Assembly (NCBI RefSeq): GCF_004362195.1 | Contig: NZ_SNWG01000001.1 | Coordinates: 558,001 to 622,000 of the forward strand | DNA length: 64,000 nucleotides | DNA from: Microbacterium sp. BK668 | GTDB taxonomy: Bacteria; Actinomycetota; Actinomycetes; Actinomycetales; Microbacteriaceae | Direction: 5' to 3' | Part shown: positions 1 to 64,000 of the stretch, one piece after another | Layout: each line of letters starts with the position of its first letter | Numbering within the stretch: position 1 is the first letter of the stretch | The notes under the pieces: model-generated | Databases searched by the model: none | Told to the model about the DNA's origin: nothing | Seen by the model: the letters and a program-made list of their open reading frames with translations, nothing else | Position numbers and translations under genes: made by a program

Positions 1-2107
1 TGCGCAGCACCTGAAGTGCTTCGGTGTAGGCGCCGGCCCGGCGCAGGACGCCCGCGACGTGAACGGCCACGACGGGCATCGGCAGGCTGTCGCCGAGACC
101 GCGCACGAGCTCGAGCGCGCGCTCACGATGACCGATCGCCTCTTCGAGAAGCGCCACCGCCACCTGACGGAACTTCGCCCACTCGACGCCCTGAACCTCG
201 CTGCGCGGCAGGAACTGCAGCTCGAGAGCCGCGCGACGGCACTGCCGCGGGTCGCCCGTCGCCGCCGCAGTGGCGGCGAGGTAGATGCGCGCGAGGTCGG
301 CGAAGGTGCTGCGGGCGCGGCCGAAGACGAGCACGCGGCGGAGCTCCAGTTCCGCCGCCTCCAGGTCGTGCGCCCAGTAGGCCAGAAGGCCCGCCGCCAC
401 GACGCCGCTGCCGCCGACGTACGCCACCCACGAGGTGGCATCGGCGTCGTCCTCGTCGAGGGTCGCCAGCACGACGCGCGCCGCCGTGTTGCGCCCGGCC
501 CAGACGAGCGCGTAGATCAGGACCTCGCGCGCTCGCCGTGTCAGAGAGCGATCGCCGACCGCCTCGGCCTCGCGCACCGCGGCCTCGAGGGTCTCGATCG
601 TCCGATCCGTGCTCGCGCGCAGACGCAGCTCGCTCCACCCGAGCACGAAGGTCAGCGCGGCGTGCTCCTTGGCGGTCAGCGTGCCGGCGGTCAGCAGCCG
701 CGCTCGCACAGCCGCGATGGCGGGACCGATCCGGTCACGCCCATCGACGAAGAAGAGACGCGCGATCTCGAGGGTCCGCTGCTCGATCTCGCTCTCGCCG
801 ATGCCGGCCTCTGCCGCATCGAAGAGCTCCCGCGCCCAGCGGTGCTCCCCGATCACATCGCGCGCGCAGGCCCGGATGAGATGGATGACCGGGCTCTCTG
901 CGCGATCCTGCGGGAGCGAGAGGCAGGCGCGGTCGAGGTCTGTCGCACCCTCGAGGGCGACGAGCGCCACCCAGGAGTTCAGGATGACCTTCTCGGCGCC
1001 GGCCGCATCGCCGAGGGCGACGAGATGGGCGACGGCCTCGAGGGGTCGCGTCACGGCGAGGAGCTCTCCGGCCAGGGCCCGCAGCGCCGCGAGGCGCTCC
1101 GGGCGCTCCTCGGCGAGCAGCTCGCGGCAGTGCCGGGCGAAAAGGGAGTGCCACCGGTAGAGCGGGCCGTCGAGGCCCTCGGTGCGCTCGAGGAAGAGGC
1201 CGAGACGGCGGCAGCGCTCCAGCATCCGTCCGCCATCGGAGCGCCCGGTGAGCGCCGAGGCGAACTCGGGGGTGAGCTCGTCGCAGACGGATGCCTCGAT
1301 CACGAACTCCGCGAGATCCGGGTCGAGGCCCGACAGGACGACATCGCGCACGTACTCGTGCATGAGCCCGCTCGTGCGGACGGCTGCCGAGCTGCGGGAC
1401 GAGCGTGGCGTGAGAAGGGCGAGTCGGACGGCGATCGGCCACCCGCCCGTATCGGCGTGGACGAGGGCCGCGTCGGCGTGGCTCTCCATCGCGACGGCGA
1501 GTGCCTCGATCTCCGGGCGCTCGAACGCGAGCGCCTCTGCGGCGATGACCGCCTCCGGGTGGCTCAGGACGAAGCGCGGCATGCGCAGTTCGAGCGAGGT
1601 CGTGCCGACGAGCACGACGCGCAGCGCCTGGGGCGGATGCTCGATGAGGTCGGCGAGGAGGCCGAACTCCAGGCTCTCGCCCGCGCGCTGCGCATCGTCG
1701 ATGACGAGGACGAACGGCTCCAGCATCCCCGCGAGCGCGGCCTCGAGCCGATGGTGCAGGTCGACCTTCTCGTTCGCCCCCACGAGCCCGAACGGATCGG
1801 TGACGCCGATCCGGTCGGGCGGCACGATGGATTCGATCGCCGCGATGACAGCGCCGTCCACCGCGTGCTCCTCGGTGGGAGCGAGAGCCAGCCAGGCGAC
1901 GAGGTGAGACGTGCGTTCGGCCCAGTTGCTGACGACGGTGGTCTTGCCGAAGCCGCTCGGGGCCGTGACGATCGTGACGGGGTTCTCGTCGACCATCTCG
2001 TCCAGCAGATCGAGGAGTGCCGGCCGCGGAAGGGAGACCGGCTGGCGCGTCGGCGGCTGATGCCGTGTCCACGTGCGAGAAGAAAGAGCACTCGCCTGCA
2101 ATGTCAT
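1..2107 (-). CDS. MalT/LuxR-type ATP-binding transcriptional regulator, C-terminal part outside window
   Basis: Large signal-transduction regulator of the MalT/LAL type. The N-terminal region holds an NTPase: Walker A APSGFGKTT lies near residues 47-55 and a Walker B-like FVLVIDDAQ near residue 111. Helical repeats follow (alternating Ala/Leu/Arg-rich segments with WAR/EALE signatures), as expected for the TPR-like sensor domain of MalT proteins. The open frame runs 702 codons from the ATG at 2107 to the window edge without a stop, so the LuxR-type HTH expected at the C-terminus would lie beyond position 1. A long open frame on the opposite strand is a GC-rich shadow. The ligand cannot be inferred. 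Family assignment is good, but the DNA-binding domain is not seen. Confidence 0.8.
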   Translation of the reverse strand, partial: MTLQASALSSRTWTRHQPPTRQPVSLPRPALLDLLDEMVDENPVTIVTAPSGFGKTTVVSNWAERTSHLVAWLALAPTEEHAVDGAVIAAIESIVPPDRIGVTDPFGLVGANEKVDLHHRLEAALAGMLEPFVLVIDDAQRAGESLEFGLLADLIEHPPQALRVVLVGTTSLELRMPRFVLSHPEAVIAAEALAFERPEIEALAVAMESHADAALVHADTGGWPIAVRLALLTPRSSRSSAAVRTSGLMHEYVRDVVLSGLDPDLAEFVIEASVCDELTPEFASALTGRSDGGRMLERCRRLGLFLERTEGLDGPLYRWHSLFARHCRELLAEERPERLAALRALAGELLAVTRPLEAVAHLVALGDAAGAEKVILNSWVALVALEGATDLDRACLSLPQDRAESPVIHLIRACARDVIGEHRWARELFDAAEAGIGESEIEQRTLEIARLFFVDGRDRIGPAIAAVRARLLTAGTLTAKEHAALTFVLGWSELRLRASTDRTIETLEAAVREAEAVGDRSLTRRAREVLIYALVWAGRNTAARVVLATLDEDDADATSWVAYVGGSGVVAAGLLAYWAHDLEAAELELRRVLVFGRARSTFADLARIYLAATAAATGDPRQCRRAALELQFLPRSEVQGVEWAKFRQVAVALLEEAIGHRERALELVRGLGDSLPMPVVAVHVAGVLRRAGAYTEALQVLR

Positions 2108-2285
2108 TCGCCCTCCCTTCACCCCCGAGGAAGCGGTGCCCGAAGCGGCGAGATCAGGTACCGGCGAACGCGCGCGGCTCACCCATAACAGACGAGCGGT
2201 GTGCGGACCGCAGACCTGACTCTACAGCGCAAGCGACGGTCGGGATGCGAAGGGCGGGTGAACCGCAACAAATCGGCATGCGACG

Positions 2286-2318
2286 AGAGGACCCCCGGCG
2301 GTACGCCGGGGGTCCTCT
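2286..2318 (-). terminator. Strong hairpin terminator after the PLDc_N/SHOCT gene
   Basis: Perfect 15-bp inverted repeat (2286-2300 and 2304-2318) with a 3-nt loop, placed 22 nt after the stop of the minus-strand gene that ends at 2340. There is no clear U-tract, which is common in GC-rich actinobacteria. It may also serve the opposite direction. Confidence 0.75.
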
Positions 2319-2339
2319 GCGCGATGGGGCTTGCGCGGT

Positions 2340-2732
2340 TCAGCTGAGGGCGCGCGCCTTGAGCTGGTCGTATTCGGCCTGCGAGATCGTGCCTGCCTTG
2401 AGCAGTTCCGACGCCTTGGCGATCTCATCGGCGGGACTGGCCCCGCTCCCCGCCACCGACTGGATGTAGGCCTGCTGCGCCTCCTGCTGCCGCTTCATCT
2501 CGGCGAGGCCCCGCTCCTGCATGCCGCGTCCGCGGGCGATGAGGTAGATCAGCGCGGTGAGGAAGGGGACGAAGATCAGGAACAGGACCCAGACGGCCTT
2601 CCACCATCCGCTGAGCTTGTGGTCGCGGAACAGGTCGCTGAAGATCGAGATCAGGACGAAGAGGTAGGCGACGAACGCGAAGATCCAGATGAACCACCAG
2701 ACCACGTCCCAGAAGTTGCTCCAGAGATTCAT
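2340..2732 (-). CDS. Small membrane protein with PLDc_N-like and SHOCT domains
   Basis: 130-residue protein. Two hydrophobic segments (about residues 10-32 and 45-66, rich in W, I, F and V) match the phospholipase-D N-terminal membrane-anchor family. A Gln/Glu/Ala-rich linker and a C-terminal SHOCT motif follow (EIAKASELLKAGTISQAEYD). SHOCT is a short C-terminal oligomerisation-type motif and no catalytic HKD motif is present. The start at 2732 is chosen over an upstream in-frame ATG because a GGGAGA ribosome-binding site lies 7-8 nt ahead. It is followed by a strong terminator and preceded by two other small genes on the same strand. Probably a membrane-associated scaffold or stress protein; function unknown. 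Confidence 0.75.
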   Translation of the reverse strand: MNLWSNFWDVVWWFIWIFAFVAYLFVLISIFSDLFRDHKLSGWWKAVWVLFLIFVPFLTALIYLIARGRGMQERGLAEMKRQQEAQQAYIQSVAGSGASPADEIAKASELLKAGTISQAEYDQLKARALS

Positions 2733-2874
2733 GGCATTTCTCCCAAGATTGAGTTTTCGTGTGCGGACCGGCGTCCGCACTTTCATTCTGTTGCTCGCAT
2801 GAACGAGGCGCCGTGCCCTTCACCCTTGGAAGATGAGGACGCGGCGCCCCGTGGCGAGGGGGCCGGTGACGGCC

Positions 2875-3243
2875 TCAGCCGCCGAGCAGCCGCGCCTTGG
2901 CGGCCTCGAACTCGGCGTCGCTGAGCGCCCCGGCGTCCTTCAGCGCGGACAGCTTCTGCAGCGATGCGACGATGTCCTCGCCCCCGCCCGCGGCTTCCGC
3001 CGGCGCCGGCGCGGGCGCGGGCGGAGCGGCGTACGCCATCTGCTGCGCGACCGCCTGCTGCGCCGCCGCGTTCATCGCGGCCTGTTGCTGCGCGGCCTCG
3101 TACTGCTGCTGCTCGTACTCGTCCTGCGCCTTGCGCTGCTGGCGGTTGTTCATGCCGTTGTTCACGGCGGTCGCCGTGCCCGCGACGACGGCGGTGCGCG
3201 CAGCGAGCCCGACGAGGCCCGGACGTCCCACTCTGCGGATCAT
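2875..3243 (-). CDS. SHOCT-domain protein with Gln/Ala-rich coiled segment
   Basis: 122 residues. The N-terminal basic/hydrophobic part (RVGRPGLVGLAARTAVVAG) could be a short membrane or amphipathic segment. A Gln/Ala/Tyr-rich coiled region (about 33-75), a Pro/Ala linker and a C-terminal SHOCT motif follow (LSALKDAGALSDAEFEAAK). Its ATG overlaps the stop of the upstream DUF6325 gene by 4 nt (ATGA), so the two are translationally coupled. With the 2340-2732 gene it makes a pair of SHOCT proteins in one locus, which hints at mutual assembly. Enzymatic activity is not apparent. Confidence 0.75.
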   Translation of the reverse strand: MIRRVGRPGLVGLAARTAVVAGTATAVNNGMNNRQQRKAQDEYEQQQYEAAQQQAAMNAAAQQAVAQQMAYAAPPAPAPAPAEAAGGGEDIVASLQKLSALKDAGALSDAEFEAAKARLLGG

Positions 3244-3725
3244 GCCTTCTCTCCTTCGCTCTGCTCGATCTCTTCGATCGCTTCTTCGATGATCTCCTCG
3301 GCGACCTCTTCCTCGATCGCGTCGACGAGTGCGTTCACGACGGGTGCCGGGATGCGCTCGGAGGACAGCACGACTCCGCCGCTGGCCGCGAGGCTCGAGG
3401 CGAGGCGACGGGCGTAGACGAGCTCGAGGGCGACGACGGCCGCGGAGCCGCCCTCGGGCACGAGCTCTGCGAGCTCGGCGATGTCCTCCTCGCCCGTGAT
3501 GCCCGACAGCACGAGGTCGAGTGCGGCGTAGTCGTCGTCGTCGTCCTCGATCTCGACGACGGTGACGTCGCCGGACTCGGACTTCGAGATCACGACGAAG
3601 TCCAGCACCCGTAGGATGCCGTCGTCGACGAGCTCTGCGAGCTCGCCGATGAGCGCCGGGTCGGGCCTCTCCCCCTCGAGGCCGAGCAGGAACAGCTCGA
3701 CCGGACCGTAACGGAATTCAGCCAT
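3240..3725 (-). CDS. DUF6325-type acidic protein
   Basis: 161 residues, strongly acidic, with a run of aspartates near residue 60 and a Glu-rich C-terminus. The opening (YGPVELFLLGLEG) and the pattern of alternating helices and VLDFVVI strands resemble the small actinobacterial DUF6325 family often found next to SHOCT proteins. No transmembrane segment or catalytic motif is visible. An AGAAGGGA ribosome-binding site precedes the ATG at 3725. First gene of the coupled pair with the SHOCT gene at 3243. The 171-bp gap to the lactonase gene must hold its promoter, but I see no convincing hexamers. Confidence 0.65.
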   Translation of the reverse strand: MAEFRYGPVELFLLGLEGERPDPALIGELAELVDDGILRVLDFVVISKSESGDVTVVEIEDDDDDYAALDLVLSGITGEEDIAELAELVPEGGSAAVVALELVYARRLASSLAASGGVVLSSERIPAPVVNALVDAIEEEVAEEIIEEAIEEIEQSEGEKA

Positions 3726-3896
3726 GGTCTTCCCTTCTGAAGTTTCGGGTCGACACCTGGTGGGCGGGAGCCGCCGGCCCGGCGGGATCAGCCCCCCGGC
3801 GTCGATCTCAAGCTATCCCCGGGGTTGTCGGGTGGATACCCCCGCGAAGGGCGCGCGTCGCGGGATTCACCCGTCGCGGGCGAGGGATGCTGCGAC

Positions 3897-5072
3897 TCAG
3901 CGTGCGGGCACGATGCAGGTCGGCGACGGCGCCGGCGTGCGGTGCCGGACGCGACCGGGAACCCCGGTGCGGAGGTCGATGCCCAGCGAGGCGACCTCCT
4001 CGGAGAGCTGCCCCGCGACGAGCAGATCGTCGCGCATCACGACGTGGTGGCGCGGCCAGTGAACGCCCGCCTCGACCAGGGCGGTCGGCTGGATCACGTC
4101 TCCCTCGCCGCGCACGCCGAGCACCGCGATCGTGTCGCTTCCCCGCACTCCGGCGTACAGGAATCTCCCGTCTCGGGAGGAGGCGATCTCGGCCGCCGTG
4201 TCTTCGGGAGGGATCCCCGCCGCGAGGGGCGTGCCGGCCACGATGCGCCACGCGCCGGCTTCGTCGGGCGCGAGCGCGAACACCTCGTGCGACAGCTCCG
4301 TGACGACGTAGAGGTGGCCGCTCGGATGCCACACGGCATGCCGTGGACCCGACCCTCGGGGCAGCACGACATCCTGCATCGCGGCCGGGCCCCGGGTGCC
4401 CGACCGCCAGAAGCGGACGAGATCGAACCCCATGTCCGTCGTCGCGACGACCCCCCGGGGCAGGAAGATCGCCTGATGCGCGTGCGAAAGTCGGGATGCC
4501 TCTGCGCCCGCATCCGACGTCGCCTCGGGCTCCGGATCGACGCCGGGAACGAGGTGCGCGTACTCCTCGCCGGCGGCCTCGCGCAGCGCCCGTGCGGCGG
4601 CCGCGAGGTCGAGATCGCCTGCGCCGGCCGGCGGCGGCGCTTCGGGGCCGTACGGGTCGGCGGCGGAGGGCGCGATGGCCGGCGCGGACGGGCGGCCCGA
4701 GGCATCCGTCGTCATGCGGACGACCCGCCCGTCGCCCCAGCAGCTCGCGACGAGCGACGAGCCGTCGGGGGCCACCGCGATATGGCAGACCGCCTCTCCG
4801 GCCTCGACGGGATCGCCCAAGGCGATGAAGGATGCCTCGCCCGTGCGGCGGAAGGCCTGCACGGTCCCCGCGCCCTCGAGCGCGGCGTAGACGACGTCGA
4901 GCGCGGGATGGGCCGTGACCCACGAGGGCGATCCGCCCGTTGCGACGGCGTCGCCGGCGAAGCCGAGCGAACCCCCGGCGAGCGCCGCGTCGGGAGCACC
5001 GGCGTGGAGGATGCCGATGCCCGTCGCCGAGCCGCCCATGTCGGCGGAGTAGCCGCCGAGCCAGAACCTCAC
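3897..5072 (-). CDS. Lactonase-family beta-propeller protein
   Basis: 391 residues with the repeat pattern of the seven-bladed lactonase/YbhE family: HIAVAPDGSSLVASCWGDG near 100, HAVWHPSGHLYVVTELS near 240 and SRDGRFLYAGVRGSDTIAVL near 295. Family members include 6-phosphogluconolactonase (Pgl), which hydrolyses 6-phosphoglucono-1,5-lactone in the pentose phosphate pathway, as well as muconate lactonizing homologues; the substrate here is not determinable. No signal peptide, so cytoplasmic. It starts 3 nt after the purA stop, so it is probably co-transcribed with purA, and no operon logic for that pairing is obvious. An in-frame Glu/Ala-rich insert near 150-190 looks like a surface loop. Confidence 0.75.
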   Translation of the reverse strand: MRFWLGGYSADMGGSATGIGILHAGAPDAALAGGSLGFAGDAVATGGSPSWVTAHPALDVVYAALEGAGTVQAFRRTGEASFIALGDPVEAGEAVCHIAVAPDGSSLVASCWGDGRVVRMTTDASGRPSAPAIAPSAADPYGPEAPPPAGAGDLDLAAAARALREAAGEEYAHLVPGVDPEPEATSDAGAEASRLSHAHQAIFLPRGVVATTDMGFDLVRFWRSGTRGPAAMQDVVLPRGSGPRHAVWHPSGHLYVVTELSHEVFALAPDEAGAWRIVAGTPLAAGIPPEDTAAEIASSRDGRFLYAGVRGSDTIAVLGVRGEGDVIQPTALVEAGVHWPRHHVVMRDDLLVAGQLSEEVASLGIDLRTGVPGRVRHRTPAPSPTCIVPAR

Positions 5073-5075
5073 GGC

Positions 5076-6362
5076 CTAGTCGATGAGGTCGTGGCGCACG
5101 ACGACCGCGTCCCGGGCGGCGCCCACGCCGATGACCGAGATGCGCGTGCCGCTCATCCGCTCGAGGGCGAGGACGTAGTCGCGCGCTTCGACCGGAAGGT
5201 CCTCGAAGCTCCGCGCCTGCGAGATGTCGTCGGTCCATCCCGGGAAATGCTCGAGGATCGGCTTCGCGTGGTGGAAGTCGGACTGGTTGACGGGAATCTC
5301 GTCGAACCGCTCGCCGTCGACCTCGTAGGCGACGCACACCGGGATCCGGTCGAGGCCGGTGAGGATGTCGAGCTTCGTCAGCACGATGTCGGTGATGCCG
5401 TTGATGCGGGTCGCGTAGCGGGTGATCGGCGCGTCGTACCAGCCCACCCGGCGCGGACGGCCGGTCGTCGTGCCGAACTCGAAGCCGCGCGAGCGCAGCC
5501 ATTCGCCGTTCTCGTCGAAGAGCTCGGTGGGGAAGGGACCCGAGCCGACACGCGTCGTGTACGCCTTCGCGATGCCGACGACCCGGTCGAGGCGGTTGGG
5601 CCCGACGCCCGAGCCTGTCGCGGCGCCGCCGGCGGTCGCCGACGACGAGGTGACGAAGGGGTACGTCCCGTGGTCTACGTCGAGCATGGTGGCCTGCCCG
5701 CCCTCGAAGACGACGACGTCGCCGGCGTCGAGGGCGTCGTTCAGGAGCAGAGACGTGTCGGCGACCATGGGGCGCAGTCGCTCCACGTACGACAGGAGGT
5801 CGTCGACGACCTCGTCGACCGCGATGGCGCGGCGGTTGTAGACCTTCAGCAGCAGGTGATTCTTCTGGTCGAGGGCGCCCTCGACCTTCTGGCGCAGGAT
5901 GTTCTCGTCGAAGAGGTCCTGCACGCGGATCCCCACCCGGTTGATCTTGTCGGCGTAGGCCGGGCCGATTCCGCGGCCCGTCGTGCCGATCTGGCGCTTG
6001 CCGAGGAAGCGCTCCGTCACCTTGTCGAGCGTCCGGTGATACTGCGTGACGATGTGAGCGTTCGCGCTGATCCGCAGGCGCGACGTGTCGAGGCCGCGGG
6101 CGTGGAGGGCCTCGAGCTCGGCGAAGAGCACCTCCAGGTCGACGACGACGCCGTTGCCGATGACCGGGTTGACCCCGGGAGACAGGATGCCGGATGGCAG
6201 CAGGTGCAGAGCGTACTTCTCGTCGCCGATGACCACGGTGTGCCCGGCGTTGTTCCCGCCGTTGAATTTGACGACCCAGTCGGTGCGCTCGCCGAGAAGA
6301 TCGGTGGCCTTGCCTTTGCCCTCGTCCCCCCACTGGACTCCGACGATGACGATGCCAGGCAT
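5076..6362 (-). CDS. purA: Adenylosuccinate synthase
   Basis: 428 residues, the normal length for PurA. It couples GTP hydrolysis to condensation of IMP with aspartate, giving adenylosuccinate in AMP synthesis. The P-loop signature [11 protein letters not shown] occupies residues 8-18 with the catalytic Asp13. The NAGHTV motif with the catalytic His follows near 40, and [12 protein letters not shown] near 125-136 is the second family signature. A strong GGGGGAGG ribosome-binding site precedes the ATG. A TAAGAT -10 lies at 6399-6404 (minus), followed by an about 37-nt leader. The region where its -35 should lie is the 14-bp tandem repeat at 6420-6475. Confidence 0.97.
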
Positions 6363-6398
6363 GGGGCCTCCCCCGTTCGTAGCGGACGGTTACACCAC

Positions 6399-6487
6399 AT
6401 CTTATCGAGGGACGCTTCACCCGCCGCGCGGAGCCCGCCGCGCGGAGCCCGCCGCGCGGAGCCCGCCGCGCGGAGCCTCGCTAGGGT
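6399..6487. promoter_or_regulatory. Divergent promoters of purA and the Pr6Pr gene
   Basis: On the minus strand TAAGAT (6404-6399) is a good -10 for purA. On the plus strand TAGGGT (6482-6487) lies exactly 6 nt before the ATG at 6494, predicting a leaderless transcript. The DNA between the two boxes is filled by four copies of a 14-bp repeat, so both -35 regions fall within or at the edge of the repeat. Confidence 0.55.
6420..6475. repeat. Four perfect tandem copies of a 14-bp GC-only repeat
   Basis: The unit CCCGCCGCGCGGAG occurs at 6420, 6434, 6448 and 6462 without a mismatch. Each unit contains the palindrome CCGCGCGG. Perfect identity suggests recent slippage expansion and possible copy-number variation between strains. 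It spaces the purA and Pr6Pr promoters. Confidence 0.95.
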
Positions 6488-6493
6488 GAGCAC

Positions 6494-7240
6494 ATGACCC
6501 GTTCTCGCCGGTGGGCTCGGACGTGGACCGTGCTCCGCCTCGCGATGGCCGCGCTCATCGCCGCCGCGGTGATCGCGCAGGCGGCCCGCACGATCGGCGG
6601 CGCCGTCGCGTCCGGTGGAGACGTGCTCACGACAGCGGTCAACTTCTTCAGCTTCTTCACGATCCTCTCGAACGTGCTCTCCGTCGTCGTGCTCGCCTGG
6701 GCGGGCATGTGGTTCTGGACGCGGGGCACGAGCGATCCGGCGGAACCCGAGCCGCGCGTGCTCGCGACACTGCTCGCGTGCGCGACGACGTACATGATCG
6801 TGACGGGCATCGTCTACAACACGCTCCTGCGCAGCATCGCGCTGCCGCAGGGCACGACGGTGCCCTGGTCGAATGAGATCCTGCACGTGGTCGGGCCCGT
6901 CTTCCTGCTCGCCGACCTCCTCCTCGGACCGCGCCGGCGCGCGCTGCCGTGGCGCGGGGTCGCGGAGATCGTCGTCGTGCCTCTCGCCTGGGTCGTGTAC
7001 ACGCTCGTGCGGGGGCCGCTCACGACCAACCCGGTCTCGGGCCAGCCGTTCTGGTATCCGTATCCCTTCCTCAACCCGAACAGCTTCGAGGACGGCTACG
7101 TGACCGTGGCCGTCTACGTCGTCGGAATCGCCGTCGTCATCGCCCTCGCTGCGTGGCTCGTCGTCGGCGTCGGTCGTCGTCGCGCGCAGAGCGCGGCATC
7201 CGACCGGGAGGCCGAAACGGCAGCCACGACAGCGGACTGA
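6494..7240 (+). CDS. Pr6Pr-type integral membrane protein (copy 1)
   Basis: 248 residues with about six hydrophobic helices. Conserved features shared with the next gene are the FFSFFTILSNVLSVVVLAWA helix near 50-70, TGIVYNTLLR near 105, NEILHVVGPVFLLADLLL near 128, and a WYPYPFLNPN motif near 188. I recognise this as the Pr6Pr family of actinobacterial membrane proteins, which has no established function. TAGGGT at 6482-6487 lies 6 nt before the ATG and there is no ribosome-binding site, so the mRNA is probably leaderless. Tandem paralogue of the gene at 7432. Confidence 0.75.
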   Translation: MTRSRRWARTWTVLRLAMAALIAAAVIAQAARTIGGAVASGGDVLTTAVNFFSFFTILSNVLSVVVLAWAGMWFWTRGTSDPAEPEPRVLATLLACATTYMIVTGIVYNTLLRSIALPQGTTVPWSNEILHVVGPVFLLADLLLGPRRRALPWRGVAEIVVVPLAWVVYTLVRGPLTTNPVSGQPFWYPYPFLNPNSFEDGYVTVAVYVVGIAVVIALAAWLVVGVGRRRAQSAASDREAETAATTAD

Positions 7241-7255
7241 CATCGCTTGTGGCAT

Positions 7256-7277
7256 GTGTCCACTTTTCGGGGGACAC
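7256..7277 (+). terminator. Weak hairpin after Pr6Pr copy 1
   Basis: GTGTCC (7256-7261) and GGACAC (7272-7277) pair around a 10-nt loop 15 nt after the stop. The stem is short. The rest of 7278-7431 is visibly more AT-rich than its surroundings and precedes the second Pr6Pr gene; no ORF in it looks genuine. Confidence 0.35.
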
Positions 7278-7431
7278 GTTGTGAGCTGTACACAAAGAGG
7301 CGCGTTTTGTGCGCGTTCAAATCGCTTCCAATCCGACGGGATTTCGCGGACGCATACAGCAGAGCCGGTACACCTGACGCCAATGGGGGACGACAAATCC
7401 ATAGCAAGCAAGACTCGGAAAGGTCGTCGAA

Positions 7432-8166
7432 ATGTATTGGGTATGGTTCAGGATCGCGGCCGCGGCCACCGCCCTGTCGGGCGTCGTCGCAGGTCTCGTG
7501 GTCAATGTCGACCGGGCAGCGCGCCAGCAGCAGATGCTGGGCGACGTCTTGGCCAACTACTTCAGCCTGTTCACGATCGTGTCGACGCTGCTGAGCGTCG
7601 TCGTGCTCGCCGTCGCCGTCAACTGGTCGGAACGGCACCCTGGGACCTCGCCCGAGCCGATGGGGATCGCGCTCGGACTGGCCGCCGTGGCGGGGCCGAT
7701 CTTCCTGCTCGGCATCGTCTACAACGTCCTGCTGCGGGGCCTTCCGTCGGCCGTCGCGCTGGGGGACTCCGCCGGCATCGCCCTCCTCGACAAGTACGCC
7801 GCCGAGGTGCTGCACGTCGTCATGCCGATCTACTTCCTGATCGACCTGCTGCTGGCGCCGCGTCGGCGCGGACTGCCGTGGTGGTCGCTCGGCGTGCTCG
7901 TCGGCTACCCGATCACGTGGGTCACGTACACGATGGTGCGCGGCGAGCGCGTCGCGAGCCCCGACGGGACCACCCCGTGGTGGTACCCGTACCCGTTCCT
8001 CGACCCGCACATCGCGGGCGGGTACCGCTCGCCGCTCCTCTATATAGCGGTCATGACGGCGGGCTTCCTGGCGATCGGCGCCGTCATCATCGCCGTCGGC
8101 CGCCACCGCGAGAAGAGGGCGGCACGGGGTCGCACGCCCCGGGCACGCGGCGCGCTGATGATCTGA
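7432..8166 (+). CDS. Pr6Pr-type integral membrane protein (copy 2)
   Basis: 244 residues, six predicted helices. It repeats the landmarks of its neighbour: YFSLFTIVSTLLSVVVLAVA near 40-60, LGIVYNVLLRG near 98, AEVLHVVMPIYFLIDLLL near 124, and WWYPYPFLDPH near 183. A GGAAAGG ribosome-binding site precedes the ATG, unlike copy 1, so the duplicates differ in translation initiation. A 191-nt, relatively AT-rich gap separates the two genes, so this copy probably has its own promoter. It is followed by the terminator at 8182-8219. Function unknown. Confidence 0.75.
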   Translation: MYWVWFRIAAAATALSGVVAGLVVNVDRAARQQQMLGDVLANYFSLFTIVSTLLSVVVLAVAVNWSERHPGTSPEPMGIALGLAAVAGPIFLLGIVYNVLLRGLPSAVALGDSAGIALLDKYAAEVLHVVMPIYFLIDLLLAPRRRGLPWWSLGVLVGYPITWVTYTMVRGERVASPDGTTPWWYPYPFLDPHIAGGYRSPLLYIAVMTAGFLAIGAVIIAVGRHREKRAARGRTPRARGALMI

Positions 8167-8171
8167 CGTGA

Positions 8172-9707
<1,536 letters not shown>

Positions 9708-9743
9708 CCCTTTCCCGTGAAGGCATTCCGCGCACTCGCGGGA

Positions 9744-9812
9744 TAGAGTGCGAGACGGTGTCCCACGACCCGACGTGTGACACTGAGGACCGCGGTCGAT
9801 GAACCGCGGTCC
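9744..9812 (+). promoter_or_regulatory. Candidate -10 and leader hairpin ahead of the acylase gene
   Basis: TAGAGT at 9744-9749 is a plausible -10, giving a start near 9756. A perfect 10-bp inverted repeat (9787-9796 with 9803-9812, 6-nt loop) follows within the predicted leader. The hairpin could instead be the argG terminator read through from the left. There is no U-run. Confidence 0.4.
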
Positions 9813-9837
9813 CACTCCGCGTCTCCAGGAAGTGTCG

Positions 9838-12459
9838 ATGTCGAACCCCGATCCCGGTCCCACGGCGGTCCCGCCTCCTCGCAAGCGCTCCGTCGGACGG
9901 ATCCTCGGCATCATCGCTTTCGGGCTCGTGGCGGTCGTGCTCCTCACCGGGGCCTTCGCGGCCGGCTTCGGTGCCTGGACGCTGCAGCGGTCGTTCCCGC
10001 AGGTGAGCGGGGAGATCGAGCTCGAGGGACTCGGCGGCGAGGTGACGGTCCAGCGGGACGGCCTCGGCATCCCCGTCATCACGGCGCGCTCCTCGCATGA
10101 CCTCTTCTTCGCGCAGGGATACGTGCACGCGCAGGACCGCTTCTGGGAGATGGACTTCCGGCGGCACGTGACGAGCGGGCGGCTCTCGGAGCTCTTCGGG
10201 GAGTCGCAGCTGCCGACCGACCGCTTCCTCCGCACGCTCGGGTGGCGCAAGGTCGCCGAGCAGGAGGTCGCGGCGCTCGACCCGACGATCCTGGGCTACT
10301 ACGAGTCGTACGCCGACGGGGTCAACGCGTACCTCGCCGACCACGAGGGCGCCGAGGCATCCCTCGAGTACGCCGTGCTCGGACTGCAGAACCCGGCGTA
10401 CGAGATCGAGCCGTGGGCGCCCGCGGACTCCGTCGCGTGGCTCAAGGCGATGGCCTGGGACCTCCGCGACAACATCGAGTCCGAGACCCAGCGTGCGCTC
10501 CTCGCGCCGGACCTGTCGGCCGAGCAGCTCGCCGAGCTGTATCCCGCGTATCCATACGACCGCAATCCCGTCATCGTGCCGACGATCACACCTCCGCCGA
10601 CCGAGGCCGTCGCGCCCGCGAGCGTCCAGACGACGACGGGTGCCTCGCCCACCGTGGAGACCGCCTCCGTGGAGTGGACGACGGTCGAGGGGGTGGTCGA
10701 GGCGGTGTCCGAGCTCGTCGGCGGGGTCGGGGAGGGGATCGGATCGAACTCGTGGGTCGTCTCCGGCGACCTCACGGAGTCGGGGATGCCTCTGCTCGCG
10801 AACGACCCGCATCTCGGCGCGAGCCTGCCGAGCGTCTGGCATCAGATCGGCCTGCGGTGCCTGCAGGTGACCGAGGAGTGCCCCTTCGACCTCGCCGGAT
10901 TCGGGTTCTCGGGGATGCCGGGGATCGTGATCGGGCACAACGCCGACATCGCGTGGGGCTTCACGAACCTGACCACCGACGTGACCGACCTCTACCTCGA
11001 GAAGCTCGACGGCGACGCGTACTGGAGGGACGGCGCCCTGGTGCCGCTCGAACAGCGCACCGAGACGCTGAAGGTCGCCGGAGGAGATCCGGAGCAGCTG
11101 GAGATCCGCTCCACCGTGCACGGGCCGATCATCTCGGACGTCTCGGGCGACTTCGGGTCGATCGCCGAACGGCCGTACACCGGCACAGCCGGCGGCGCGG
11201 TCGCCCCTCCCGCCGACCCCCCGGCGGGTGAGGATGCGATCGCGCTGCAGTGGACGGCCCTGCAGCCAGGGACCACGGCATCCGCCATCTTCGCCCTGGG
11301 CACCGCCCGGAACTTCGACGACTTCCGCGCGGCCGCCGCGCTCTTCGACGTGCCCGCGCAGAACCTCGTGTACGCCGACATCGCGGGAAACATCGGCTAC
11401 CAGACGCCGGGGCGCCTGCCGATCCGGGGTGCGGGCGACGGCTCTCTGCCGCAGCCGGGGTGGGACCCGGCCTACGACTGGAAGGGATTCATCCCGGCCG
11501 CCGAGCTGCCCGTCGCCTACAACCCGCCCGAGGGCTACATCGTCACGGCGAACAATGCGGTCGTCGGGGCGGACTACCCCTATCTCCTCACGCGCGACTG
11601 GGACTACGGGTGGCGCGCGGCGCGCATCACCGAGCTGCTCCAGCGCGCGATCGCCCTGGGACCTCTGACGGCCGACGACATGCGCGACATCCAGGCCGAC
11701 GAGCAGTTCTGGATCGGCATCCGGCTCTCCTCGGCTCTCCACGACGTCACGACCGGCGACGAGAAGGTGGATGCCGCGCTCGAGCTCCTGCGCTCGTGGG
11801 ACGTGCAGAACGACACCGACTCGGCGCCGGCCGCCTACGCCAACGCGCTGTGGGACGAGCTCGTGCAGAATCTCTTCGTTCGCGGGCGTGAGACGGGCGC
11901 GTCGCTCGCGAACCAGGGGAGGCTCTTCCTCGTGGTCGACCGACTGCTCGACGACCCCGAGTCGGCCTGGTGGGAGAACCCGGGGCTCGATGTGTCGGGG
12001 CGGGCCGAGATGCTCGAGCGGAGCGCCGTGGACGCCTACGAGCGCCTCGCAGAGCTGCAGGGCGACCGGCCGGACCGGTGGAACTGGGGGACCCTGCACG
12101 CGCTGCCGCTGCGGAACGGCACGTTCGGCGAGTCCGGCATCCAGCCCATCGAGTGGCTCTTCAACCGCGGACCGTATGCGGTCGCCGGCGGCAGCTCGGT
12201 GGTGAACGCGACCGGCTGGGACCTCGGCGACAGCTTCGAGACCATCACCGTGCCGTCGATGCGCATGATCGTCGACCTGTCGGACTTCGACGCCTCGCGG
12301 TGGAACCAGCTCACCGGCCAGAGCGGCCACGCCTTCCACGAGAACTACGTGGACCAGACGCCGGCGTGGCAGCGCATCGAGCTCACGCCCTGGGCCTTCT
12401 CGCCCGAGGCCGTGACCGCCGCGACGATGCATACGCTGACCCTCGTGCCGGCCTCCTGA
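9838..12459 (+). CDS. Penicillin acylase-family (Ntn-hydrolase) membrane-anchored amidase
   Basis: 873 residues. An N-terminal anchor helix spans about 21-46 after a short basic stretch. The family processes itself into alpha and beta chains at a Ser that becomes the N-terminal nucleophile; here GSNSWVVSG places it at Ser303. Downstream NDPHLG near 322-327 and the WGFTNL motif near 369 are also family signatures. Substrates in the family include beta-lactam side chains, acyl-homoserine lactones and other amides, and none can be assigned here. Start at 9838 with an AGGA ribosome-binding site about 8 nt upstream. A Thr/Pro/Val-rich segment around 245-285 just before the cleavage site fits the removable spacer peptide. 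Confidence 0.9.
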   Translation: MSNPDPGPTAVPPPRKRSVGRILGIIAFGLVAVVLLTGAFAAGFGAWTLQRSFPQVSGEIELEGLGGEVTVQRDGLGIPVITARSSHDLFFAQGYVHAQDRFWEMDFRRHVTSGRLSELFGESQLPTDRFLRTLGWRKVAEQEVAALDPTILGYYESYADGVNAYLADHEGAEASLEYAVLGLQNPAYEIEPWAPADSVAWLKAMAWDLRDNIESETQRALLAPDLSAEQLAELYPAYPYDRNPVIVPTITPPPTEAVAPASVQTTTGASPTVETASVEWTTVEGVVEAVSELVGGVGEGIGSNSWVVSGDLTESGMPLLANDPHLGASLPSVWHQIGLRCLQVTEECPFDLAGFGFSGMPGIVIGHNADIAWGFTNLTTDVTDLYLEKLDGDAYWRDGALVPLEQRTETLKVAGGDPEQLEIRSTVHGPIISDVSGDFGSIAERPYTGTAGGAVAPPADPPAGEDAIALQWTALQPGTTASAIFALGTARNFDDFRAAAALFDVPAQNLVYADIAGNIGYQTPGRLPIRGAGDGSLPQPGWDPAYDWKGFIPAAELPVAYNPPEGYIVTANNAVVGADYPYLLTRDWDYGWRAARITELLQRAIALGPLTADDMRDIQADEQFWIGIRLSSALHDVTTGDEKVDAALELLRSWDVQNDTDSAPAAYANALWDELVQNLFVRGRETGASLANQGRLFLVVDRLLDDPESAWWENPGLDVSGRAEMLERSAVDAYERLAELQGDRPDRWNWGTLHALPLRNGTFGESGIQPIEWLFNRGPYAVAGGSSVVNATGWDLGDSFETITVPSMRMIVDLSDFDASRWNQLTGQSGHAFHENYVDQTPAWQRIELTPWAFSPEAVTAATMHTLTLVPAS

Positions 12460-12495
12460 CCCGCCGGCTCCGGCTGTTCTGCGCCGGCGAGCGCC

Positions 12496-12552
12496 CGAGA
12501 TCGCACGGATCACGGTTCCGACTTCGCTCAGAACGTCATTCGTGCGATCTCG
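12496..12552. terminator. Possible bidirectional terminator between convergent genes
   Basis: A perfect 12-bp inverted repeat (12496-12507 and 12541-12552) separated by 33 nt lies between the acylase stop at 12459 and the convergent gene ending at 12536. The right arm overlaps the last codons of that gene. The large spacer makes termination uncertain. Confidence 0.4.
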
Positions 12553-13492
12553 AGGCACCTGCGCCTCGCCCCAGGGCGCGGCGCACCCGGGCGGCGAGGC
12601 GCGGCATGCCGTCGGGTGAGACGTCTTCGGCGCCGACGAGGATCGTCCGGTAGCCGGCATCCTCGAACAGCTGCACGCGCGTCAGATCCTGCCGCCAGGC
12701 GCGCGGATCGATCCGGTGCACATCCCCCAGGTACTCGATGAGCACGCGTTCGGGAAGGTAGGCGAGGTCGGGGTGCCGGTCACCCGCGGCGGTCGGGATC
12801 GCCGGCTGCGGAATCGGCTCGCGCAGACGCGCCGCGACGAGGCCCAGCCGGAGAAGCGTCTCGCGCGGCGAGTCGACCGGACGTCGCACGCGGGCGAGTG
12901 CCCAGGCGAGGGATGCCGCGCCTCGGCGCGAGCCGTGGAGCGCCACCGCCTCCGTGAGTTCGCGCATTGATGCGAGGGGGTCATCGCGGCCCCACCTCGT
13001 CCGTCGTCCTGAGATCAGGAAGTCGCCGACGGCGACGAGCCACTCGCGGGGCACGGCGCGTCCCCGGCCGTCGCTCATCATCGAGAGCATCGCCCACGTG
13101 TCGGCCGGCGAGGTGACCGGCAGTCCGTGCAGGAGCCGCACGGTCTGCGGGTCTCTTCGCGTCCAGCCGACCACGCCCGACCTGCGAATCGGGATCGAAC
13201 CGGGCGAGACGACGTGGAGCGGTTCCGCGGCCGCGCTCCAGGGAAGCGGGAACTCCCAGAGGCGAGCGGCCGTCAGGTGGCTGAAGGAGGAGCTCGCGGG
13301 CAGGACGGCCCGCAGATCGTGGCATCGATCGATCAGACCTCCGTCGATGCGACCGCCGAGCCCGCGCACACGGACACCGTGGAAGGGGCGGGCCAGCTCC
13401 ACCCGCCTCAGCTGCGCATCGGTGAGACCCGCCGCGCGTCCCTCCGCGGTGGTGAACGCGACGCCGTCCATCCATGGGGGAAGCTCGAGCAC
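12536..13492 (-). CDS. DUF559-type PD-(D/E)xK endonuclease-like protein
   Basis: About 318 residues. The N-terminal part (FTTAEGRAAGLTDAQLRRVE) resembles the AbiEi-like helix-turn-helix of this actinobacterial family. The C-terminal part has HPDLAYLPERVLIEYLGD, which fits the D...ExxG pattern of the very-short-patch/DUF559 nuclease fold. Members are abundant, usually single genes of unknown role. Start is uncertain: GTG at 13492 gives the ELPPW-type N-terminus seen in relatives, while ATG at 13471 also works; neither has a good ribosome-binding site. The 197-bp gap to mnhG contains no gene I can support. Confidence 0.65.
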   Translation of the reverse strand: MLELPPWMDGVAFTTAEGRAAGLTDAQLRRVELARPFHGVRVRGLGGRIDGGLIDRCHDLRAVLPASSSFSHLTAARLWEFPLPWSAAAEPLHVVSPGSIPIRRSGVVGWTRRDPQTVRLLHGLPVTSPADTWAMLSMMSDGRGRAVPREWLVAVGDFLISGRRTRWGRDDPLASMRELTEAVALHGSRRGAASLAWALARVRRPVDSPRETLLRLGLVAARLREPIPQPAIPTAAGDRHPDLAYLPERVLIEYLGDVHRIDPRAWRQDLTRVQLFEDAGYRTILVGAEDVSPDGMPRLAARVRRALGRGAGASRSHE

Positions 13493-13689
13493 ACGTCGAG
13501 GATGCGGGCCGCGGCCACCGCGCACGGCCGCGCCGCCGCCACACTTGGGAATCCGCCGACCCGGGCCGGCCTGGGGAGGAACGCAGCTCGCCGCGTCGAG
13601 ATGACACGGATGACGGCATCCGAGCGGCTCGCGCGGTGAATCCTGCGATTTCGGTGGAGTGTGGGACCGGCGGCCCGGCGCGAGACGGG

Positions 13690-14046
13690 TCAGCCGCCGG
13701 CGGCGGGCGGGGTCTCCTGCGACTCGGCGATCTCGTCGGCGCGGAGGGACGGGCGGTCGATCGTGCCGTTGCGGTACGCCTGCCGGCCCACCATGTGAGC
13801 CGACAGCGGCGCCGTCGCGAGCTGGATGAGGACGATCGGCACGAGGAACGCGACCACTGCCCACGACCGGAGAGCCAGGGCGACAGCCAGGCAGATGAGG
13901 ATGACACCGAGCACCTGCGGCTTCGTCGCGGCGTGCAGGCGGCTCGGCACATCGCGGAAGCGAAGGAGGCCGATGGCGGCCGTGAGGCACAGGAGCGCGC
14001 CGATCAGGATCAGGACGGCCGCGATGACATCGAGCACGGCGCTCAC
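13690..14046 (-). CDS. mnhG: Mrp Na+/H+ antiporter subunit G
   Basis: 118 residues with three hydrophobic helices. Family signature GLLRFRDVPSRLHAATKPQ lies near 28-46 and the sequence continues into VLGVILICLAVAL. Small membrane subunit of the multi-subunit Mrp complex that exchanges Na+ (or K+) for H+ and supports salt and alkali tolerance. The GTG start at 14046 overlaps the mnhF stop (GTGA); an upstream extension in the same frame would run through mnhF. Last gene of the operon. The Pro/Ala-rich tail is extra to the core family. Confidence 0.92.
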   Translation of the reverse strand: MSAVLDVIAAVLILIGALLCLTAAIGLLRFRDVPSRLHAATKPQVLGVILICLAVALALRSWAVVAFLVPIVLIQLATAPLSAHMVGRQAYRNGTIDRPSLRADEIAESQETPPAAGG

Positions 14047-14315
14047 GATTGGCCCTCGTTGTCGCGCCGCGCCACCCAGCGCGCGACCGAGATCGATCCG
14101 AAGACGCCCACCGCGGCGATGACGAGCAGCACGGGCAGCGTCCGGGTGTGGTGGTTGATCGCCATGTCGGCGCCGAGCACGCACACGACGAGGGTCATGA
14201 GCACGTCGGCCGCCACGGCGCGGTCGAGGATCGACGGACCCACGACGATGCGGTACATCGTCAGCAGCGCCGAGACGGCGAAGACGACGTAGATGACGAC
14301 GAGCAGGGCGGTCAT
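14043..14315 (-). CDS. mnhF: Mrp Na+/H+ antiporter subunit F
   Basis: 90 residues, three hydrophobic helices. The motif RIVVGPSILDRAVAADVL near 22-39 is the MnhF/MrpF signature, followed by VLGADMAINHHTRTLPVLLV. The ATG at 14315 overlaps the end of mnhE by 4 nt, and its own stop overlaps the mnhG GTG, so translation of E, F and G is coupled. Essential membrane subunit of the Mrp complex in characterised bacteria. Confidence 0.92.
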   Translation of the reverse strand: MTALLVVIYVVFAVSALLTMYRIVVGPSILDRAVAADVLMTLVVCVLGADMAINHHTRTLPVLLVIAAVGVFGSISVARWVARRDNEGQS

Positions 14316-14896
14316 GCCCGGCCTCCTCTGGCGGGGTGATCGGCCCGGATCTTCTCCAGCTGGGCCCGCGAGCCCACCGCGCGGACGATACGGGCCTCCC
14401 AGCGCAGCACGCTCTCGCGCTGCAGCTCGAGATCGCGGTCGTTGCTGACGCCGATGACGTGCAGGTAGAGGATCCGCCGATCGCGATCGGCGTCGATGAG
14501 CAGCGAGCCGGGGATGAGGGATGCCGTGACCGCCGTGTGCGACATGATGAGGTCGTCGTCGACTCGGAGCGGGACGGCGATGATCGCCGGTCCGGGGAGG
14601 GTCCGGACGTCGAGCACCTGCCAGGCGACGACGAGCGAGCCGCGGACGACGGCGAAGAGGAACGCCAGGACGAACACGAGGCCGTACCAGAGGTTGACCC
14701 GGCCCGACAGCTCGACGGGCGGCAGGCGGAACACGCGCGTGACGAAGGCGGCGGCGACGAGCCCCGTGAGGAAGGCCAGGAGGGTGAACTGGCCCCACAG
14801 CAGCATCCACAGCACGACGAGCCACACGAAGAACGGCAGCTGACGCCAGGCTTGAGCGAGCACGCGGCGCGTGCCGGTGCCGGAGTCGGGGCTCAC
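14312..14896 (-). CDS. mnhE: Mrp Na+/H+ antiporter subunit E
   Basis: 194 residues. Hydrophobic helices at about 18-50 and 75-95 precede a cytoplasmic domain with MSHTAVTASLIPGSLLIDAD near 122-141, the conserved E-subunit core (TPGT/IPGS-like), then YLHVIGV. The GTG at 14896 overlaps the mnhD stop by 4 nt. A C-terminal charged extension of about 25 residues, with alternating Arg, Glu and Ala, follows the core. Position and coupling identify it with confidence as part of the Mrp operon. Confidence 0.92.
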   Translation of the reverse strand: MSPDSGTGTRRVLAQAWRQLPFFVWLVVLWMLLWGQFTLLAFLTGLVAAAFVTRVFRLPPVELSGRVNLWYGLVFVLAFLFAVVRGSLVVAWQVLDVRTLPGPAIIAVPLRVDDDLIMSHTAVTASLIPGSLLIDADRDRRILYLHVIGVSNDRDLELQRESVLRWEARIVRAVGSRAQLEKIRADHPARGGRA

Positions 14897-16452
14897 TGTC
14901 CGGCCTCCTCTTGCAGCTGGGTGAGGCTGACCGGCTCGAGGAGCGACGCCCCGATGCGGGCGCACACGTCGTAGAGCGGCCCGGCGAAGATGGTGAGGGC
15001 GAGCGTCACGGCGACCATCCCCGCCGTCGCAGCGGTCATGATGCGCGGGATCACCCGCCGCTCGGTCTGGACCGCGGCGGCGGGCGCGTCTCCGAGGTAC
15101 GAGATGCGCGACTCGGTCTCGGCCGAGTCATCCTCGTCCTCCCGCCAGAAGGACAGGTTCCACGCGCGCATGAGCGCGTAGAGCGTCAGGAGGCTCGTCA
15201 CGATGCCGCCGACGATGAGCACCATCATGATCGGCGTGCCGACCTGGGCGGCCGCGTCGAACAGCGCGTACTTGCCGATGAAGCCCGAGAAGGGCGGCAG
15301 ACCTCCGAGGTTGACGGCGGGGATGAAGTAGAGCACGGCGATGACCGGCGCCGCGCGCATGAGCCCCGTGACCCGCAGGATCGACGTGCTGCCCGCCCGG
15401 CGTTCGACGAGCCCCACCGCCAGGAACAGGGTCGTCTGCACCACGATGTGGTGGACCATGTAGTAGATCGTGGCGCCGATCGCGGCGGGCGTCGCGATGG
15501 CGAGACCGAAGACCATGTAGCCGATGTGGCTCACGAGGGTGAACGACAGGATGCGCTTGAGCTCGGCCTGCGCGACAGCGCCCAGCACGCCGACGATCAT
15601 GGTGGCCAGCGCCACGATCATGAGCAGCGTGTTGATGTCGTTGTCGGCGAACAGCTGCGTCTCGGTGCGGATGAGCGCGTAGACGCCCACCTTGGTGAGC
15701 AGTCCCGCGAAGACCGCCGTGACCGGCGCCGGTGCCGTCGGGTAGGAGTCGGGGAGCCAGAACGACAGGGGGAAGACGGCCGCCTTGATGCCGAAGGCGA
15801 TCAGGAGCATGAGGTGCAGCACGAGCTGCGTGTCCTGCGGCAGCTCGCTCATCCGCTCGGAGATCTGCACCATGTTGACCGTGCCGAGAGCGCCGTAGAT
15901 CACGGCGATGGAGGAGAGGAAGAGGATCGACGAGACGAGCGAGACGACGATGTAGACGACGCCCGTGCGGATGCGCGACTCTGTGCTGCCGAGGGTGATG
16001 AGCACGTACGACGCGACGAGGAGGATCTCGAACCCGACATAGAGGTTGAACAGATCGCCCGCGATGAAGGCCGTGAAGATCCCCGCGGCGAGGATCAGGT
16101 ACGACGGGTGGAAGATCGAGACCGGCGTGTCGTCGTCGCCGTCGGCGGCACCCTGCCCGACCGAGAAGAGGAGGACGGCCAGCAGCACGACGCTCGAGAC
16201 GACGACGAGGAGGGCCGCGAGCCGGTCGACGTACAGCACGATGCCGAACGGGATCGGCCATCCTCCGACCGACACCGCGATCGGCTGGCCGCCCGCGTCG
16301 ACTGCGATGAGGAGGATCGCAGCGATCACGAGCACGATCGTGAGGGTCACGATGGACACGCCCACCTGGGTGCGGCGGTGCCGCCCCGCGATGAGCGCGA
16401 TGGCCGCGCCGAGGAGCGGGAGCGTGACCAGGAGCGGCACGAGGGCGCTCAT
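14893..16452 (-). CDS. mnhD: Mrp Na+/H+ antiporter subunit D
   Basis: 519 residues, about 14 transmembrane helices of the complex-I proton-pump family. Recognisable are FNLYVGFEILLVASYVLI near 128-145 with its conserved Glu, IKAAVFPLSFWLPDSYPTAP near 223-242 with the conserved Lys, and LVSHIGYMVFGL near 300. Proton-translocating subunit related to NuoM/NuoN. Start overlaps the mnhC stop by 4 nt. The C-terminal cytoplasmic stretch (WREDEDDSAETESR) is acidic. Confidence 0.95.
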   Translation of the reverse strand: MSALVPLLVTLPLLGAAIALIAGRHRRTQVGVSIVTLTIVLVIAAILLIAVDAGGQPIAVSVGGWPIPFGIVLYVDRLAALLVVVSSVVLLAVLLFSVGQGAADGDDDTPVSIFHPSYLILAAGIFTAFIAGDLFNLYVGFEILLVASYVLITLGSTESRIRTGVVYIVVSLVSSILFLSSIAVIYGALGTVNMVQISERMSELPQDTQLVLHLMLLIAFGIKAAVFPLSFWLPDSYPTAPAPVTAVFAGLLTKVGVYALIRTETQLFADNDINTLLMIVALATMIVGVLGAVAQAELKRILSFTLVSHIGYMVFGLAIATPAAIGATIYYMVHHIVVQTTLFLAVGLVERRAGSTSILRVTGLMRAAPVIAVLYFIPAVNLGGLPPFSGFIGKYALFDAAAQVGTPIMMVLIVGGIVTSLLTLYALMRAWNLSFWREDEDDSAETESRISYLGDAPAAAVQTERRVIPRIMTAATAGMVAVTLALTIFAGPLYDVCARIGASLLEPVSLTQLQEEAGQ

Positions 16453-16991
16453 GGGCGGTCACCTCCCTCGTCACGCGGCGGACGGCGGGTGAGCGGGCGA
16501 TCGGAGGGAGCGTCGTCGACCAAGCCGGGCACGTCGCGGCTGCCGAGCACGGTGATGGGAGAGGTGTCCACGCCGACGAAGTCGGTCGTCGCGCTGTCGG
16601 TCAGGAGCTCGGCCTCGTCGTCCATCGTGTCCTCGGTCGTGCGGCTGCGCTGCCGGACGGCGCGGTCGGCCTCGTCATCCGTCACCGAGTCGGCCTGCCC
16701 GAGCTGCCAGGAGCGGTAGATGAGGGCGAGGAGGAACGCCGAGATGGCGAAGGTGATGACGATCGCCGTGAGCATGAGGGCCTGAGGGAGGGGATCGGAT
16801 ACCTCGCCCTCTGCGCCGTAGAAAGGCGCGAGTGCGGGCTGCCCCATGACGATGAGGAGCAGGAGGTTCGCCGCGTTCCCCAGCAGGAGGAAGCCGATGA
16901 GGACGCGCGTGAGGCTGCGCTCGAGCATGGCGTACACGCCGCACGCGAAGAGCACGGCCATGATCACGATGAGGACGAGGGAGACGTTCAT
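16449..16991 (-). CDS. mnhC: Mrp Na+/H+ antiporter subunit C with charged C-terminal tail
   Basis: 180 residues. The first 110 or so are a typical NuoK-like MnhC: three helices, GFLLLGNAANLLLLIVMG near 36-53 and DPLPQALMLTAIVITFAISA near 69-88. A hydrophilic tail of about 65 residues, rich in Asp, Glu, Arg and Thr, follows and is longer than the usual roughly 115-residue subunit. The start at 16991 overlaps the mnhA stop by 4 nt. The tail could be a cytoplasmic regulatory or stabilising segment; nothing in it is recognisable. Confidence 0.93.
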   Translation of the reverse strand: MNVSLVLIVIMAVLFACGVYAMLERSLTRVLIGFLLLGNAANLLLLIVMGQPALAPFYGAEGEVSDPLPQALMLTAIVITFAISAFLLALIYRSWQLGQADSVTDDEADRAVRQRSRTTEDTMDDEAELLTDSATTDFVGVDTSPITVLGSRDVPGLVDDAPSDRPLTRRPPRDEGGDRP

Positions 16992-19942
16992 GCGGTGCCC
17001 GCCCCCGCTCGCGCGCCCCGCTGCTCCAGCCGCTGCCGGTCGACCTCCGCGCCGAGACTGCGCAGCACGTCGAGGACCAGTCCGATGACGACGAGGTACA
17101 CGCCGATGTCGAAGAGGGTCGGGGTGACGAACTCGACGTGGCCCAGCCACTCCAGCTCCGCCTCCACGAAGGCGCTCTTGAGGGGCGGCGCCTGGAACAG
17201 CAGCGGCACGATGGCGCACAGGACGGCGATCGTCATCCCGACGCCGAGGAGCCGGCCGGCGTCGGTGGGCGCCGCGGCGCCGAGCTCGTACCGTCCGCCC
17301 GCGACGTAGCGCATGACAAGGGCCATCCCGCCGATGAGGCCGCCGGCGAAGCCGCCGCCGGGCAGGTTGTGCCCCGCGAAGAGGACGTAGAGCGAGATGA
17401 GGATCACGGTGTGGAAGAGGATCCGCACGATCACCTCGAGGACGATCGAGCGGTTCTCGGGCCGCACGCGCTGCCCGCCCACGAGCCAGGCGCGCGGTCG
17501 GTGGCGGAGGTCGGCCGTCTGAGGCTGCGGACCGTCCTCGGTCTCGACGAGCGGACGCCGAGTGCGCGAGGCGGCGCGCGGCAGCGGTTCGGTCAGCGCC
17601 GACAGCATGTCCGCCCGGTGCGTGACGAAGACGAGCGATGCCACGCCCGTGGCCGCCACGATGACCACCGAGAGCTCGCCCATCGTGTCCCAGCCGCGCA
17701 GGTCCACCAGCGCGACGTTCACGACGTTCCGGCCGTGTCCGATCTCGTACGCCAGCGACGGCCACTCCGTCGAGATGCGCTCTGCCGCCCGCGCCCCCGT
17801 CGCGACGATCGCCACCATCGCCATCACCGCGCCCGTCGCGATGCCGAGCACGGCGCGCGCGATCGGCGCGACCGAGGCGTTGTGCTCCCCGAGCCGGGAG
17901 GGGATCCGGCGCAGCACGAGGGCGAAGGCGACGAGCGTCACCGTCTCGACGAGGATCTGGGTCAGCGCCAGGTCGGGAGCGCCGCTCGTGGCGAAGAGCA
18001 CGACCATGCCCAGTCCCGTCACCGACACGAGGACGACACCGGTGTAGCGCTTGCGCGCCCGCGTCGCGATGATGCCCGCGATGATCATGATCGGAGCGAC
18101 GAGCAGCTGCGACGGCGTCTGGTACGCGTCGAGCTCGGCCCGCCACTCGCGGCCGGCGAGGAGCACCGTGCCCTCGGCGGCGACGAAGACGATGAAGATC
18201 GTGCCGACGTACACCGGGAGCGAGCCGCGCTGCGTGAAGCTCGTCGTCAGCACCGACAGGCGGGCCACTGCGCGCAGTGTCGCGTTGTACGCGTCCGCGG
18301 CGGTGAAGGGGATGACCCGGCGCGGCGTCCTCCGCGCGGTGAGGACGAACAGCGCCGCACCGGCGGCGATGGTGCCGAGCGAGATGAACAGCGCCGGCTC
18401 GAGGCCGTGCCACAGGGCCAGGTGGTAGACGTGGTCCGGCGGCGGCACGCCGGGCGTCGAGGGCGGCGCCGTCTCGGCGTACGGCAGGAGGACGAGGTCG
18501 AGGAGGGGCGCGGCGAAGCCGAGGACCACCGAGAGTGCCGACAGGAAGACGGGAGCGGCGAGGAACCCGATGGGCGGGTCGGGCCACTCGGTCGCGGCGA
18601 CGGGCCGGCCCTCGGCATCCCGTTTCGTCCAGAACGCTCCCCACAGGAACCGGATGCCGTACGCCGCGGTAAGCACGGATCCGAGAGCCACTCCCGAGAA
18701 CGCCACGATGCCCCCCGGCGAACCCGCCGTCGCCTCGTACAGCAGCGCCGTGAGCGCGCCCTCCTTCGCGACGAACCCGATCGTCGGGATGATGCCCATC
18801 ATCGATGCGACGGCGATGACGGCGAACGTCGTCATGACGGGCGCCTGCCGGGCCAGGCCGCTCAGCTCACGGATGTCGCGGGTCGACAGCTGGCGGTCGA
18901 TGACACCGACGATGAGGAAGAGGCACGACTTGAACAGCGCGTGCGCGAGAAGGAGCGCGAGGCCCGTGAGCGCGGCGTCCTGCGTGCCGAAGCCGAGGAC
19001 GACCGTCAGCATGCCGAGCTGGCTCACCGTGCCGAACGCGAGGATGCGCTTGAGGTCGGTCTCGCGCAGCGCCTGCCACCCGCCGAGCAGCATCGTGAAC
19101 ACGCCGAGCGAGATGACGATGGGCCGCCACGGCGGTGCGATCGCGTAGATCGGCGCGAAGAGGGCGATGAAGTAGATGCCCGCCTTGACCATCGCCGCCG
19201 CGTGGAGGTAGGCGCTGACGGGCGTCGGCGCCGCCATGGCGCCGGGCAGCCAGAAGTGGAAGGGGAAGATGGCGGACTTGCTGAGCGCCCCGACGAGCAG
19301 AAGCACGAGCGCGGCATCGACGACGGGTCCGGTCGGCGCATCGGCGAGGATCGTCGACAGGCTCGAGGTGCCCGCCTCGACGACGAGAAGGACGACCCCG
19401 ATGAGCATCACGAGGCCGCCGAGCGTCGTCACGAGGAGGGCCTGGAGGGCGGCGCGGCGGCTCGCGCCCCGGCGGTGGTAGTACCCGATGAGGAGGTACG
19501 ACAGGACGCTCGTGACCTCCCACAGGATGATGAGGATGACGATGTCGTCCGTCAGCACGAGGCCGTACATCGCACCGGCGAAGGCGAGCAGCACCGCCGA
19601 GAACTGCCCCACGCCCTGGCTGGTCCCCGAGCCGGTGGAGGGGTCGCGGAAATACCAGCGGCAGTAGAGCATGACCAGCGCGCCGACGCCCGTCACGATG
19701 AGCGCCATCACCCACGCGAGCGCGTCCATGCGCATCGACAGCTCGACGCCCAGCGCAGGGATCCAGTCGTAGCTCTCGAACGGGATGTCGCCGTCGAGCA
19801 CGGCGCCGGTCTGGAGCGCTGCCTGCACGAACGCGACGAGCGGCAGGAGGGCGGCGACGTAGAAGGCGCGGGCGCCGATCCGCCCGACGAGCCACGGCAG
19901 CAGGATCGGCACCACCGTGAACGCGCCGAGGAGGAGGAGCAT
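16988..19942 (-). CDS. mnhA: Mrp Na+/H+ antiporter subunit A fused to subunit B
   Basis: 984 residues. The N-terminal 500 are a NuoL-like proton channel: LWEVTSVLSYLLIGYY near 140, SKSAIFPFHFWLPGAMAAPT near 221-240 and LLAHALFKSCLFL near 330. The middle carries the MrpA-specific extension with GAPDLALTQILVETVTL near 650. The last 170 residues have the MnhB core (FHTVILISLYVLFAGHNLPG near 852-871, GGGFAGGLIGG). Fusion of A and B explains the absence of a separate mnhB. First gene of the operon: GAGGAGG precedes the ATG and TAGACT at 19997-20002 is a candidate -10. Confidence 0.96.
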   Translation of the reverse strand: MLLLLGAFTVVPILLPWLVGRIGARAFYVAALLPLVAFVQAALQTGAVLDGDIPFESYDWIPALGVELSMRMDALAWVMALIVTGVGALVMLYCRWYFRDPSTGSGTSQGVGQFSAVLLAFAGAMYGLVLTDDIVILIILWEVTSVLSYLLIGYYHRRGASRRAALQALLVTTLGGLVMLIGVVLLVVEAGTSSLSTILADAPTGPVVDAALVLLLVGALSKSAIFPFHFWLPGAMAAPTPVSAYLHAAAMVKAGIYFIALFAPIYAIAPPWRPIVISLGVFTMLLGGWQALRETDLKRILAFGTVSQLGMLTVVLGFGTQDAALTGLALLLAHALFKSCLFLIVGVIDRQLSTRDIRELSGLARQAPVMTTFAVIAVASMMGIIPTIGFVAKEGALTALLYEATAGSPGGIVAFSGVALGSVLTAAYGIRFLWGAFWTKRDAEGRPVAATEWPDPPIGFLAAPVFLSALSVVLGFAAPLLDLVLLPYAETAPPSTPGVPPPDHVYHLALWHGLEPALFISLGTIAAGAALFVLTARRTPRRVIPFTAADAYNATLRAVARLSVLTTSFTQRGSLPVYVGTIFIVFVAAEGTVLLAGREWRAELDAYQTPSQLLVAPIMIIAGIIATRARKRYTGVVLVSVTGLGMVVLFATSGAPDLALTQILVETVTLVAFALVLRRIPSRLGEHNASVAPIARAVLGIATGAVMAMVAIVATGARAAERISTEWPSLAYEIGHGRNVVNVALVDLRGWDTMGELSVVIVAATGVASLVFVTHRADMLSALTEPLPRAASRTRRPLVETEDGPQPQTADLRHRPRAWLVGGQRVRPENRSIVLEVIVRILFHTVILISLYVLFAGHNLPGGGFAGGLIGGMALVMRYVAGGRYELGAAAPTDAGRLLGVGMTIAVLCAIVPLLFQAPPLKSAFVEAELEWLGHVEFVTPTLFDIGVYLVVIGLVLDVLRSLGAEVDRQRLEQRGARAGAGTA

Positions 19943-20040
19943 GCGCGGCCTCCTCGGGGGTCGCGGCCAGAGGCACGGCGTTCGGGGTCGTCGGCAAGTC
20001 TATCGGCGCACCGCCAGGCGACTCCCGGGAACCTCTCGGC

Positions 20041-21093
20041 TCAGGACGATACGCGCGCGGGCGCGGTCGTGTTGCCCTCGCGGAAGACGCAGGTGAAGGT
20101 GATGGATGCCGCGTCCTCGCCCTTGAGCATCGCGACGACGGCCTGCCCCGCCGCGCGGCCCTTCTCGACGGTCGGCTGGACGATGGTCGTGAGCTGGTAC
20201 GGGGCCAGCCCGTCGACCTCGATGCCGTCGAATCCCGTGACGCTGACGTCCTCGGGCACCCGCAGCCCGGCCTCCTCGGCCGCCCGCACAACTCCCGCCG
20301 CAAGCAGATCGCTCTGCGCGAGCACCGCGGTCGGCCGCGACGCGGGGTCGGCGAAGATCACCCGTCCCGCGGCGAGCCCCTCGTCGATGAAGCTTCCCGC
20401 GGCCGCGTAGGCCGGCGCATCCGGGAACACATCTCTCGCGCCGCGCAGCCGGTCGCGCGTCACGTCGACGGTGACGTCCTCGTCGGGGCGGATCCATCCG
20501 CCCGTCCAGCCGGTCCGGACGGGGAGCGCGACGAGGGCGACGCGCTCGTGACCGAGGCTGCGCACGTGGCTCGCCGCCTGGCGCTGCGCCTCCCGGTTGT
20601 CGAGCCCCACCCGCGGGACGTCTGCTCCGGCGTCGCCCTCGATCACGACGACCGGGATGCCCCGTGCCTTGACGGCCGCGAGGGACTCCCGGACCAGTCC
20701 GGAGCAGCCGACGAGGACGGCGGCGTCGACGGGCGCCGTCGTCAGCGTCGGGGCGCCGGTGTCGGCGGCCTGGTCACGCAGCAGCAGGAGTCCCGCGCCG
20801 ATCCCGGCGACGCTCTCGGTGAGGCCGTCCATCATGAGGATCTTCACCGGATCCTGGAAGGCGCGGCCGAGGTGCTCCTCGAAGACGACGCCCACGATTC
20901 CCGAGCGGCCGCGGCGCAGGGATGCCGCTCGCGGGTCTGGGCCGGTGTAGCCGAGCGCCTCGGCGGCGGCGAGGACGCGCCCGCGCGTGGCATCCGACAC
21001 CGGAGTCTTCCCGCTGAACACGACCGACGCCGTCGACGGCGAGACGCCAGCCTCGCGGGCGACGTCGGCGATCGTGGCACGTCGCGAGGTCAT
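20041..21093 (-). CDS. LacI-family transcriptional regulator
   Basis: 350 residues, full LacI architecture. HTH IADVAREAGVSPSTASVVFS spans about 8-27, the hinge GRVLAAAEALGYTGPDPRA follows at 42-60, then a periplasmic-binding-like effector domain ends at RVSS. Divergent from an MFS exporter/importer gene 58 bp away, with a perfect 14-bp palindrome between them, so autoregulation and control of the transporter are likely. TAGGAT (21105-21100) sits 6 nt before its ATG, predicting leaderless translation. Ligand not deducible, probably a small solute exported or imported by the neighbour. Confidence 0.93.
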   Translation of the reverse strand: MTSRRATIADVAREAGVSPSTASVVFSGKTPVSDATRGRVLAAAEALGYTGPDPRAASLRRGRSGIVGVVFEEHLGRAFQDPVKILMMDGLTESVAGIGAGLLLLRDQAADTGAPTLTTAPVDAAVLVGCSGLVRESLAAVKARGIPVVVIEGDAGADVPRVGLDNREAQRQAASHVRSLGHERVALVALPVRTGWTGGWIRPDEDVTVDVTRDRLRGARDVFPDAPAYAAAGSFIDEGLAAGRVIFADPASRPTAVLAQSDLLAAGVVRAAEEAGLRVPEDVSVTGFDGIEVDGLAPYQLTTIVQPTVEKGRAAGQAVVAMLKGEDAASITFTCVFREGNTTAPARVSS

Positions 21094-21099
21094 CCACTG

Positions 21100-21145
21100 A
21101 TCCTACCCCGGACGGTTGGCGTGTCTCGAATCGATTCGATACAGT
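21100..21145. promoter_or_regulatory. LacI-type operator between two leaderless divergent promoters
   Basis: TCGAATCGATTCGA at 21126-21139 is a perfect palindrome with a central CG, the form expected for a LacI-family operator. It abuts the transporter -10 (TACAGT, 21140-21145, 6 nt before the ATG at 21152) and overlaps the expected -35 region of the regulator, whose -10 is TAGGAT at 21105-21100. Binding would block both promoters. Confidence 0.75.
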
Positions 21146-21151
21146 GGTCGG

Positions 21152-22390
21152 ATGGACACCGCACTCACCCGGGCCCAGCTCGTGCGCTGGCGCACGGCGA
21201 TCTTCGCGATCTTCTTCGCCAGCGGGCTGAGCATCGCGACGTGGGCATCGCGGGTCCCGGCCATCAAGACGACGCTGGGCGTCGACAACATCCAGATCGG
21301 CCTGATGCTCCTGGGCGCCGGCCTCGCCTCGATCGTCGGCCTCTCTCTCGCGTCGGTCGTGCTGGCGCGGTTCGGGGCGCGGCGCGGGATGCTCGTGGCG
21401 ATGTTCGTCTTCGCGACCGGCGTGCTGCTCATCGGCATCGGCACGGACGTCGCGAACTCGTATCTCGTGGTGATTGCCGGGCTCGCCCTGTTCGGGCTCG
21501 GCAACGGCTCGCTCGACGTCATGATGAACGTCGAGGGCGCCGCCATCGAGAAGCACACCGACAAGACGATCCTTCCGCTCTTCCACGCCTTCTTCAGCTT
21601 CGGCACCGTCATCGGCGCCGCGCTCGGTGTCGTCGCGGTCGCGTGGCGGTCGAACGTCCTGCTGCACACCTCGGTCATGGCGGCCTTCATCGTCGTCATC
21701 GCGGTGTGGAGCATCGCGAACGTGCCGGCTCGCGAGGTGTCGATGGACCCGGATGCCGAGGCGCCGAAGCGGCCCTGGCGCGAGCGCCTGCACGAGTCGA
21801 TGTCGGCCTGGCGCGAGCCGCGCACCTACGCCCTCGGCGTCATCATGCTCGGCATGGCCTTCGCGGAGGGTGGGGCCAACGACTGGCTCGCGCTCGGCGT
21901 CGCCGAGGGGCACGGCGCGGGACAGGCACTCGGCGCCGCCGGGCTGGCGGTCTTCTCCGTGAGCATGACCGTCGTCCGCGTGTTCGGCGGACCGCTCGTC
22001 GACCGCTTCGGCAGAGTCGCCACGCTGCGGGTGCTCGCGGGCCTGGCCACGGTCGGACTCCTCCTGTTCATCCTTGCGCCCAACGTCCCGCTCGTCTTCG
22101 TCGGCGCAGCGCTGTGGGGCGCGGGAGTCTCGCTGGGCTTCCCGCTGGGCATGTCGGCCGCCGCCGACGACCCGGCGCACGCGGCGGCGCGCGTGAGCGC
22201 GGCCGCGACCATCGGCTACATCGCCTTCCTCGCCGGCCCGCCGCTGCTCGGCCTGATCAGCGAGAACGTGGGCCTGCTGAACACGCTCTACATCCTTGTG
22301 CTCCTCGCGATCGCCTCGGGCGTCGCCTCCGGCGCAGCCAGGCCCATCGCCGGATCCAAGGTCGGCGCTGGGCACCAGTCGGCGCGCTGA
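21152..22390 (+). CDS. MFS transporter, YbjJ-like
   Basis: 412 residues with 12 predicted helices and a central hydrophilic loop near 200-225. Features include FASGLSIATWASRVPAIKTT near 21-40, where the family's WASRxP motif lies, and FGLGNGSLDVMMNVEGAAIE near 122-141. This combination is typical of the YbjJ branch of the major facilitator superfamily, whose substrates are largely unknown. Divergent from a LacI regulator with a shared operator, so the gene is probably induced by a small ligand. The ATG at 21152 follows TACAGT by 6 nt and lacks a ribosome-binding site; a longer in-frame start would run through the operator. Confidence 0.88.
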   Translation: MDTALTRAQLVRWRTAIFAIFFASGLSIATWASRVPAIKTTLGVDNIQIGLMLLGAGLASIVGLSLASVVLARFGARRGMLVAMFVFATGVLLIGIGTDVANSYLVVIAGLALFGLGNGSLDVMMNVEGAAIEKHTDKTILPLFHAFFSFGTVIGAALGVVAVAWRSNVLLHTSVMAAFIVVIAVWSIANVPAREVSMDPDAEAPKRPWRERLHESMSAWREPRTYALGVIMLGMAFAEGGANDWLALGVAEGHGAGQALGAAGLAVFSVSMTVVRVFGGPLVDRFGRVATLRVLAGLATVGLLLFILAPNVPLVFVGAALWGAGVSLGFPLGMSAAADDPAHAAARVSAAATIGYIAFLAGPPLLGLISENVGLLNTLYILVLLAIASGVASGAARPIAGSKVGAGHQSAR

Positions 22391-22444
22391 CCTCCGACGC
22401 GGCGCCCGACGCGGCACGTCCGCGGGCGCGGTTAGGCTCTTCGG

Positions 22445-23224
22445 GTGCGTCTTGTCATCGCCCGCTGCTCGGTGGACTACACCGGACGCCTCACGGCGCA
22501 TCTGCCCCTCGCCACCCGTCTGCTCGTGCACAAGGGCGACGGCAGCCTGCTGGTCCACTCCGACGGCGGCTCGTACAAGCCCCTCAACTGGATGAGCCCT
22601 CCGTGCACCCTGACGGTCGAGACACCGGATGCCGAGGCCGCTGAAGAGGGCGTGCTCGAGCTGTGGCGGGTCACCCACGCGAAGTCCGGTGATGCGCTCC
22701 TCGTGCGGATCCACGAAGTGATCTCCGACGCCTCCCACGACCTCGGCGTGGACCCGGGTCTGATCAAGGACGGCGTCGAGGCCGACCTGCAGCGCCTGCT
22801 CGCGGAGCAGGTCGACGTCATCGGCGACGGGCTGGCGCTCGTGCGCCGGGAGTTCCCGACGGCCATCGGTCCGGTCGACCTCATGCTGCGCTCGGTCTCT
22901 TCGGGCGTCTCGGTCGAGATCGAGGTGCCGCCCGGCGTCCAGGCCGACGTGCACGTGTCCGCCGCGCCGGCGGCCCCGGCCTCCGCCCGGCACGTCGCCG
23001 TCGAGGTCAAGCGTCGCGCCGGAATCGACGCGGTGGAGCAGCTCACCCGGTACCTGGAGCTGCTCAACCGCGACCCGCACCTCGCCCCGGTCCGCGGCGT
23101 CCTGGCGGCCCAGAGTATCGCCCCGCAGGCCAAGACGCTCGCCGGAGACCGCGGCATCGACACCGTGGTCCTCGACTACGACGCCATGAAGGGCGTCGAC
23201 AGCGGGCTCCCGACGCTCTTCTGA
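22445..23224 (+). CDS. nucS: Mismatch-specific endonuclease NucS/EndoMS with an insertion
   Basis: 259 residues. NucS replaces MutS/MutL mismatch repair in most Actinobacteria, cutting both strands at mismatches. The catalytic PD-(D/E)xK residues are visible: Asp145 in GPVDLM, Glu187 and Lys189 in VEVKRR, and the [12 protein letters not shown] helix near 199-210. A Pro/Ala/Val-rich insert of about 30 residues (151-181) separates Asp145 from Glu187; I recall other actinobacterial NucS as about 225-230 residues without it. The C-terminus LPTLF resembles a sliding-clamp binding motif. GTG start at 22445 has TAGGCT (22433-22438) 6 nt upstream, predicting a leaderless mRNA. Confidence 0.94.
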
Positions 23225-23281
23225 GCAGCCGAGCGCAGCGGCCGCGGCCTGCCCGCCCGCACGCCCGGTACGATTCCGGCC

Positions 23282-23605
23282 ATGACGGTCCTCGAAGTGC
23301 TCAACACGATCTTCGCGGGCATCGCGTCGTGCGCCGCCGTCGCCGGCGCCCTCATCGCCTACCAGGCCCTCCTCATCTCCCGGCGCAGTCGTGAGAAGGC
23401 CGAGAGCGCCGAGAGGACGGCGACGGATGCCGCGGCATCCGATCTGCACACCCGCACCGCGGTCGCCGAAGCCCTCGAGGGACTGGCCGCCGGGTATGCG
23501 GTGGCGAGGCAGTCGGTCGCACCTCCCCCCGTCCCGGCGCCGACGCCGGACGAGCAGGCCCGGCGCCTGGATGACATCGCCGCGCGGCTTCGCCGCGGCC
23601 GGTAG
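23282..23605 (+). CDS. Small single-pass membrane protein, unknown
   Basis: 107 residues. One hydrophobic segment (about 10-31, FAGIASCAAVAGALIAYQAL) is followed by a basic Arg/Glu stretch and a Pro-rich linker, ending in a short amphipathic helix with DDIAARLRRGR. The family is unrecognised. Start supported by TACGAT at 23269-23274, 7 nt before the ATG, with no ribosome-binding site. Third-position GC bias is that of a real gene. It lies between nucS and a HAD phosphatase, all plus strand with separate promoters. Confidence 0.6.
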   Translation: MTVLEVLNTIFAGIASCAAVAGALIAYQALLISRRSREKAESAERTATDAAASDLHTRTAVAEALEGLAAGYAVARQSVAPPPVPAPTPDEQARRLDDIAARLRRGR

Positions 23606-23704
23606 CCGAGGCATCCTGGCCGCGCGGGCACCGGGGCATCCTCTCCCCGGTCCGGCGGAATTCGTCGTGGCTGCCGGGACGCGCGCCACCCGTAGGCTGG
23701 CTCC

Positions 23705-24388
23705 ATGCCGACCCGTACGCCGTGGACCTGTGTGCTCTGGGACGTGGACGGAACGATCGTCGACGCGTCGGACGGCATCCTGCGTCGGCTCACGATCACG
23801 CTGGAGCACTTCGGCCGGCGGCCGCCGACGCGGGCCGAGCTCGTGCACTGGATCGGGCCGCCGATGTACGACTCGTTCCAGGCGAATGTGGGCATGACCC
23901 CCACCGAGGCCACGGAGGCCGTGGCCTTCTACCGCACCCTCGGCAAGGCCGACGGATACACGACGGGGGCGAAGCTCTTCGCCGGTGTCGCCGAGCTCAT
24001 CCACGAGCTCTCGGACCAGGGCATCCCGCAGGCGACGGCGAGCTCGAAGCCCGAGATCCAGGTCGACGCCCTCATGGACCACTTCGGCCTCGCCCCCTGC
24101 TTCACGACGATCGTGGGTGCGACGCTCGACGAGAAGACGCTGAGCGCCAAGTCCGACATCGTCGCCGAGGCGCTGCGGCGCCTGGAGGTCGCCGGGGTCG
24201 ACGTCTCGCGGCCCGTGCTCATCGGAGACCGGCACCACGACGTCGAGGGCGGCGCCGAGAACGGCGTGCCGGTCGTGTTCGTGCGATGGGGATTCAGCTG
24301 GCCCCACGAGGCCGACGGAGCGCAGGCCGCGGTCGAGACCGTCGATCAGCTGCGATCCCTCCTCCTCGTCGAAGACGCCGATGCCTGA
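23705..24388 (+). CDS. HAD-superfamily phosphatase, Gph-like
   Basis: 227 residues. HAD motif I is WDVDGTIVD (residues 12-20) with nucleophile Asp13 and acid/base Asp15. Motif II ATASSKPEI lies near 111-119, and motif III/IV LIGDRHHDVEGGAENGVPVV near 173-192. A small helical cap sits between motifs I and II, the layout of phosphoglycolate phosphatase-like enzymes. The true substrate is unknown. TAGGCT at 23693-23698 is 6 nt before the ATG, so probably leaderless. It overlaps the next gene by 8 nt. Confidence 0.85.
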   Translation: MPTRTPWTCVLWDVDGTIVDASDGILRRLTITLEHFGRRPPTRAELVHWIGPPMYDSFQANVGMTPTEATEAVAFYRTLGKADGYTTGAKLFAGVAELIHELSDQGIPQATASSKPEIQVDALMDHFGLAPCFTTIVGATLDEKTLSAKSDIVAEALRRLEVAGVDVSRPVLIGDRHHDVEGGAENGVPVVFVRWGFSWPHEADGAQAAVETVDQLRSLLLVEDADA

Positions 24389-25646
24389 GTTCCTCACGGG
24401 CGCTCTGGGGTGGATCATCCCGGCGCTCGTGGTGTTCGGCGGCACGGCTCTCGTGATCACCGCCGCGGCATGGGCGATCCGGCGCGCACGCCGGTCGCCG
24501 AAGCGCCGTGCGGCGGCGCTTGCAGACCGCGAGCGCGCCGGTGCGGCGCTCGTGCGGCTCGACGACGCCGTGCAGGAGCTCGAGCTCGAAGTCGGGCTCT
24601 CGGGAGCGCTCTACGGCGGTGAGGCGCCGAACTCGCTGCGCCGGGCGCGCATCACGGCCCAGCATGTGCGGGACGCGTCGTTCGAGGAGTACCGCTTCTC
24701 GGGGGAGCCCGAGACGACGCCGGACGACATCCGGCGCACCGCGTCGCGGATCCAGCGGAAGACCGCCGACGCCCTCGCGGTCATCCAGCGCGCCCGGGCC
24801 GAGCACAGCGGCTGGATGCGGGAGAACGTCACCGCCGCCGAACAGGTCGCCGGCGAGCGTGCGCGGCTGGCCGCTCTGCGTGCGTCGATGGGCGACCCGC
24901 GAGCGCTCGTCGCCGATCTCCGCGCCCGCTATGCACCTGAGGAGTGGAGGGATGCCGCGCGAGCCGGCGATTCGGCACTGGCCGAGGCGGACGAGGCTCA
25001 GCGCCTGCTCGACCGCGCTGCTGCGGAGGTCGCCGACCCGTCCCGCAGCGCTCTGGCCGATCTCGCCGCCGCAGAGCGGGCGCTCCGCCTCGCCGAGGCC
25101 GACGCCCGGACGCTCGAGGAGACCCATCGTCTGGTGACGCAGGCCGCCCTGGCCGCGCCCGGCGAGATCGCCGCGGCCCGCGCGGCGCTGCGGCAGGCGC
25201 TCGTCACGCGCGAGCAGCTCGAGCCCGCCGACGCCGCACGCCTCGGCGCCGAGATCCGTGCCATCACAAGTCAGCTGGACGCTCTGGAGACGGATGCCGC
25301 AACGCGCCCGACCCGGACGATCGACCGGGTGGCGCGCCTCCGCGACCGGCTCGACCTTGCGCTCGGCGACGCCCGCACCGCGCAGCAGCGTCTGCGCGGC
25401 GCGCGCACGGCGCTTCCCGGCACGCTCGCCGCCGCGCGCGGCGCGATCGCGCAGGCCGAGGCATCCGTCGCGCATTCCCGCTCCGGCGCCCCCGCACGCC
25501 TTCGGCTGCTCTCGGCCCAGCGCGAGCTGGCCGAGGCGCGCCAGACGCAGGACCCCGTCGAGGCGCTGGATGCCGCTCGACGCGCGATGCGAGATGCGGA
25601 GGACGCGAAGGCACTGGCAGACTTCGACCACACGGAAGGCAGCTGA
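24381..25646 (+). CDS. N-terminally anchored coiled-coil protein, unknown
   Basis: 421 residues. One transmembrane helix (about 11-33) and a basic flank (RRARRSPKRR) are followed by nearly 380 residues of Ala/Arg/Glu/Leu-rich helix with heptad-like periodicity, broken around 100-115. It resembles envelope spacer or septum-associated coiled-coil proteins, but I cannot assign a family. The stop overlaps the start of the following lysyl-transferase-like gene (TGATG), and its own start overlaps the HAD gene, so the three form a coupled operon. The lack of Cys residues is notable. Confidence 0.7.
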   Translation: MPEFLTGALGWIIPALVVFGGTALVITAAAWAIRRARRSPKRRAAALADRERAGAALVRLDDAVQELELEVGLSGALYGGEAPNSLRRARITAQHVRDASFEEYRFSGEPETTPDDIRRTASRIQRKTADALAVIQRARAEHSGWMRENVTAAEQVAGERARLAALRASMGDPRALVADLRARYAPEEWRDAARAGDSALAEADEAQRLLDRAAAEVADPSRSALADLAAAERALRLAEADARTLEETHRLVTQAALAAPGEIAAARAALRQALVTREQLEPADAARLGAEIRAITSQLDALETDAATRPTRTIDRVARLRDRLDLALGDARTAQQRLRGARTALPGTLAAARGAIAQAEASVAHSRSGAPARLRLLSAQRELAEARQTQDPVEALDAARRAMRDAEDAKALADFDHTEGS

Positions 25647-27679
25647 TGCGCACACTCGCCCGCGTTCCTGCGACCCTGACGCTCGTCGTCCTGCTGCTGG
25701 TCGCCGGTGTCGTCTGGCAGGGCCTGTGGCAGCCGTTCGAGGACAGCGCCACCTTCGACGTCGTCGCCTACGGCCTGCCGGCGCTGAGCGAGGGCCGCTG
25801 GTGGACGCCGGTCACCGGCACCTTCTTCGTCGATCAGCCGTGGGTCTACATCTTCACCATCGCGAGCTTCGCGGGGATGGCCTACCTCGAGGTCCGCCGC
25901 GGCAGCCGCGTCGCCCTCGCCTACTTCGCGATAGGACAGCTCTTCGCGGTGCTCGCGTCGGCGCTCTTCCTGCTCGTCTTCTCCATGACGCCGTGGCCGT
26001 GGGCCCAGGAGCAGGCCTTGGCCCTTGATGTCGGGGCCTCCGGCGGCACGATGGCCTGCATCGCGGCGGCGGTCGGCCTCTTCGTGCAGCCGTGGCGGGT
26101 GCGGGCATGGCTCGTGCTGCTCGGGTTCGTCGTCGTCGCCCTGCTCTTCTGGGGGACGCTCGCCGATCTCGAACACGCCTTCGCCGTTGCGCTCGTGCTG
26201 TTCGCGGACCGGTCGCTGCGCATTCAGCGCACGACGATCCGGGAGCAGCGGCTCATCGCGTTCGTGGTGTCGCTCACGCTGGGCGCCATCGCCGTGCTCA
26301 CCGTCCTCACGCCGACCGACGGAGTCTTCGGACACACCGCCCCCGTCGACGGGCCCTGGCTCGACGCCGCGCTCGATGCGGCCGTGGCGCTCGTCTTCGC
26401 GAACGGCCTGCGCCGGGGCAGGCGGTGGGCGTGGGGCTGGACCGTCGGCTACGCCATCCTCAACGTCGTCGTCGCGGTGCTGCTGGTCGTCCTCCTCCTC
26501 TGGGGAGGGGGCGACGTGCAGAGCACGACGGGCGACTTCAGCGTCACGATCGCGACCTCGTTCCTGTGGCTGCTGTTCCTCATCTACCTGCTGTGGGTGC
26601 GGCGCGCGTTCCGCGCGAAGCGCAAGGCGGGCCTCGGCGAGCCCCCGATGCCCACCGTCGACGACGTCAAGGAGCAGCTCCGGCAGCACGGCGGAGGCAC
26701 GCTGTCATGGATGACGACATGGGAGGGCAACGATTACGCGCGCACGAGCGGGGGGATCGTCGCCTACCAGCGCCGGTCCGGCGTCGCGATCGTGCTCGCG
26801 GACCCGCTCGGCCCCGAGGCATCCCGTCCCGGATCCGTCGCCGAGTTCATCGATGCGGCGGAGCGCGCCGGCCTCATACCCTGCTTCTTCAGCGCGGGTG
26901 CGGCGACCAGGGCGGCCGTGCCGTCCGGATGGCGAAGCCTCGTCGTCGCCGACGACACCATCGTTGACCTTCCAGGTCTGCAGTTCACAGGCAAGCGGTG
27001 GAACTCTGTGCGCAGCTCCCTCAACCGGGCAGGCCGTGAGGAGATGACCTTCCGGATGACGCGGCTCGCCGACGAGCCGTGGGGGATCCAGCAGCAGCTC
27101 CGCGCGATCTCGGAGATGTGGGTGGGCGACAAGGGCCTCCCCGAGATGGGGTTCACCCTCGGGACGCTCGAGGAGGCGAAGGACCCCGAGGTCCGGATCG
27201 CGCTCGCGATCTCCCCGAGGGGCGACGTCGACGGCTTCCTCTCCTGGCTGCCGGTCTACGGCGGCGGGGGACGCGTCCGGGGATACACGCTCGATCTCAT
27301 GCGCCGGCGCGAGGGCGGCTTCGCACCCGTCATGGAGTACCTGATCGGCGCCTCGGCGCGGCACTTCTCCGACGAGGGAGCAGAGATCCTGTCTCTGTCG
27401 GGTGCCCCGCTGACGCACGAGTATCCCGCGGATGCCGGACCCATCGCCGAACTGACCGACAAGCTCGCCGAGATCCTCGAACCGGTCTACGGCTTCCGGT
27501 CGCTGCACCGCTTCAAGGAGAAGTTCCACCCGCGATACGAGACGATGTACCTGCTGTTCCGCGACGAGGCCGACCTCACGCGCATCGCGGCGGGGCTCAC
27601 GCGGGCATTCCTGCCCGATGCCACCATCCGCCAGTTCGCGAGCGCGGGCCTGGAGCTCATGCGCGGCGACAGGGACTGA
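25646..27679 (+). CDS. DUF2156/MprF-type aminoacyl-phosphatidylglycerol synthase with rhomboid-like membrane domain
   Basis: 677 residues. The N-terminal half is membrane embedded: several helices, with VGASGGTMACIAAAV placing a GxSG serine at 132 and DLEHAFAVALVL placing a His at 177, the arrangement of rhomboid-fold proteins. A second set of helices runs to about 325. The C-terminal domain (about 345-677) is the LPG-synthase fold found in MprF (GGIVAYQRRSGVAIVLADPLG near 368, GGRVRGYTLDLMRRR near 537, RFKEKFHPRYETMYL near 621). MprF transfers Lys or Ala from tRNA to phosphatidylglycerol, lowering surface charge. Whether this one is active is untested. Coupled to the upstream coiled-coil gene by TGATG. 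Confidence 0.8.
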   Translation: MRTLARVPATLTLVVLLLVAGVVWQGLWQPFEDSATFDVVAYGLPALSEGRWWTPVTGTFFVDQPWVYIFTIASFAGMAYLEVRRGSRVALAYFAIGQLFAVLASALFLLVFSMTPWPWAQEQALALDVGASGGTMACIAAAVGLFVQPWRVRAWLVLLGFVVVALLFWGTLADLEHAFAVALVLFADRSLRIQRTTIREQRLIAFVVSLTLGAIAVLTVLTPTDGVFGHTAPVDGPWLDAALDAAVALVFANGLRRGRRWAWGWTVGYAILNVVVAVLLVVLLLWGGGDVQSTTGDFSVTIATSFLWLLFLIYLLWVRRAFRAKRKAGLGEPPMPTVDDVKEQLRQHGGGTLSWMTTWEGNDYARTSGGIVAYQRRSGVAIVLADPLGPEASRPGSVAEFIDAAERAGLIPCFFSAGAATRAAVPSGWRSLVVADDTIVDLPGLQFTGKRWNSVRSSLNRAGREEMTFRMTRLADEPWGIQQQLRAISEMWVGDKGLPEMGFTLGTLEEAKDPEVRIALAISPRGDVDGFLSWLPVYGGGGRVRGYTLDLMRRREGGFAPVMEYLIGASARHFSDEGAEILSLSGAPLTHEYPADAGPIAELTDKLAEILEPVYGFRSLHRFKEKFHPRYETMYLLFRDEADLTRIAAGLTRAFLPDATIRQFASAGLELMRGDRD

Positions 27680-27841
27680 CCGTTCGCGGCCCGACCGCCG
27701 CCTCACGCCTGTCTCTGTGACGCGACGGGCTGGCCCGCCGGCGACGTCGCCCGGGCAGCAGAGAGCCGCCGCATCCGCCACGACCGCACGCCGAGCGGCG
27801 GACGGGTTGAGAGGGCGGATGGGCGGCTGCGCGCCCGCGCG

Positions 27842-28051
27842 TCAGGCGAGGGGGCGGATGTTCTCGGCCTGGAGGCCCTTGGGCCCCTGCGCGATCTCGA
27901 ACTCCACGCGCTGGTTCTCCTCGAGGGAGCGGTAACCACCCGCCTGGATGGCGGTGTAGTGCGCGAAAACGTCCGCACCACCCTCATCCGGCGCGATGAA
28001 GCCGAAACCCTTCTCCGAGTTGAACCACTTGACGGTGCCCTGCGTTGCCAT
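27842..28051 (-). CDS. Cold shock protein (CspA family)
   Basis: 69 residues, the standard length. RNP1 [15 protein letters not shown] (about 7-21) and RNP2 DVFAHYTAI (about 26-34) are intact; it binds single-stranded RNA or DNA and melts secondary structure. The start at MATQGTVKW is chosen over an upstream in-frame ATG for family length. A TAGCGT -10 (28105-28100, minus) predicts an approximately 40-nt leader. Monocistronic; the 160-bp region downstream to 27680 holds no gene that I can support. Confidence 0.95.
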
Positions 28052-28336
28052 GAAATGCCGTTCTTCGCTCATGTCGACAACGTGCATGCCGACAGCTCCA
28101 CGCTATCGAAGGCCGGCGACCCTTCACACCCTCGTTTCGGATGGTGACGGAAACGTTGCACGACCAGGAGCTCGGCCCCTCGACCATCGAACGCCCGGGC
28201 CGAGCAGAAGCTTCGAGGCCCGGGCGTCGACGGATCCCCCCGGATAGGCCACGCCGAAGCGTGACAGCCCACACTCTACCGATATATCGGTCCCGGGCGA
28301 AGGATTCCAGGCGGCGGGAATACACTGGGGACGCCC

Positions 28337-29008
28337 ATGACCACCGTCCCGCTCATGCCCGTGGACCCGCGCGGCACCGTGCTCGGCGACGAGGTGTACA
28401 ACGCCATCGGCGAGGCGATCCTGGACGGACGACTCGCCCCCGGCGAGCACCTCCGCGATCACGAGCTCGCGCGGTGGCTCGGCGTGTCACGCACTCCCGT
28501 GCGCGAGGCCCTCCAGCGTCTGGAGCGGACCGGTCTCGTCGAGGTCTCGCCCAATCGCTTCACGCGCGTGACCCAGCCCGACCACGGGCTGGTGGGCGAG
28601 ACGCACGAGTTCGTCGTGCTGCTCCTGGGAAACATCGTCCGGCTGGCGGTCGAGCGCTGCTCCGATGAGACCCTCCAGACGCTGCTGGATCAGGTCGACG
28701 CGGTCATCGCCGCCTCCCGCGCCGACGACCGCATGGGCATCATCGACGGCAGCGCCGCGCTCTTCTCCACGTTCACGCACGCCGCCGGCAATCGCGCTTT
28801 CGTGCGGGTGATGCGCGAGGCGGAGCTCGTCATCCGCCGCAACCTCTCGGGGTGGCATCCCTTCGTCGAATGCCCTGTCCAGCGGAGCGTCGGCTATGAG
28901 CAGTTCCGCATCGCCGTCGAGGCGCGGGATCCGGATGCCGCGGAGTACGCCTTGCGCGCGCAGCACGGCCTCGTCCAGCCCCTCCGGGAGGTCGGCGCCG
29001 ACGGCTAG
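28337..29008 (+). CDS. GntR-family regulator, FCD subfamily
   Basis: 223 residues. The winged HTH occupies about 16-75: LGDEVYNAIGEAILDGRLAP, then WLGVSRTPVREALQRLERTG. The rest is an all-helical FCD domain (about 90-220) with conserved Asp/His positions of the metal- or ligand-binding pocket. Members control carbon-acid and amino-acid catabolism. No catabolic gene is adjacent, so the target is not apparent. TACACT at 28321-28326 is a likely -10, 10 nt before the ATG. Confidence 0.88.
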   Translation: MTTVPLMPVDPRGTVLGDEVYNAIGEAILDGRLAPGEHLRDHELARWLGVSRTPVREALQRLERTGLVEVSPNRFTRVTQPDHGLVGETHEFVVLLLGNIVRLAVERCSDETLQTLLDQVDAVIAASRADDRMGIIDGSAALFSTFTHAAGNRAFVRVMREAELVIRRNLSGWHPFVECPVQRSVGYEQFRIAVEARDPDAAEYALRAQHGLVQPLREVGADG

Positions 29009-29017
29009 CGTGGGACC

Positions 29018-29509
29018 GTGAGTTCCATCGAGCTGCGTGCCCTCGACGACGACGACCTCGACGCGATCTTCGAGATGATGCGCGACCCCGAAGCCATCGA
29101 GATGGCGGCGTTCACGGCATCCGATCCCGACGATCGCGGCGCCTTCGACGACTGGATCGCCCGCCACCGCGCATCGGCGGACGTCGCGGACTTCGTCGTG
29201 ACCGAGCGCGGCGCCTTCGCCGGGACGGCGGCCCTTTTCAGCGTCGACGGCGACCGCGAGCTCACCTTCTGGATCACCCGGCACGCGTGGGGTCGGGGCG
29301 TCGCGAGCGAGACCGTGCGGCTCCTCGTCTCGCACGAGCCGATCCGCCCGCTGTTCGCTCGCGCCGCCGCGCACAACGGCGCCGCGCTCGCAGTGCTTCA
29401 GCGCAACGGCTTCACCGAGGTCTCGCGCAGCACCGCCTACGCCCCCGGCGTCGGTCGCGAGGTGGAGGAGGTCGTCCTGACCCTCGTCCCGACGCTGGAC
29501 GGCATCTGA
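29018..29509 (+). CDS. GNAT-family acetyltransferase
   Basis: 163 residues of the RimJ/RimL-like GNAT fold. AHNGAALAVLQRNGFTEVSR near 122-141 is the C-terminal acetyl-CoA motif, and WITRHAWGRGVASETVRLLV near 87-106 is the R/Q-x-x-G-x-G/A-like segment. Substrate unknown. The GTG start is preceded by TAGCGT (29006-29011) with exactly 6 nt, predicting leaderless translation. The 9-nt gap to the GntR gene suggests co-expression in addition to its own promoter. Confidence 0.8.
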   Translation: MSSIELRALDDDDLDAIFEMMRDPEAIEMAAFTASDPDDRGAFDDWIARHRASADVADFVVTERGAFAGTAALFSVDGDRELTFWITRHAWGRGVASETVRLLVSHEPIRPLFARAAAHNGAALAVLQRNGFTEVSRSTAYAPGVGREVEEVVLTLVPTLDGI

Positions 29510-29536
29510 CGGCCGCGTTCGGAGAAGACCCTCCCC

Positions 29537-29584
29537 ACGAACGAGAGAACGCGGCCCCTTTCGGGACCGCGTTCTCTCGTTCGT
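29537..29584. terminator. 18-bp hairpin terminator (outer copy)
   Basis: Perfect 18-bp stem (29537-29554 with 29567-29584) and 12-nt loop. It terminates the GNAT gene from the left and lies beyond a truncated tRNA-Leu tail (29585-29601) when read from the right. A related but imperfect hairpin lies at 29699-29734. Confidence 0.85.
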
Positions 29585-29601
29585 GCGCGAGGGGGGAGTT
29601 G
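29567..29601 (-). repeat. Direct repeat copy A: terminator arm plus truncated tRNA-Leu 3' end
   Basis: This 35-nt segment repeats at 29722-29755 with a single T inserted. It contains 17 nt of the acceptor and T-arm of the downstream tRNA-Leu plus the terminator arm, and stops inside the T-arm. The 120-bp spacer between the copies carries no ORF I can support. Confidence 0.85.
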
Positions 29602-29698
29602 TCCCTACCGCCACTCCACACGCCGCTTCGCGGCGCGCGGAGCCTCCGGCGGCAGGGGCCCGCCCCCGGAAGGCGTTCGCGGCAGCCCTCCCGCAGAA

Positions 29699-29734
29699 AC
29701 GAGAAACGCGGCCCGGGGGGGCCGCGTCTCTCGT
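29699..29734 (-). terminator. Terminator of tRNA-Leu (inner copy)
   Basis: 15-bp stem (29699-29713 with 29720-29734, one mismatch) just after the tRNA-Leu end. Its right arm is part of direct repeat copy B. Confidence 0.75.
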
Positions 29735-29755
29735 TCGTGCGCGAGGGGGGAGTTG
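29722..29755 (-). repeat. Direct repeat copy B, overlapping tRNA-Leu 3' end
   Basis: The functional copy of the repeat: the tRNA-Leu 3' end together with the arm of its terminator. Identical to copy A apart from one missing T. Such a duplicated tRNA 3' end is the form left by site-specific integration or by local duplication. Confidence 0.85.
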
Positions 29756-29821
29756 AACCCCCACGCCCTTTCGGGCACTGGCACCTGAAGCCAGCGCGTC
29801 TGCCTATTCCGCCACTCGCGC
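29738..29821 (-). tRNA. tRNA-Leu (anticodon CAG)
   Basis: 84-nt class II tRNA on the minus strand. Acceptor GCGCGAG pairs with CTCGCGC, discriminator A, anticodon stem CTGGC/GCCAG around loop TTCAGGT (anticodon CAG), a long variable arm, and T-loop TTCAACT. CCA is not encoded. It reads leucine codon CUG, the commonest leucine codon in such a GC-rich genome. Confidence 0.95.
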
Positions 29822-30133
29822 GAACCGCAGCGACAGAAGGCACCGCGGATCAACTTCCCGAGGATATCACGGCGTCCTCCCCCTCCCGAATCCACGCCTG
29901 GCGATCGCGGCGATAGGAGTCCGAGCGGAGGGAGGACGATCCGGCGTTGGATGAGCCTGCCGTCGCGCGATCTCCTACCCTCGCGCCGTGAGGCGGCGAC
30001 GCGAACGAGGGGATAAGTTCTCGGGCGGCGACGTCGACGGCCGCCGCGCGGCATCCACAGACGTCCCCGAACACGGGGATCTCAGGGTCGATGATTAGCA
30101 TGTACGCACCGGCCAGCCTGCCTGAGGAGTCGT
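29822..30133. other. 312-bp gap holding the fhaA-operon promoter and the tRNA-Leu promoter
   Basis: No gene is supported here. On the plus strand TAGCAT at 30096-30101 is a plausible -10 for fhaA, giving about 26 nt of leader with GAGGAG before the GTG at 30134. The tRNA-Leu promoter must lie within about 60 bp of 29821 on the minus strand, but I cannot identify its hexamers. Confidence 0.5.
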
Positions 30134-30880
30134 GTGGGACTACTTGACAGCTTCGAGAAGGGACTCGAGCGCGCTGTGAACAGCGCGTTCGCGAAGACCT
30201 TCCGCAGCGGCATCCAGCCTGTCGAGATCGCATCCGCGCTGCGGAGCGAGCTCGACAAGAAGGCTGCTGTCGTCAGCCGCGACCGCATCCTCGCACCCAA
30301 CACGTTCGAGGTGCGCCTCGCGCCTTCCGACGACGACCGAATGAAGACGATCGGCCCGGCGCTGGGCGACGAGCTCGACTCGCTCGTGAAGAAGCACGCG
30401 AAAGCGCAGGGGTACAGCTTCGCCGGGCCCGTCACGATCACCCTCGTGCGCGACGACCAGCTGTCGACCGGGACGCTGCGCGTCGAGTCGTCGTCGGCGG
30501 AGGGCCGCGTGTCGTGGCGCGGCGTCGTGGACGTCGAGGGGCGCAGGGTCGCGCTCACGAAGTCCCGCACCGTCATCGGCCGCGGAAGCGACGCCGACAT
30601 CACGATCTCCGACGCCGGCACCAGCCGCAAGCACGTCGAGATCCTCTGGGACGGCGAGCGCGCGATGGTCCGCGACCTCGGCTCGACGAACGGGACACTC
30701 CTCAACGGCGCCAAGGTCTCGGAGGCGGCACTGCCTCCCGACTCCACCGTCACCATCGGCCGCACCGATATCGTCTTCCGCGTCGTGGCACAGGCCGCGC
30801 CTCCCCGACCCCCCAAGCCGCCCCTGCCCGCCGACGTCACCCGCGCGTTCGACGTGCGCGAAGGAGGACCCCTGCCGTGA
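30134..30880 (+). CDS. fhaA: FHA-domain phosphopeptide-binding protein FhaA
   Basis: 248 residues. The N-terminal DUF3662 domain (about 1-110; GLLDSFEKGLERAVNSAFAK at the start) is linked to a C-terminal FHA domain (about 155-235) with the core residues GRGSDADI, SRKHVEI and STNGTLLNG. FhaA reads phosphothreonine made by PknA/PknB and in mycobacteria acts with peptidoglycan regulator MviN at septum and pole. GTG start with GAGGAG upstream. First gene of the cluster. Stop overlaps the fhaB GTG. Confidence 0.95.
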   Translation: MGLLDSFEKGLERAVNSAFAKTFRSGIQPVEIASALRSELDKKAAVVSRDRILAPNTFEVRLAPSDDDRMKTIGPALGDELDSLVKKHAKAQGYSFAGPVTITLVRDDQLSTGTLRVESSSAEGRVSWRGVVDVEGRRVALTKSRTVIGRGSDADITISDAGTSRKHVEILWDGERAMVRDLGSTNGTLLNGAKVSEAALPPDSTVTIGRTDIVFRVVAQAAPPRPPKPPLPADVTRAFDVREGGPLP

Positions 30881-31410
30881 GCGAGCTGACGCTCCTCCTC
30901 CTGCGCATCGGCTTCCTCGTGCTGCTGTGGGCGTTCGTGTTCGCCGTGGTCTACTCGCTGCGCGCCGACCTCTTCGGCGTGAAGGTCCGCCGGATGCCGG
31001 AGCCCCAGGCTGCAGCCGTGCCGGCGCCCGCACCCGCGGCGTCCGCGGCGGCTCCCACGGCCGCCGCGCCCTCCGTCAAGCCCAAGCCTTCGGTCAAGGG
31101 CGGCAAGGCGACGACCGGCACCGTGTCGCGCATCGTCATCACGAGCGGCCCCAAGGCAGGTCTCGAGCTGCCCCTCGGCACCGAGCCGCTCACGATCGGC
31201 CGCTCCAGCGAGTCGGGTCTGGTCGTCCGTGACGACTACACCTCGAGCCACCACGCGCGCCTGCTGCTGTGGGGCGACCAGTGGATGATCCAGGACCTCG
31301 ACTCGACCAACGGCACGTGGCACGACGGCGTCCGGGTGACCACGCCCGTCCCGATCGTCCTCGGAGCGCCCATCAAGGTGGGCGCGACGACGTTCGAGCT
31401 GCGGAAGTAG
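30877..31410 (+). CDS. fhaB: FHA-domain protein FhaB (FipA-type)
   Basis: 177 residues. An N-terminal helix (about 4-26) anchors the protein, followed by an Ala/Pro/Lys linker and an FHA domain (about 88-175: TIGRSSESGLVV, SSHHARLLL, DLDSTNGTWHDG). In mycobacteria the homologue scaffolds cell-division proteins. GTG at 30877 overlaps fhaA by 4 nt, with AAGGAGG about 9 nt upstream. Confidence 0.94.
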   Translation: MSELTLLLLRIGFLVLLWAFVFAVVYSLRADLFGVKVRRMPEPQAAAVPAPAPAASAAAPTAAAPSVKPKPSVKGGKATTGTVSRIVITSGPKAGLELPLGTEPLTIGRSSESGLVVRDDYTSSHHARLLLWGDQWMIQDLDSTNGTWHDGVRVTTPVPIVLGAPIKVGATTFELRK

Positions 31411-31428
31411 CGAGCGGTCCACCGGCAC

Positions 31429-32676
31429 ATGGTCTTCCAGGGCTCGAGCGCTGCGATCTCGCACACCGGCAAGGTGCGCTCCAACAATCAGGACTCCGGG
31501 TATGCCGGGTCGAACCTGTTCGCCGTCGCCGACGGCATGGGCGGCCATGCGGGCGGCGACGTCGCGTCGAGTCTCGCCATCGCGCGGCTCGAATCGCTCG
31601 ACCACCCGTACGAGTCGACCTCGCAGGCCGAGCGGGCCCTGCGGGATGCGATCTCGGATGCCGCGGCGGAGCTCATCGACACCGTGCGTCTGCGGCCCGA
31701 ACTGGCGGGCATGGGCACGACCGTGAGCGCGCTGGTGATGGTCGACCAGTACGCCGTCATCGCGCACATCGGGGACTCGCGCATCTACCTCTACCGCGAT
31801 GAGACGCTGACGCAGATCACGACCGACCACACCTTCGTGCAGCGCCTCGTCGACTCGGGCCGGATCACGCCGGAGGAGGCCCGGTACCACCCCCGGCGTT
31901 CCGTCCTCATGCGCGTCCTCGGCGACATGGATGCCGAGCCCGAGCTCGACACCTTCATCATGCCGACGCAGGCAGGCGACCGCTGGCTGCTGTGCTCCGA
32001 CGGGCTTTCGGGGGTCGTCGACGACCCCCACACGGCGAAGGCCCTGGGGATGGGGCTCCCGCCGGGCCGAACCGCCGACAACCTCCTCAAGCAGGCGCTC
32101 GACGGCGGAGCGCCGGACAACGTCACGATCGTCCTCGTCGACGTCGGCGGACAGCATCCGGTCTTCTCGGGCACCGCGACCATCGTGGGTTCGGCATCCA
32201 ACCCCATCGGGATCGAGGTCCCGGCAGCGCGATCCGGACGCGGCGGCGGGGGGTGGCTGCACCCCGCGCGCACGGCGGCGAACGAGCCGACGCACTACGA
32301 GCCGGCGCCGGAGTTCCTCGAGGAGCTCATCGAAGAGGACCGGCGGCGCGCCCGCCGGCGCCGGATCGGGTGGATCGTGGGTGTCGTGCTCGCTCTCGGC
32401 CTGCTCGCCGCCGGGCTCGTGCTCGCCTACCAGTGGACGCAGACCCGGTATTTCGTCGGCGCGGATGAGGACAGCGTCGTGATCTTCCAGGGCATCCAGC
32501 AGGACATCGGCCCCATCTCGCTCTCGACGCCCTACCAGGACACCGGCATCCCGCTCGACGACCTGTCGGAGTTCGCCCGCGCGACCATCGAGCAGACCAT
32601 CTCCGCCTCGTCGCTCTCCGACGCGCAGCGGATCGTCGCGAGCCTCACCGACTCGGCCGGAGGTGGCACGGGATGA
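31429..32676 (+). CDS. pstP: PP2C-type Ser/Thr protein phosphatase
   Basis: 415 residues. The catalytic domain (about 8-245) has SNNQDSGYAGSNLFAVADGM near 22-41, which carries the first metal-binding aspartates, then GMGTTVSALVM near 94, HIGDSRIYL near 111, DHTFVQRLVDSG near 132 and GGAPDNVTIVLVDV near 225. One helix (about 313-336) anchors it in the membrane and about 75 residues lie outside. PstP reverses phosphorylation of PknA/PknB and their targets. It ends overlapping rodA by 4 nt. Confidence 0.95.
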   Translation: MVFQGSSAAISHTGKVRSNNQDSGYAGSNLFAVADGMGGHAGGDVASSLAIARLESLDHPYESTSQAERALRDAISDAAAELIDTVRLRPELAGMGTTVSALVMVDQYAVIAHIGDSRIYLYRDETLTQITTDHTFVQRLVDSGRITPEEARYHPRRSVLMRVLGDMDAEPELDTFIMPTQAGDRWLLCSDGLSGVVDDPHTAKALGMGLPPGRTADNLLKQALDGGAPDNVTIVLVDVGGQHPVFSGTATIVGSASNPIGIEVPAARSGRGGGGWLHPARTAANEPTHYEPAPEFLEELIEEDRRRARRRRIGWIVGVVLALGLLAAGLVLAYQWTQTRYFVGADEDSVVIFQGIQQDIGPISLSTPYQDTGIPLDDLSEFARATIEQTISASSLSDAQRIVASLTDSAGGGTG

Positions 32677-34082
32677 CCGCCGAGAAGGCCTCCACCGGCG
32701 CCCCGACGGGCGTCGTCTCGACCGACACCGCCGTCGTCCGGGCGCTGCGGCGCATCCGCGTCCCGCAGACGCAGCGCAATCGCGAGCTCGTGCTGCTCGT
32801 CTTCGCCTTCGCGATCAACGCGTCGGCGGTGGCGCTCGTGCAGCTCGGCGCCACGGGCGCGATCGACGGGATGTTCCTCGTCTTCTGCGGAGGCCTGACG
32901 GCGCTCGTGCTGGCACTGCACATCGTGCTGCGGCTGCGGGCCCGGGATGCCGACCCCTTCGTCGTGCCGATCGCGACGCTCCTGACGGGCCTGGGTCTGG
33001 CGATGATCTACCGCATCGACATCGCCCGCAAGCTCGAGAGCTGGGATGCCTTCTCCACGCGCCAGCTCGCGTGGGCAGCCATCGCCCTGGTCGGTGCGAT
33101 CGCGGTCGTGCTTCTCCTCCGCAACTACCGCGTGCTCTTCCGCTACACCTACATCGCGGGATTCGTCGGCCTCCTCCTGCTCGTCCTCCCGATCATCCCG
33201 GGGCTCGGCGCCGACGCGAACGCGGACGTGTGGGTCGACCTCGGCTTCTTCACCTTCCAGCCGGGCGAGCTCGCCAAACTCGCCCTCGCGATCTTCTTCG
33301 CGGGCTACCTCGTGCGCACGCGCGAGTCGCTGACGTCGGTCGGCACGCGGTTCCTCGGCATCACCTGGCCGCGGGCCCGCGAGCTCGGGCCGCTCCTGGT
33401 GATCTGGATCATCTCGCTCGCGATCATCGTGCTGCAGCGCGACCTCGGAACCGGACTCCTGATCTTCGGCATGTTCGTCGCCATGCTCTACGTCGCGACA
33501 GGCAAGACGAGCTGGGTCGTGATCGGTGTGGCCCTCGCCGTCGCCGGGGCATTCCTGGCTTCGCGCGTGCTGCCGTACGTGCAGGGGCGCTTCACCAACT
33601 GGCTGGATGCCTTCAACCCCGAGGTCATCGATGCGAACGGCGGCAGCTATCAGCTGGTCCAGGGGATCTTCGGCCTCGCTCAGGGCGGCCTGGTCGGCAC
33701 GGGGCTCGGCCGCGGGCGGCCGTACATCACGCCGCTGTCGCAGAGCGACTACATCCTGCCGAGCCTCGGCGAGGAGCTCGGCCTCATCGGGGTCTTCGCG
33801 ATCCTCTGCCTCTACATGGTCTTCGCGAGCCGCGGCATCCGCATCGGCCTGGCAGGGCAGGACGACTTCGGCAAGCTCCTCGCGACGGGCCTGTCGTTCA
33901 CGATCGCGCTGCAGGTGTTCATCATGGTCGGCGGGGTCACGCGCATCATTCCGCTCACGGGCCTGACGACGCCGTTCCTCACAGCGGGCGGCTCGTCGCT
34001 CATCGCCAACTGGCTCATCGTCGCGCTCCTCCTGCGCATCTCCGACGCCGTGCGGAGCCGGCCGAGGGTGGTGATCGGATGA
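32673..34082 (+). CDS. rodA: SEDS-family peptidoglycan glycosyltransferase, RodA-type
   Basis: 469 residues, ten predicted transmembrane helices of the FtsW/RodA/SpoVE family. A long loop near 310-335 carries the SEDS signature (NGGSYQLVQGIFGLAQGGLV), with conserved GRGRPYITPLSQSDYILP near 345. It polymerises lipid II during elongation together with the class B PBP encoded next. RodA rather than FtsW is inferred from position between pstP and pbpA. Start ATG overlaps the pstP stop. Confidence 0.94.
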   Translation: MTAEKASTGAPTGVVSTDTAVVRALRRIRVPQTQRNRELVLLVFAFAINASAVALVQLGATGAIDGMFLVFCGGLTALVLALHIVLRLRARDADPFVVPIATLLTGLGLAMIYRIDIARKLESWDAFSTRQLAWAAIALVGAIAVVLLLRNYRVLFRYTYIAGFVGLLLLVLPIIPGLGADANADVWVDLGFFTFQPGELAKLALAIFFAGYLVRTRESLTSVGTRFLGITWPRARELGPLLVIWIISLAIIVLQRDLGTGLLIFGMFVAMLYVATGKTSWVVIGVALAVAGAFLASRVLPYVQGRFTNWLDAFNPEVIDANGGSYQLVQGIFGLAQGGLVGTGLGRGRPYITPLSQSDYILPSLGEELGLIGVFAILCLYMVFASRGIRIGLAGQDDFGKLLATGLSFTIALQVFIMVGGVTRIIPLTGLTTPFLTAGGSSLIANWLIVALLLRISDAVRSRPRVVIG

Positions 34083-34146
34083 CGGATGAACGCCCGGTCA
34101 CTCGGGGTGCGCGCCGGCGCACCCGTCGCCCGAAGGGGGCGACTCC

Positions 34147-35607
34147 ATGACGAAAGAACTGCGACGGCTCAGCATCCTGATGCTCCTCATGTTCCTCGCG
34201 CTGTTCGCGTCGACGAGCTGGATCCAGGTGGTGCAGGCCGAGGCCCTCGCCGAGAACCCGCGGAACACGCGCGCGCTCTACGACTCGTACCAGGTGCAGC
34301 GCGGCTCGATCATCGCCAGCGGCGCCGCGATCGCGTCATCCGTCCCCTCCGACGACGTCTACAGCTGGCAGCGCGTCTACACCGACGCTCCGATGTGGAG
34401 CCAGGTGACCGGGTGGATCAACCCCGCGCTCGGCTCGGCGACGGGCATCGAGCTGGAGATGAACCAGGTGCTCAGCGGAACGGCCGGCTCCCAGTTCCTG
34501 GCGCGCATCGAGCAGATCGTGACCGGTCAGCCGCAGCGCGGCTCGAACGTGGAGCTGTCGCTGGATGCCACGGCTCAGCGCGCCGCATTCGAGGCCCTCG
34601 GCGATCAGCAGGGCGCCGTCCTCGCCATCGAGCCGTCGACCGGCCGCGTGCTCGCGATGGTCTCGAGTCCGACCTTCGACACGAATCTCCTCGCCACCCA
34701 TGACGCCGATGCCGCGAACGCCTACTACGACGGACTCGAGGCCGACCCCGTGCATCCGCTCTTCAATCGCACGATCGGCGGAGACCTGAACCCCCCGGGC
34801 TCCACCTTCAAGCTCGTCGTCGCCTCGGCCGCGCTCGCGTCCGGCGACTACACGCCCGAGTCGACGCTGCCCAACCCCCCCTCCTACACGCTGCCGCAGT
34901 CGAGCAGCGTCGTGTACAACTCGACGGGCGGGGCCTGCGGTCCCGGCGAGACCGTGACGATCGCCGAGGCGCTGCGACTGAGCTGCAACATCCCGTTCGC
35001 CGAGCTCGCGGTCGAGCTCGGCGACACGGCGATCCGCGAGGAGGCCGAGAAGTACGGCTTCAATCGGTCCTTCGAGCTCCCGCTCGTCTCGACGCCGTCG
35101 GGGTATCCCCGCACCATCATGGACGACGCCCAGACGGCGCTCAGCGGATTCGGTCAGGGACAGGTGACGGCCACGCCGCTGCAGATGGCGATGGTGTCGG
35201 CCGGCATCGCGAACGGAGGAGTCGTCATGAATCCGCGCATGGTCGATCGGGTGATCGGGCCCGATCTCTCGGTGCAGCAGACGTTCGAGAGCACCGAGTT
35301 CAGGCGGGCGCTCGAGGAGGATCTCGCGGCGCAGCTGACGACGATGATGGTCGCCGATGTCAGTGACGGGGCGGCATCGGGTGCAAGAATAGACGGCGTC
35401 GAAGTGGCCGGGAAGACCGGGACCGCGGAGAACGGGAGCACAGCGCCTTTCTCGCTGTGGTTCACGGGGTTCGCCCCCGCGGACGACCCGCAGGTCGCCG
35501 TTGCCGTCGTCGTCGAGAACGGCGGCGGGCAGGGCCAATCGGGCAGCGGCAACACGATCGCGGCGCCCATCGCGAAGAAGGTCATGGAGGCGGTGCTGGG
35601 ACGATGA
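34147..35607 (+). CDS. pbpA: Class B penicillin-binding protein PbpA
   Basis: 486 residues. N-terminal anchor helix (about 9-28), then a transpeptidase domain with Ser219 in STFK, Ser279-Cys280-Asn281 (SxN) and Lys423 in KTGTAE. It crosslinks peptidoglycan and pairs with the RodA encoded upstream. The family usually has an extra N-terminal non-penicillin-binding region, which is short here. The ATG lies 64 nt after the rodA stop with a GC-rich hairpin between. The stop overlaps the pknA ATG (ATGA). Confidence 0.95.
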
Positions 35608-37340
35608 GACCGACGCAGGGTGCGACCTTCGGTGGACGGTACGAGCTCGATTCGCGGATCGCGATCGGCGGCATGGGTGAGGTGTGGGAAGCCACCGATC
35701 ACGTCATCGGCCGCACGGTGGCCATCAAGATCCTCAAAGACGAGTACATGGGCGACCCGGGCTTCCTCGAGCGCTTCCGCGCCGAGGCGCGGCACGCCGC
35801 CCTGGTGAACCACGAGGGCATCGCGAGCGTCTTCGACTACGGCGAGGAGAACGGCTCGGCCTTCCTCGTGATGGAACTCGTCCCCGGCGAGGCGCTCTCG
35901 ACGATCCTCGAGCGCGACGGGCAGCTGTCGACGGACAAGACGCTCGACGTCGTCGCCCAGACCTCCGCCGCGCTCCAGGCCGCGCACGCCGCGGGCCTCG
36001 TGCACCGCGACATCAAGCCCGGGAACCTGCTGATCACACCCGACGGACGGGTCAAGATCACCGACTTCGGCATCGCCCGCATCGCCGACCAGGTGCCGCT
36101 GACGGCCACCGGGCAGGTCATGGGCACCGTCCAGTACCTCTCGCCGGAGCAGGCCTCCGGCCACCCGGCGTCCCCCGCGACCGACATCTACTCGCTCGGG
36201 ATCGTCGCCTACGAGTGCCTGGCCGGCAAGCGCCCCTTCACCGGCGAGTCGCAGGTCGCGATCGCCATGGCGCAGATCAACGAGCAGCCTCCCGCCCTGC
36301 CGCCCACCGTCGCGGTCCCGGTGCAGAACCTCGTCATGGCGATGATCGCCAAGAAGCCCGACGACCGGCCGGCCTCGGCATCCGCCGTCGCGCGGGCGGC
36401 CACGGCCCTCCGCCGCGGCGATGTCTCCGCGGCCGCCGCCGCCGTGCCGGCGATCGCCTCGGGGTCCGCCGCCGGCGACGACATGACGCAGCTGCTCGGA
36501 GCCACCGACACCTCCGCCGCGACGCGCCTCCTGCCCGGAGCGGCGGCGGCAGGCGTGGCCACCTCGACGAGCACCGTGACGGCGGTCGAGGACGAGCCGC
36601 AGAAGCGCAAGCGTAGCCCCTGGACGTGGCCGCTCATCGCGCTCATCGCCCTGCTCCTGCTCGTGCTGGGCGGCACGTTGTGGGCGATCTTCGCCAACAA
36701 CAACGACGATCCCGCTCCGACGCCCTCGTCGCCGTCCCCAACCGTGACTTCGGCCTCGGCGACGCCGACCGAGACCGAGGTGCTCATCGACATCGACGCC
36801 CTCGCACTGACGGGCAAGCAGTGCGACGCCGCGAGCGCCGAGGCGAAGGAGGCCGGCGTCGACGCGGTCAACTGCACGGCCGGCAACGCGGCCCCCAGCG
36901 CCGACCAGGTCGGACAGGTGTACCAGGTCTCGCCCAGCGGCCGCATCCCCGCTTCGCAGCTGCTGACGCTGACGTACTACGGCGACCAGACGCCGCTGTC
37001 GGCACCGTCGGCCCCCAGCCTTCCGACACCGGTCGCGCCGGGAGAGACGACGCAGCTGACGTGGACGGGTTACTCGTGCCCGTCGGGCACCGGGTCGCCG
37101 AGCGCCTACAACTTCACGGCGACGCGCGGCCAGTTCGCGAACGGCCAGTCGACCAGCTCCTTCCCCGCCGACGCGCGGTCGGCTCCGCTCACCGTGACGG
37201 GCGCCGGCGGAGAGACCGTCATCGTCACCTACACCGTCGACTGCACGGGCAACAACGAGAAGCGCACGTCGCCGGCATCACCCGAGGCCAACGCCCAGAT
37301 CCAGGCCCCTTCGACGCCGACCCCGGCGCCGTCGTCCTGA
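35604..37340 (+). CDS. pknA: Membrane Ser/Thr kinase PknA with unusual extracellular domain
   Basis: 578 residues. Kinase domain about 10-270: glycine loop [10 protein letters not shown], Lys42 in VAIKIL, HRD at 134-136, DFG from Asp154, and [10 protein letters not shown] in the activation segment. An Ala/Thr-rich juxtamembrane region and a helix at about 341-363 follow. The outside part (364-578) differs from textbook PknA, which has a short or absent ectodomain: it has a degenerate PASTA-like segment (about 395-465) with two Cys, then an Ig-like stretch ending in a Cys pair and a Thr/Pro tail. Overlaps pbpA by 4 nt. Confidence 0.92.
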
Positions 37341-37393
37341 CGTCGGAGGGGGGTCGGGTCGGTCGGTTAGGCTGGCTCTGATCCACCCAGGGA

Positions 37394-39106
37394 GTGACCG
37401 TGACAGCTGAGCCGCGCGTGCTTTCGGGGCGCTATCGCGTCGACGAGCTTCTCGGCCGCGGCGGCATGGCGAGCGTGTACCGCGGGTACGATCTGACGCT
37501 CGGACGTGTCGTCGCGATCAAGATCCTCAAGCGCGACCTGGCGAACGACAACACCTTCCGCACCCGGTTCCGGCTCGAGGCGCAGGCCGCGTCGCGCATG
37601 TCGCATCCGACGATCGTGCGGGTGTACGACGCCGGAGAGGACAGCGAGTCCAGCCCCGACGGCTCGGTGCACCCGGTGCCGTTCATCGTCATGGAGCTCG
37701 TCCAGGGCCGCCTCCTGAAGGACGTCATCGCGGCAGGTCCCGTCCCGGTGACGGATGCCGTCCGCTACGTGGACGGCATCCTCGAGGCGCTGGAGTACTC
37801 GCACCGGGCCGGCGTCGTGCACCGTGACATCAAGCCCGGCAACGTGATGGTCACCCCGTCCGGGCAGATCAAGGTCATGGACTTCGGGATCGCCCGCGCC
37901 GTGTCGGACTCGTCGTCCACGGTCGCCGAGACGACGCAGATCCTCGGCACGGCGGCGTACTTCTCGCCGGAGCAGGCCAAGGGCGAGCCCGTCGACGCGC
38001 GAGCCGACGTGTACTCGACCGGCGTGGTGCTGTACGAGCTGCTCTCGGGCCGCCAGCCGTTCCGGGGCGAGTCGCCCGTCGCCGTGGCGTACCAGCACGT
38101 CAGCGAGACGCCCGTGCCGCCGTCGGAGATCAACGAGACCGTGCCGCGCTCGCTCGACACCGTGGCACTGCGAGCGCTCGCGAAGGACCCCTTCCAGCGC
38201 TACCAGGACGCGGCATCCTTCCGCGAAGCGCTCGACGCCACGATCGACGGCAAGTCGCCCTCCAAGCGGCAGGTCGGCGCGCTCACGAGCGAGCTCTACG
38301 GCCCCAACCCCCGGCAGGCGGCGGAGACCGCGCGGTCCCTTCGTCAGCTCAGCACCGACACGACGATGAAGCGCACGCAGGCGGGCCCTCCGGTCGCCTG
38401 GATCTGGGCCGGCGTCGCCGTGCTCGCCGTGCTCCTCATCTCGGTGCTGTTCTGGGTCGTGACGATCCCGCGCGAGAACCAGGTGCCCTCCAACGCCCGG
38501 ATCGTCCCGGACGTCACCGACATGTCGTACGACCGGGCGAACGAGATCCTCGGCGAGGAGGACCTCCTGGCGTTCCGGCAGGACGAGCCGAGCGGCGAGG
38601 TCGCGGAGGGGAACGTCATCCGCACGGATCCGGCAGCCGGAACGTCGGTCTCGCCCGGCCAGCAGGTGAGGGTCTACGTGTCCGCCGGTCAGCAGACGGT
38701 CGCGGTGCCGCCTCTCCAGGGCCTGAGCGAAGAGGCGGCGCGAGCGGCCATCGCCGACGCGCAGCTCGCCGTCGGCGCCGTGACCCCGCGCAACGACCCC
38801 GACCTCGCCCAGGGGACCGTCCTCTCGTCCGACCCCGCGTCCGGCTCGGAGCAGCCGGTCGGCAAGGTCGTGAACCTCGTCGTCGCGACGGGACTGGTCA
38901 CGATCGTGGATTACACCGGCTACACGGTGGATGCCGCACGAGCCGCCCTCGAGGCGCCTGAGGTCGCACTCACCGTGGAGACGGCGGAGGACACGTCGTG
39001 CCCGGCCAACAGTCCGCCCACGGTGCGGCAGCAATCGCTGGCGCCCGGGGATGTGCCCGTCCACTCCACGATCGTCCTGACGTTCTGCTCCGGGCCTACG
39101 GGCTGA
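37394..39106 (+). CDS. pknB: PASTA-domain Ser/Thr kinase PknB
   Basis: 570 residues. Kinase core about 13-280 with Lys43 in [21 protein letters not shown] and MDFGIARAV. A membrane helix lies at about 333-355, followed by three PASTA repeats (about 365-430, 431-497 and 498-568) that bind muropeptides or beta-lactams. PknB phosphorylates FhaA and other envelope proteins, and PstP reverses it. TAGGCT at 37368-37373 suggests its own promoter with a 14-nt leader, in addition to read-through from pknA 53 nt away. Confidence 0.95.
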   Translation: MTVTAEPRVLSGRYRVDELLGRGGMASVYRGYDLTLGRVVAIKILKRDLANDNTFRTRFRLEAQAASRMSHPTIVRVYDAGEDSESSPDGSVHPVPFIVMELVQGRLLKDVIAAGPVPVTDAVRYVDGILEALEYSHRAGVVHRDIKPGNVMVTPSGQIKVMDFGIARAVSDSSSTVAETTQILGTAAYFSPEQAKGEPVDARADVYSTGVVLYELLSGRQPFRGESPVAVAYQHVSETPVPPSEINETVPRSLDTVALRALAKDPFQRYQDAASFREALDATIDGKSPSKRQVGALTSELYGPNPRQAAETARSLRQLSTDTTMKRTQAGPPVAWIWAGVAVLAVLLISVLFWVVTIPRENQVPSNARIVPDVTDMSYDRANEILGEEDLLAFRQDEPSGEVAEGNVIRTDPAAGTSVSPGQQVRVYVSAGQQTVAVPPLQGLSEEAARAAIADAQLAVGAVTPRNDPDLAQGTVLSSDPASGSEQPVGKVVNLVVATGLVTIVDYTGYTVDAARAALEAPEVALTVETAEDTSCPANSPPTVRQQSLAPGDVPVHSTIVLTFCSGPTG

Positions 39107-39137
39107 TCCGCCGCGACCGCGGCCTCGGGCGGCTGCT

Positions 39138-39207
39138 CAGCGAGGCGCGCTCAGCGACGTGCGGTCAGCGACGCGGGCTCAGCGACGCGGGCTCACCGAC
39201 GCGGGCT
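39138..39207. repeat. Tandem 14-bp repeat at the end of the amidotransferase gene
   Basis: Five consecutive 14-bp units starting at 39138, 39152, 39166, 39180 and 39194, consensus CAGCGACGCGGGCT. Two are identical and the rest differ at one to four sites. The stop codon of the minus-strand amidotransferase gene lies within the fourth and fifth units. Confidence 0.85.
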
Positions 39208-39831
39208 CAGCGCGGCGCCGCGGCGCGCGGCATCCGGAACACCCGTCGAGGCCAGCCAGTTGCCGAGCAGTCGGTACCCGCCCTCGGTGAGCACGCTCTC
39301 GGGATGGAACTGCACGCCCTCGATCGGCAGCGTCCGGTGTCGCACCCCCATGATGACGCCGCCGTCGGTGCGACTGGTCACCTCGAGGACGGCGGGGACC
39401 GTTTCGGGGACGATCGCGAGGGAGTGGTAGCGGGTCGCCACGAAGGGGTCGGGGAGACCGTCGTAGAGCGGGTCGCCTCCGTGATGGACGAGCGAGGTGA
39501 TGCCGTGCATGAGCTCGGGCGCGTGGTCGACCGTCGCGCCGAAGGCGGCGCCGATCGCCTGGTGGCCGAGGCACACCCCGAGCACAGGCATGCCGCGCTC
39601 GGCCGCCGCCTCGATCACCGGGATCGAGGCGCCGGCGTGCTCGGGCGTGCCCGGCCCGGGCGAGACGAGCACGGCGTCGAACGGGGCGATCACGTCGGCC
39701 ACGGCGTCCCGATCGATCGCATCCGCCTCGACGAGCCGGGTATGCGCCCCCAGTTCGTGCAGATATCCCACGAGGGTGTGCACGAAGCTGTCGTGGTTGT
39801 CGACGACCAGGATGCCTCGGCCCGCGGTCAC
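39193..39831 (-). CDS. Class I glutamine amidotransferase (PabA/TrpG type)
   Basis: 212 residues. The triad is visible: Cys in GVCLGHQAIG (near 84-93) and the His/Glu of VQFHPESVLTEGG near 177-189. NHDSFVHTLVGYLHELGAH near 13-31 is the conserved N-terminus. It donates ammonia from glutamine to a chorismate-utilising partner, making 4-amino-4-deoxychorismate (folate) or anthranilate (tryptophan). No partner gene is nearby, so pabA and trpG cannot be separated. GTG at 39831 overlaps the preceding small gene by 4 nt. Confidence 0.9.
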   Translation of the reverse strand: MTAGRGILVVDNHDSFVHTLVGYLHELGAHTRLVEADAIDRDAVADVIAPFDAVLVSPGPGTPEHAGASIPVIEAAAERGMPVLGVCLGHQAIGAAFGATVDHAPELMHGITSLVHHGGDPLYDGLPDPFVATRYHSLAIVPETVPAVLEVTSRTDGGVIMGVRHRTLPIEGVQFHPESVLTEGGYRLLGNWLASTGVPDAARRGAALSPRR

Positions 39832-39983
39832 TCGACCGTCACCTCCTGGGGGTTCACGAACTGGCTCACCCAGGGGAAGACGTAGAAGAAGAGCCCGTAG
39901 AGCACCGCCGCGATGAGGATGATCAGGATGAGCAGCCGGAGCCACCAGGGCCCGGGGAGGACGTGCCACAGGGCGGCGTACAT
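39828..39983 (-). CDS. Small single-pass membrane protein, 51 residues
   Basis: One hydrophobic helix (about 16-38: LLILIILIAAVLYGLFFYVF) with Trp/Pro-rich N-terminus (HVLPGPWWLR) and a short outside tail. Family unknown to me. Its ATG overlaps the sortase stop (TGATG) and its own stop overlaps the amidotransferase GTG, so it is tightly coupled in the sortase operon. The spacing and coupling support it being real. Confidence 0.75.
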   Translation of the reverse strand: MYAALWHVLPGPWWLRLLILIILIAAVLYGLFFYVFPWVSQFVNPQEVTVE

Positions 39984-40804
39984 CAGGCGGCTCCGTTCAG
40001 CGACGACGGCGGTCCGGCGGAGCGCGGTGTGAAGAAGTCGAAGACGCTGTAGGCCACGATCCTCTCCGCGAGGGAGTACATGGGGCTGCAGCTCGTCATC
40101 GTGAGGTAGCGGCCGTTCGCCTCGACGCCGGTCTGCTGCGGGACGGGCAGGAGCACCTCGACCGCGCTGGGCTGCACGTATTCGAGCGTTCGGAAGCGGT
40201 ACGTGTACCAGCCGTCGGCGGTCTCGATGACGACGGGGTCGCCCACGTGCAGGTCGGCGATGCGATTGAAGGGCTTGCCCCACGTGGTGCGATGAGCGGC
40301 CAGCGCGACGTTTCCGACGTCGCCGGGCATCTGCGTGCCGGGGTAGTGGCCGATGCCGATCGGGTCGAGCGTCCGGGCACGCGTGATGCCGCCGGCGATG
40401 TTCACGCGATAGTCGGGACCGAACCGCGGGATGTGCATGACCCCGAAGATCTCGGCGTCATCGGGCTCGGCGGCGATGACGGGCTCCGCCGTCGTGTCGG
40501 CGGGTGCGGGCGTCTCGGTCGCCTCCGGGGAGGCGGCGATCTCGTCCTCGTACTGCTGCTGCCAGAGCTCGCTCTGCTCCTGCGCCTGCGCCTCGCGTTC
40601 GGCGCCGTAGATGATGTCGCCGATCCACAGCTGCCATCCGACGTACAGCAAGGTGACGACGCCCGCGGTGATCAGGAGCTCGCCGAGCACGCCGACGAAC
40701 GTCGCACGGCGCCGCGGCTTCGGAGCGCGCGCGCGACGGCGCGTCCGTGACCGGGATCCGGCCGCGTCCGCACCCGCCCCAGCCGGGGTCGCCGCGTCAT
40801 CCAC
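39983..40804 (-). CDS. Class E sortase
   Basis: 273 residues. N-terminal basic stretch, one membrane helix at about 38-60, an acidic/Ala-rich linker, then the sortase fold with His171 (ALAAHRTTW), Cys239 (MTSCSPMY) and Arg248 (LAERIV). Class E sortases of GC-rich Actinobacteria attach surface proteins with LAXTG-type signals to peptidoglycan. No gene with a sorting signal is seen in this window. GTG start at 40804 preceded by TAGAAT (40816-40811) with 6 nt, predicting a leaderless mRNA. Confidence 0.93.
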   Translation of the reverse strand: MDDAATPAGAGADAAGSRSRTRRRARAPKPRRRATFVGVLGELLITAGVVTLLYVGWQLWIGDIIYGAEREAQAQEQSELWQQQYEDEIAASPEATETPAPADTTAEPVIAAEPDDAEIFGVMHIPRFGPDYRVNIAGGITRARTLDPIGIGHYPGTQMPGDVGNVALAAHRTTWGKPFNRIADLHVGDPVVIETADGWYTYRFRTLEYVQPSAVEVLLPVPQQTGVEANGRYLTMTSCSPMYSLAERIVAYSVFDFFTPRSAGPPSSLNGAA

Positions 40805-40810
40805 AGTCGG

Positions 40811-40852
40811 ATTCTAGGTCAGCCGGATCGACAGAACCCTGGCAGTTAGAAT
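40811..40852. promoter_or_regulatory. Divergent leaderless promoters of the sortase and crgA genes
   Basis: TAGAAT (40816-40811, minus) lies 6 nt before the sortase GTG, and TAGAAT (40847-40852, plus) lies 6 nt before the crgA ATG. No convincing -35 hexamers are present. The two boxes are 30 bp apart, so the polymerases would interfere and the genes are probably co-regulated. Confidence 0.6.
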
Positions 40853-40858
40853 GGACGA

Positions 40859-41095
40859 ATGGCACGTTCTGGCAAAGACGAAGACCTCGTCGAGCGAAGC
40901 GAGGGCGAAGCGGCCCCCAATCCCGTCTGGTTCAAGCCCGTCATGATCGGGCTGATGCTGGTCGGGCTCGTCTGGGTGCTCGTCTTCTACCTGAGCGGCA
41001 TGCTCTACCCGATCCCGGGCATCGGCGCATGGAACCTCGTGATCGGGTTCGGCATCGCCTTCGTCGGCTTCTTGATGACCACCCGCTGGCGCTAG
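40859..41095 (+). CDS. crgA: Cell division protein CrgA
   Basis: 78 residues with two transmembrane helices (about 25-45 and 55-73) and short acidic N-terminus, ending MTTRWR. The pattern NPVWFKPVMIGLMLVGLVWV and YPIPGIGAWNLVIGFG is typical of CrgA, an FtsZ-ring and PBP-recruiting protein of Actinobacteria. Located beside the kinase/RodA/PbpA cluster, as in mycobacteria. TAGAAT at 40847-40852 is 6 nt before the ATG, so the message is probably leaderless. A strong terminator follows. Confidence 0.94.
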   Translation: MARSGKDEDLVERSEGEAAPNPVWFKPVMIGLMLVGLVWVLVFYLSGMLYPIPGIGAWNLVIGFGIAFVGFLMTTRWR

Positions 41096-41114
41096 CGCCG
41101 GCATCCACCCGCGG

Positions 41115-41149
41115 AAGGATCGGGACACGCGCGACGTGTCCCGGTCCTT
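41115..41149 (+). terminator. Terminator after crgA
   Basis: 15-bp stem (41115-41129 with 41135-41149, one G-U pair), 5-nt loop, followed by a T-rich run, 20 nt after the crgA stop. It may also serve the rhomboid gene in reverse. Confidence 0.8.
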
Positions 41150-41211
41150 CCTCTTTGTGTCTCGGGAAGCTAATTACACCGGTGTGATTTCTCCCCACCT
41201 GTGGACGAGCC

Positions 41212-41220
41212 TGTGGATAA
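41212..41220 (+). promoter_or_regulatory. Isolated consensus DnaA box
   Basis: TGTGGATAA matches the consensus used at oriC. It sits only 4 bp from the end of the rhomboid gene, with a second partial box (CTGTGGACG) just before, so it may be a DnaA titration or regulatory site, or may be chance. A palindrome ACACCGGTGT lies at 41176-41185. Confidence 0.4.
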
Positions 41221-41223
41221 CCC

Positions 41224-42150
41224 TCAGCGGTAGAGCAGCACGGGGATGGTCAAGAGGGCGAGGAGCACCACGCCGGTCCCGACGAGGAGCCAGATCTGCA
41301 GAGCTCGCCGAGCCGCCGTCCGCGTTCGCGCGAAGATGAAGCCGACGAGAGCCCCGACGAGGAATCCGCCGAGGTGCGCCTGCCACGAGATCTGACTGGA
41401 CGCCAGCGCGTCGGCGAACGACCCGCGTCCGATGCTGCCCACCAGCGCGAAGACGAAGGGCAGCGCGAAGTTGATCGCGATGATGATCGCGATCGAGGTG
41501 ATGTTCGCCCCGATGTGCCGGCCGATCACGAGCAGGGCGCCGAACAGGCCGAAGATCGCCCCCGACGCGCCCACGACCCATACGCCCGGAGCGAGCAGGG
41601 CGACGGCGACCGACCCGCCGAGCCCGCTCAGGAAGTAGAGCGCGAGGAAGCGTCCGTGGCCGAGGAGGGGCTCGAGACTGCGCCCGATCAGCCACAGGGC
41701 GAGCATGTTGAGCGCGATGTGCCAGAAGTTGCCGTGCACGAACAGCACTGTGACGAGCCGCCACGGCTGGAAGGCGGCCTCGCTGCCGGGGATGACGAAC
41801 AGGCTGTTGAAGGCCAGCCAGCCCTCCACGAAGCGACCGGGGATGAGCTGCTGGAGCAGGTAGACGACCGCCGTCGCGAGGATGATGCCGTAGGTCGCGT
41901 ACGGCCGGGCGTCGGACAGGGTGACGGCGCGCACCGGTCGCGCCGCCCGCCGTTCGGTCTTCTTCTGCACTTCGGTGCGCGCCTTCTGCTGATCCCGCAT
42001 GCACTCCGGGCAGATGACGCCGACGGCGGCCTGCGTCTGGCACTCCGGGCAGATCGTCCGGAGGCACCGCTGGCAGAGCACGAAGCTCACGCGGTCGGGA
42101 TGCCGGTAGCAGAAGTTGTCGCTATTCCGAGCGAAAGCGTCCGTGGTCAC
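41224..42150 (-). CDS. Rhomboid serine protease with N-terminal zinc-ribbon
   Basis: 308 residues. An N-terminal Cys/His cluster (Cys14, His17, Cys26, Cys29, Cys34, Cys37, Cys47, Cys50) resembles a B-box/zinc-ribbon. Six or seven transmembrane helices follow, with His139/Asn141/His144 in the HGNFWHIALNM motif, catalytic Ser196 in GASGAIFG and His259 in WQAHLGGFLVG. Intramembrane protease; the zinc module may recruit substrate. GTG start at 42150 without a clear ribosome-binding site. It follows a cyclophilin gene 31 bp upstream and is probably co-transcribed. Confidence 0.92.
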   Translation of the reverse strand: MTTDAFARNSDNFCYRHPDRVSFVLCQRCLRTICPECQTQAAVGVICPECMRDQQKARTEVQKKTERRAARPVRAVTLSDARPYATYGIILATAVVYLLQQLIPGRFVEGWLAFNSLFVIPGSEAAFQPWRLVTVLFVHGNFWHIALNMLALWLIGRSLEPLLGHGRFLALYFLSGLGGSVAVALLAPGVWVVGASGAIFGLFGALLVIGRHIGANITSIAIIIAINFALPFVFALVGSIGRGSFADALASSQISWQAHLGGFLVGALVGFIFARTRTAARRALQIWLLVGTGVVLLALLTIPVLLYR

Positions 42151-42181
42151 GGGCGAGGGCGTCTCGTCTCCTCGTGCGGCG

Positions 42182-42739
42182 TCAGGCCGCAGCGATGTCG
42201 ATCGACTCGATGACGACGGGCTCGATCGGACGGTCGCCGGCCGCGGTGGGCACGGCGCTGATGGCGTCGACGACCTGGCGCGAGGAATCGTCGGCGACCT
42301 CGCCGAAGATGGTGTGCTTGCCCTGCAGCCACGGGGTCGGGTCGGTCGTGATGAAGAACTGCGATCCGTTCGTGCCTTCGGGCTGGCCGGTGATGGCGTT
42401 GCGGCGCAGACCCGCGTTCGCCATGGCGAGGATGTAGGGCTTCTGGAAGTTCAGCTCGGGGTGGATCTCGTCGTTGAACGTGTAGCCCGGGCCTCCCGTG
42501 CCCTGACCGAGCGGATCGCCGCCCTGGATCATGAAGCCCGGGATGATGCGGTGGAAGACGACATCCTTGTAGAGCGGGCCCTCACCGGGCTTGCCCGTCG
42601 AGGGGTTCTTCCACTCGCCGGTGCCGTCGGCGAGGCCGATGAAGTTCTGGACCGTACGGGGAGCGTGGTCTCCGAAGAGGTTGACGACGATGTCGCCGTG
42701 GTTGGTGTGCAGGGTCGCGACCGCGGTAGGCGTGGGCAT
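42182..42739 (-). CDS. Cyclophilin-type peptidyl-prolyl isomerase
   Basis: 185 residues. The fold is visible: TLHTNHGDIVVNLFGDHAPR near 9-28, FHRIIPGFMIQGGDP near 62-76, GTGGPGYTFNDE near 80, and GTNGSQFFITTDPTPWLQGK near 117-136. It catalyses proline cis-trans isomerisation during folding; cytoplasmic because no signal peptide is present. ATG at 42739; another in-frame ATG three codons upstream (42748) is equally possible. The C-terminal IEPVVIESIDIAA is family-typical. Confidence 0.95.
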   Translation of the reverse strand: MPTPTAVATLHTNHGDIVVNLFGDHAPRTVQNFIGLADGTGEWKNPSTGKPGEGPLYKDVVFHRIIPGFMIQGGDPLGQGTGGPGYTFNDEIHPELNFQKPYILAMANAGLRRNAITGQPEGTNGSQFFITTDPTPWLQGKHTIFGEVADDSSRQVVDAISAVPTAAGDRPIEPVVIESIDIAAA

Positions 42740-42836
42740 GCCTAACATTCTCTCAGAGTTCCACGCAAGCCCTCCCGGCCCAGGCCCTGTCTGGCAAGAT
42801 GGGGAGAACCACACCCCCGACGACAGGGAGGGCCCC

Positions 42837-43412
42837 GTGAGCCTCAGCCGTAAGCGCAAGAAGGAACTCCGCAAGCTCCAGAATCAGGCGAATCGACTGT
42901 GGGAGTCGCAGCAGGTCCTCGTCGGTGAGGCTGCCTCGGTCGCGCGGGAAGCGCGTCGTCAGCTCGGCAACTACCGGCGCGAGCAGCTGGTCCCCCAGGC
43001 CCGGCAGACGTACGGGAAGTTCGCCGCGCCGTATGTCGACAAAGGGGTGAGCGTCTCGCGTCAGGTGCTCAACGACCGCGTCGTCCCCGCTGCCGGTGCC
43101 GTGGTCGGCTCCGCGATGTCGGTGTGGGATGCCGCGAGCGAGCAGCGCGACCGCCTCGCCACCGGCCGCGGCCTCGACCTCTCGGGCTACGGCAAGAAGC
43201 TCGATCAGTACGGATCAGCCGTGACCAAGAAGCTCTCCCAGCGAGTCGCCCCCGCCCCCCCGCCGAGGAAGGGCATCGGCGCAGGCGGCGTCATCGCCAT
43301 CATCTTCGGCGTCGCCGCGGCGATCGGCGTCGCGTACGCCGCGTGGCAGACGCTGCGGGCCGACGACGAGCTCTGGGTGGCCGACGACCCGCTGCGCGCG
43401 CCCGACGCGTAG
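42837..43412 (+). CDS. Basic single-pass membrane protein, unknown
   Basis: 191 residues. It begins with a Lys/Arg-rich amphipathic helix (LSRKRKKELRKLQNQANRLW), continues through helical repeats with VAREARRQLGNYRREQLVPQ, and carries one hydrophobic helix near 155-177 (AGGVIAIIFGVAAAIGVAYA) and an acidic tail. A good AGGGAGGG ribosome-binding site and GTG at 42837 define the start. Divergent from the cyclophilin and immediately before a YbaK gene (no gap), so likely an operon. I do not recognise the family. Confidence 0.7.
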   Translation: MSLSRKRKKELRKLQNQANRLWESQQVLVGEAASVAREARRQLGNYRREQLVPQARQTYGKFAAPYVDKGVSVSRQVLNDRVVPAAGAVVGSAMSVWDAASEQRDRLATGRGLDLSGYGKKLDQYGSAVTKKLSQRVAPAPPPRKGIGAGGVIAIIFGVAAAIGVAYAAWQTLRADDELWVADDPLRAPDA

Positions 43413-43886
43413 ATGACGGAACCCACCGACCGCGTGCGGAACGCGGCGGCCGAGCGCGGCCTCGAGGTGGAGATCCGCGAGAGGCCGGCCGCCAGGAGTC
43501 TGCACGAGGCGGCCGAGCTTCTCGGCATCCCTCCCGCGGGCATCGTCAAGACGCTGGTCGTGAAGCGCAGCGACGACACGTATCTGTTCGCCCTCGTACC
43601 GGGCGATCGGGCCATTTCGTGGCCGAAGCTCCGCGCTGTGGTCGGGGTGAACAAGCTCCAGCTGCCCGACCCTGCCCGCGCGCTCGCCGCCACCGGCTAC
43701 GAACGCGGAACGATCGTGCCGGTGGGCAGCACGACGGAGTGGCCCGTCTACGCCGACGAGCGCATCCGCGGCGAGCGCATCGCCATGGGCGCCGGCGCGC
43801 ACGGCTACAGCATGTTCGTGCAGGCCGACGATCTCATCGCGGCGTACGACGCCACCGTCGCCGACATCTCCCAGCCGATCGACTGA
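43413..43886 (+). CDS. YbaK/ProX-type aminoacyl-tRNA deacylase
   Basis: 157 residues of the YbaK/EbsC fold. Signatures are GIPPAGIVKTLVVKRSDDTY near 38-57, ALVPGDRAISWPKLRAVVGV near 60-79 and FVQADDLIAAYDATVADISQ near 136-155. Members hydrolyse mischarged Cys- or Ala-tRNA(Pro). Starts directly at the stop of the preceding gene, so coupled. The substrate is not predicted from sequence. Confidence 0.88.
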   Translation: MTEPTDRVRNAAAERGLEVEIRERPAARSLHEAAELLGIPPAGIVKTLVVKRSDDTYLFALVPGDRAISWPKLRAVVGVNKLQLPDPARALAATGYERGTIVPVGSTTEWPVYADERIRGERIAMGAGAHGYSMFVQADDLIAAYDATVADISQPID

Positions 43887-43918
43887 TCCGCGGGAGGGGC
43901 GTCTCCGCCCGCTCGTGC

Positions 43919-44344
43919 TCAGGCGAGGCCGGCCATGTCGATCGCGATGTCGACGAGCTTGACCCGTTGAAGGCCGGCGACGGCCTCGAGGGGGAACCAC
44001 TCCGCACGATCGGTGGACCCGTCGACCTCGTTGCGCAGCTTCCCGCCCGTGATGCGTGCGCGGTAGACGATCCGGAGCGCGTGCAGCGGATCAGTCGCGT
44101 CTTCCGTGATGCGGCGGGAGACGGGGATGACACGCGAATGGATGCCGAGCAGCTCCTGGATCTCGACCCGGTAGCCCGTCTCCTCCTTGACCTCCCGTCG
44201 CGCGGCGCGTTCGGGGTCTTCGCCGGGCTCGAGGCCTCCGCCCGGCATCGTCCACGCTGATCGGCGTCCTTCGTTCCAATGTGCGAGGAGGATGCGCTTC
44301 TCGTCATCGACGACTACGGCGTAGGCGGCGACCCGGATGTCCAT
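43919..44344 (-). CDS. NUDIX hydrolase
   Basis: 141 residues. The NUDIX box is complete: GGLEPGEDPERAARREVKEE, continuing TGY, near 36-58, with the conserved Gly, Glu, Arg-Glu and Glu-Glu positions. Hydrolyses a nucleoside diphosphate linked to another group; the substrate is unknown. TAGGGT (44355-44350) with a 5-nt gap to the ATG again suggests a near-leaderless message. The start lies only about 40 bp from the duplicated tRNA-flank repeats. Confidence 0.9.
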   Translation of the reverse strand: MDIRVAAYAVVVDDEKRILLAHWNEGRRSAWTMPGGGLEPGEDPERAARREVKEETGYRVEIQELLGIHSRVIPVSRRITEDATDPLHALRIVYRARITGGKLRNEVDGSTDRAEWFPLEAVAGLQRVKLVDIAIDMAGLA

Positions 44345-44383
44345 GCTTCACCCTATGCGCGACGACTCCGTTGCGCGCCCTGT

Positions 44384-44489
44384 CGAACGCGGCTCCGCCG
44401 CGAGTTCGAATCCCAGCATCCGATATGTGGAAGGCCCGCCGAACGCGGCTGCGCCGCGAGTTCGAATCCCAGCATCCGATATGTGGAAG
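44384..44489. repeat. Two 50-nt direct repeats beyond the tRNA-Ala terminator
   Basis: Copies at 44384-44433 and 44440-44489 differ at a single base and are separated by 6 nt. Each contains a sequence like a tRNA T-arm (GAGTTCGAATCCC) and ends in TGTGGAAG, the outer half of the terminator arm beginning at 44482. They look like duplicated fragments of a tRNA locus. The T-arm-like sequence reads on the plus strand, opposite to the tRNAs. Confidence 0.9.
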
Positions 44490-44522
44490 AAGCCGGCCCC
44501 TTCGGGACCGGCTTCTTCCACA
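44482..44522 (-). terminator. Terminator of the tRNA-Ile/tRNA-Ala unit
   Basis: Perfect 15-bp stem (44482-44496 with 44508-44522) with an 11-nt loop, immediately after the CCA of tRNA-Ala. Confidence 0.85.
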
Positions 44523-44598
44523 TGGTGGAGCCTAGGAGATTCGAACTCCTGACATCCTGCTTGCAAAGCAGGCGCTCTACCAACTGAGCTAAGGCCCC
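44523..44598 (-). tRNA. tRNA-Ala (anticodon TGC)
   Basis: 76 nt including encoded CCA. Acceptor GGGGCCT pairs with AGGCTCC and contains the G3-U70 wobble that identifies tRNA-Ala. Anticodon loop TTTGCAA gives TGC; T-loop TTCGAAT. Paired with tRNA-Ile 10 bp upstream. Confidence 0.97.
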
Positions 44599-44608
44599 GG
44601 GGCTGTGG

Positions 44609-44685
44609 TGGTGGGGCTACCAGGACTTGAACCTGGGACCTCTTCATTATCAGTGAAGCGCTCTAACCGCCTGAGCTATAGCCCC
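44609..44685 (-). tRNA. tRNA-Ile (anticodon GAT)
   Basis: 77 nt including encoded CCA. Acceptor GGGGCTA pairs with TAGCCCC, anticodon loop CTGATAA gives GAT, T-loop TTCAAGT. Transcribed ahead of tRNA-Ala; no rRNA operon is attached, unlike the usual spacer pair. Confidence 0.97.
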
Positions 44686-44802
44686 GTCTGCGCCGGCGCC
44701 GTGCGCCGTCAACCTGCAAGACTTTACCCGACACGCGCCGTTTTCTCGAATCGAGCGCGCACCCTCGCCCTGCCGATCGGACACGGGTGCTTGACTGGGG
44801 CC

Positions 44803-45516
44803 GTGACCGACGGAACCCACGCGGGAGAGGCCCACACCAATGGCATCAGCCAGCGCCTCAACTGGCTGCGGGCGGGGGTGCTGGGCGCCAACGACGGCAT
44901 CGTCTCGGTCGCGTCACTCGTCGTCGGAGTGGCGGGTGCGACGACCGATACACCCGCGCTGCTGCTCGCGGGCGTCGCGGGGCTCGTCGGCGGCGCGATC
45001 TCGATGGCGCTCGGCGAGTACGTCTCGGTCAGCAGCCAGCGCGACTCCGAGCGGGCGCTCATCGCGAAGGAGCGGCGCGAGCTCACCGAGATGCCCGATG
45101 AGGAGTTCGAGGAGCTGACCCAGCTGTATCGCGACCGGGGACTGAGCGACGCGACGGCGCGCCAGGTGGCGAAGGAGCTCACCGAGCACGATGCTCTCGC
45201 GGCACACCTCGAGGTGGAGCTGCGCATCGACCAGGATGACCTCGTCAACCCGTGGCACGCCGCGATCTCGTCGGCGATCTCGTTCACGCTCGGCGCCCTG
45301 CTGCCGCTCCTGGCGATCCTCCTGCCGCCCCCGCAGTGGCGCGTTCCCGTCACCTTCGCGGCGGTGCTCGTCGCGCTCGCCATCACCGGCACGGTGTCGG
45401 CGCGCCTGGGCGGCGCCCCGCGGGGCCGTGCGGTCGTGCGCCTGGTCGTGGGCGGGGCGCTCGCCCTGGCCGTGACGTGGCTCATCGGCACGCTCCTCGG
45501 GACAACGGTCGCGTAG
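44803..45516 (+). CDS. VIT/CCC1-family membrane protein
   Basis: 237 residues. LNWLRAGVLGANDGIVSVAS near 19-38 is the N-terminal family signature and GLVGGAISMALGEYVSVSSQ near 60-79 continues the first helix pair. A charged cytoplasmic segment (RALIAKERRELTEMPDEEFE) is followed by three C-terminal helices. Members transport Fe2+ or Mn2+ into vacuoles in eukaryotes, and the bacterial role is uncertain. GTG at 44803 is chosen because upstream sequence in the same frame runs into the tRNA genes. TTGACT lies 6 nt upstream, resembling the leaderless boxes in this window but lacking the usual A. Confidence 0.87.
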   Translation: MTDGTHAGEAHTNGISQRLNWLRAGVLGANDGIVSVASLVVGVAGATTDTPALLLAGVAGLVGGAISMALGEYVSVSSQRDSERALIAKERRELTEMPDEEFEELTQLYRDRGLSDATARQVAKELTEHDALAAHLEVELRIDQDDLVNPWHAAISSAISFTLGALLPLLAILLPPPQWRVPVTFAAVLVALAITGTVSARLGGAPRGRAVVRLVVGGALALAVTWLIGTLLGTTVA

Positions 45517-45520
45517 TTAC

Positions 45521-45555
45521 TTGCACGACACCAGCGAAGACGTTTCACTGGTGTC
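45521..45555 (+). promoter_or_regulatory. Leaderless promoter overlapped by a 29-bp imperfect palindrome
   Basis: TTGCAC (45521-45526), 17 bp, then TTCACT (45544-45549), then 6 nt to the ATG at 45556. A palindrome of two 12-nt arms (45527-45538 GACACCAGCGAA, 45544-45555 its complement with one mismatch) and a 5-nt centre covers the spacer, the -10 and the start-proximal bases. A regulator binding here would block transcription completely. Confidence 0.6.
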
Positions 45556-46356
45556 ATGTCATCCTCCGCCGTGGCTCCCCACTCATCGGCCGGTCCGTCG
45601 CCCTCCGTCGCGTTCGTCCGCGATCTCGTGAACACCGTCGAGTGGCAGGTCGACGACGAGACGTGGACGGATGCCTCGTCGCTCCGCACATGGCTGGGCG
45701 CCCGGCTCGAGACCGAATTCCCCGAAGTGACGCACGGGCAGCTCGTGCTCGCGCGCCGGATCCGCGAGGGCATGCGCGAGGTGCTGCTCGCGCATGCCGG
45801 ACACACTCCGCTGACCGCGGCCATCGACGACCTGAACGACGCGCTGCGACGAAGCCCCCTCGTCCTGAGGTTCGACGCGGACGGCGCGGCCGACCTCTCG
45901 ATCGCCCCCGGCGACGACGCGGTCGCGCGGATCGTGCAGGCCCTCGAGACCGCGCGCAGCGATGCCGGCTGGTCCCGGCTCAAGGCATGTTCGCGCGACT
46001 CCTGCCGCTGGGCCTACTGGGATGCCTCACGCAACCGGTCCGGCCGCTGGTGCTCCGCAGCCGGGTGCGGCAACTACATCAAGATGCGCCGGCGCAACAA
46101 CCCGGGCCGGCAGCTGCGCGACGCCATCGCCCTCCCCGCCGAGGGTGGGCGCGACGCGACCCTCGTCGATGTCGCAGCACGCGCGGGGGTCTCGATCAAG
46201 ACCGTCTCGAACGTCGTCAACGACAAGCCGTTCGTCGCCGATGCCACGCGGGCCCGCGTGCAGCGCGCGATCGACGAGCTGGGCTACCGTCCAAACCTCG
46301 CGGCACGCGCGCTCGCGAGCGGCGGCCGGGGCACAGCATCCGTCGCACGCGCCTGA
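45556..46356 (+). CDS. CGNR zinc-finger (ABATE) protein fused to a LacI-type HTH
   Basis: 266 residues. Residues about 15-135 look like the ABATE stress-regulator domain. A zinc-binding CGNR finger follows with Cys145, Cys150, Cys166 and Cys171 (KACSRDSCRWAY, WCSAAGCGNY). The last 65 residues are a LacI-family DNA-binding domain (VAARAGVSIKTVSNVVNDKP near 206-225, then ELGYRPNLAARAL), but no LacI effector domain follows. This fusion is unusual: the LacI head is at the C-terminus and the ligand sensor would be ABATE. It probably represses its own gene through the palindrome overlapping the promoter. Neighbours give no pathway. Confidence 0.8.
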   Translation: MSSSAVAPHSSAGPSPSVAFVRDLVNTVEWQVDDETWTDASSLRTWLGARLETEFPEVTHGQLVLARRIREGMREVLLAHAGHTPLTAAIDDLNDALRRSPLVLRFDADGAADLSIAPGDDAVARIVQALETARSDAGWSRLKACSRDSCRWAYWDASRNRSGRWCSAAGCGNYIKMRRRNNPGRQLRDAIALPAEGGRDATLVDVAARAGVSIKTVSNVVNDKPFVADATRARVQRAIDELGYRPNLAARALASGGRGTASVARA

Positions 46357-46363
46357 GACGAAC

Positions 46364-46404
46364 GGATGCCCCGCCTCGGCGTCGCGCGCTGAGACGGGGC
46401 ATCC
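46364..46404. terminator. Hairpin terminator built from an inverted GGATGCC pair
   Basis: 14-bp stem (46364-46377 with 46391-46404, one mismatch) with a 13-nt loop, between the convergent CGNR gene and the gyrA operon end. Each arm contains GGATGCC or its complement. Confidence 0.75.
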
Positions 46405-46419
46405 CCGGAGATCTGCGAC

Positions 46420-46824
46420 CTAGTTGCTGGTGAAGCCCACCAGCAGACCGCCCGTGATCTTGACGGCGAGGTTGTAGATGCCGGCGATGACGGCGCCGAG
46501 CACCGTGACGACGATCAGGTTGAGGATCGCCACGATCGCGCCGACCGCCATGACCTGCGGGAGACCGATGAAGTCGGTGAGCGAGACGCCGCCGTCCGAG
46601 AAGCTCTGGAAGAACTCGTCGACGCGACCGATGAGACCGGTCGTCTGGACGACCATGTAGACGAGGAAGAACGACACGATCGTCACTATCGCGAGCGCGA
46701 CGGCTGCCAGGAACGACAGCTTGACGGCCGACCAGAAGTCGACGTAGACCAGGCGTAGGCGCACCTGCTTGGCGCTGGTCTTGTGGCTGGATTTCTTCGC
46801 GAGCTTGTCGGCTACCGTGCTCAT
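46420..46824 (-). CDS. DUF3566-family membrane protein
   Basis: 134 residues with two hydrophobic helices (about 34-60 and 91-122) and a positively charged N-terminal stretch ([20 protein letters not shown]). It ends [19 protein letters not shown], the typical tail of the DUF3566 family found downstream of gyrA in Actinobacteria. Function unknown. ATG overlaps the gyrA stop by 4 nt, so it is expressed with gyrase. Confidence 0.92.
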
Positions 46825-49385
46825 GCGTCAGTACTTCCTTCGGGGGTCTCGGGGGAAGCCTCAGGTTCGGCGGACTCCTGGTCGGCGCCGCCCTCTGCCT
46901 CCACGGCCAGGCCACGCTCGCCGTTGCGGGCGATCGCGATGATGCGATCGTCTCCGCCGGGGCGGGCGAACACGACACCCATGGTGTCGCGGCCCTTGGC
47001 GGGCACCTCGGCCACGGCAGAGCGTACCACCTTGCCGCTGGCAAGAACCACCAAGACCTCGTCGTCCTCCGACACGATGAGACCGCCCGCGAGGTCGCCG
47101 CGATCTTCGCTCAGCTTGGCGACCTTGATCCCCAGACCGCCGCGGCTCTGCCCGCGGTACTGGTCGACCTCGGTGCGCTTGGCGTAGCCGCCCTCGGTCA
47201 CGACGAAGACGAATCCGTCGTGGTCGACCAGGGATGCCGAGAGCAGGCTGTCATCGCCCCGGAAGGCCATGCCCTTCACGCCCTCGGTGGAGCGGCCCAT
47301 CGGCCGGAGGGCGTCGTCGGTCGCGGTGAAGCGCAGCGACATGCCGTGCCGCGACACGAGGAGCAGGTCATCGCCCTCGTCGACGAGCAGGGCGCTCACG
47401 ACCTCGTCGTCCTCACGGAGCTTGATCGCGATGACGCCGCCCTGGCGGTTGGTGTCGTACTCGGTGAGCCGCGTCTTCTTCACGAGGCCCCCGCGGGTGG
47501 CGAGCACGAGGTAGGTCGCGACCCGGTAATCGCGGATGTCGAGGATCTGCGCGATCTCCTCGTCGGGCTGCAGGGCGAGGAGGTTCGCGACGTGCTGACC
47601 CTTGGCATCCCGCCCGGCCTCCGGCACGCGGTAGGTCTTCTCGCGGTAGACGCGGCCCTTCGTCGTGAAGAACAGGAGCCAGTGGTGGGTCGTCGTGACG
47701 AAGAAGTGCTCGACCACGTCGTCGGCGCGCAGCTGCGCACCCTTCACGCCCTTGCCTCCGCGGTGCTGCGAGCGGTAGTTGTCGCTGCGCGTGCGCTTGA
47801 TGTAGCCGTCGCGCGTGACGCTGACGACCATCTCCTCCTCGGGGATGAGGTCTTCGTCGGTCATGTCGCCGTCGAACCCGAACTCGATCGAGGTGCGGCG
47901 CTCGTCGCCGAACCGTTCGACGATCGCCGTGAGCTCCTCACGGATGATCAGGCGCTGACGCTCGGGCGTCGCGAGGATGTCGCGGTAGTCCGTGATCTGC
48001 GCCTCGAGCTCGGTCGCCTCGTCGATGATCTTCTGCCGTTCGAGGGCGGCGAGACGGCGCAGCTGAAGCGACAGGATCGCGTCGGCCTGGATGTCGTCGA
48101 CCTCGAGCAGGTTGCGCAGGCCCTCGCGCGCCTCGTCGACGGTCGGCGATCGCCGGATGAGCGCGATGACCTCGTCGAGCGCGTCGAGCGCCTTGAGGTA
48201 GCCGCGCAGGATGTGCATCCGCTCCTCGGCCTTGCGCAGGCGGTACTGGGTGCGCCGGACGATGACGTCGATCTGATGGTCGACCCAGTGCGCGATGAAC
48301 CCGTCGATCGAGAGCGTGCGCGGCACGCCGTCGACGATCGCGAGCATGTTCGCGCCGAAGTTCTCCTGCAGCTGCGTGTGCTTGTAGAGGTTGTTGAGCA
48401 CGACCTTGGCGACGGCATCCCGCTTGAGCACGATGACCAGGCGCTGGCCCGTGCGGCCCGAGGTCTCGTCGCGGATGTCGGCGATGCCCTGGATCTTGCC
48501 GTCGCGCGCCAGGTCGGCGATCTTCAGGGCGAGGTTGTCGGGGTTCACCTGGTAGGGGAGCTCCGTGATCACGAGGCACGTGCGGCCCTGGATCTCCGCG
48601 ATCTCGACCACGGCGCGCATCGTGATGGATCCGCGGCCGGTGCGATAGGCCTCGTGGATGCCCCGCGTGCCGAGGATCTGCGCCCCGGTCGGGAAGTCGG
48701 GGCCCTTGATGCGCTGGAGGAGCGCGTCGAGGAGCTCTTCCCGCGAGGCATCCGGGTGCTCGAGCGCCCACAGTGCGCCCTCGGCCACCTCTCGGAGGTT
48801 GTGTGGGGGGATGTTCGTCGCCATCCCGACGGCGATGCCGACGGATCCGTTGACGAGGAGGTTCGGGAACCGCGACGGCAGGACGACGGGCTCGTTGGTG
48901 CGGCCGTCGTAGTTCTCCTGGAAGTCGACGGTCTCTTCCTCGATGTCGCGCACCATCTCGAGCGCGAGCGGCGCCATCTTGGTCTCGGTGTAGCGCGGCG
49001 CCGCGGCCCCCATGTTGCCGGGTGAGCCGAAGTTGCCCTGGCCGAGGGCCAGCGGGTAGCGCAGCGCCCACGGCTGCACGAGGCGCACGAGGGTGTCGTA
49101 GATCGGAGCGTCGCCGTGCGGGTGGTACTGACCCATCACCTCGCCGACGACGCGCGCGCACTTCGAGAACGACTTGTCGGGGCGGTAGCCGCCGTCGTAC
49201 ATCGCGTAGATGACGCGGCGGTGCACCGGCTTCAGCCCGTCGCGGACGTCGGGCAGCGCGCGACCGACGATGACGGCCATCGCGTAGTCGAGGTAGCTGC
49301 GCTGCATCTCCCCCTGCAGGTCGACCTGCTCGATGTGGCCGTGATTGTGACCGGATGCCTCGGTGGTGGTGCTGTCGTCAGCCAT
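46821..49385 (-). CDS. gyrA: DNA gyrase subunit A
   Basis: 854 residues. Breakage-reunion domain with catalytic Tyr132 ([10 protein letters not shown]) and a quinolone-determining loop [13 protein letters not shown] near 88-100, then six C-terminal beta-pinwheel repeats ([11 protein letters not shown] near 570) and an acidic tail. Introduces negative supercoils with GyrB. In M. tuberculosis numbering the loop has Ala at position 90 and Pro at position 91 (here Pro94), as discussed in the findings. Downstream of gyrB by 81 bp. Confidence 0.98.
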
Positions 49386-49466
49386 GCGTTTCTCTTCCGT
49401 TGGTGCGCGCCGTCATGCTCGTCCTGCTCTGCTGCCGTCCGTCGGCGCGAGCAGGGCGACGCGACG

Positions 49467-52112
<2,646 letters not shown>

Positions 52113-52120
<8 letters not shown>

Positions 52121-53276
52121 CCGTCGACTCCAGGATCCTGCCCGCCTCGACGCGCACGACGTGCGCGCGCAGCACCGACGGGACGTCCTGTTCGACCGCC
52201 GCCGTGACGACGACCTGCTCGTAGCCGCCGACGAGGTCCGCCAGGCGAGCGCGTCGCTCGCTGTCCAGCTCGGCGAAGACGTCGTCGAGGATGAGCACGG
52301 GATCACCGAGCCGGGACTCCGCGCGCAGAAGCTCGGCCGAGGCGAGGCGCAGCGCGAGCGCGACCGACCACGACTCGCCGTGCGACGCGTATCCCTTGAC
52401 CGGCAGGCCGCGGACGCGGAGCACGAGGTCGTCACGGTGCGGTCCCACCAGGGTGAGGCCGCGGTCCAGCTCCGCCGTGCGACGCGTGGCGAGCGCTGCG
52501 CGGAACACGTCGGCGACGCCGGTGGAGGCCGCGGCATCCGTCGTATCGTCCTCAGCGTCGTCCTCTTCGGGGTCGGATCCCCCCACCGACAGCGCCCACC
52601 GCAGCTCCGGCCGGTGGTCGGCGCCGGCGATGGCTGCGTACGCGGCCGCGAGCGGGGACGCGAGCTCGTCCGCGAGCGCGAGGCGCGCCTCGATCACCTG
52701 CGTCCCGAGCGCGACGAGCTTGTCGTCCCACACGTCGAGCGTCGAGAGGGCGTCGCCGCGGATGCCGCGCGCCCGCGCCGACTTCAGCAGTGCGGTGCGC
52801 TGCTTGAGCACCCGGTCGTAGTCGGCGAGCACGCCGCTCATGCGCGGAGCGCGCTGGACGAGCAGCTGGTCGGCGAAGCGGCGCCGGGCCGAAGGGTCGC
52901 CGCGGACGATCTGGAGATCCTCCGGCGCGAAGAGCACGACCTGCGCATATCGCGGGAGCTCGGAGGTCTTCACCGCCGCCCCGTTGACGCGCGCCTTGTT
53001 GGAGCCGGCGCGGTTGACCTGGGCCTCCAACAGCACGCGGCGCTCGCCGTGCGAGAGCCGTGCTCGCACGATCGCGGCATCCGCTCCGTCACGGACCATC
53101 GGGGCGTCGCTGGAGACGCGATGCGAGCCGAGCGTGGCGAAGAAGGCGATCGCCTCGGCCAGATTGGTCTTCCCCTGGCCGTTGCGACCGATGAACACAT
53201 TGGGGCCCGGAGCGAGCGTGATGTCGGCCGCCGCGTAGTTGCGGAAGTCGACGAGACTGAGCTGCTCCACGATCAC
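52113..53276 (-). CDS. recF: Recombination protein RecF
   Basis: 387 residues. Walker A GRNGQGKT (30-37) and SMC-like Walker B (PVLILDDVFAELD near 333-345) are present; the NYAAADITLAPGPNVFIG opening is family-typical. RecF loads RecA at gaps. GTG at 53276 preceded by TAGGGT (53289-53284), 7 nt gap, so probably leaderless. It lies 48 bp after the dnaN stop in the canonical dnaN-recF-dciA order. Confidence 0.96.
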
Positions 53277-53324
53277 GGCCTCAACCCTAGTTCCGCCCCC
53301 GGACCTGAGAGCCGGGCCCCCGGG

Positions 53325-54476
53325 TCAGCGCAGCAGGAGGTTGGGCTGCAGGAGGTACTTGAAGGAGCCCTCGCCGTCCTTGTCGACCGAGGTCTGCGGC
53401 GTGATGAGCACGGGGCTGAGCTTGTTGGCGTTCTCGCTCGAGGTGAAGGTGATGCGTGCGAACTCGCTGCGCACCGCGCCGAGCGACTCCAAGAGGTACT
53501 GCGGGTTGAGCCCGAGCGTCACCTCCTCGCCGACGAGAGTGGCATCGACCGACTCCGACGCGCGCGCCTGCTCGGTGCCCGAGGCATCCATCGACACGCT
53601 TTCGGCGGTGAATGTGAAGCGCAGCGGCGCGCTGCGGTCGAGCACGAGCGACACGCGGCGCACGGCCTCGGCGAGCTCGGCGGTGTTCACGACGGCGTGG
53701 TGCTCGGTCGCGTCCGGGAAGAGCCGGCGGACCGGCGGGAAGTTGCCCTTGATGAGCAGTGACGTGACGGTCTTGTTGCCGGCGGTGAAGGCGATGATCT
53801 CGCGGTCGCCCGAGCCCGAGAACGCGATGGAGATGTCGCCGCTGTGCGAGAACGTCTTGCCGACCTCCGTGAGCGTGCGCGCGGGGACGAGCGCTGTGGT
53901 CGGCTCGTCCGATGCGGCCGACCCCCCGTCCCACGGGATCTCGCGAAGGGCGACGCGGTAGCGGTCCGTCGCGACGAGGCTCAGCTGCGTTCCCGACGCC
54001 TCGAGCTGCACGCCCGTGAGCACCGGCGTGACATCGTCGCGCGAGGCGGCGAAGGCCACCTGGGCGATCGCCGTGGCGAAGTCCTCCGACGGGACGAGAC
54101 CGGAGTCGCCCGAGACCTCGGGGATGGCCGGATACTCCTGCACCGGCATCGATGCCAGGGTGAACCGCGCCGACCCGCACGTCAGCAGGATGCCGCCGTC
54201 GTCATCGACCGCGATCTGGATGGGTGCATTCGGCAGACGGCTGGCAATCTCGGAGAGCAGCCGCCCATGGACGAGGATCGTGCCGGGCTCGTCGACGGTC
54301 GCCTCGATCGTGGTCCGGGCGGAGGCCTCGTAGTCGAATGCCGCGAGCGAGAGGCCCTCGTCGTTCGCCTCGATCAGCACACCGGCCAGGATCGGCTGGG
54401 GGTTGCGCTGCGGGAGCAGCTTCACGACGAACGAGACCGCCTCGCTGAAGACATCGCGATTGACGTGGAACCTCAT
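53325..54476 (-). CDS. dnaN: DNA polymerase III beta subunit (sliding clamp)
   Basis: 383 residues, standard length, three clamp domains of about 125 residues each (start MRFHVNRDVFSEAVSFVVKL; C-terminal VLITPQTSVDKDGEGSFKYL). It tethers polymerase III and is the likely partner of the NucS C-terminal motif seen at 22445-23224. AAGGGAG lies upstream of the ATG, and TAGCAT at 54518-54513 is a candidate -10. Confidence 0.97.
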   Translation of the reverse strand: MRFHVNRDVFSEAVSFVVKLLPQRNPQPILAGVLIEANDEGLSLAAFDYEASARTTIEATVDEPGTILVHGRLLSEIASRLPNAPIQIAVDDDGGILLTCGSARFTLASMPVQEYPAIPEVSGDSGLVPSEDFATAIAQVAFAASRDDVTPVLTGVQLEASGTQLSLVATDRYRVALREIPWDGGSAASDEPTTALVPARTLTEVGKTFSHSGDISIAFSGSGDREIIAFTAGNKTVTSLLIKGNFPPVRRLFPDATEHHAVVNTAELAEAVRRVSLVLDRSAPLRFTFTAESVSMDASGTEQARASESVDATLVGEEVTLGLNPQYLLESLGAVRSEFARITFTSSENANKLSPVLITPQTSVDKDGEGSFKYLLQPNLLLR

Positions 54477-54985
54477 GCCGCTCCCTTGACGTCCGTGGGG
54501 CTTGGGCTACCCATGCTAGTGCCCTCGCGGAGCGCCACCCCAAGACCCGTCGCCGACGCGTCGAGGTGATCGGATCGTTCTCTTCTCAGAATTTCTCGTC
54601 ATGGTGTTAACAGCTGTGGAAAGTGTGGATAAGTCGGCCGATCCGTGCCGGGGCATGGGAACTACACACGTGTGAGATGTGGAACGCGTGCGGATTGTGC
54701 GGATGCCGGGCGTCGGCGCGTCCTCATCGCGAGCGGCGGCCGTCCACAGGCGTTCGGGTGCTGTTCACACCTTTCCGCAGCAGATCCGAGTTATCCACAG
54801 GTTTTCCACACTGTGAAGAACGTGCATAATGGCGCGGTCCCGGGGCGAGTGTCAAGCACTTTCTGAGGCATATGACGGCTCGCGTCGACGAGCGCTCCGA
54901 CCGGCGCGACGACGCGGCATCCACCCGTCCCCGTACCCAGGGCACGCCGGACGCACCTCCTGGCCGGAGGCTCGTCGGCGCGACG
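54477..54985. other. Replication origin oriC (dnaA-dnaN intergenic region)
   Basis: 509 bp between divergently ordered dnaN and dnaA stops, with clustered DnaA boxes. TGTGGATAA (54624-54632) directly follows TGTGGAAAG (54615-54623). TTATCCACA (54791-54799) is followed 2 nt later by TTTTCCACA (54802-54810), and CGTGCATAA lies at 54821-54829. An AT-richer tract at 54577-54610 could be the duplex-unwinding element. The arrangement is the usual actinobacterial one and leaves no room for a gene; the remaining sequence to 54985 is featureless. Confidence 0.9.
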
Positions 54986-56425
54986 TCAGCGGCCGTTGCG
55001 GCCGAGCTGAGCGGTGATCTCGGAGACCTGGTTGTAGATGGAGCGGCGCTCCTTCATGAGGTCGCTGATCTTCTTGTAGGCATACATGACCGTCGTGTGG
55101 TCGCGGTTGCCGAAGAGCTGACCGATCTTGGGCAGCGACAGGCTTGTGCGTTCGCGGCAGAGGTACATCGCGATCTGGCGAGCCGTGGCGACCGCCTGGG
55201 AGCGACTCGACCCGTAGAGGTCGTCGACCGACAGCTTGAAGTAGGCCGCCGTGGCGGTGATGATGTCGGTCGGCGAGATGACGTTCGCGTCGTCCTGATC
55301 GACGATGTCGCGGAGCACCGTCTGCGCGAGCGACATGTCGAGGGTCGACCGGTTGAGGCTCGCGAACGCCGAGACGCGGATGAGAGCGCCCTCGAGCTCG
55401 CGGATGTTCGACGACACGACGGTCGCGATGTACTCGAGCACCTCGTCGGGGATGTGCAGGCGCTCGGACTGCGCCTTCTTGCGGAGGATCGCGATGCGCG
55501 TCTCGAGGTCGGGCGCCTGGACGTCGGTGATGAGCCCCCACTCGAACCGGCTGCGCATGCGGTCCTCGAAGCCGGTGAGGTGCTTGGGCGGGACGTCGCT
55601 GGTGATCACGACCTGCTTGTCGTGGTCGTGCAGCGTGTTGAAGGTGTGAAAGAACGCCTCCTGCGTCTCGGCGCGGCCCTGGAGGAATTGGATGTCGTCG
55701 ATGAGGAGGATGTCCACGTCTCGATACCGCGCCTGGAATGCGGAGCCGCGGTTGTTCGCGATCGAGTTGATGAAGTCGTTCGTGAACTCCTCGCTCGAGA
55801 CGTAGCGCACGCGGATGCCGGCATACAGGCTGATCGCGTAGTCGCCGATGGCGTGGAGCAGATGTGTCTTGCCGAGGCCCGAGTCACCGTAGATGAAGAG
55901 CGGGTTGTAGGCCTTCGCCGGTGCTTCGGCGACGGCGACCGCGGCCGCATGCGCGAAGCGGTTGGACTGGCCGATGACGAAGTTGTCGAAGGTGTATTTC
56001 GGGTTCAGCCGCGAATCGGTGCGCGCGGAGGTCAGGTCAACCGGCTCGTCGATGCGGGGACGGATGACCCCGGTGGGCGCGGGAGCGGGAGCCACCGCGC
56101 TATGTCCCGGCGTCTGGACCGGGATGGGCACCGTCAGGTGCTGATCGGCGAGGTCGGGATTGACTACCACGCGGAAGGTGGTCGCGACCGGATCGGCCTG
56201 CGGGACGCGCGAAAGAGCCTCCATGATGGGGGCCCGCATGCGCTTGTTGATCTGAGCGGCCGTGAGGTCGTTGGGCACATCGAGGTAGAGCGTCCCGCTC
56301 ATGACACCCTGGGGCACGGCGAGGTTGAGGAAGCCGTGGAGCTGTGGAGTGACGCGATCGTCGACCGTCAGCTCATCCAGCACAGCCGCCCAGACGGGAA
56401 CATCTGGAATGTCGTGCTGAGCCAT
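54986..56425 (-). CDS. dnaA: Chromosomal replication initiator DnaA
   Basis: 479 residues. Domain I (about 1-75), a Pro/Ala-rich linker (75-140), then AAA+ with Walker A GDSGLGKT (180-187) and Walker B ILLIDDIQFLQG near 244-255, and domain IV with the helix-turn-helix (GNRDHTTVMYA near 436-446). Opens oriC, whose boxes lie just downstream. GGGGGG precedes the ATG. A promoter and a DnaA box upstream (56482-56530) point to autoregulation. Confidence 0.97.
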   Translation of the reverse strand: MAQHDIPDVPVWAAVLDELTVDDRVTPQLHGFLNLAVPQGVMSGTLYLDVPNDLTAAQINKRMRAPIMEALSRVPQADPVATTFRVVVNPDLADQHLTVPIPVQTPGHSAVAPAPAPTGVIRPRIDEPVDLTSARTDSRLNPKYTFDNFVIGQSNRFAHAAAVAVAEAPAKAYNPLFIYGDSGLGKTHLLHAIGDYAISLYAGIRVRYVSSEEFTNDFINSIANNRGSAFQARYRDVDILLIDDIQFLQGRAETQEAFFHTFNTLHDHDKQVVITSDVPPKHLTGFEDRMRSRFEWGLITDVQAPDLETRIAILRKKAQSERLHIPDEVLEYIATVVSSNIRELEGALIRVSAFASLNRSTLDMSLAQTVLRDIVDQDDANVISPTDIITATAAYFKLSVDDLYGSSRSQAVATARQIAMYLCRERTSLSLPKIGQLFGNRDHTTVMYAYKKISDLMKERRSIYNQVSEITAQLGRNGR

Positions 56426-56481
56426 GGCCCCCCCGGGTAGATCGATGCGCCTCAGGCTCAGGGAGAGTGGCATCCCGTGCC

Positions 56482-56530
56482 TGTGGATAACTGCCGGAGC
56501 CACGCTAGTTCCCACGGGTCTGTCGAGCAA
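56482..56530 (-). promoter_or_regulatory. dnaA promoter with a DnaA box
   Basis: TTGCTC (56530-56525), 17 bp, TAGCGT (56507-56502) on the minus strand form a -35/-10 pair about 80 bp before the dnaA ATG. TGTGGATAA at 56482-56490 lies just after the expected start point, so DnaA could repress its own gene. A variant box TGTGCATAA is at 56581-56589. Confidence 0.7.
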
Positions 56531-56609
56531 ACCCCACTGTAAAGCGACGGGCGTGTCGGTGCCAGCGTGGGCGGATCGGCTGTGCATAATGCCAGGCCCG
56601 GAGCCCGGT

Positions 56610-56638
56610 TTGAGTTCTCAGGCGACTCGACGTAGCCT
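56610..56638 (+). promoter_or_regulatory. rpmH promoter
   Basis: TTGAGT (56610-56615), 17 bp, TAGCCT (56633-56638). The leader of about 85 nt contains no further gene. It drives the rpmH-rnpA-yidD-yidC block. Confidence 0.65.
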
Positions 56639-56729
56639 TAATCGGTTGACTTATGCCCTCGCGGCAGTCCCTGTAACCCTTGTCTCCGGTCTGAGCGTCC
56701 CGGTGACACCCTGATCCGGAAGCGAATCC

Positions 56730-56867
56730 ATGAGCAAGCGCACCTTCCAGCCCAACAACCGTCGTCGCGCCAAGAAGCACGGCTTCCGTGCCCGCATGCG
56801 CACCCGCGCCGGTCGCGCCATCCTCTCGGCTCGTCGCGCCAAGGGGCGCACCGAGCTCTCGGCCTGA
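56730..56867 (+). CDS. rpmH: Ribosomal protein L34
   Basis: 45 residues, the highly basic L34 sequence ([20 protein letters not shown] near 3-22) with the usual length. Part of the large ribosomal subunit. ATG at 56730 after GATCCGGAAGCGAATCC, so no strong ribosome-binding site is visible. First gene of the rpmH-rnpA-yidD-yidC cluster. Confidence 0.97.
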
Positions 56868-56876
56868 CACCCAGCG

Positions 56877-57215
56877 GTGCTGGCGAGGCCGAACCGACTC
56901 ACCCGCGGAGCGGAATACAAGGCCGTCGTCCGTCGGGGACGCCGTTGCGCGGCCGCGCACACCGTCACCTACGTCATGACCTCGGCCGACTCCGGTGCGG
57001 CCCGGTTCGGGTTCATCGTCAGCAAGCAGGTCGGATCAGCCGTCGTGCGCAACACCGTGCGCCGACGGCTGAAGGCTGTCTGCCGCGAGGCCCTGGGCGA
57101 CGTCCGACCCGGTGCGGAAGTCGTGATCCGCGCGCTCCCTTCGGCGGCCGGCGCGGACTACTCCGAACTGCGTGACGAAGTTCAGCGCTGCCTGGCCCGA
57201 AGGGCGGCCGCATGA
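56877..57215 (+). CDS. rnpA: RNase P protein component
   Basis: 112 residues. RNPA motif FGFIVSKQVGSAVVRNTVRR near 44-63 with RRRLK following, the RNA-binding signature. Processes tRNA 5' ends with the RNA subunit, whose gene is not in this window. GTG at 56877 lies 9 nt after the rpmH stop; the stop overlaps yidD by 4 nt. Confidence 0.96.
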   Translation: MLARPNRLTRGAEYKAVVRRGRRCAAAHTVTYVMTSADSGAARFGFIVSKQVGSAVVRNTVRRRLKAVCREALGDVRPGAEVVIRALPSAAGADYSELRDEVQRCLARRAAA

Positions 57216-57562
57216 GCGTGCTGCCGGCATATGCCGTCGGCGAGGGCCGGCTCGAGGCATCCACTGTTCCTGCTGCGGTGCCGCTCATCCCCCGCAACCT
57301 CGGCCTGTCTCTCCTGCACGCGTATCGCGCCACCATCTCGCACACGTATGGAGATGTCTGCAAGTACTACCCGTCGTGCTCGGCCTACGCGGTCGGTGCC
57401 GTGCAGCAGCACGGACTTCTGAAGGGCAGCGCCCTCACCGCGGCCCGGATCGCCCGCTGCCACCCATGGGCAGAGGGCGGCATCGATGACGTCCCGCCAC
57501 ACCGGCGGTTCCGTTACGACCTGACCCCGCACGGTTTCGTCGTGCCCCTGAGAAAGGACTGA
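57212..57562 (+). CDS. yidD: Membrane protein insertion efficiency factor YidD
   Basis: 116 residues. Core IPRNLGLSLLHAYRATISHT near 27-46 and YGDVCKYYPSCSAYAVGAVQ near 47-66 with three conserved Cys, and the HPWAEGGIDDVP motif near 88. A small peripheral protein assisting YidC. ATG overlaps the rnpA stop. The extra N-terminal 25 residues are unlike the shorter family members. Confidence 0.95.
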   Translation: MSVLPAYAVGEGRLEASTVPAAVPLIPRNLGLSLLHAYRATISHTYGDVCKYYPSCSAYAVGAVQQHGLLKGSALTAARIARCHPWAEGGIDDVPPHRRFRYDLTPHGFVVPLRKD

Positions 57563-57565
57563 TCC

Positions 57566-58702
57566 GTGCAGGATCTGCTTCTGCTAGCTTCCAGTACCCC
57601 CGCGCCCCAGGCCGGCGGGGGCTTCGATCTCATCGGCATCATCCTCTGGCCGCTGAAGTGGCTCGTCGAGCTCGTGCTCGTCGCGTGGCATGCCCTCTTC
57701 ACCTTCATCGGTCTTCCGCCGGGCGCCGGCCTCACGTGGGTGCTGGCGATCATCGGCCTCGTCCTCGTCGTGCGCTCGGCGATGATCCCGCTCTTCGTGC
57801 GTCAGATCAAGAGCCAGCGCAAGATGATGGAAATCGCCCCTGAACTGCGGAAAGTTCAGGAGAAGTACAAGGGCAAGAAGGACCAGCTGTCACGCGAGGC
57901 CATGAGCCGCGAGACGATGGCCCTGTACAAGAAGCACGGGACGACACCGGTGTCGAGCTGCCTCCCGCTCCTCGTGCAGATGCCCGTGTTCTTCGCGCTC
58001 TTCAGCGTGCTCAACGACGTCTCCCGGCACGCCCGCCAGGGGATCGGCGGCGTCGGCCTGCTGAACGCGGAGCTGACCCAGTCCTTCTACAACGCGAAGC
58101 TCTTCGGCGTGGCCTCTCTGCACGAGACGCTCATCGACGCCTTCAACACCGGCAACACGGCGGCGATCGCGATCCTCCTGACGCTCGTCGTCCTGATGAT
58201 CGTGTCGCAGTTCTTCACCCAGCTGCAGATCATCTCGAAGAACCTGTCCCCCGAGGCCAAGACCGGCCAGGCGTACCAGATGCAGAAGGTGATGCTCTAC
58301 ATCCTTCCGTTCGCCTTCGTCTTCTCGGGTGTCTTCTTCCCGCTCGGCGTCGTCATCTACTGGTTCGTCTCGAACCTGTGGACGATGGGCCAGCAGTTCC
58401 TCGTCATTCGCGAGATGCCCACCCCCGGCTCGGAAGCGGCGAAGGCCCGGGAGGAGCGCCTGGCCCGCAAGGGCAAGGCGATCGACTCCTCGGGCAAGGT
58501 CGTCCCCATGGAGAAGTACCAGGCCGAGCAGCAGCGGCTCCTCGAGGAGGCCGAGCGTGCTCGCGCCGCCGCTCCGAAGCGTCAGCAGCCGGTCAGCAAG
58601 CAGCGCGCGAAGAAGCAGGGCCAGAAGGGCGGATCGCCGAAGCCCGGCACGGGCGGCTCAGGTGGGGCTTCGGGCAAGCAGCCCGGAACGGCGAACACCT
58701 GA
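57566..58702 (+). CDS. yidC: Membrane protein insertase YidC (Oxa1 type)
   Basis: 378 residues. Five helices with the 60-kDa inner-membrane core: PLFVRQIKSQRKMMEIAPEL near 74-93, a hydrophobic groove region, and YILPFAFVFSGVFFPLGVVI near 242-261. The Ala/Lys/Gly-rich C-terminus (from about 320) is cytoplasmic, basic and can bind ribosomes. Inserts membrane proteins with or without SecY. GTG at 57566 starts 3 nt after the yidD stop with AAAGGAC upstream. Confidence 0.96.
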   Translation: MQDLLLLASSTPAPQAGGGFDLIGIILWPLKWLVELVLVAWHALFTFIGLPPGAGLTWVLAIIGLVLVVRSAMIPLFVRQIKSQRKMMEIAPELRKVQEKYKGKKDQLSREAMSRETMALYKKHGTTPVSSCLPLLVQMPVFFALFSVLNDVSRHARQGIGGVGLLNAELTQSFYNAKLFGVASLHETLIDAFNTGNTAAIAILLTLVVLMIVSQFFTQLQIISKNLSPEAKTGQAYQMQKVMLYILPFAFVFSGVFFPLGVVIYWFVSNLWTMGQQFLVIREMPTPGSEAAKAREERLARKGKAIDSSGKVVPMEKYQAEQQRLLEEAERARAAAPKRQQPVSKQRAKKQGQKGGSPKPGTGGSGGASGKQPGTANT

Positions 58703-58800
58703 TCGCGGGCCGGGCGGCGACGTTCCTCGTCGTCCGGCTGACCCGGTCACACCGGTCGACGGCGGCCGGTGACCCCACGCCCGACATCAGCACCGCAGAC

Positions 58801-58850
58801 CCCCGCACAACTCCGCAGAACTCCGCAGAACCCCCGCAGACCTTCGCAGA
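58801..58850 (+). repeat. Short tandem repeat in the jag leader
   Basis: Five degenerate units of about 10 bp (CTCCGCAGAA consensus) from 58801 to 58850 lie upstream of the jag ATG. No alternative start codon in this region is credible. The region between the yidC stop and the repeat holds no gene I can support. Confidence 0.6.
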
Positions 58851-58864
58851 TCATCGAGGACCAG

Positions 58865-59377
58865 ATGACCACCACCGACCCCATCGAATCCGTCGCCCCC
58901 GAGCGCGCTGCCGCGACGGTCGAGCAGCTCGAGCAGGAAGGCGACATCGCCGCCGACTACATCGAGGAGCTCCTCGACATCGCCGACATCGATGGCGACC
59001 TCGCTCTCGACGTCCGTGCCGGCCGCGCGTACGTGTCGATCGAAGCCGAGGACGAGGCGTCGCTTGCGCTCCTCTCGGCGCCCGACACCGTGCAGGCGCT
59101 GCAGGAGCTTACCCGCATCGCCGTGCAGAGCCGCACCGGACGCTTCTCGCGCCTGATCCTGGACATCGGCGGATCCCGCGACACCCGCGAGCGTCAGCTT
59201 GCTGCCCTTGTCGAGCGCGCCATCGCCCGCCTCGACGACGGCGCGACGCAGGCGTCCCTGCCGGCGATGTCGAGCTATGAGCGCAAGCTCGTGCATGACA
59301 TCGTGGCCGAGCGAGGCTTCGTTTCGGAGTCGTACGGCGAGGGCGCCGACCGCCACACCGTCATTCGTCGCGGCTGA
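58865..59377 (+). CDS. jag: Jag/KhpB-type RNA-binding protein
   Basis: 170 residues. KH-like segment (LDVRAGRAYVSIEAEDEASL near 43-62) and a C-terminal R3H domain (MSSYERKLVHDIVAERGFVS, then SYGEGADRHTVI). The long Jag-N domain of Bacillus homologues is missing, as in other Actinobacteria. Associated with YidC in the rpmH-yidC cluster, possibly regulating division or translation. The ATG at 58865 is taken for the family length; an upstream in-frame ATG would include the tandem repeat. Confidence 0.9.
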   Translation: MTTTDPIESVAPERAAATVEQLEQEGDIAADYIEELLDIADIDGDLALDVRAGRAYVSIEAEDEASLALLSAPDTVQALQELTRIAVQSRTGRFSRLILDIGGSRDTRERQLAALVERAIARLDDGATQASLPAMSSYERKLVHDIVAERGFVSESYGEGADRHTVIRRG

Positions 59378-59378
59378 C

Positions 59379-59392
59379 GTTTCACGTGAAAC
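59379..59392. promoter_or_regulatory. parS site 1
   Basis: GTTTCACGTGAAAC, the 14-nt core of the parS palindrome recognised by ParB, between jag and rsmG and only 4 nt before the rsmG ATG. Confidence 0.93.
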
Positions 59393-59396
59393 GCTG

Positions 59397-60023
59397 ATGG
59401 CCGACTTCGAAGCAGAGCCGGCGGCCGCCGCGGAGATATTCGGCGACCGCATCGACCAGGCACGTCGGTTCACGCGAGCCCTAGCCGACGAGGGAGAAGA
59501 ACGCGGACTCATCGGCCCGCTCGAGCCCCCACGGCTGTGGACCCGCCATGTGCTCAACAGCGCGGTGGCGGCCCCGCTGTTCTCGGGCCGTGCCGCCGAC
59601 GTGGGGTCCGGCGCCGGCTTGCCCGGCCTCGTGCTCGCGATCGCACGGCCGGACGTGGAGTGGATCCTGATCGAGCCCATGGAACGCCGGGTCACCTGGC
59701 TGAACGAGCAGGTGGCGGCCCTCGGGCTCGCAAACGTCGAGGTGCTGCGCGCTCGTGCCGAGGAGTGGAAGCGCGGTCCGATCCTGGATGCCGCGACCGC
59801 CCGCGCGGTGAGTGCCCTGCGCACTCTCGTCCCACTCACCGCTCCCCTGGTGCGCGACGGCGGCGAGCTGATCCTTCTCAAGGGCGCCGGGGCGGCGAAC
59901 GAGATCGAGGCGGCAGCGAAGCCTCTGCGGAAGTTCGGGATCACCGATGCCCGGGTCGAGATCGTGGGGGAAGGTCTGCTCGCTGAGCCGACCCGCGTCG
60001 TGCGAGGCACCGTACGGCGATGA
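59397..60023 (+). CDS. rsmG: 16S rRNA m7G527 methyltransferase
   Basis: 208 residues of class I methyltransferase fold: GRAADVGSGAGLPGLVLAIA near 64-83 binds S-adenosylmethionine, and IEPMERRVTWLNEQVAALGL near 94-113 follows. Modifies G527 of 16S rRNA; loss gives low-level streptomycin resistance in other bacteria. ATG at 59397 begins 5 nt after a parS site and has no clear ribosome-binding site. Upstream in-frame codons belong to the parS region. Confidence 0.94.
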   Translation: MADFEAEPAAAAEIFGDRIDQARRFTRALADEGEERGLIGPLEPPRLWTRHVLNSAVAAPLFSGRAADVGSGAGLPGLVLAIARPDVEWILIEPMERRVTWLNEQVAALGLANVEVLRARAEEWKRGPILDAATARAVSALRTLVPLTAPLVRDGGELILLKGAGAANEIEAAAKPLRKFGITDARVEIVGEGLLAEPTRVVRGTVRR

Positions 60024-60043
60024 TCTGACGCCGGGCGCCGGGT

Positions 60044-60057
60044 GTTTCACGTGAAAC
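60044..60057. promoter_or_regulatory. parS site 2
   Basis: The full 16-nt consensus TGTTTCACGTGAAACA occupies 60043-60058, 20 bp after rsmG, before the palindromic repeat array. Confidence 0.95.
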
Positions 60058-60116
60058 ATCGTGCGGCGCCGAGGTCGCCTCATCGGCGCACGGTGGTCGT
60101 CGGCGGGTTTTGTGTC

Positions 60117-60678
60117 GTCCCCTCCTCTCGGTCGCTGGCGCTCCCTCGCTCGGGGACGGGCTCTACGGAGGCAGCCCGGCCTGGAGCCGGCTTGTTTCGG
60201 TCCCCGAGCGAGCGGAGCGAGAGGAGGGGACGGCGGTGAGCCCGGGTGCTCGTGGGTTCGGTGTCGTCCCCTCCTCTCGGTCGCTGGCGCTCCCTCGCTC
60301 GGGGACCGGTTCCAGGGAGGCTGCCCGGCACGAGCAGGACTGATCCCGTCCCCGAGCGTGCGGAGCGAGAGGAGGGGACGGCGGTGAGCATGCGGTCGAC
60401 GTGGGTTCGGTGTCGTCCCCTCCTCTCGGTCGCTGCGCTCCCTCGCTCGGGGATCGGCTCCAGGGAGGCTGCCCGGCCTGGAGCCGGCTTGTTCCGGTCC
60501 CCGAGCGAGCGGAGCGAGAGGAGGGGACGACGGTGAGCATGCGGTAGACGCGGGCTTGGTGTCGTCCCCTCCTCTCGGTCGCTGGCGCTCCCTCGCTCGG
60601 GGACCGGCTCCAGGAAAGCTGCCCGGCCCGGAGCCGGCTTGTTTCGGTCCCCGAGCGAGCGGAGCGAGAGGAGGGGAC
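60117..60678. repeat. Four tandem 149-bp units, each a long imperfect palindrome
   Basis: Units begin with GTCCCCTCCTCTCGGTCG at 60117, 60266, 60415 and 60564, exactly 149 bp apart, and end with the inverse arm at 60231, 60379, 60528 and 60678. Each arm is about 35-40 nt and pairs with its partner to make a stem-loop of about 115 nt. Units differ at a few sites, and unit 3 lacks one G in the left arm. All frames through the array are Arg/Pro-rich artefacts. The array is flanked by parS sites. It is not CRISPR-like, as units are palindromic and long. Confidence 0.93.
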
Positions 60679-60721
60679 GGCGGTGCGAAGAGGTGGCACG
60701 AGCGTTCAGATCGCGGGCAGT

Positions 60722-60735
60722 GTTTCACGTGAAAC
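60722..60735. promoter_or_regulatory. parS site 3
   Basis: GTTTCACGTGAAAC, with TG before it, between the palindromic array and parA. Confidence 0.95.
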
Positions 60736-60865
60736 GGTGCGCGCGGCGACGCCGCATCGAGCGCGATTCGTGCTGAACAGCCCGCGACGGTGTGGATGGC
60801 GAGGAGGCGCGGGTAGGCGCGGCTAGAGTGGAAAGGAGCTTTGACGGCACGCGAACAGGGAGAGC

Positions 60866-60879
60866 GTTTCACGTGAAAC
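60866..60879. promoter_or_regulatory. parS site 4, containing the parA start codon
   Basis: GTTTCACGTGAAAC; the parA GTG lies at 60873-60875 inside it. ParB binding would thus cover the parA initiation region. Confidence 0.93.
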
Positions 60880-61805
60880 AGCCCGAGAACACCGCGACCG
60901 CGGCCCCCTTCTCGCTCGATGACACCCCTCTTGCTCGCGAACTCGCCGACCTCACAGCGCGTCGACGGGCCCTCGAGGGCGTCGAGATCACGTTGAGCGG
61001 TCGTACCCGCGTACTCACCGTCTCCAACCAGAAGGGTGGCGTCGGAAAGACGACGACCACCGTCAACGTCGCAGCGGCCCTGGCTTCCGTAGGCGCGCGC
61101 GTCCTCGTGATCGATCTGGATCCGCAGGGCAACGCCTCGACGGCGCTCGGTGTCCCGCACACCGCTGACATTCCCTCGGTATACGACGTCCTGATCGACG
61201 AGTTCCCTCTGGCTGACATCGTCCAGACGAGCCCCGAATCACCGAACCTCCTGTGCGCGCCGAGCACGATCCACCTCGCCGGCGCCGAGATCGAACTCGT
61301 GTCGCAGGTTGCGCGCGAGCACCGTCTGCGAACCGCGCTCGACGAGTACCTCGCCAATTCCGGCGTGCGCCTCGACTTCGTGCTCATCGACTGCCCGCCG
61401 TCGCTCGGGCTCCTCACCATCAACGCCTTCGCCGCCGCGCAGGAGCTGCTCATCCCCATCCAATGCGAGTACTACGCACTGGAGGGCCTCAGCCAGCTGC
61501 TCGGCACGGTGCGGATGATCCAGAAGCACCTCAACCCGCGTCTTCACCTGTCGACGATCATGCTCACCATGTACGACGGCCGCACTCGACTGGCGCAGCA
61601 GGTGGCAGAGGAGGTGCGGCAGCACTTCCCGAAGGAGGTGCTCCAGACGGTGATTCCGCGATCGGTCCGGGTGTCCGAGGCGCCGAGCTTCGGCCAGACC
61701 GTCATCGCCTACGATGGGCAGTCGGCCGGAGCCGTGGCCTACCGTGAGGCGGCGGTCGAGATGATCAAACGCGACACAGCAACAGAAAGCGAAGTGGACT
61801 CCTGA
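60873..61805 (+). CDS. parA: Chromosome-partitioning ATPase ParA (Soj)
   Basis: 310 residues. Deviant Walker A KGGVGKTTT (from Lys54; catalytic Lys59) and Walker B LIDCPPSLGLL near 172. The N-terminal segment has an extra Ala/Arg-rich stretch. Drives segregation with ParB and parS. GTG at 60873 is preceded by AGGGAGAG at 8-nt spacing; the longer frame to 60792 would run through parS and lacks a ribosome-binding site. The stop overlaps the parB ATG (TGATG). Confidence 0.95.
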   Translation: MKQPENTATAAPFSLDDTPLARELADLTARRRALEGVEITLSGRTRVLTVSNQKGGVGKTTTTVNVAAALASVGARVLVIDLDPQGNASTALGVPHTADIPSVYDVLIDEFPLADIVQTSPESPNLLCAPSTIHLAGAEIELVSQVAREHRLRTALDEYLANSGVRLDFVLIDCPPSLGLLTINAFAAAQELLIPIQCEYYALEGLSQLLGTVRMIQKHLNPRLHLSTIMLTMYDGRTRLAQQVAEEVRQHFPKEVLQTVIPRSVRVSEAPSFGQTVIAYDGQSAGAVAYREAAVEMIKRDTATESEVDS

Positions 61806-62788
61806 TGGCCAAGAGAACCGGTCTGGGTAGAGGCATCGGAGCGCTCATCCCGACGAGCGAGGCGACAGAGTCGCGTCCCGTGGACGTGCTCTTCCCGCGC
61901 GGAAGTGCGGCGACGGCCACCGCCGTGGCCGAGCCCGAGGACCCCTTCGACGACGACCCTGCGGTCGAGGAGCTCGTCACCGTTCCCGGGGCCCGGCTCG
62001 TCCACATCGACCCGCACTCCATCGTCCCGAACCCGCGGCAGCCGCGGACGCATTTCGATTCGGAAGACCTCGCGGAGCTCGTGCACAGCGTGCGGGAGTT
62101 CGGCGTTCTCCAGCCGGTCGTCGTCCGCGACACGGGCGAGGGCACCTTCGAGCTCATCATGGGTGAGCGTCGCACCCGGGCCGCCCGCGAAGCGGGACTC
62201 GACTCCATCCCCGCGGTCATCCGCGACACCGCCGATGAGCATCTCCTGCGCGACGCGCTGCTCGAGAACCTGCACCGCAGCGAGCTGAACCCCCTCGAAG
62301 AGGCATCGGCGTACCAGCAGCTTCTCGAGGATTTCGGCATCACCCAGGAGGAGCTCGCCAGCCGGATCGGCCGGTCACGTCCGCAGATCAGCAACACGAT
62401 CCGCCTGCTCAAGCTCCCCGTACCCGTGCAGCAGCGCGTCGCCGCCGGCGTGCTGAGCGCGGGTCACGCTCGCGCCATCCTGTCTCTCGAGACCCCGGAG
62501 GCGATGCAGCGCCTGGCCGACAAGATCGTGAACGAGGACCTCTCGGTGCGCGCTGCCGAGGCGGCCGCGAAGGGAGGGGATGCCGGGGACCGGCGTACGC
62601 TCAGGCCGAAGGCCGGCTCGCGCCGCGATCATCTCGACGAAGTGGCCGAGCGGCTCGGCGACCGCCTCAACACGCGGGTGAAGATCTCGCTCACGGCGAG
62701 AAAAGGCCAGATCAGTATAGATTTCGCCACGATCCATGATCTGAACCGGATCCTGGCTGAGCTCGGCGACGAAGGCTACGCGTCGTAG
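61805..62788 (+). CDS. parB: Chromosome-partitioning protein ParB (Spo0J)
   Basis: 327 residues. CTP-binding motif GERRTRAARE starts at Gly120. The ELASRIGRSRPQISNTIRLL segment near 183-202 is the parS-reading HTH, and the C-terminal LTARKGQISIDFATIHDLNR mediates dimerisation. Binds parS sites and spreads on the neighbouring DNA. ATG overlaps the parA stop. Its last 13 nt overlap the convergent sigma-factor gene. Confidence 0.96.
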   Translation: MAKRTGLGRGIGALIPTSEATESRPVDVLFPRGSAATATAVAEPEDPFDDDPAVEELVTVPGARLVHIDPHSIVPNPRQPRTHFDSEDLAELVHSVREFGVLQPVVVRDTGEGTFELIMGERRTRAAREAGLDSIPAVIRDTADEHLLRDALLENLHRSELNPLEEASAYQQLLEDFGITQEELASRIGRSRPQISNTIRLLKLPVPVQQRVAAGVLSAGHARAILSLETPEAMQRLADKIVNEDLSVRAAEAAAKGGDAGDRRTLRPKAGSRRDHLDEVAERLGDRLNTRVKISLTARKGQISIDFATIHDLNRILAELGDEGYAS

Positions 62789-64000
62789 CGGACGGAGCCG
62801 CCCACCCCGGCCGCTCGGCGACGGAGCACCTCGGCCTCGGCGTCGTTTCCGGCCAGCGAAGCCGCAAGCAGGAACGCCGAGGCCGCGGCATCCGTCTCTC
62901 CCATGCGCTCGAGCAGCTCGCCGCGCACGCCGTGGTACGGGCGGAACTCCGCCAGCTCCGGCCCCAGCTCGTCGACGAGAGCCAGAGCGGCCTGCGGTCC
63001 ATCGCGCATCGACACGCCGACGGCCCGGTTGAGGCGCACCACCGGCGTGGGCGACAGGGTTACCAGCGCGTCGTAGAGTGCGACGATCCTGCTCCAATCG
63101 GTGTCGTCGACGCTTCTGGCCACGGCATGGCATTCCGCGACGGCGGCCTGGAGTCCGTAGTAGCCGAGGCCACGGTCGAATGACGCGGCCGTGGCGAGCG
63201 CCTCTCGTCCGCGGGCGATGGCCGACCGGTCCCACCGGGAGCGGTCCTGCTCGGCCAGGGTCAGAGGCAGGCCCTCTGCATCGCTTCGCGCGGCGAAGCG
63301 CGACGACTGGAACTCCATGAGCGCCGTCAGGGCGTAGATCTCGGGCTCGCCAGGAGCGAGCGCCGCGAGCTGTCGCGCGAGGCGGACCGCCTCCCGCGCC
63401 ACCGCGGGGCGCACCGGGTGGACTCCGTCGGTGGGCGCATACCCCTCGGTGAAGAGCAGGTAGATGACCTGCAGCACCGATGCCAGACGTGCGGGACGCT
63501 CGGACCGGTCCGGTATCTCGAACGGCACATCGGCCGCCGCGAGTGCGCGCTTCGCACGGACGATCCGCTGCTGCACCGCCGGGACCGTGAGCAGCATGAC
63601 CCGGGCGATCTGCTCGGTCGTGAGCCCCGCCACCGTCCGCAGCGTCAGGGTGAGTCGCGCCGCCGGCGCGAGCAGGGGATGGCACGCGACGAAGACGAGG
63701 CGGAGGACGTCATCGTCTATGCGGTCGGGGTCACCCGTCGACTCGACCGGATCCTCACGTTCGGAGAGCACGACCTCGTGTCCGAGCACGTCCATGCGCT
63801 GCTCCAGCCGCTCCCTCCGCCGCCACCCGTCGATCGCACGCCGCTTGGCCACCGTCAGCAGCCACGCGCCCGGATTGTCGGGGATGCCGGAGCGCGGCCA
63901 CGAGGCGAGGGCTTCGAGCAGCGCCTCCTGCGCGAGGTCCTCGGCCCACGGGAAGTCGCCGGTGTGACGGGTCAGAGCGGCGACGATGCGCGCCGACTCG
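62776..64000 (-). CDS. ECF sigma factor with a long C-terminal extension, 5' end outside window
   Basis: 408 codons within the window. Region sigma2 begins beyond 64000 (AEDLAQEALLEALASWPRSG is visible near the edge), sigma4 follows (AGLTTEQIARVMLLTVPAVQ, QRIVRAKRAL), and then a roughly 200-residue helical C-terminal domain (GLGYYGLQAAVAECHAVARS, ELAEFRPYHGVRGELLERMG) that resembles TPR-like tails of the ECF42-type groups. No anti-sigma is adjacent inside the window; the partner usually lies upstream, that is to the right of 64000. Convergent with parB, overlapping it by 13 nt. Start not seen. Confidence 0.85.
   Translation of the reverse strand, partial: ESARIVAALTRHTGDFPWAEDLAQEALLEALASWPRSGIPDNPGAWLLTVAKRRAIDGWRRRERLEQRMDVLGHEVVLSEREDPVESTGDPDRIDDDVLRLVFVACHPLLAPAARLTLTLRTVAGLTTEQIARVMLLTVPAVQQRIVRAKRALAAADVPFEIPDRSERPARLASVLQVIYLLFTEGYAPTDGVHPVRPAVAREAVRLARQLAALAPGEPEIYALTALMEFQSSRFAARSDAEGLPLTLAEQDRSRWDRSAIARGREALATAASFDRGLGYYGLQAAVAECHAVARSVDDTDWSRIVALYDALVTLSPTPVVRLNRAVGVSMRDGPQAALALVDELGPELAEFRPYHGVRGELLERMGETDAAASAFLLAASLAGNDAEAEVLRRRAAGVGGSVRYDA

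Follow-up and report, generated by a model that had tools for sequence, protein, structure and literature searches.

The 64-kb stretch of Microbacterium sp. BK668 DNA analysed here (the window) raises the question of why a single heptamer, GGATGCC, should recur so often on both strands, and what might read it. We propose that GGATGCC likely serves as a DNA uptake sequence by which a competence pilus would recognise DNA of the cell's own kind, with dialects in related lineages. This role is the best-fitting one because the copies are equal between strands, spaced nearly at random, conserved in the gyrA region and paired at gene ends, and because the word is less dense in five of six phages and has dialects in relatives.

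Excess and placement of the word

The earlier note had put the copies in the window at about 95, roughly balanced between strands, where about 15 would be expected. Our count of 98 (53 on the forward strand and 45, as GGCATCC, on the reverse) agrees with this, as do Markov expectations of 15.1 at order 0, 15.7 at order 1, 19.4 at order 2 and 25.0 at order 3. The expectation climbs to 47.2 at order 4 and 74.6 at order 5 because models of such high order take up the word's own abundance, and GGATGCC is no longer one of the window's 12 highest-ranking 7-mers at order 5. At orders 1 and 3 no other 7-mer of the window reaches its z-score; three AT-rich words, each seen 1-2 times, outrank it at order 2. 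The genome-wide heptamer count that the note had suggested extends the excess to the full 3.73 Mb, with 5,212 copies divided 2,607 to 2,605 between the strands, while the reversed word, taken as a control, occurs 312 times (130 and 182 per strand). A sample of 1,233,061 bp, composed of 61 stretches of the same genome with the window among them, holds 1,674 copies against 369, 459 and 886 expected at orders 2, 3 and 4. Of the 7-mers with 10 or more occurrences there, GGATGCC ranks first whichever of the three orders is used, and its single-base variants show no comparable enrichment in this sample. The lowest 20-kb stretch (L126) has 9 copies versus 27. One short word in great excess, spread chromosome-wide at about 1 per kb, is what an uptake sequence would look like, and the USS of Pasteurellaceae have a density near 1 per kb.

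Codon-pair or mutational preference could leave such a word behind as a functionless by-product, and two coding registers are indeed the common ones, GAT-GCC accounting for 536 and GCA-TCC for 340 of 1,415 coding copies. However, 30 codon shuffles gave 448.6 ± 14.3 coding copies, making the observed count about three times the null, and all six reading registers lie above it, by 1.4- to 21.7-fold. Non-coding DNA carries 249 copies against 44 expected at order 2 (5.6-fold), 67 at order 3 and 134 at order 4, the single-base variants are not similarly enriched, and sister lineages carry other words instead. Neither of the two outcomes that the earlier note had named as refuting it was observed, as the genome count is far above expectation and the excess reaches into intergenic DNA and beyond codon choice. 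The codon shuffles and the non-coding copies lead us to reject a codon-pair or mutational origin, to which we attach next to no probability.

The replichore skew that the earlier note had proposed to look for is absent, since 525 of 1,064 copies are co-oriented with replication (p = 0.69) in an arm count that excludes contigs 2-6, the part of C1 beyond 2.4 Mb and the window itself and that assumes a terminus opposite the origin. Distances between copies are near exponential, so that spacing is close to random, and no origin-to-terminus gradient is apparent on inspection of the sampled stretches. Equal strands without replication polarity would be expected of an uptake sequence. Known Chi words, in contrast, are mostly co-oriented with replication, which bears on the possibility that GGATGCC marks recombination hot spots in the manner of Chi, is read by an actinobacterial AdnAB (or AddAB-like) helicase-nuclease and shifts with that enzyme. 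Like Chi sites, GGATGCC is a strongly over-represented, non-palindromic word of 7-8 bases, it is conserved, and recombination words do vary between genera. Unlike Chi, it has several dialects within one genus as well as no replication orientation, its inverted pairs at gene ends in this genome would be left without a reason, and a search limited to RecC gave no match in any of 30 genomes. We reject a RecBCD Chi on the RecC result and the lack of co-orientation, and consider a Chi-like word read by the other enzymes unlikely.

Thousands of sites at near-random spacing would also suit an abundant protein of the nucleoid, or one that organises the chromosome, with GGATGCC as its binding word. The absence of replichore polarity and of an evident gradient, the copies in coding DNA at all registers and the unexplained hairpin pairs make this highly improbable, and a replication-oriented architecture signal is rejected for its lack of polarity. 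Among the roles that the earlier note had entertained, the uptake signal fits best, while RecBCD-type Chi and a replication-oriented signal have lost ground. In keeping with an uptake sequence, the core in non-coding copies is followed by a longer, weaker flank (G60/T22, C71, G69, G51 and C61 % at successive bases). In Pasteurellaceae USS, too, a short core is joined to a flank that is longer and weaker, although these sequences differ from GGATGCC in word and phylum, and their flank consists of A/T tracts where that of GGATGCC is GC-rich.

Inverted pairs and hairpins at gene ends

Close non-coding pairs in this genome are dominated by one arrangement, with 29 '+-' pairs, that is GGATGCC...GGCATCC hairpins lying mostly at gene ends, versus 4 '-+', 4 '++' and 6 '--'. 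By region type, 13 inverted pairs fall in 12 of 173 convergent regions, 12 in 505 tandem regions and 3 in 177 divergent regions. The two pairs that the earlier note had read as terminators lie where it placed them (Table 1), and both fold strongly as RNA, the first at -34.4 kcal/mol (z -5.5) and the second at -36.2 kcal/mol (z -3.6), with 0 of 200 shuffles as good in either case. The terminator function itself fared less well, as no T-run follows the first hairpin, a terminator scan of positions 8000-8400 finds no terminator, and the 12 bases downstream of the 29 non-coding hairpins hold 3.1 T versus 1.8 expected, a weak T tail. The '+-' bias is absent in eight Agromyces loci (4 '+-', 4 '-+', 4 '--', 1 '++') and in M. 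mitrae ('++' 18, '+-' 7, '-+' 7, '--' 2). The number of '+-' pairs is just one to three in each of several dialect sets.

Table 1. Copies and inverted pairs of GGATGCC in the window.
Feature	Position	Strand	Basis
Dispersed GGATGCC copies (98)	1..64000	both (53 +, 45 -)	word count
Inverted pair GGATGCC 8186-8192 / GGCATCC 8209-8215, hairpin between two called genes	8186..8215	+	positions, fold
Perfect 16-bp palindrome GGATGCCGCGGCATCC, one forward and one reverse copy (23425 +, 23434 -)	23425..23440		sequence
Close inverted pair within a called gene (37753 +, 37775 -)	37753..37781		positions, sequence
Inverted pair GGATGCC 46364-46370 / GGCATCC 46398-46404, hairpin between convergent called genes	46364..46404	+	positions, fold

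Conservation, dialects and phages

GGATGCC is widespread in Microbacteriaceae, as counted at all 80 gyrA loci and in the whole genomes of 50 of those 80. Conservation was compared in the gyrA region of 33 high-word and 6 low-word loci, 39 of the 80 in all, using alignments of at least 300 bp that were at most 95% identical and had an offset of no more than 12 kb. Among the high-word loci, 12,104 of 26,300 aligned copies were identical (0.460), where background 7-mers reached 0.309 and the synonymous-type variant GGACGCC 0.084, and from high-word to low-word loci the identity was 0.159 versus a background of 0.228; these cells are not independent because each pair is counted in both directions.

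Several lineages poor in GGATGCC hold other words in large excess, and these dialects are the main new result of this work. In whole-genome counts covering 33 genomes, TGGTTCCG occurs 1,457 and 1,460 times on the two strands of M. mitrae and 1,186 times on each strand of a second genome, and GGATGCTG occurs 1,652 and 1,703 times in Microbacterium sp. MPKO10. Further dialect words in excess are GGATGCGC (with a TC variant), GGATGCTC, GGATGGCC and GGATGCGG, the last from a search of 32 of the 80 gyrA loci. The dialects cluster on a gyrA tree of 39 of the 80 loci plus the window, as would be expected of dialects that follow phylogeny; the labels on this tree were assigned by hand, and those of L011, L046, L060 and L074 rest on a weak excess in one 22-kb locus. 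No dialect was assigned to the low-word genomes G002, G026 and G029, and no single word is prominent in Arthrobacter castelli and family f6.

Of six Microbacterium phages, five carry 0.24-0.53 GGATGCC per kb, much below the host genome density, and the sixth, Efeko, is near that density with 19 copies in 17.5 kb, in a comparison that used GGATGCC whatever the dialect of the phage hosts. A low density in phages would suit the recognition word of a defence system that marks self DNA, such as a methylase or a restriction system, kept abundant as a self label, and GGATGCC does contain GGATG/CATCC and GCATC, the targets of known restriction enzymes (FokI, SfaNI). Restriction words, however, are usually avoided and not enriched, the extended flank and the hairpins would go unaccounted for, and the phages are not depleted below expectation, since their counts exceed it (78 versus 54 for the five without Efeko and 97 versus 58 for all six). 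We consider such a self label very unlikely. A search for Microbacterium plasmids by ParB gave none among the matches listed.

A candidate uptake system and its pilus

If GGATGCC is an uptake sequence, a putative surface receptor would read about GGATGCC[G/T]CG, and tagged fragments would be imported through ComEA/ComEC and then recombined. Each import would spread the tag, a form of biased gene conversion, and a change of receptor could give rise to a new dialect. The pattern described above carries the signature of DNA uptake sequences, which to our knowledge have so far been found only in Neisseriaceae and Pasteurellaceae, and a literature search on the bare word GGATGCC gave no relevant title among the matches listed, by which prior mention is neither shown nor excluded. 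We lean towards the wider view that uptake sequences have evolved independently a third time, in Microbacteriaceae and for the first time in Gram-positives, with a Flp/Tad pilus as reader. On this view receptor change would have rewritten whole genomes into at least five dialects (GGATGCC, GGATGCTG, GGATGCGC/TC, GGATGGCC and TGGTTCCG), lineages taking up mainly their own DNA. If true, this would be the first uptake-word system beyond two Gram-negative families and, as a third and unrelated case, would imply that self-recognition at uptake evolves repeatedly, here with another pilus class. It would also lead one to expect natural competence throughout a large family whose members are common in soil and on plants, make the word, placed on DNA, a handle for transforming Microbacteriaceae, and offer a natural dialect series for finding the receptor and for testing genome-wide tag rewriting.

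The type IVa pilus is the class that carries ComP in Neisseria, and the pil operon found in the BK668 genome had led us to expect it as the reader. In searches of 80 of 108 genomes, PilM and PilC were found in an identical 32 of the 80. PilC shows no relation to word density (25 of 63 family genomes, p = 0.96) and was not found in 24 of the 41 genomes above 1,000 GGATGCC per Mb; a ComP-type receptor in a type IVa pilus is therefore unlikely, and this candidate was dropped. The pilus is instead predicted to be of the Flp/Tad type, because the genome combines two tad (Flp pilus) clusters with comEA/comEC, as does the transformable Micrococcus luteus. The tad-2 cluster reads tadA-tadB/C-flp-tadE-tadF, with tadB/C fused, and together with a second tad ATPase cluster completes the M. 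luteus-type set. Here comEA and the second tad cluster were named by reading in the BK668 genome only, gene names in general were given by eye from sequence and gene arrangement, with PMC4322843 as the guide, except for the ComEC and T2SSE family matches, and the Pfam run covered the pil operon and ten window ORFs only. The tad-2 TadB/C is present in 30 of 30 genomes and ComEC in 80 of 80; both occur wherever searched, including Arthrobacter castelli and family f6 (TadB/C weakly there), and their presence therefore does not discriminate.

Known uptake systems offer both parallels and contrasts. As far as the available portions of the sources describe them, Neisseriaceae DUS form dialects by lineage (PMC3630211), paired uptake sequences occur in terminators (PMC1852404), and the two known types of Pasteurellaceae USS form hairpins in terminators (PMC1852404, PMC12616744). 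Within that same coverage, GGATGCC shares with Neisseriaceae DUS at least 1,000 dispersed copies, both genic and intergenic, inverted pairs at gene ends and lineage dialects (PMC3630211, PMC1852404). It differs from DUS, which are recognised by ComP, a minor pilin of the type IVa pilus, in that the words are unrelated, the host is a high-GC Gram-positive, the T tails are weak and the type IVa pilus does not track carriers of GGATGCC. Natural transformation via a Flp pilus is described for M. luteus in the accessible part of PMC4322843, and BK668 has in common with that organism, at the level of genes, two tad clusters, a tad-2 with fused tadB/C and flp, and comEA/comEC; that part of the paper mentions no uptake word. 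In the available portion of a sludge community study, a Microbacterium sp. (M. oxydans contigs, 90 Hi-C links) is reported to have been transformed by an added synthetic plasmid (PMC10257627), which, the plasmid being foreign, speaks for competence in the genus and not for specificity.

Excess of GGATGCC at the DNA level

The heptamer GGATGCC occurs 53 times in the window (64,000 bp, 69.8% GC), with 45 copies of its complement GGCATCC, against Markov expectations of 15.1, 15.7, 19.4 and 25.0 at orders 0 to 3, and it has the top z-score of all window 7-mers at orders 1 and 3. These counts bear out the earlier note's figure of about 95 copies where about 15 were expected, and the strand balance that it described extends to the genome of Microbacterium sp. 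BK668 (3,734,514 bp, 7 contigs), with 2,607 forward and 2,605 reverse copies versus 130 and 182 for the reversed word, a composition control. The excess is genome-wide: in a 1,233,061-bp sample of 61 stretches, the window among them, 1,674 copies were found versus 369, 459 and 886 expected at orders 2, 3 and 4, and the word ranks first at all three orders among 7-mers with at least 10 occurrences. Its 21 single-base variants stand at 0.4 to 1.7 times order-3 expectation, versus 3.6 times for GGATGCC.

Genes in this sample were predicted by a simple finder based on codon usage (1,115 genes, 88% coding), which assigned 1,415 copies to genes and 249 to non-coding DNA, with 10 straddling a gene boundary, the density being higher outside (1.72 per kb) than inside (1.30 per kb). 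A codon-pair preference with no intergenic excess is not the cause: the non-coding copies exceed expectations of 44, 67 and 134 (orders 2, 3 and 4), and the coding copies compare with 448.6 +/- 14.3 under a null in which synonymous codons were shuffled over all genes with proteins and codon usage kept (30 shuffles). All six reading registers lie above this null, including the least enriched (414 versus 297), the register of Asp GAT then Ala GCC (536 versus 98.9) and that of the rare Ala codon GCA then Ser TCC (340 versus 15.6), so the remark that the word forces rare codons holds. The excess is a signal at the DNA level; around non-coding copies the consensus extends to about CGGATGCC[G/T]CGGC.

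A DnaA domain lies inside the window, which therefore likely includes the origin. Replichore arms were defined by a terminus assumed opposite it: plus and minus copies number 396 and 421 in the sampled right arm, 118 and 129 in the left, and in these arms 525 of 1,064 copies are co-oriented with replication (p = 0.69), and the skew check proposed earlier thus revealed no polarity. Gaps between copies are near-random and exponential (mean 704 bp), with a slight surplus below 20 bp (42 versus 29). GC skew is itself near zero (-0.043 to 0.041) across the 61 stretches, except on the small contig C5, and a sign change at the origin is not visible.

Conservation and dialects among relatives

By gyrA, the nearest named genomes are Microbacterium, at no more than 91% identity, followed by other Microbacteriaceae. 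GGATGCC occurs 1,273 to 6,796 times per genome in 35 genomes of the genus (BK668 among them) and 541 to 2,007 times in 23 genomes from 19 other families of the order, the median density being 1,391 per Mb in 32 genus genomes versus 262 per Mb in those 23. Among the 50 genomes behind named loci it is high in most Microbacterium, Compostimonas and Pseudolysinimonas, and near background in M. mitrae, an uncultured Microbacterium (2-1120), Microcella putealis and Microcella alkaliphila; all eight Agromyces genomes searched are high (3,526 to 6,266 copies).

To assess conservation, the sequence around gyrA was aligned by blastn among 39 loci from Microbacterium and its close relatives, giving 7,553 aligned stretches in which every pair enters in each direction. 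Between high-word loci, 12,104 of 26,300 aligned copies (0.460) are identical; the corresponding fraction is 0.309 over all 7-mers and 0.084 for GGACGCC. From high-word to low-word loci 563 of 3,547 are kept (0.159, below the 0.228 background), in the reverse direction 563 of 1,230 (0.458; background 0.231), and between low-word loci 30 of 133 (0.226; background 0.224). Since a few other 7-mers there equal or surpass it in conservation (GGATGTC 0.673, AGATGCC 0.653), these alignments are supporting evidence, short of proof.

Genomes near background for GGATGCC carry other words of this kind, or dialects, instead. In sampled stretches, against order-3 expectation, TGGTTCCG reaches 141 versus 11.5 in M. 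mitrae and 33 versus 2.2 in 2-1120, GGATGCGC 114 versus 14.6 in Microcella putealis, and GGATGCTC 56 versus 9.6 together with GGATGCGC 55 versus 11.4 in Microcella alkaliphila, a genome shared by two words. Sampled stretches also gave GGATGCTG at 50 versus 8.5 in Microbacterium sp. Gd 4-13, where GGATGCC still equals it (43.3 versus 40.8 per 100 kb), and at 83 versus 10.0 in MPKO10, and GGATGGCC at 50 versus 7.8 in a further genus member (G032); GGATGCGG stands at 21 versus 2.2 in PS02066 (order 2; a single 22.5-kb locus). Whole-genome counts per strand in 33 genomes are 1,186/1,186 and 1,457/1,460 for TGGTTCCG in two (15 to 217 in the other 31), and 1,652/1,703, 969/1,002, 839/772 and 835/790 for GGATGCTG in four, the remaining 29 having 43 to 461. 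Every word is densest in its own set when the dialect words are cross-tabulated. Two genomes, G033 and G099, hold GGATGCC and GGATGCTG together, each with roughly 1,000 copies or more on each strand, and are possible dialect transitions. Dialects were assigned to the low-word genomes other than G002, G026 and G029; those of G066, G106 and G107 are weak, from single 22-kb loci.

On a gyrA tree of 40 rows the dialect labels need 9 changes (minimum 7), versus a shuffled mean of 13.8 with 0 of 200 shuffles as low. TGGTTCCG forms one fully supported pair within the mostly-GGATGCC Microbacterium clade, as does GGATGCGG, one of whose two labels (L011) is weak. Arthrobacter castelli and families f2, f5, f6 and f12 (80 to 119 kb each) yielded no comparably outstanding single word, the strongest 8-mer being CGACGGCG in A. 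castelli (109 versus 31.5). In G043, from another family of the order, 80 kb (L253-L256) hold GCCGATGC at 60 versus 15.4, GCCGATGCG at 41 versus 5.7 and two inverted close pairs, which may point to a word of the uptake type in a second family of actinobacteria. In M. testaceum clade loci (e.g. L034, L038), GGATGCCA is enriched alongside GGATGCCG (12 versus 0.7), a possible sub-dialect.

Hairpins, probable uptake role and candidate competence machinery

Non-coding pairs of GGATGCC less than 60 bp apart take the inverted arrangement GGATGCC...GGCATCC 29 times, versus 4, 4 and 6 for the others; the lead is less clear among coding pairs (32 versus 22, 15 and 10). At a 45-bp limit, the 173 convergent regions contain 13 inverted pairs (in 12 of them), the 505 tandem regions 12 and the 177 divergent regions 3 (convergent versus divergent by regions, p = 0.018). 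The Neisseria uptake sequence shows the same inverted arrangement and gene-end context, with 94 hairpins among 268 tail-to-tail regions and 10 among 270 head-to-head ones (PMC1852404). Both hairpins that the earlier note read as terminators fold strongly as RNA (-34.4 and -36.2 kcal/mol, better than 200 of 200 shuffles); their terminator role fared less well, a formal scan of the first site finding no terminator and the 12 bases after the 29 non-coding hairpins averaging 3.1 T versus 1.8 expected. Among dialect words, each cross-tabulated set has at least one inverted pair, often just one to three; direct close pairs are commoner than inverted ones in M. mitrae, and eight Agromyces loci show no inverted bias.

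Words this numerous would last only with something making or protecting them. GGATGCC is likely a DNA uptake sequence: under uptake bias, word-carrying DNA would be imported and recombined more often, the word would spread and be held, and a change of receptor would promote another word while the old one decayed. Hairpins would be cheap to form where word and complement are both common. Uptake bias would thus account for strand equality, near-random spacing, enrichment in every register, hairpins and dialects, whereas a Chi-like signal, a methylation or restriction motif and a nucleoid-protein site would each explain fewer of these features. Among the openly licensed papers listed, none was seen to describe an uptake word from Microbacteriaceae or any other Gram-positive group; one may exist elsewhere.

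Features of the BK668 genome bearing on replication, competence and acquired DNA (L, sampled stretch; C1, contig NZ_SNWG01000001.1, with the window at 558001-622000)
Feature	Location	Remarks
DnaA domain	C1:613523-614008	window ~55.5-56.0 kb
Likely origin region	window 54986-62788	DnaA domain; ParB
comEA / comEC	L159:7662-8267 / 8369-10609	ComEC domain match
Compact tad-2-like cluster	L257:2132-4828	adjoins topA; tadA, fused tadB/C, flp (65 aa), tadE, tadF
Second tad cluster	C1:2305020	
Type IVa pilus operon	L142:2305-14072 (C1:3042305-3054072)	Pfam matches: pilB, C, T, D, three N-methyl pilins
Stretch poorest in GGATGCC	L126 (C1:1120001-1140000)	gene read as IS-type transposase

The genome has a set like that of Micrococcus luteus, whose transformation requires two tad (Flp pilus) clusters, tadB/C being fused in tad-2; the study counts comEA/EC within the set (PMC4322843). 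TadB/C of tad-2 was matched in 30 of 30 genomes searched: the 27 family members all gave strong matches (E below 1e-41) and the three genomes outside the family weak ones. In the type IVa operon pilM was assigned by Pfam and pilN and pilO from gene order alone. PilM and PilC matches coincide, falling in one set of 32 out of 80 genomes; PilC is patchy in the genus and was not found in 24 of 41 genomes with GGATGCC above 1,000 per Mb. The type IVa pilus was rejected as reader of the word, since word density showed no relation to PilC (median 1,320 versus 1,191 per Mb, p = 0.96, 63 family genomes). Because PilC does not track density, and by analogy with M. luteus, the Flp/Tad pilus would be the better candidate, by elimination and short of proof. 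An activated-sludge study lists Microbacterium sp. among the bacteria that a synthetic plasmid added to the community had transformed (90 Hi-C links with contigs of M. oxydans; PMC10257627); this supports competence in Microbacterium and, since the plasmid was foreign, is silent on specificity.

Phages and a likely acquired island

Six Microbacterium phages, whose hosts' own dialects may differ, carry 97 GGATGCC in 229,021 bp versus 58 expected (order 2). Five hold 78 in 211.5 kb versus 54 (0.24 to 0.53 per kb), unlike phage Efeko (17,491 bp), which has 19, about 5 times expectation. Within the BK668 genome, the poorest 20-kb stretch has 9 copies versus 27 expected (P = 5e-5; 0.003 allowing for 61 stretches) and a lower GC of 0.664, and is likely an acquired island.
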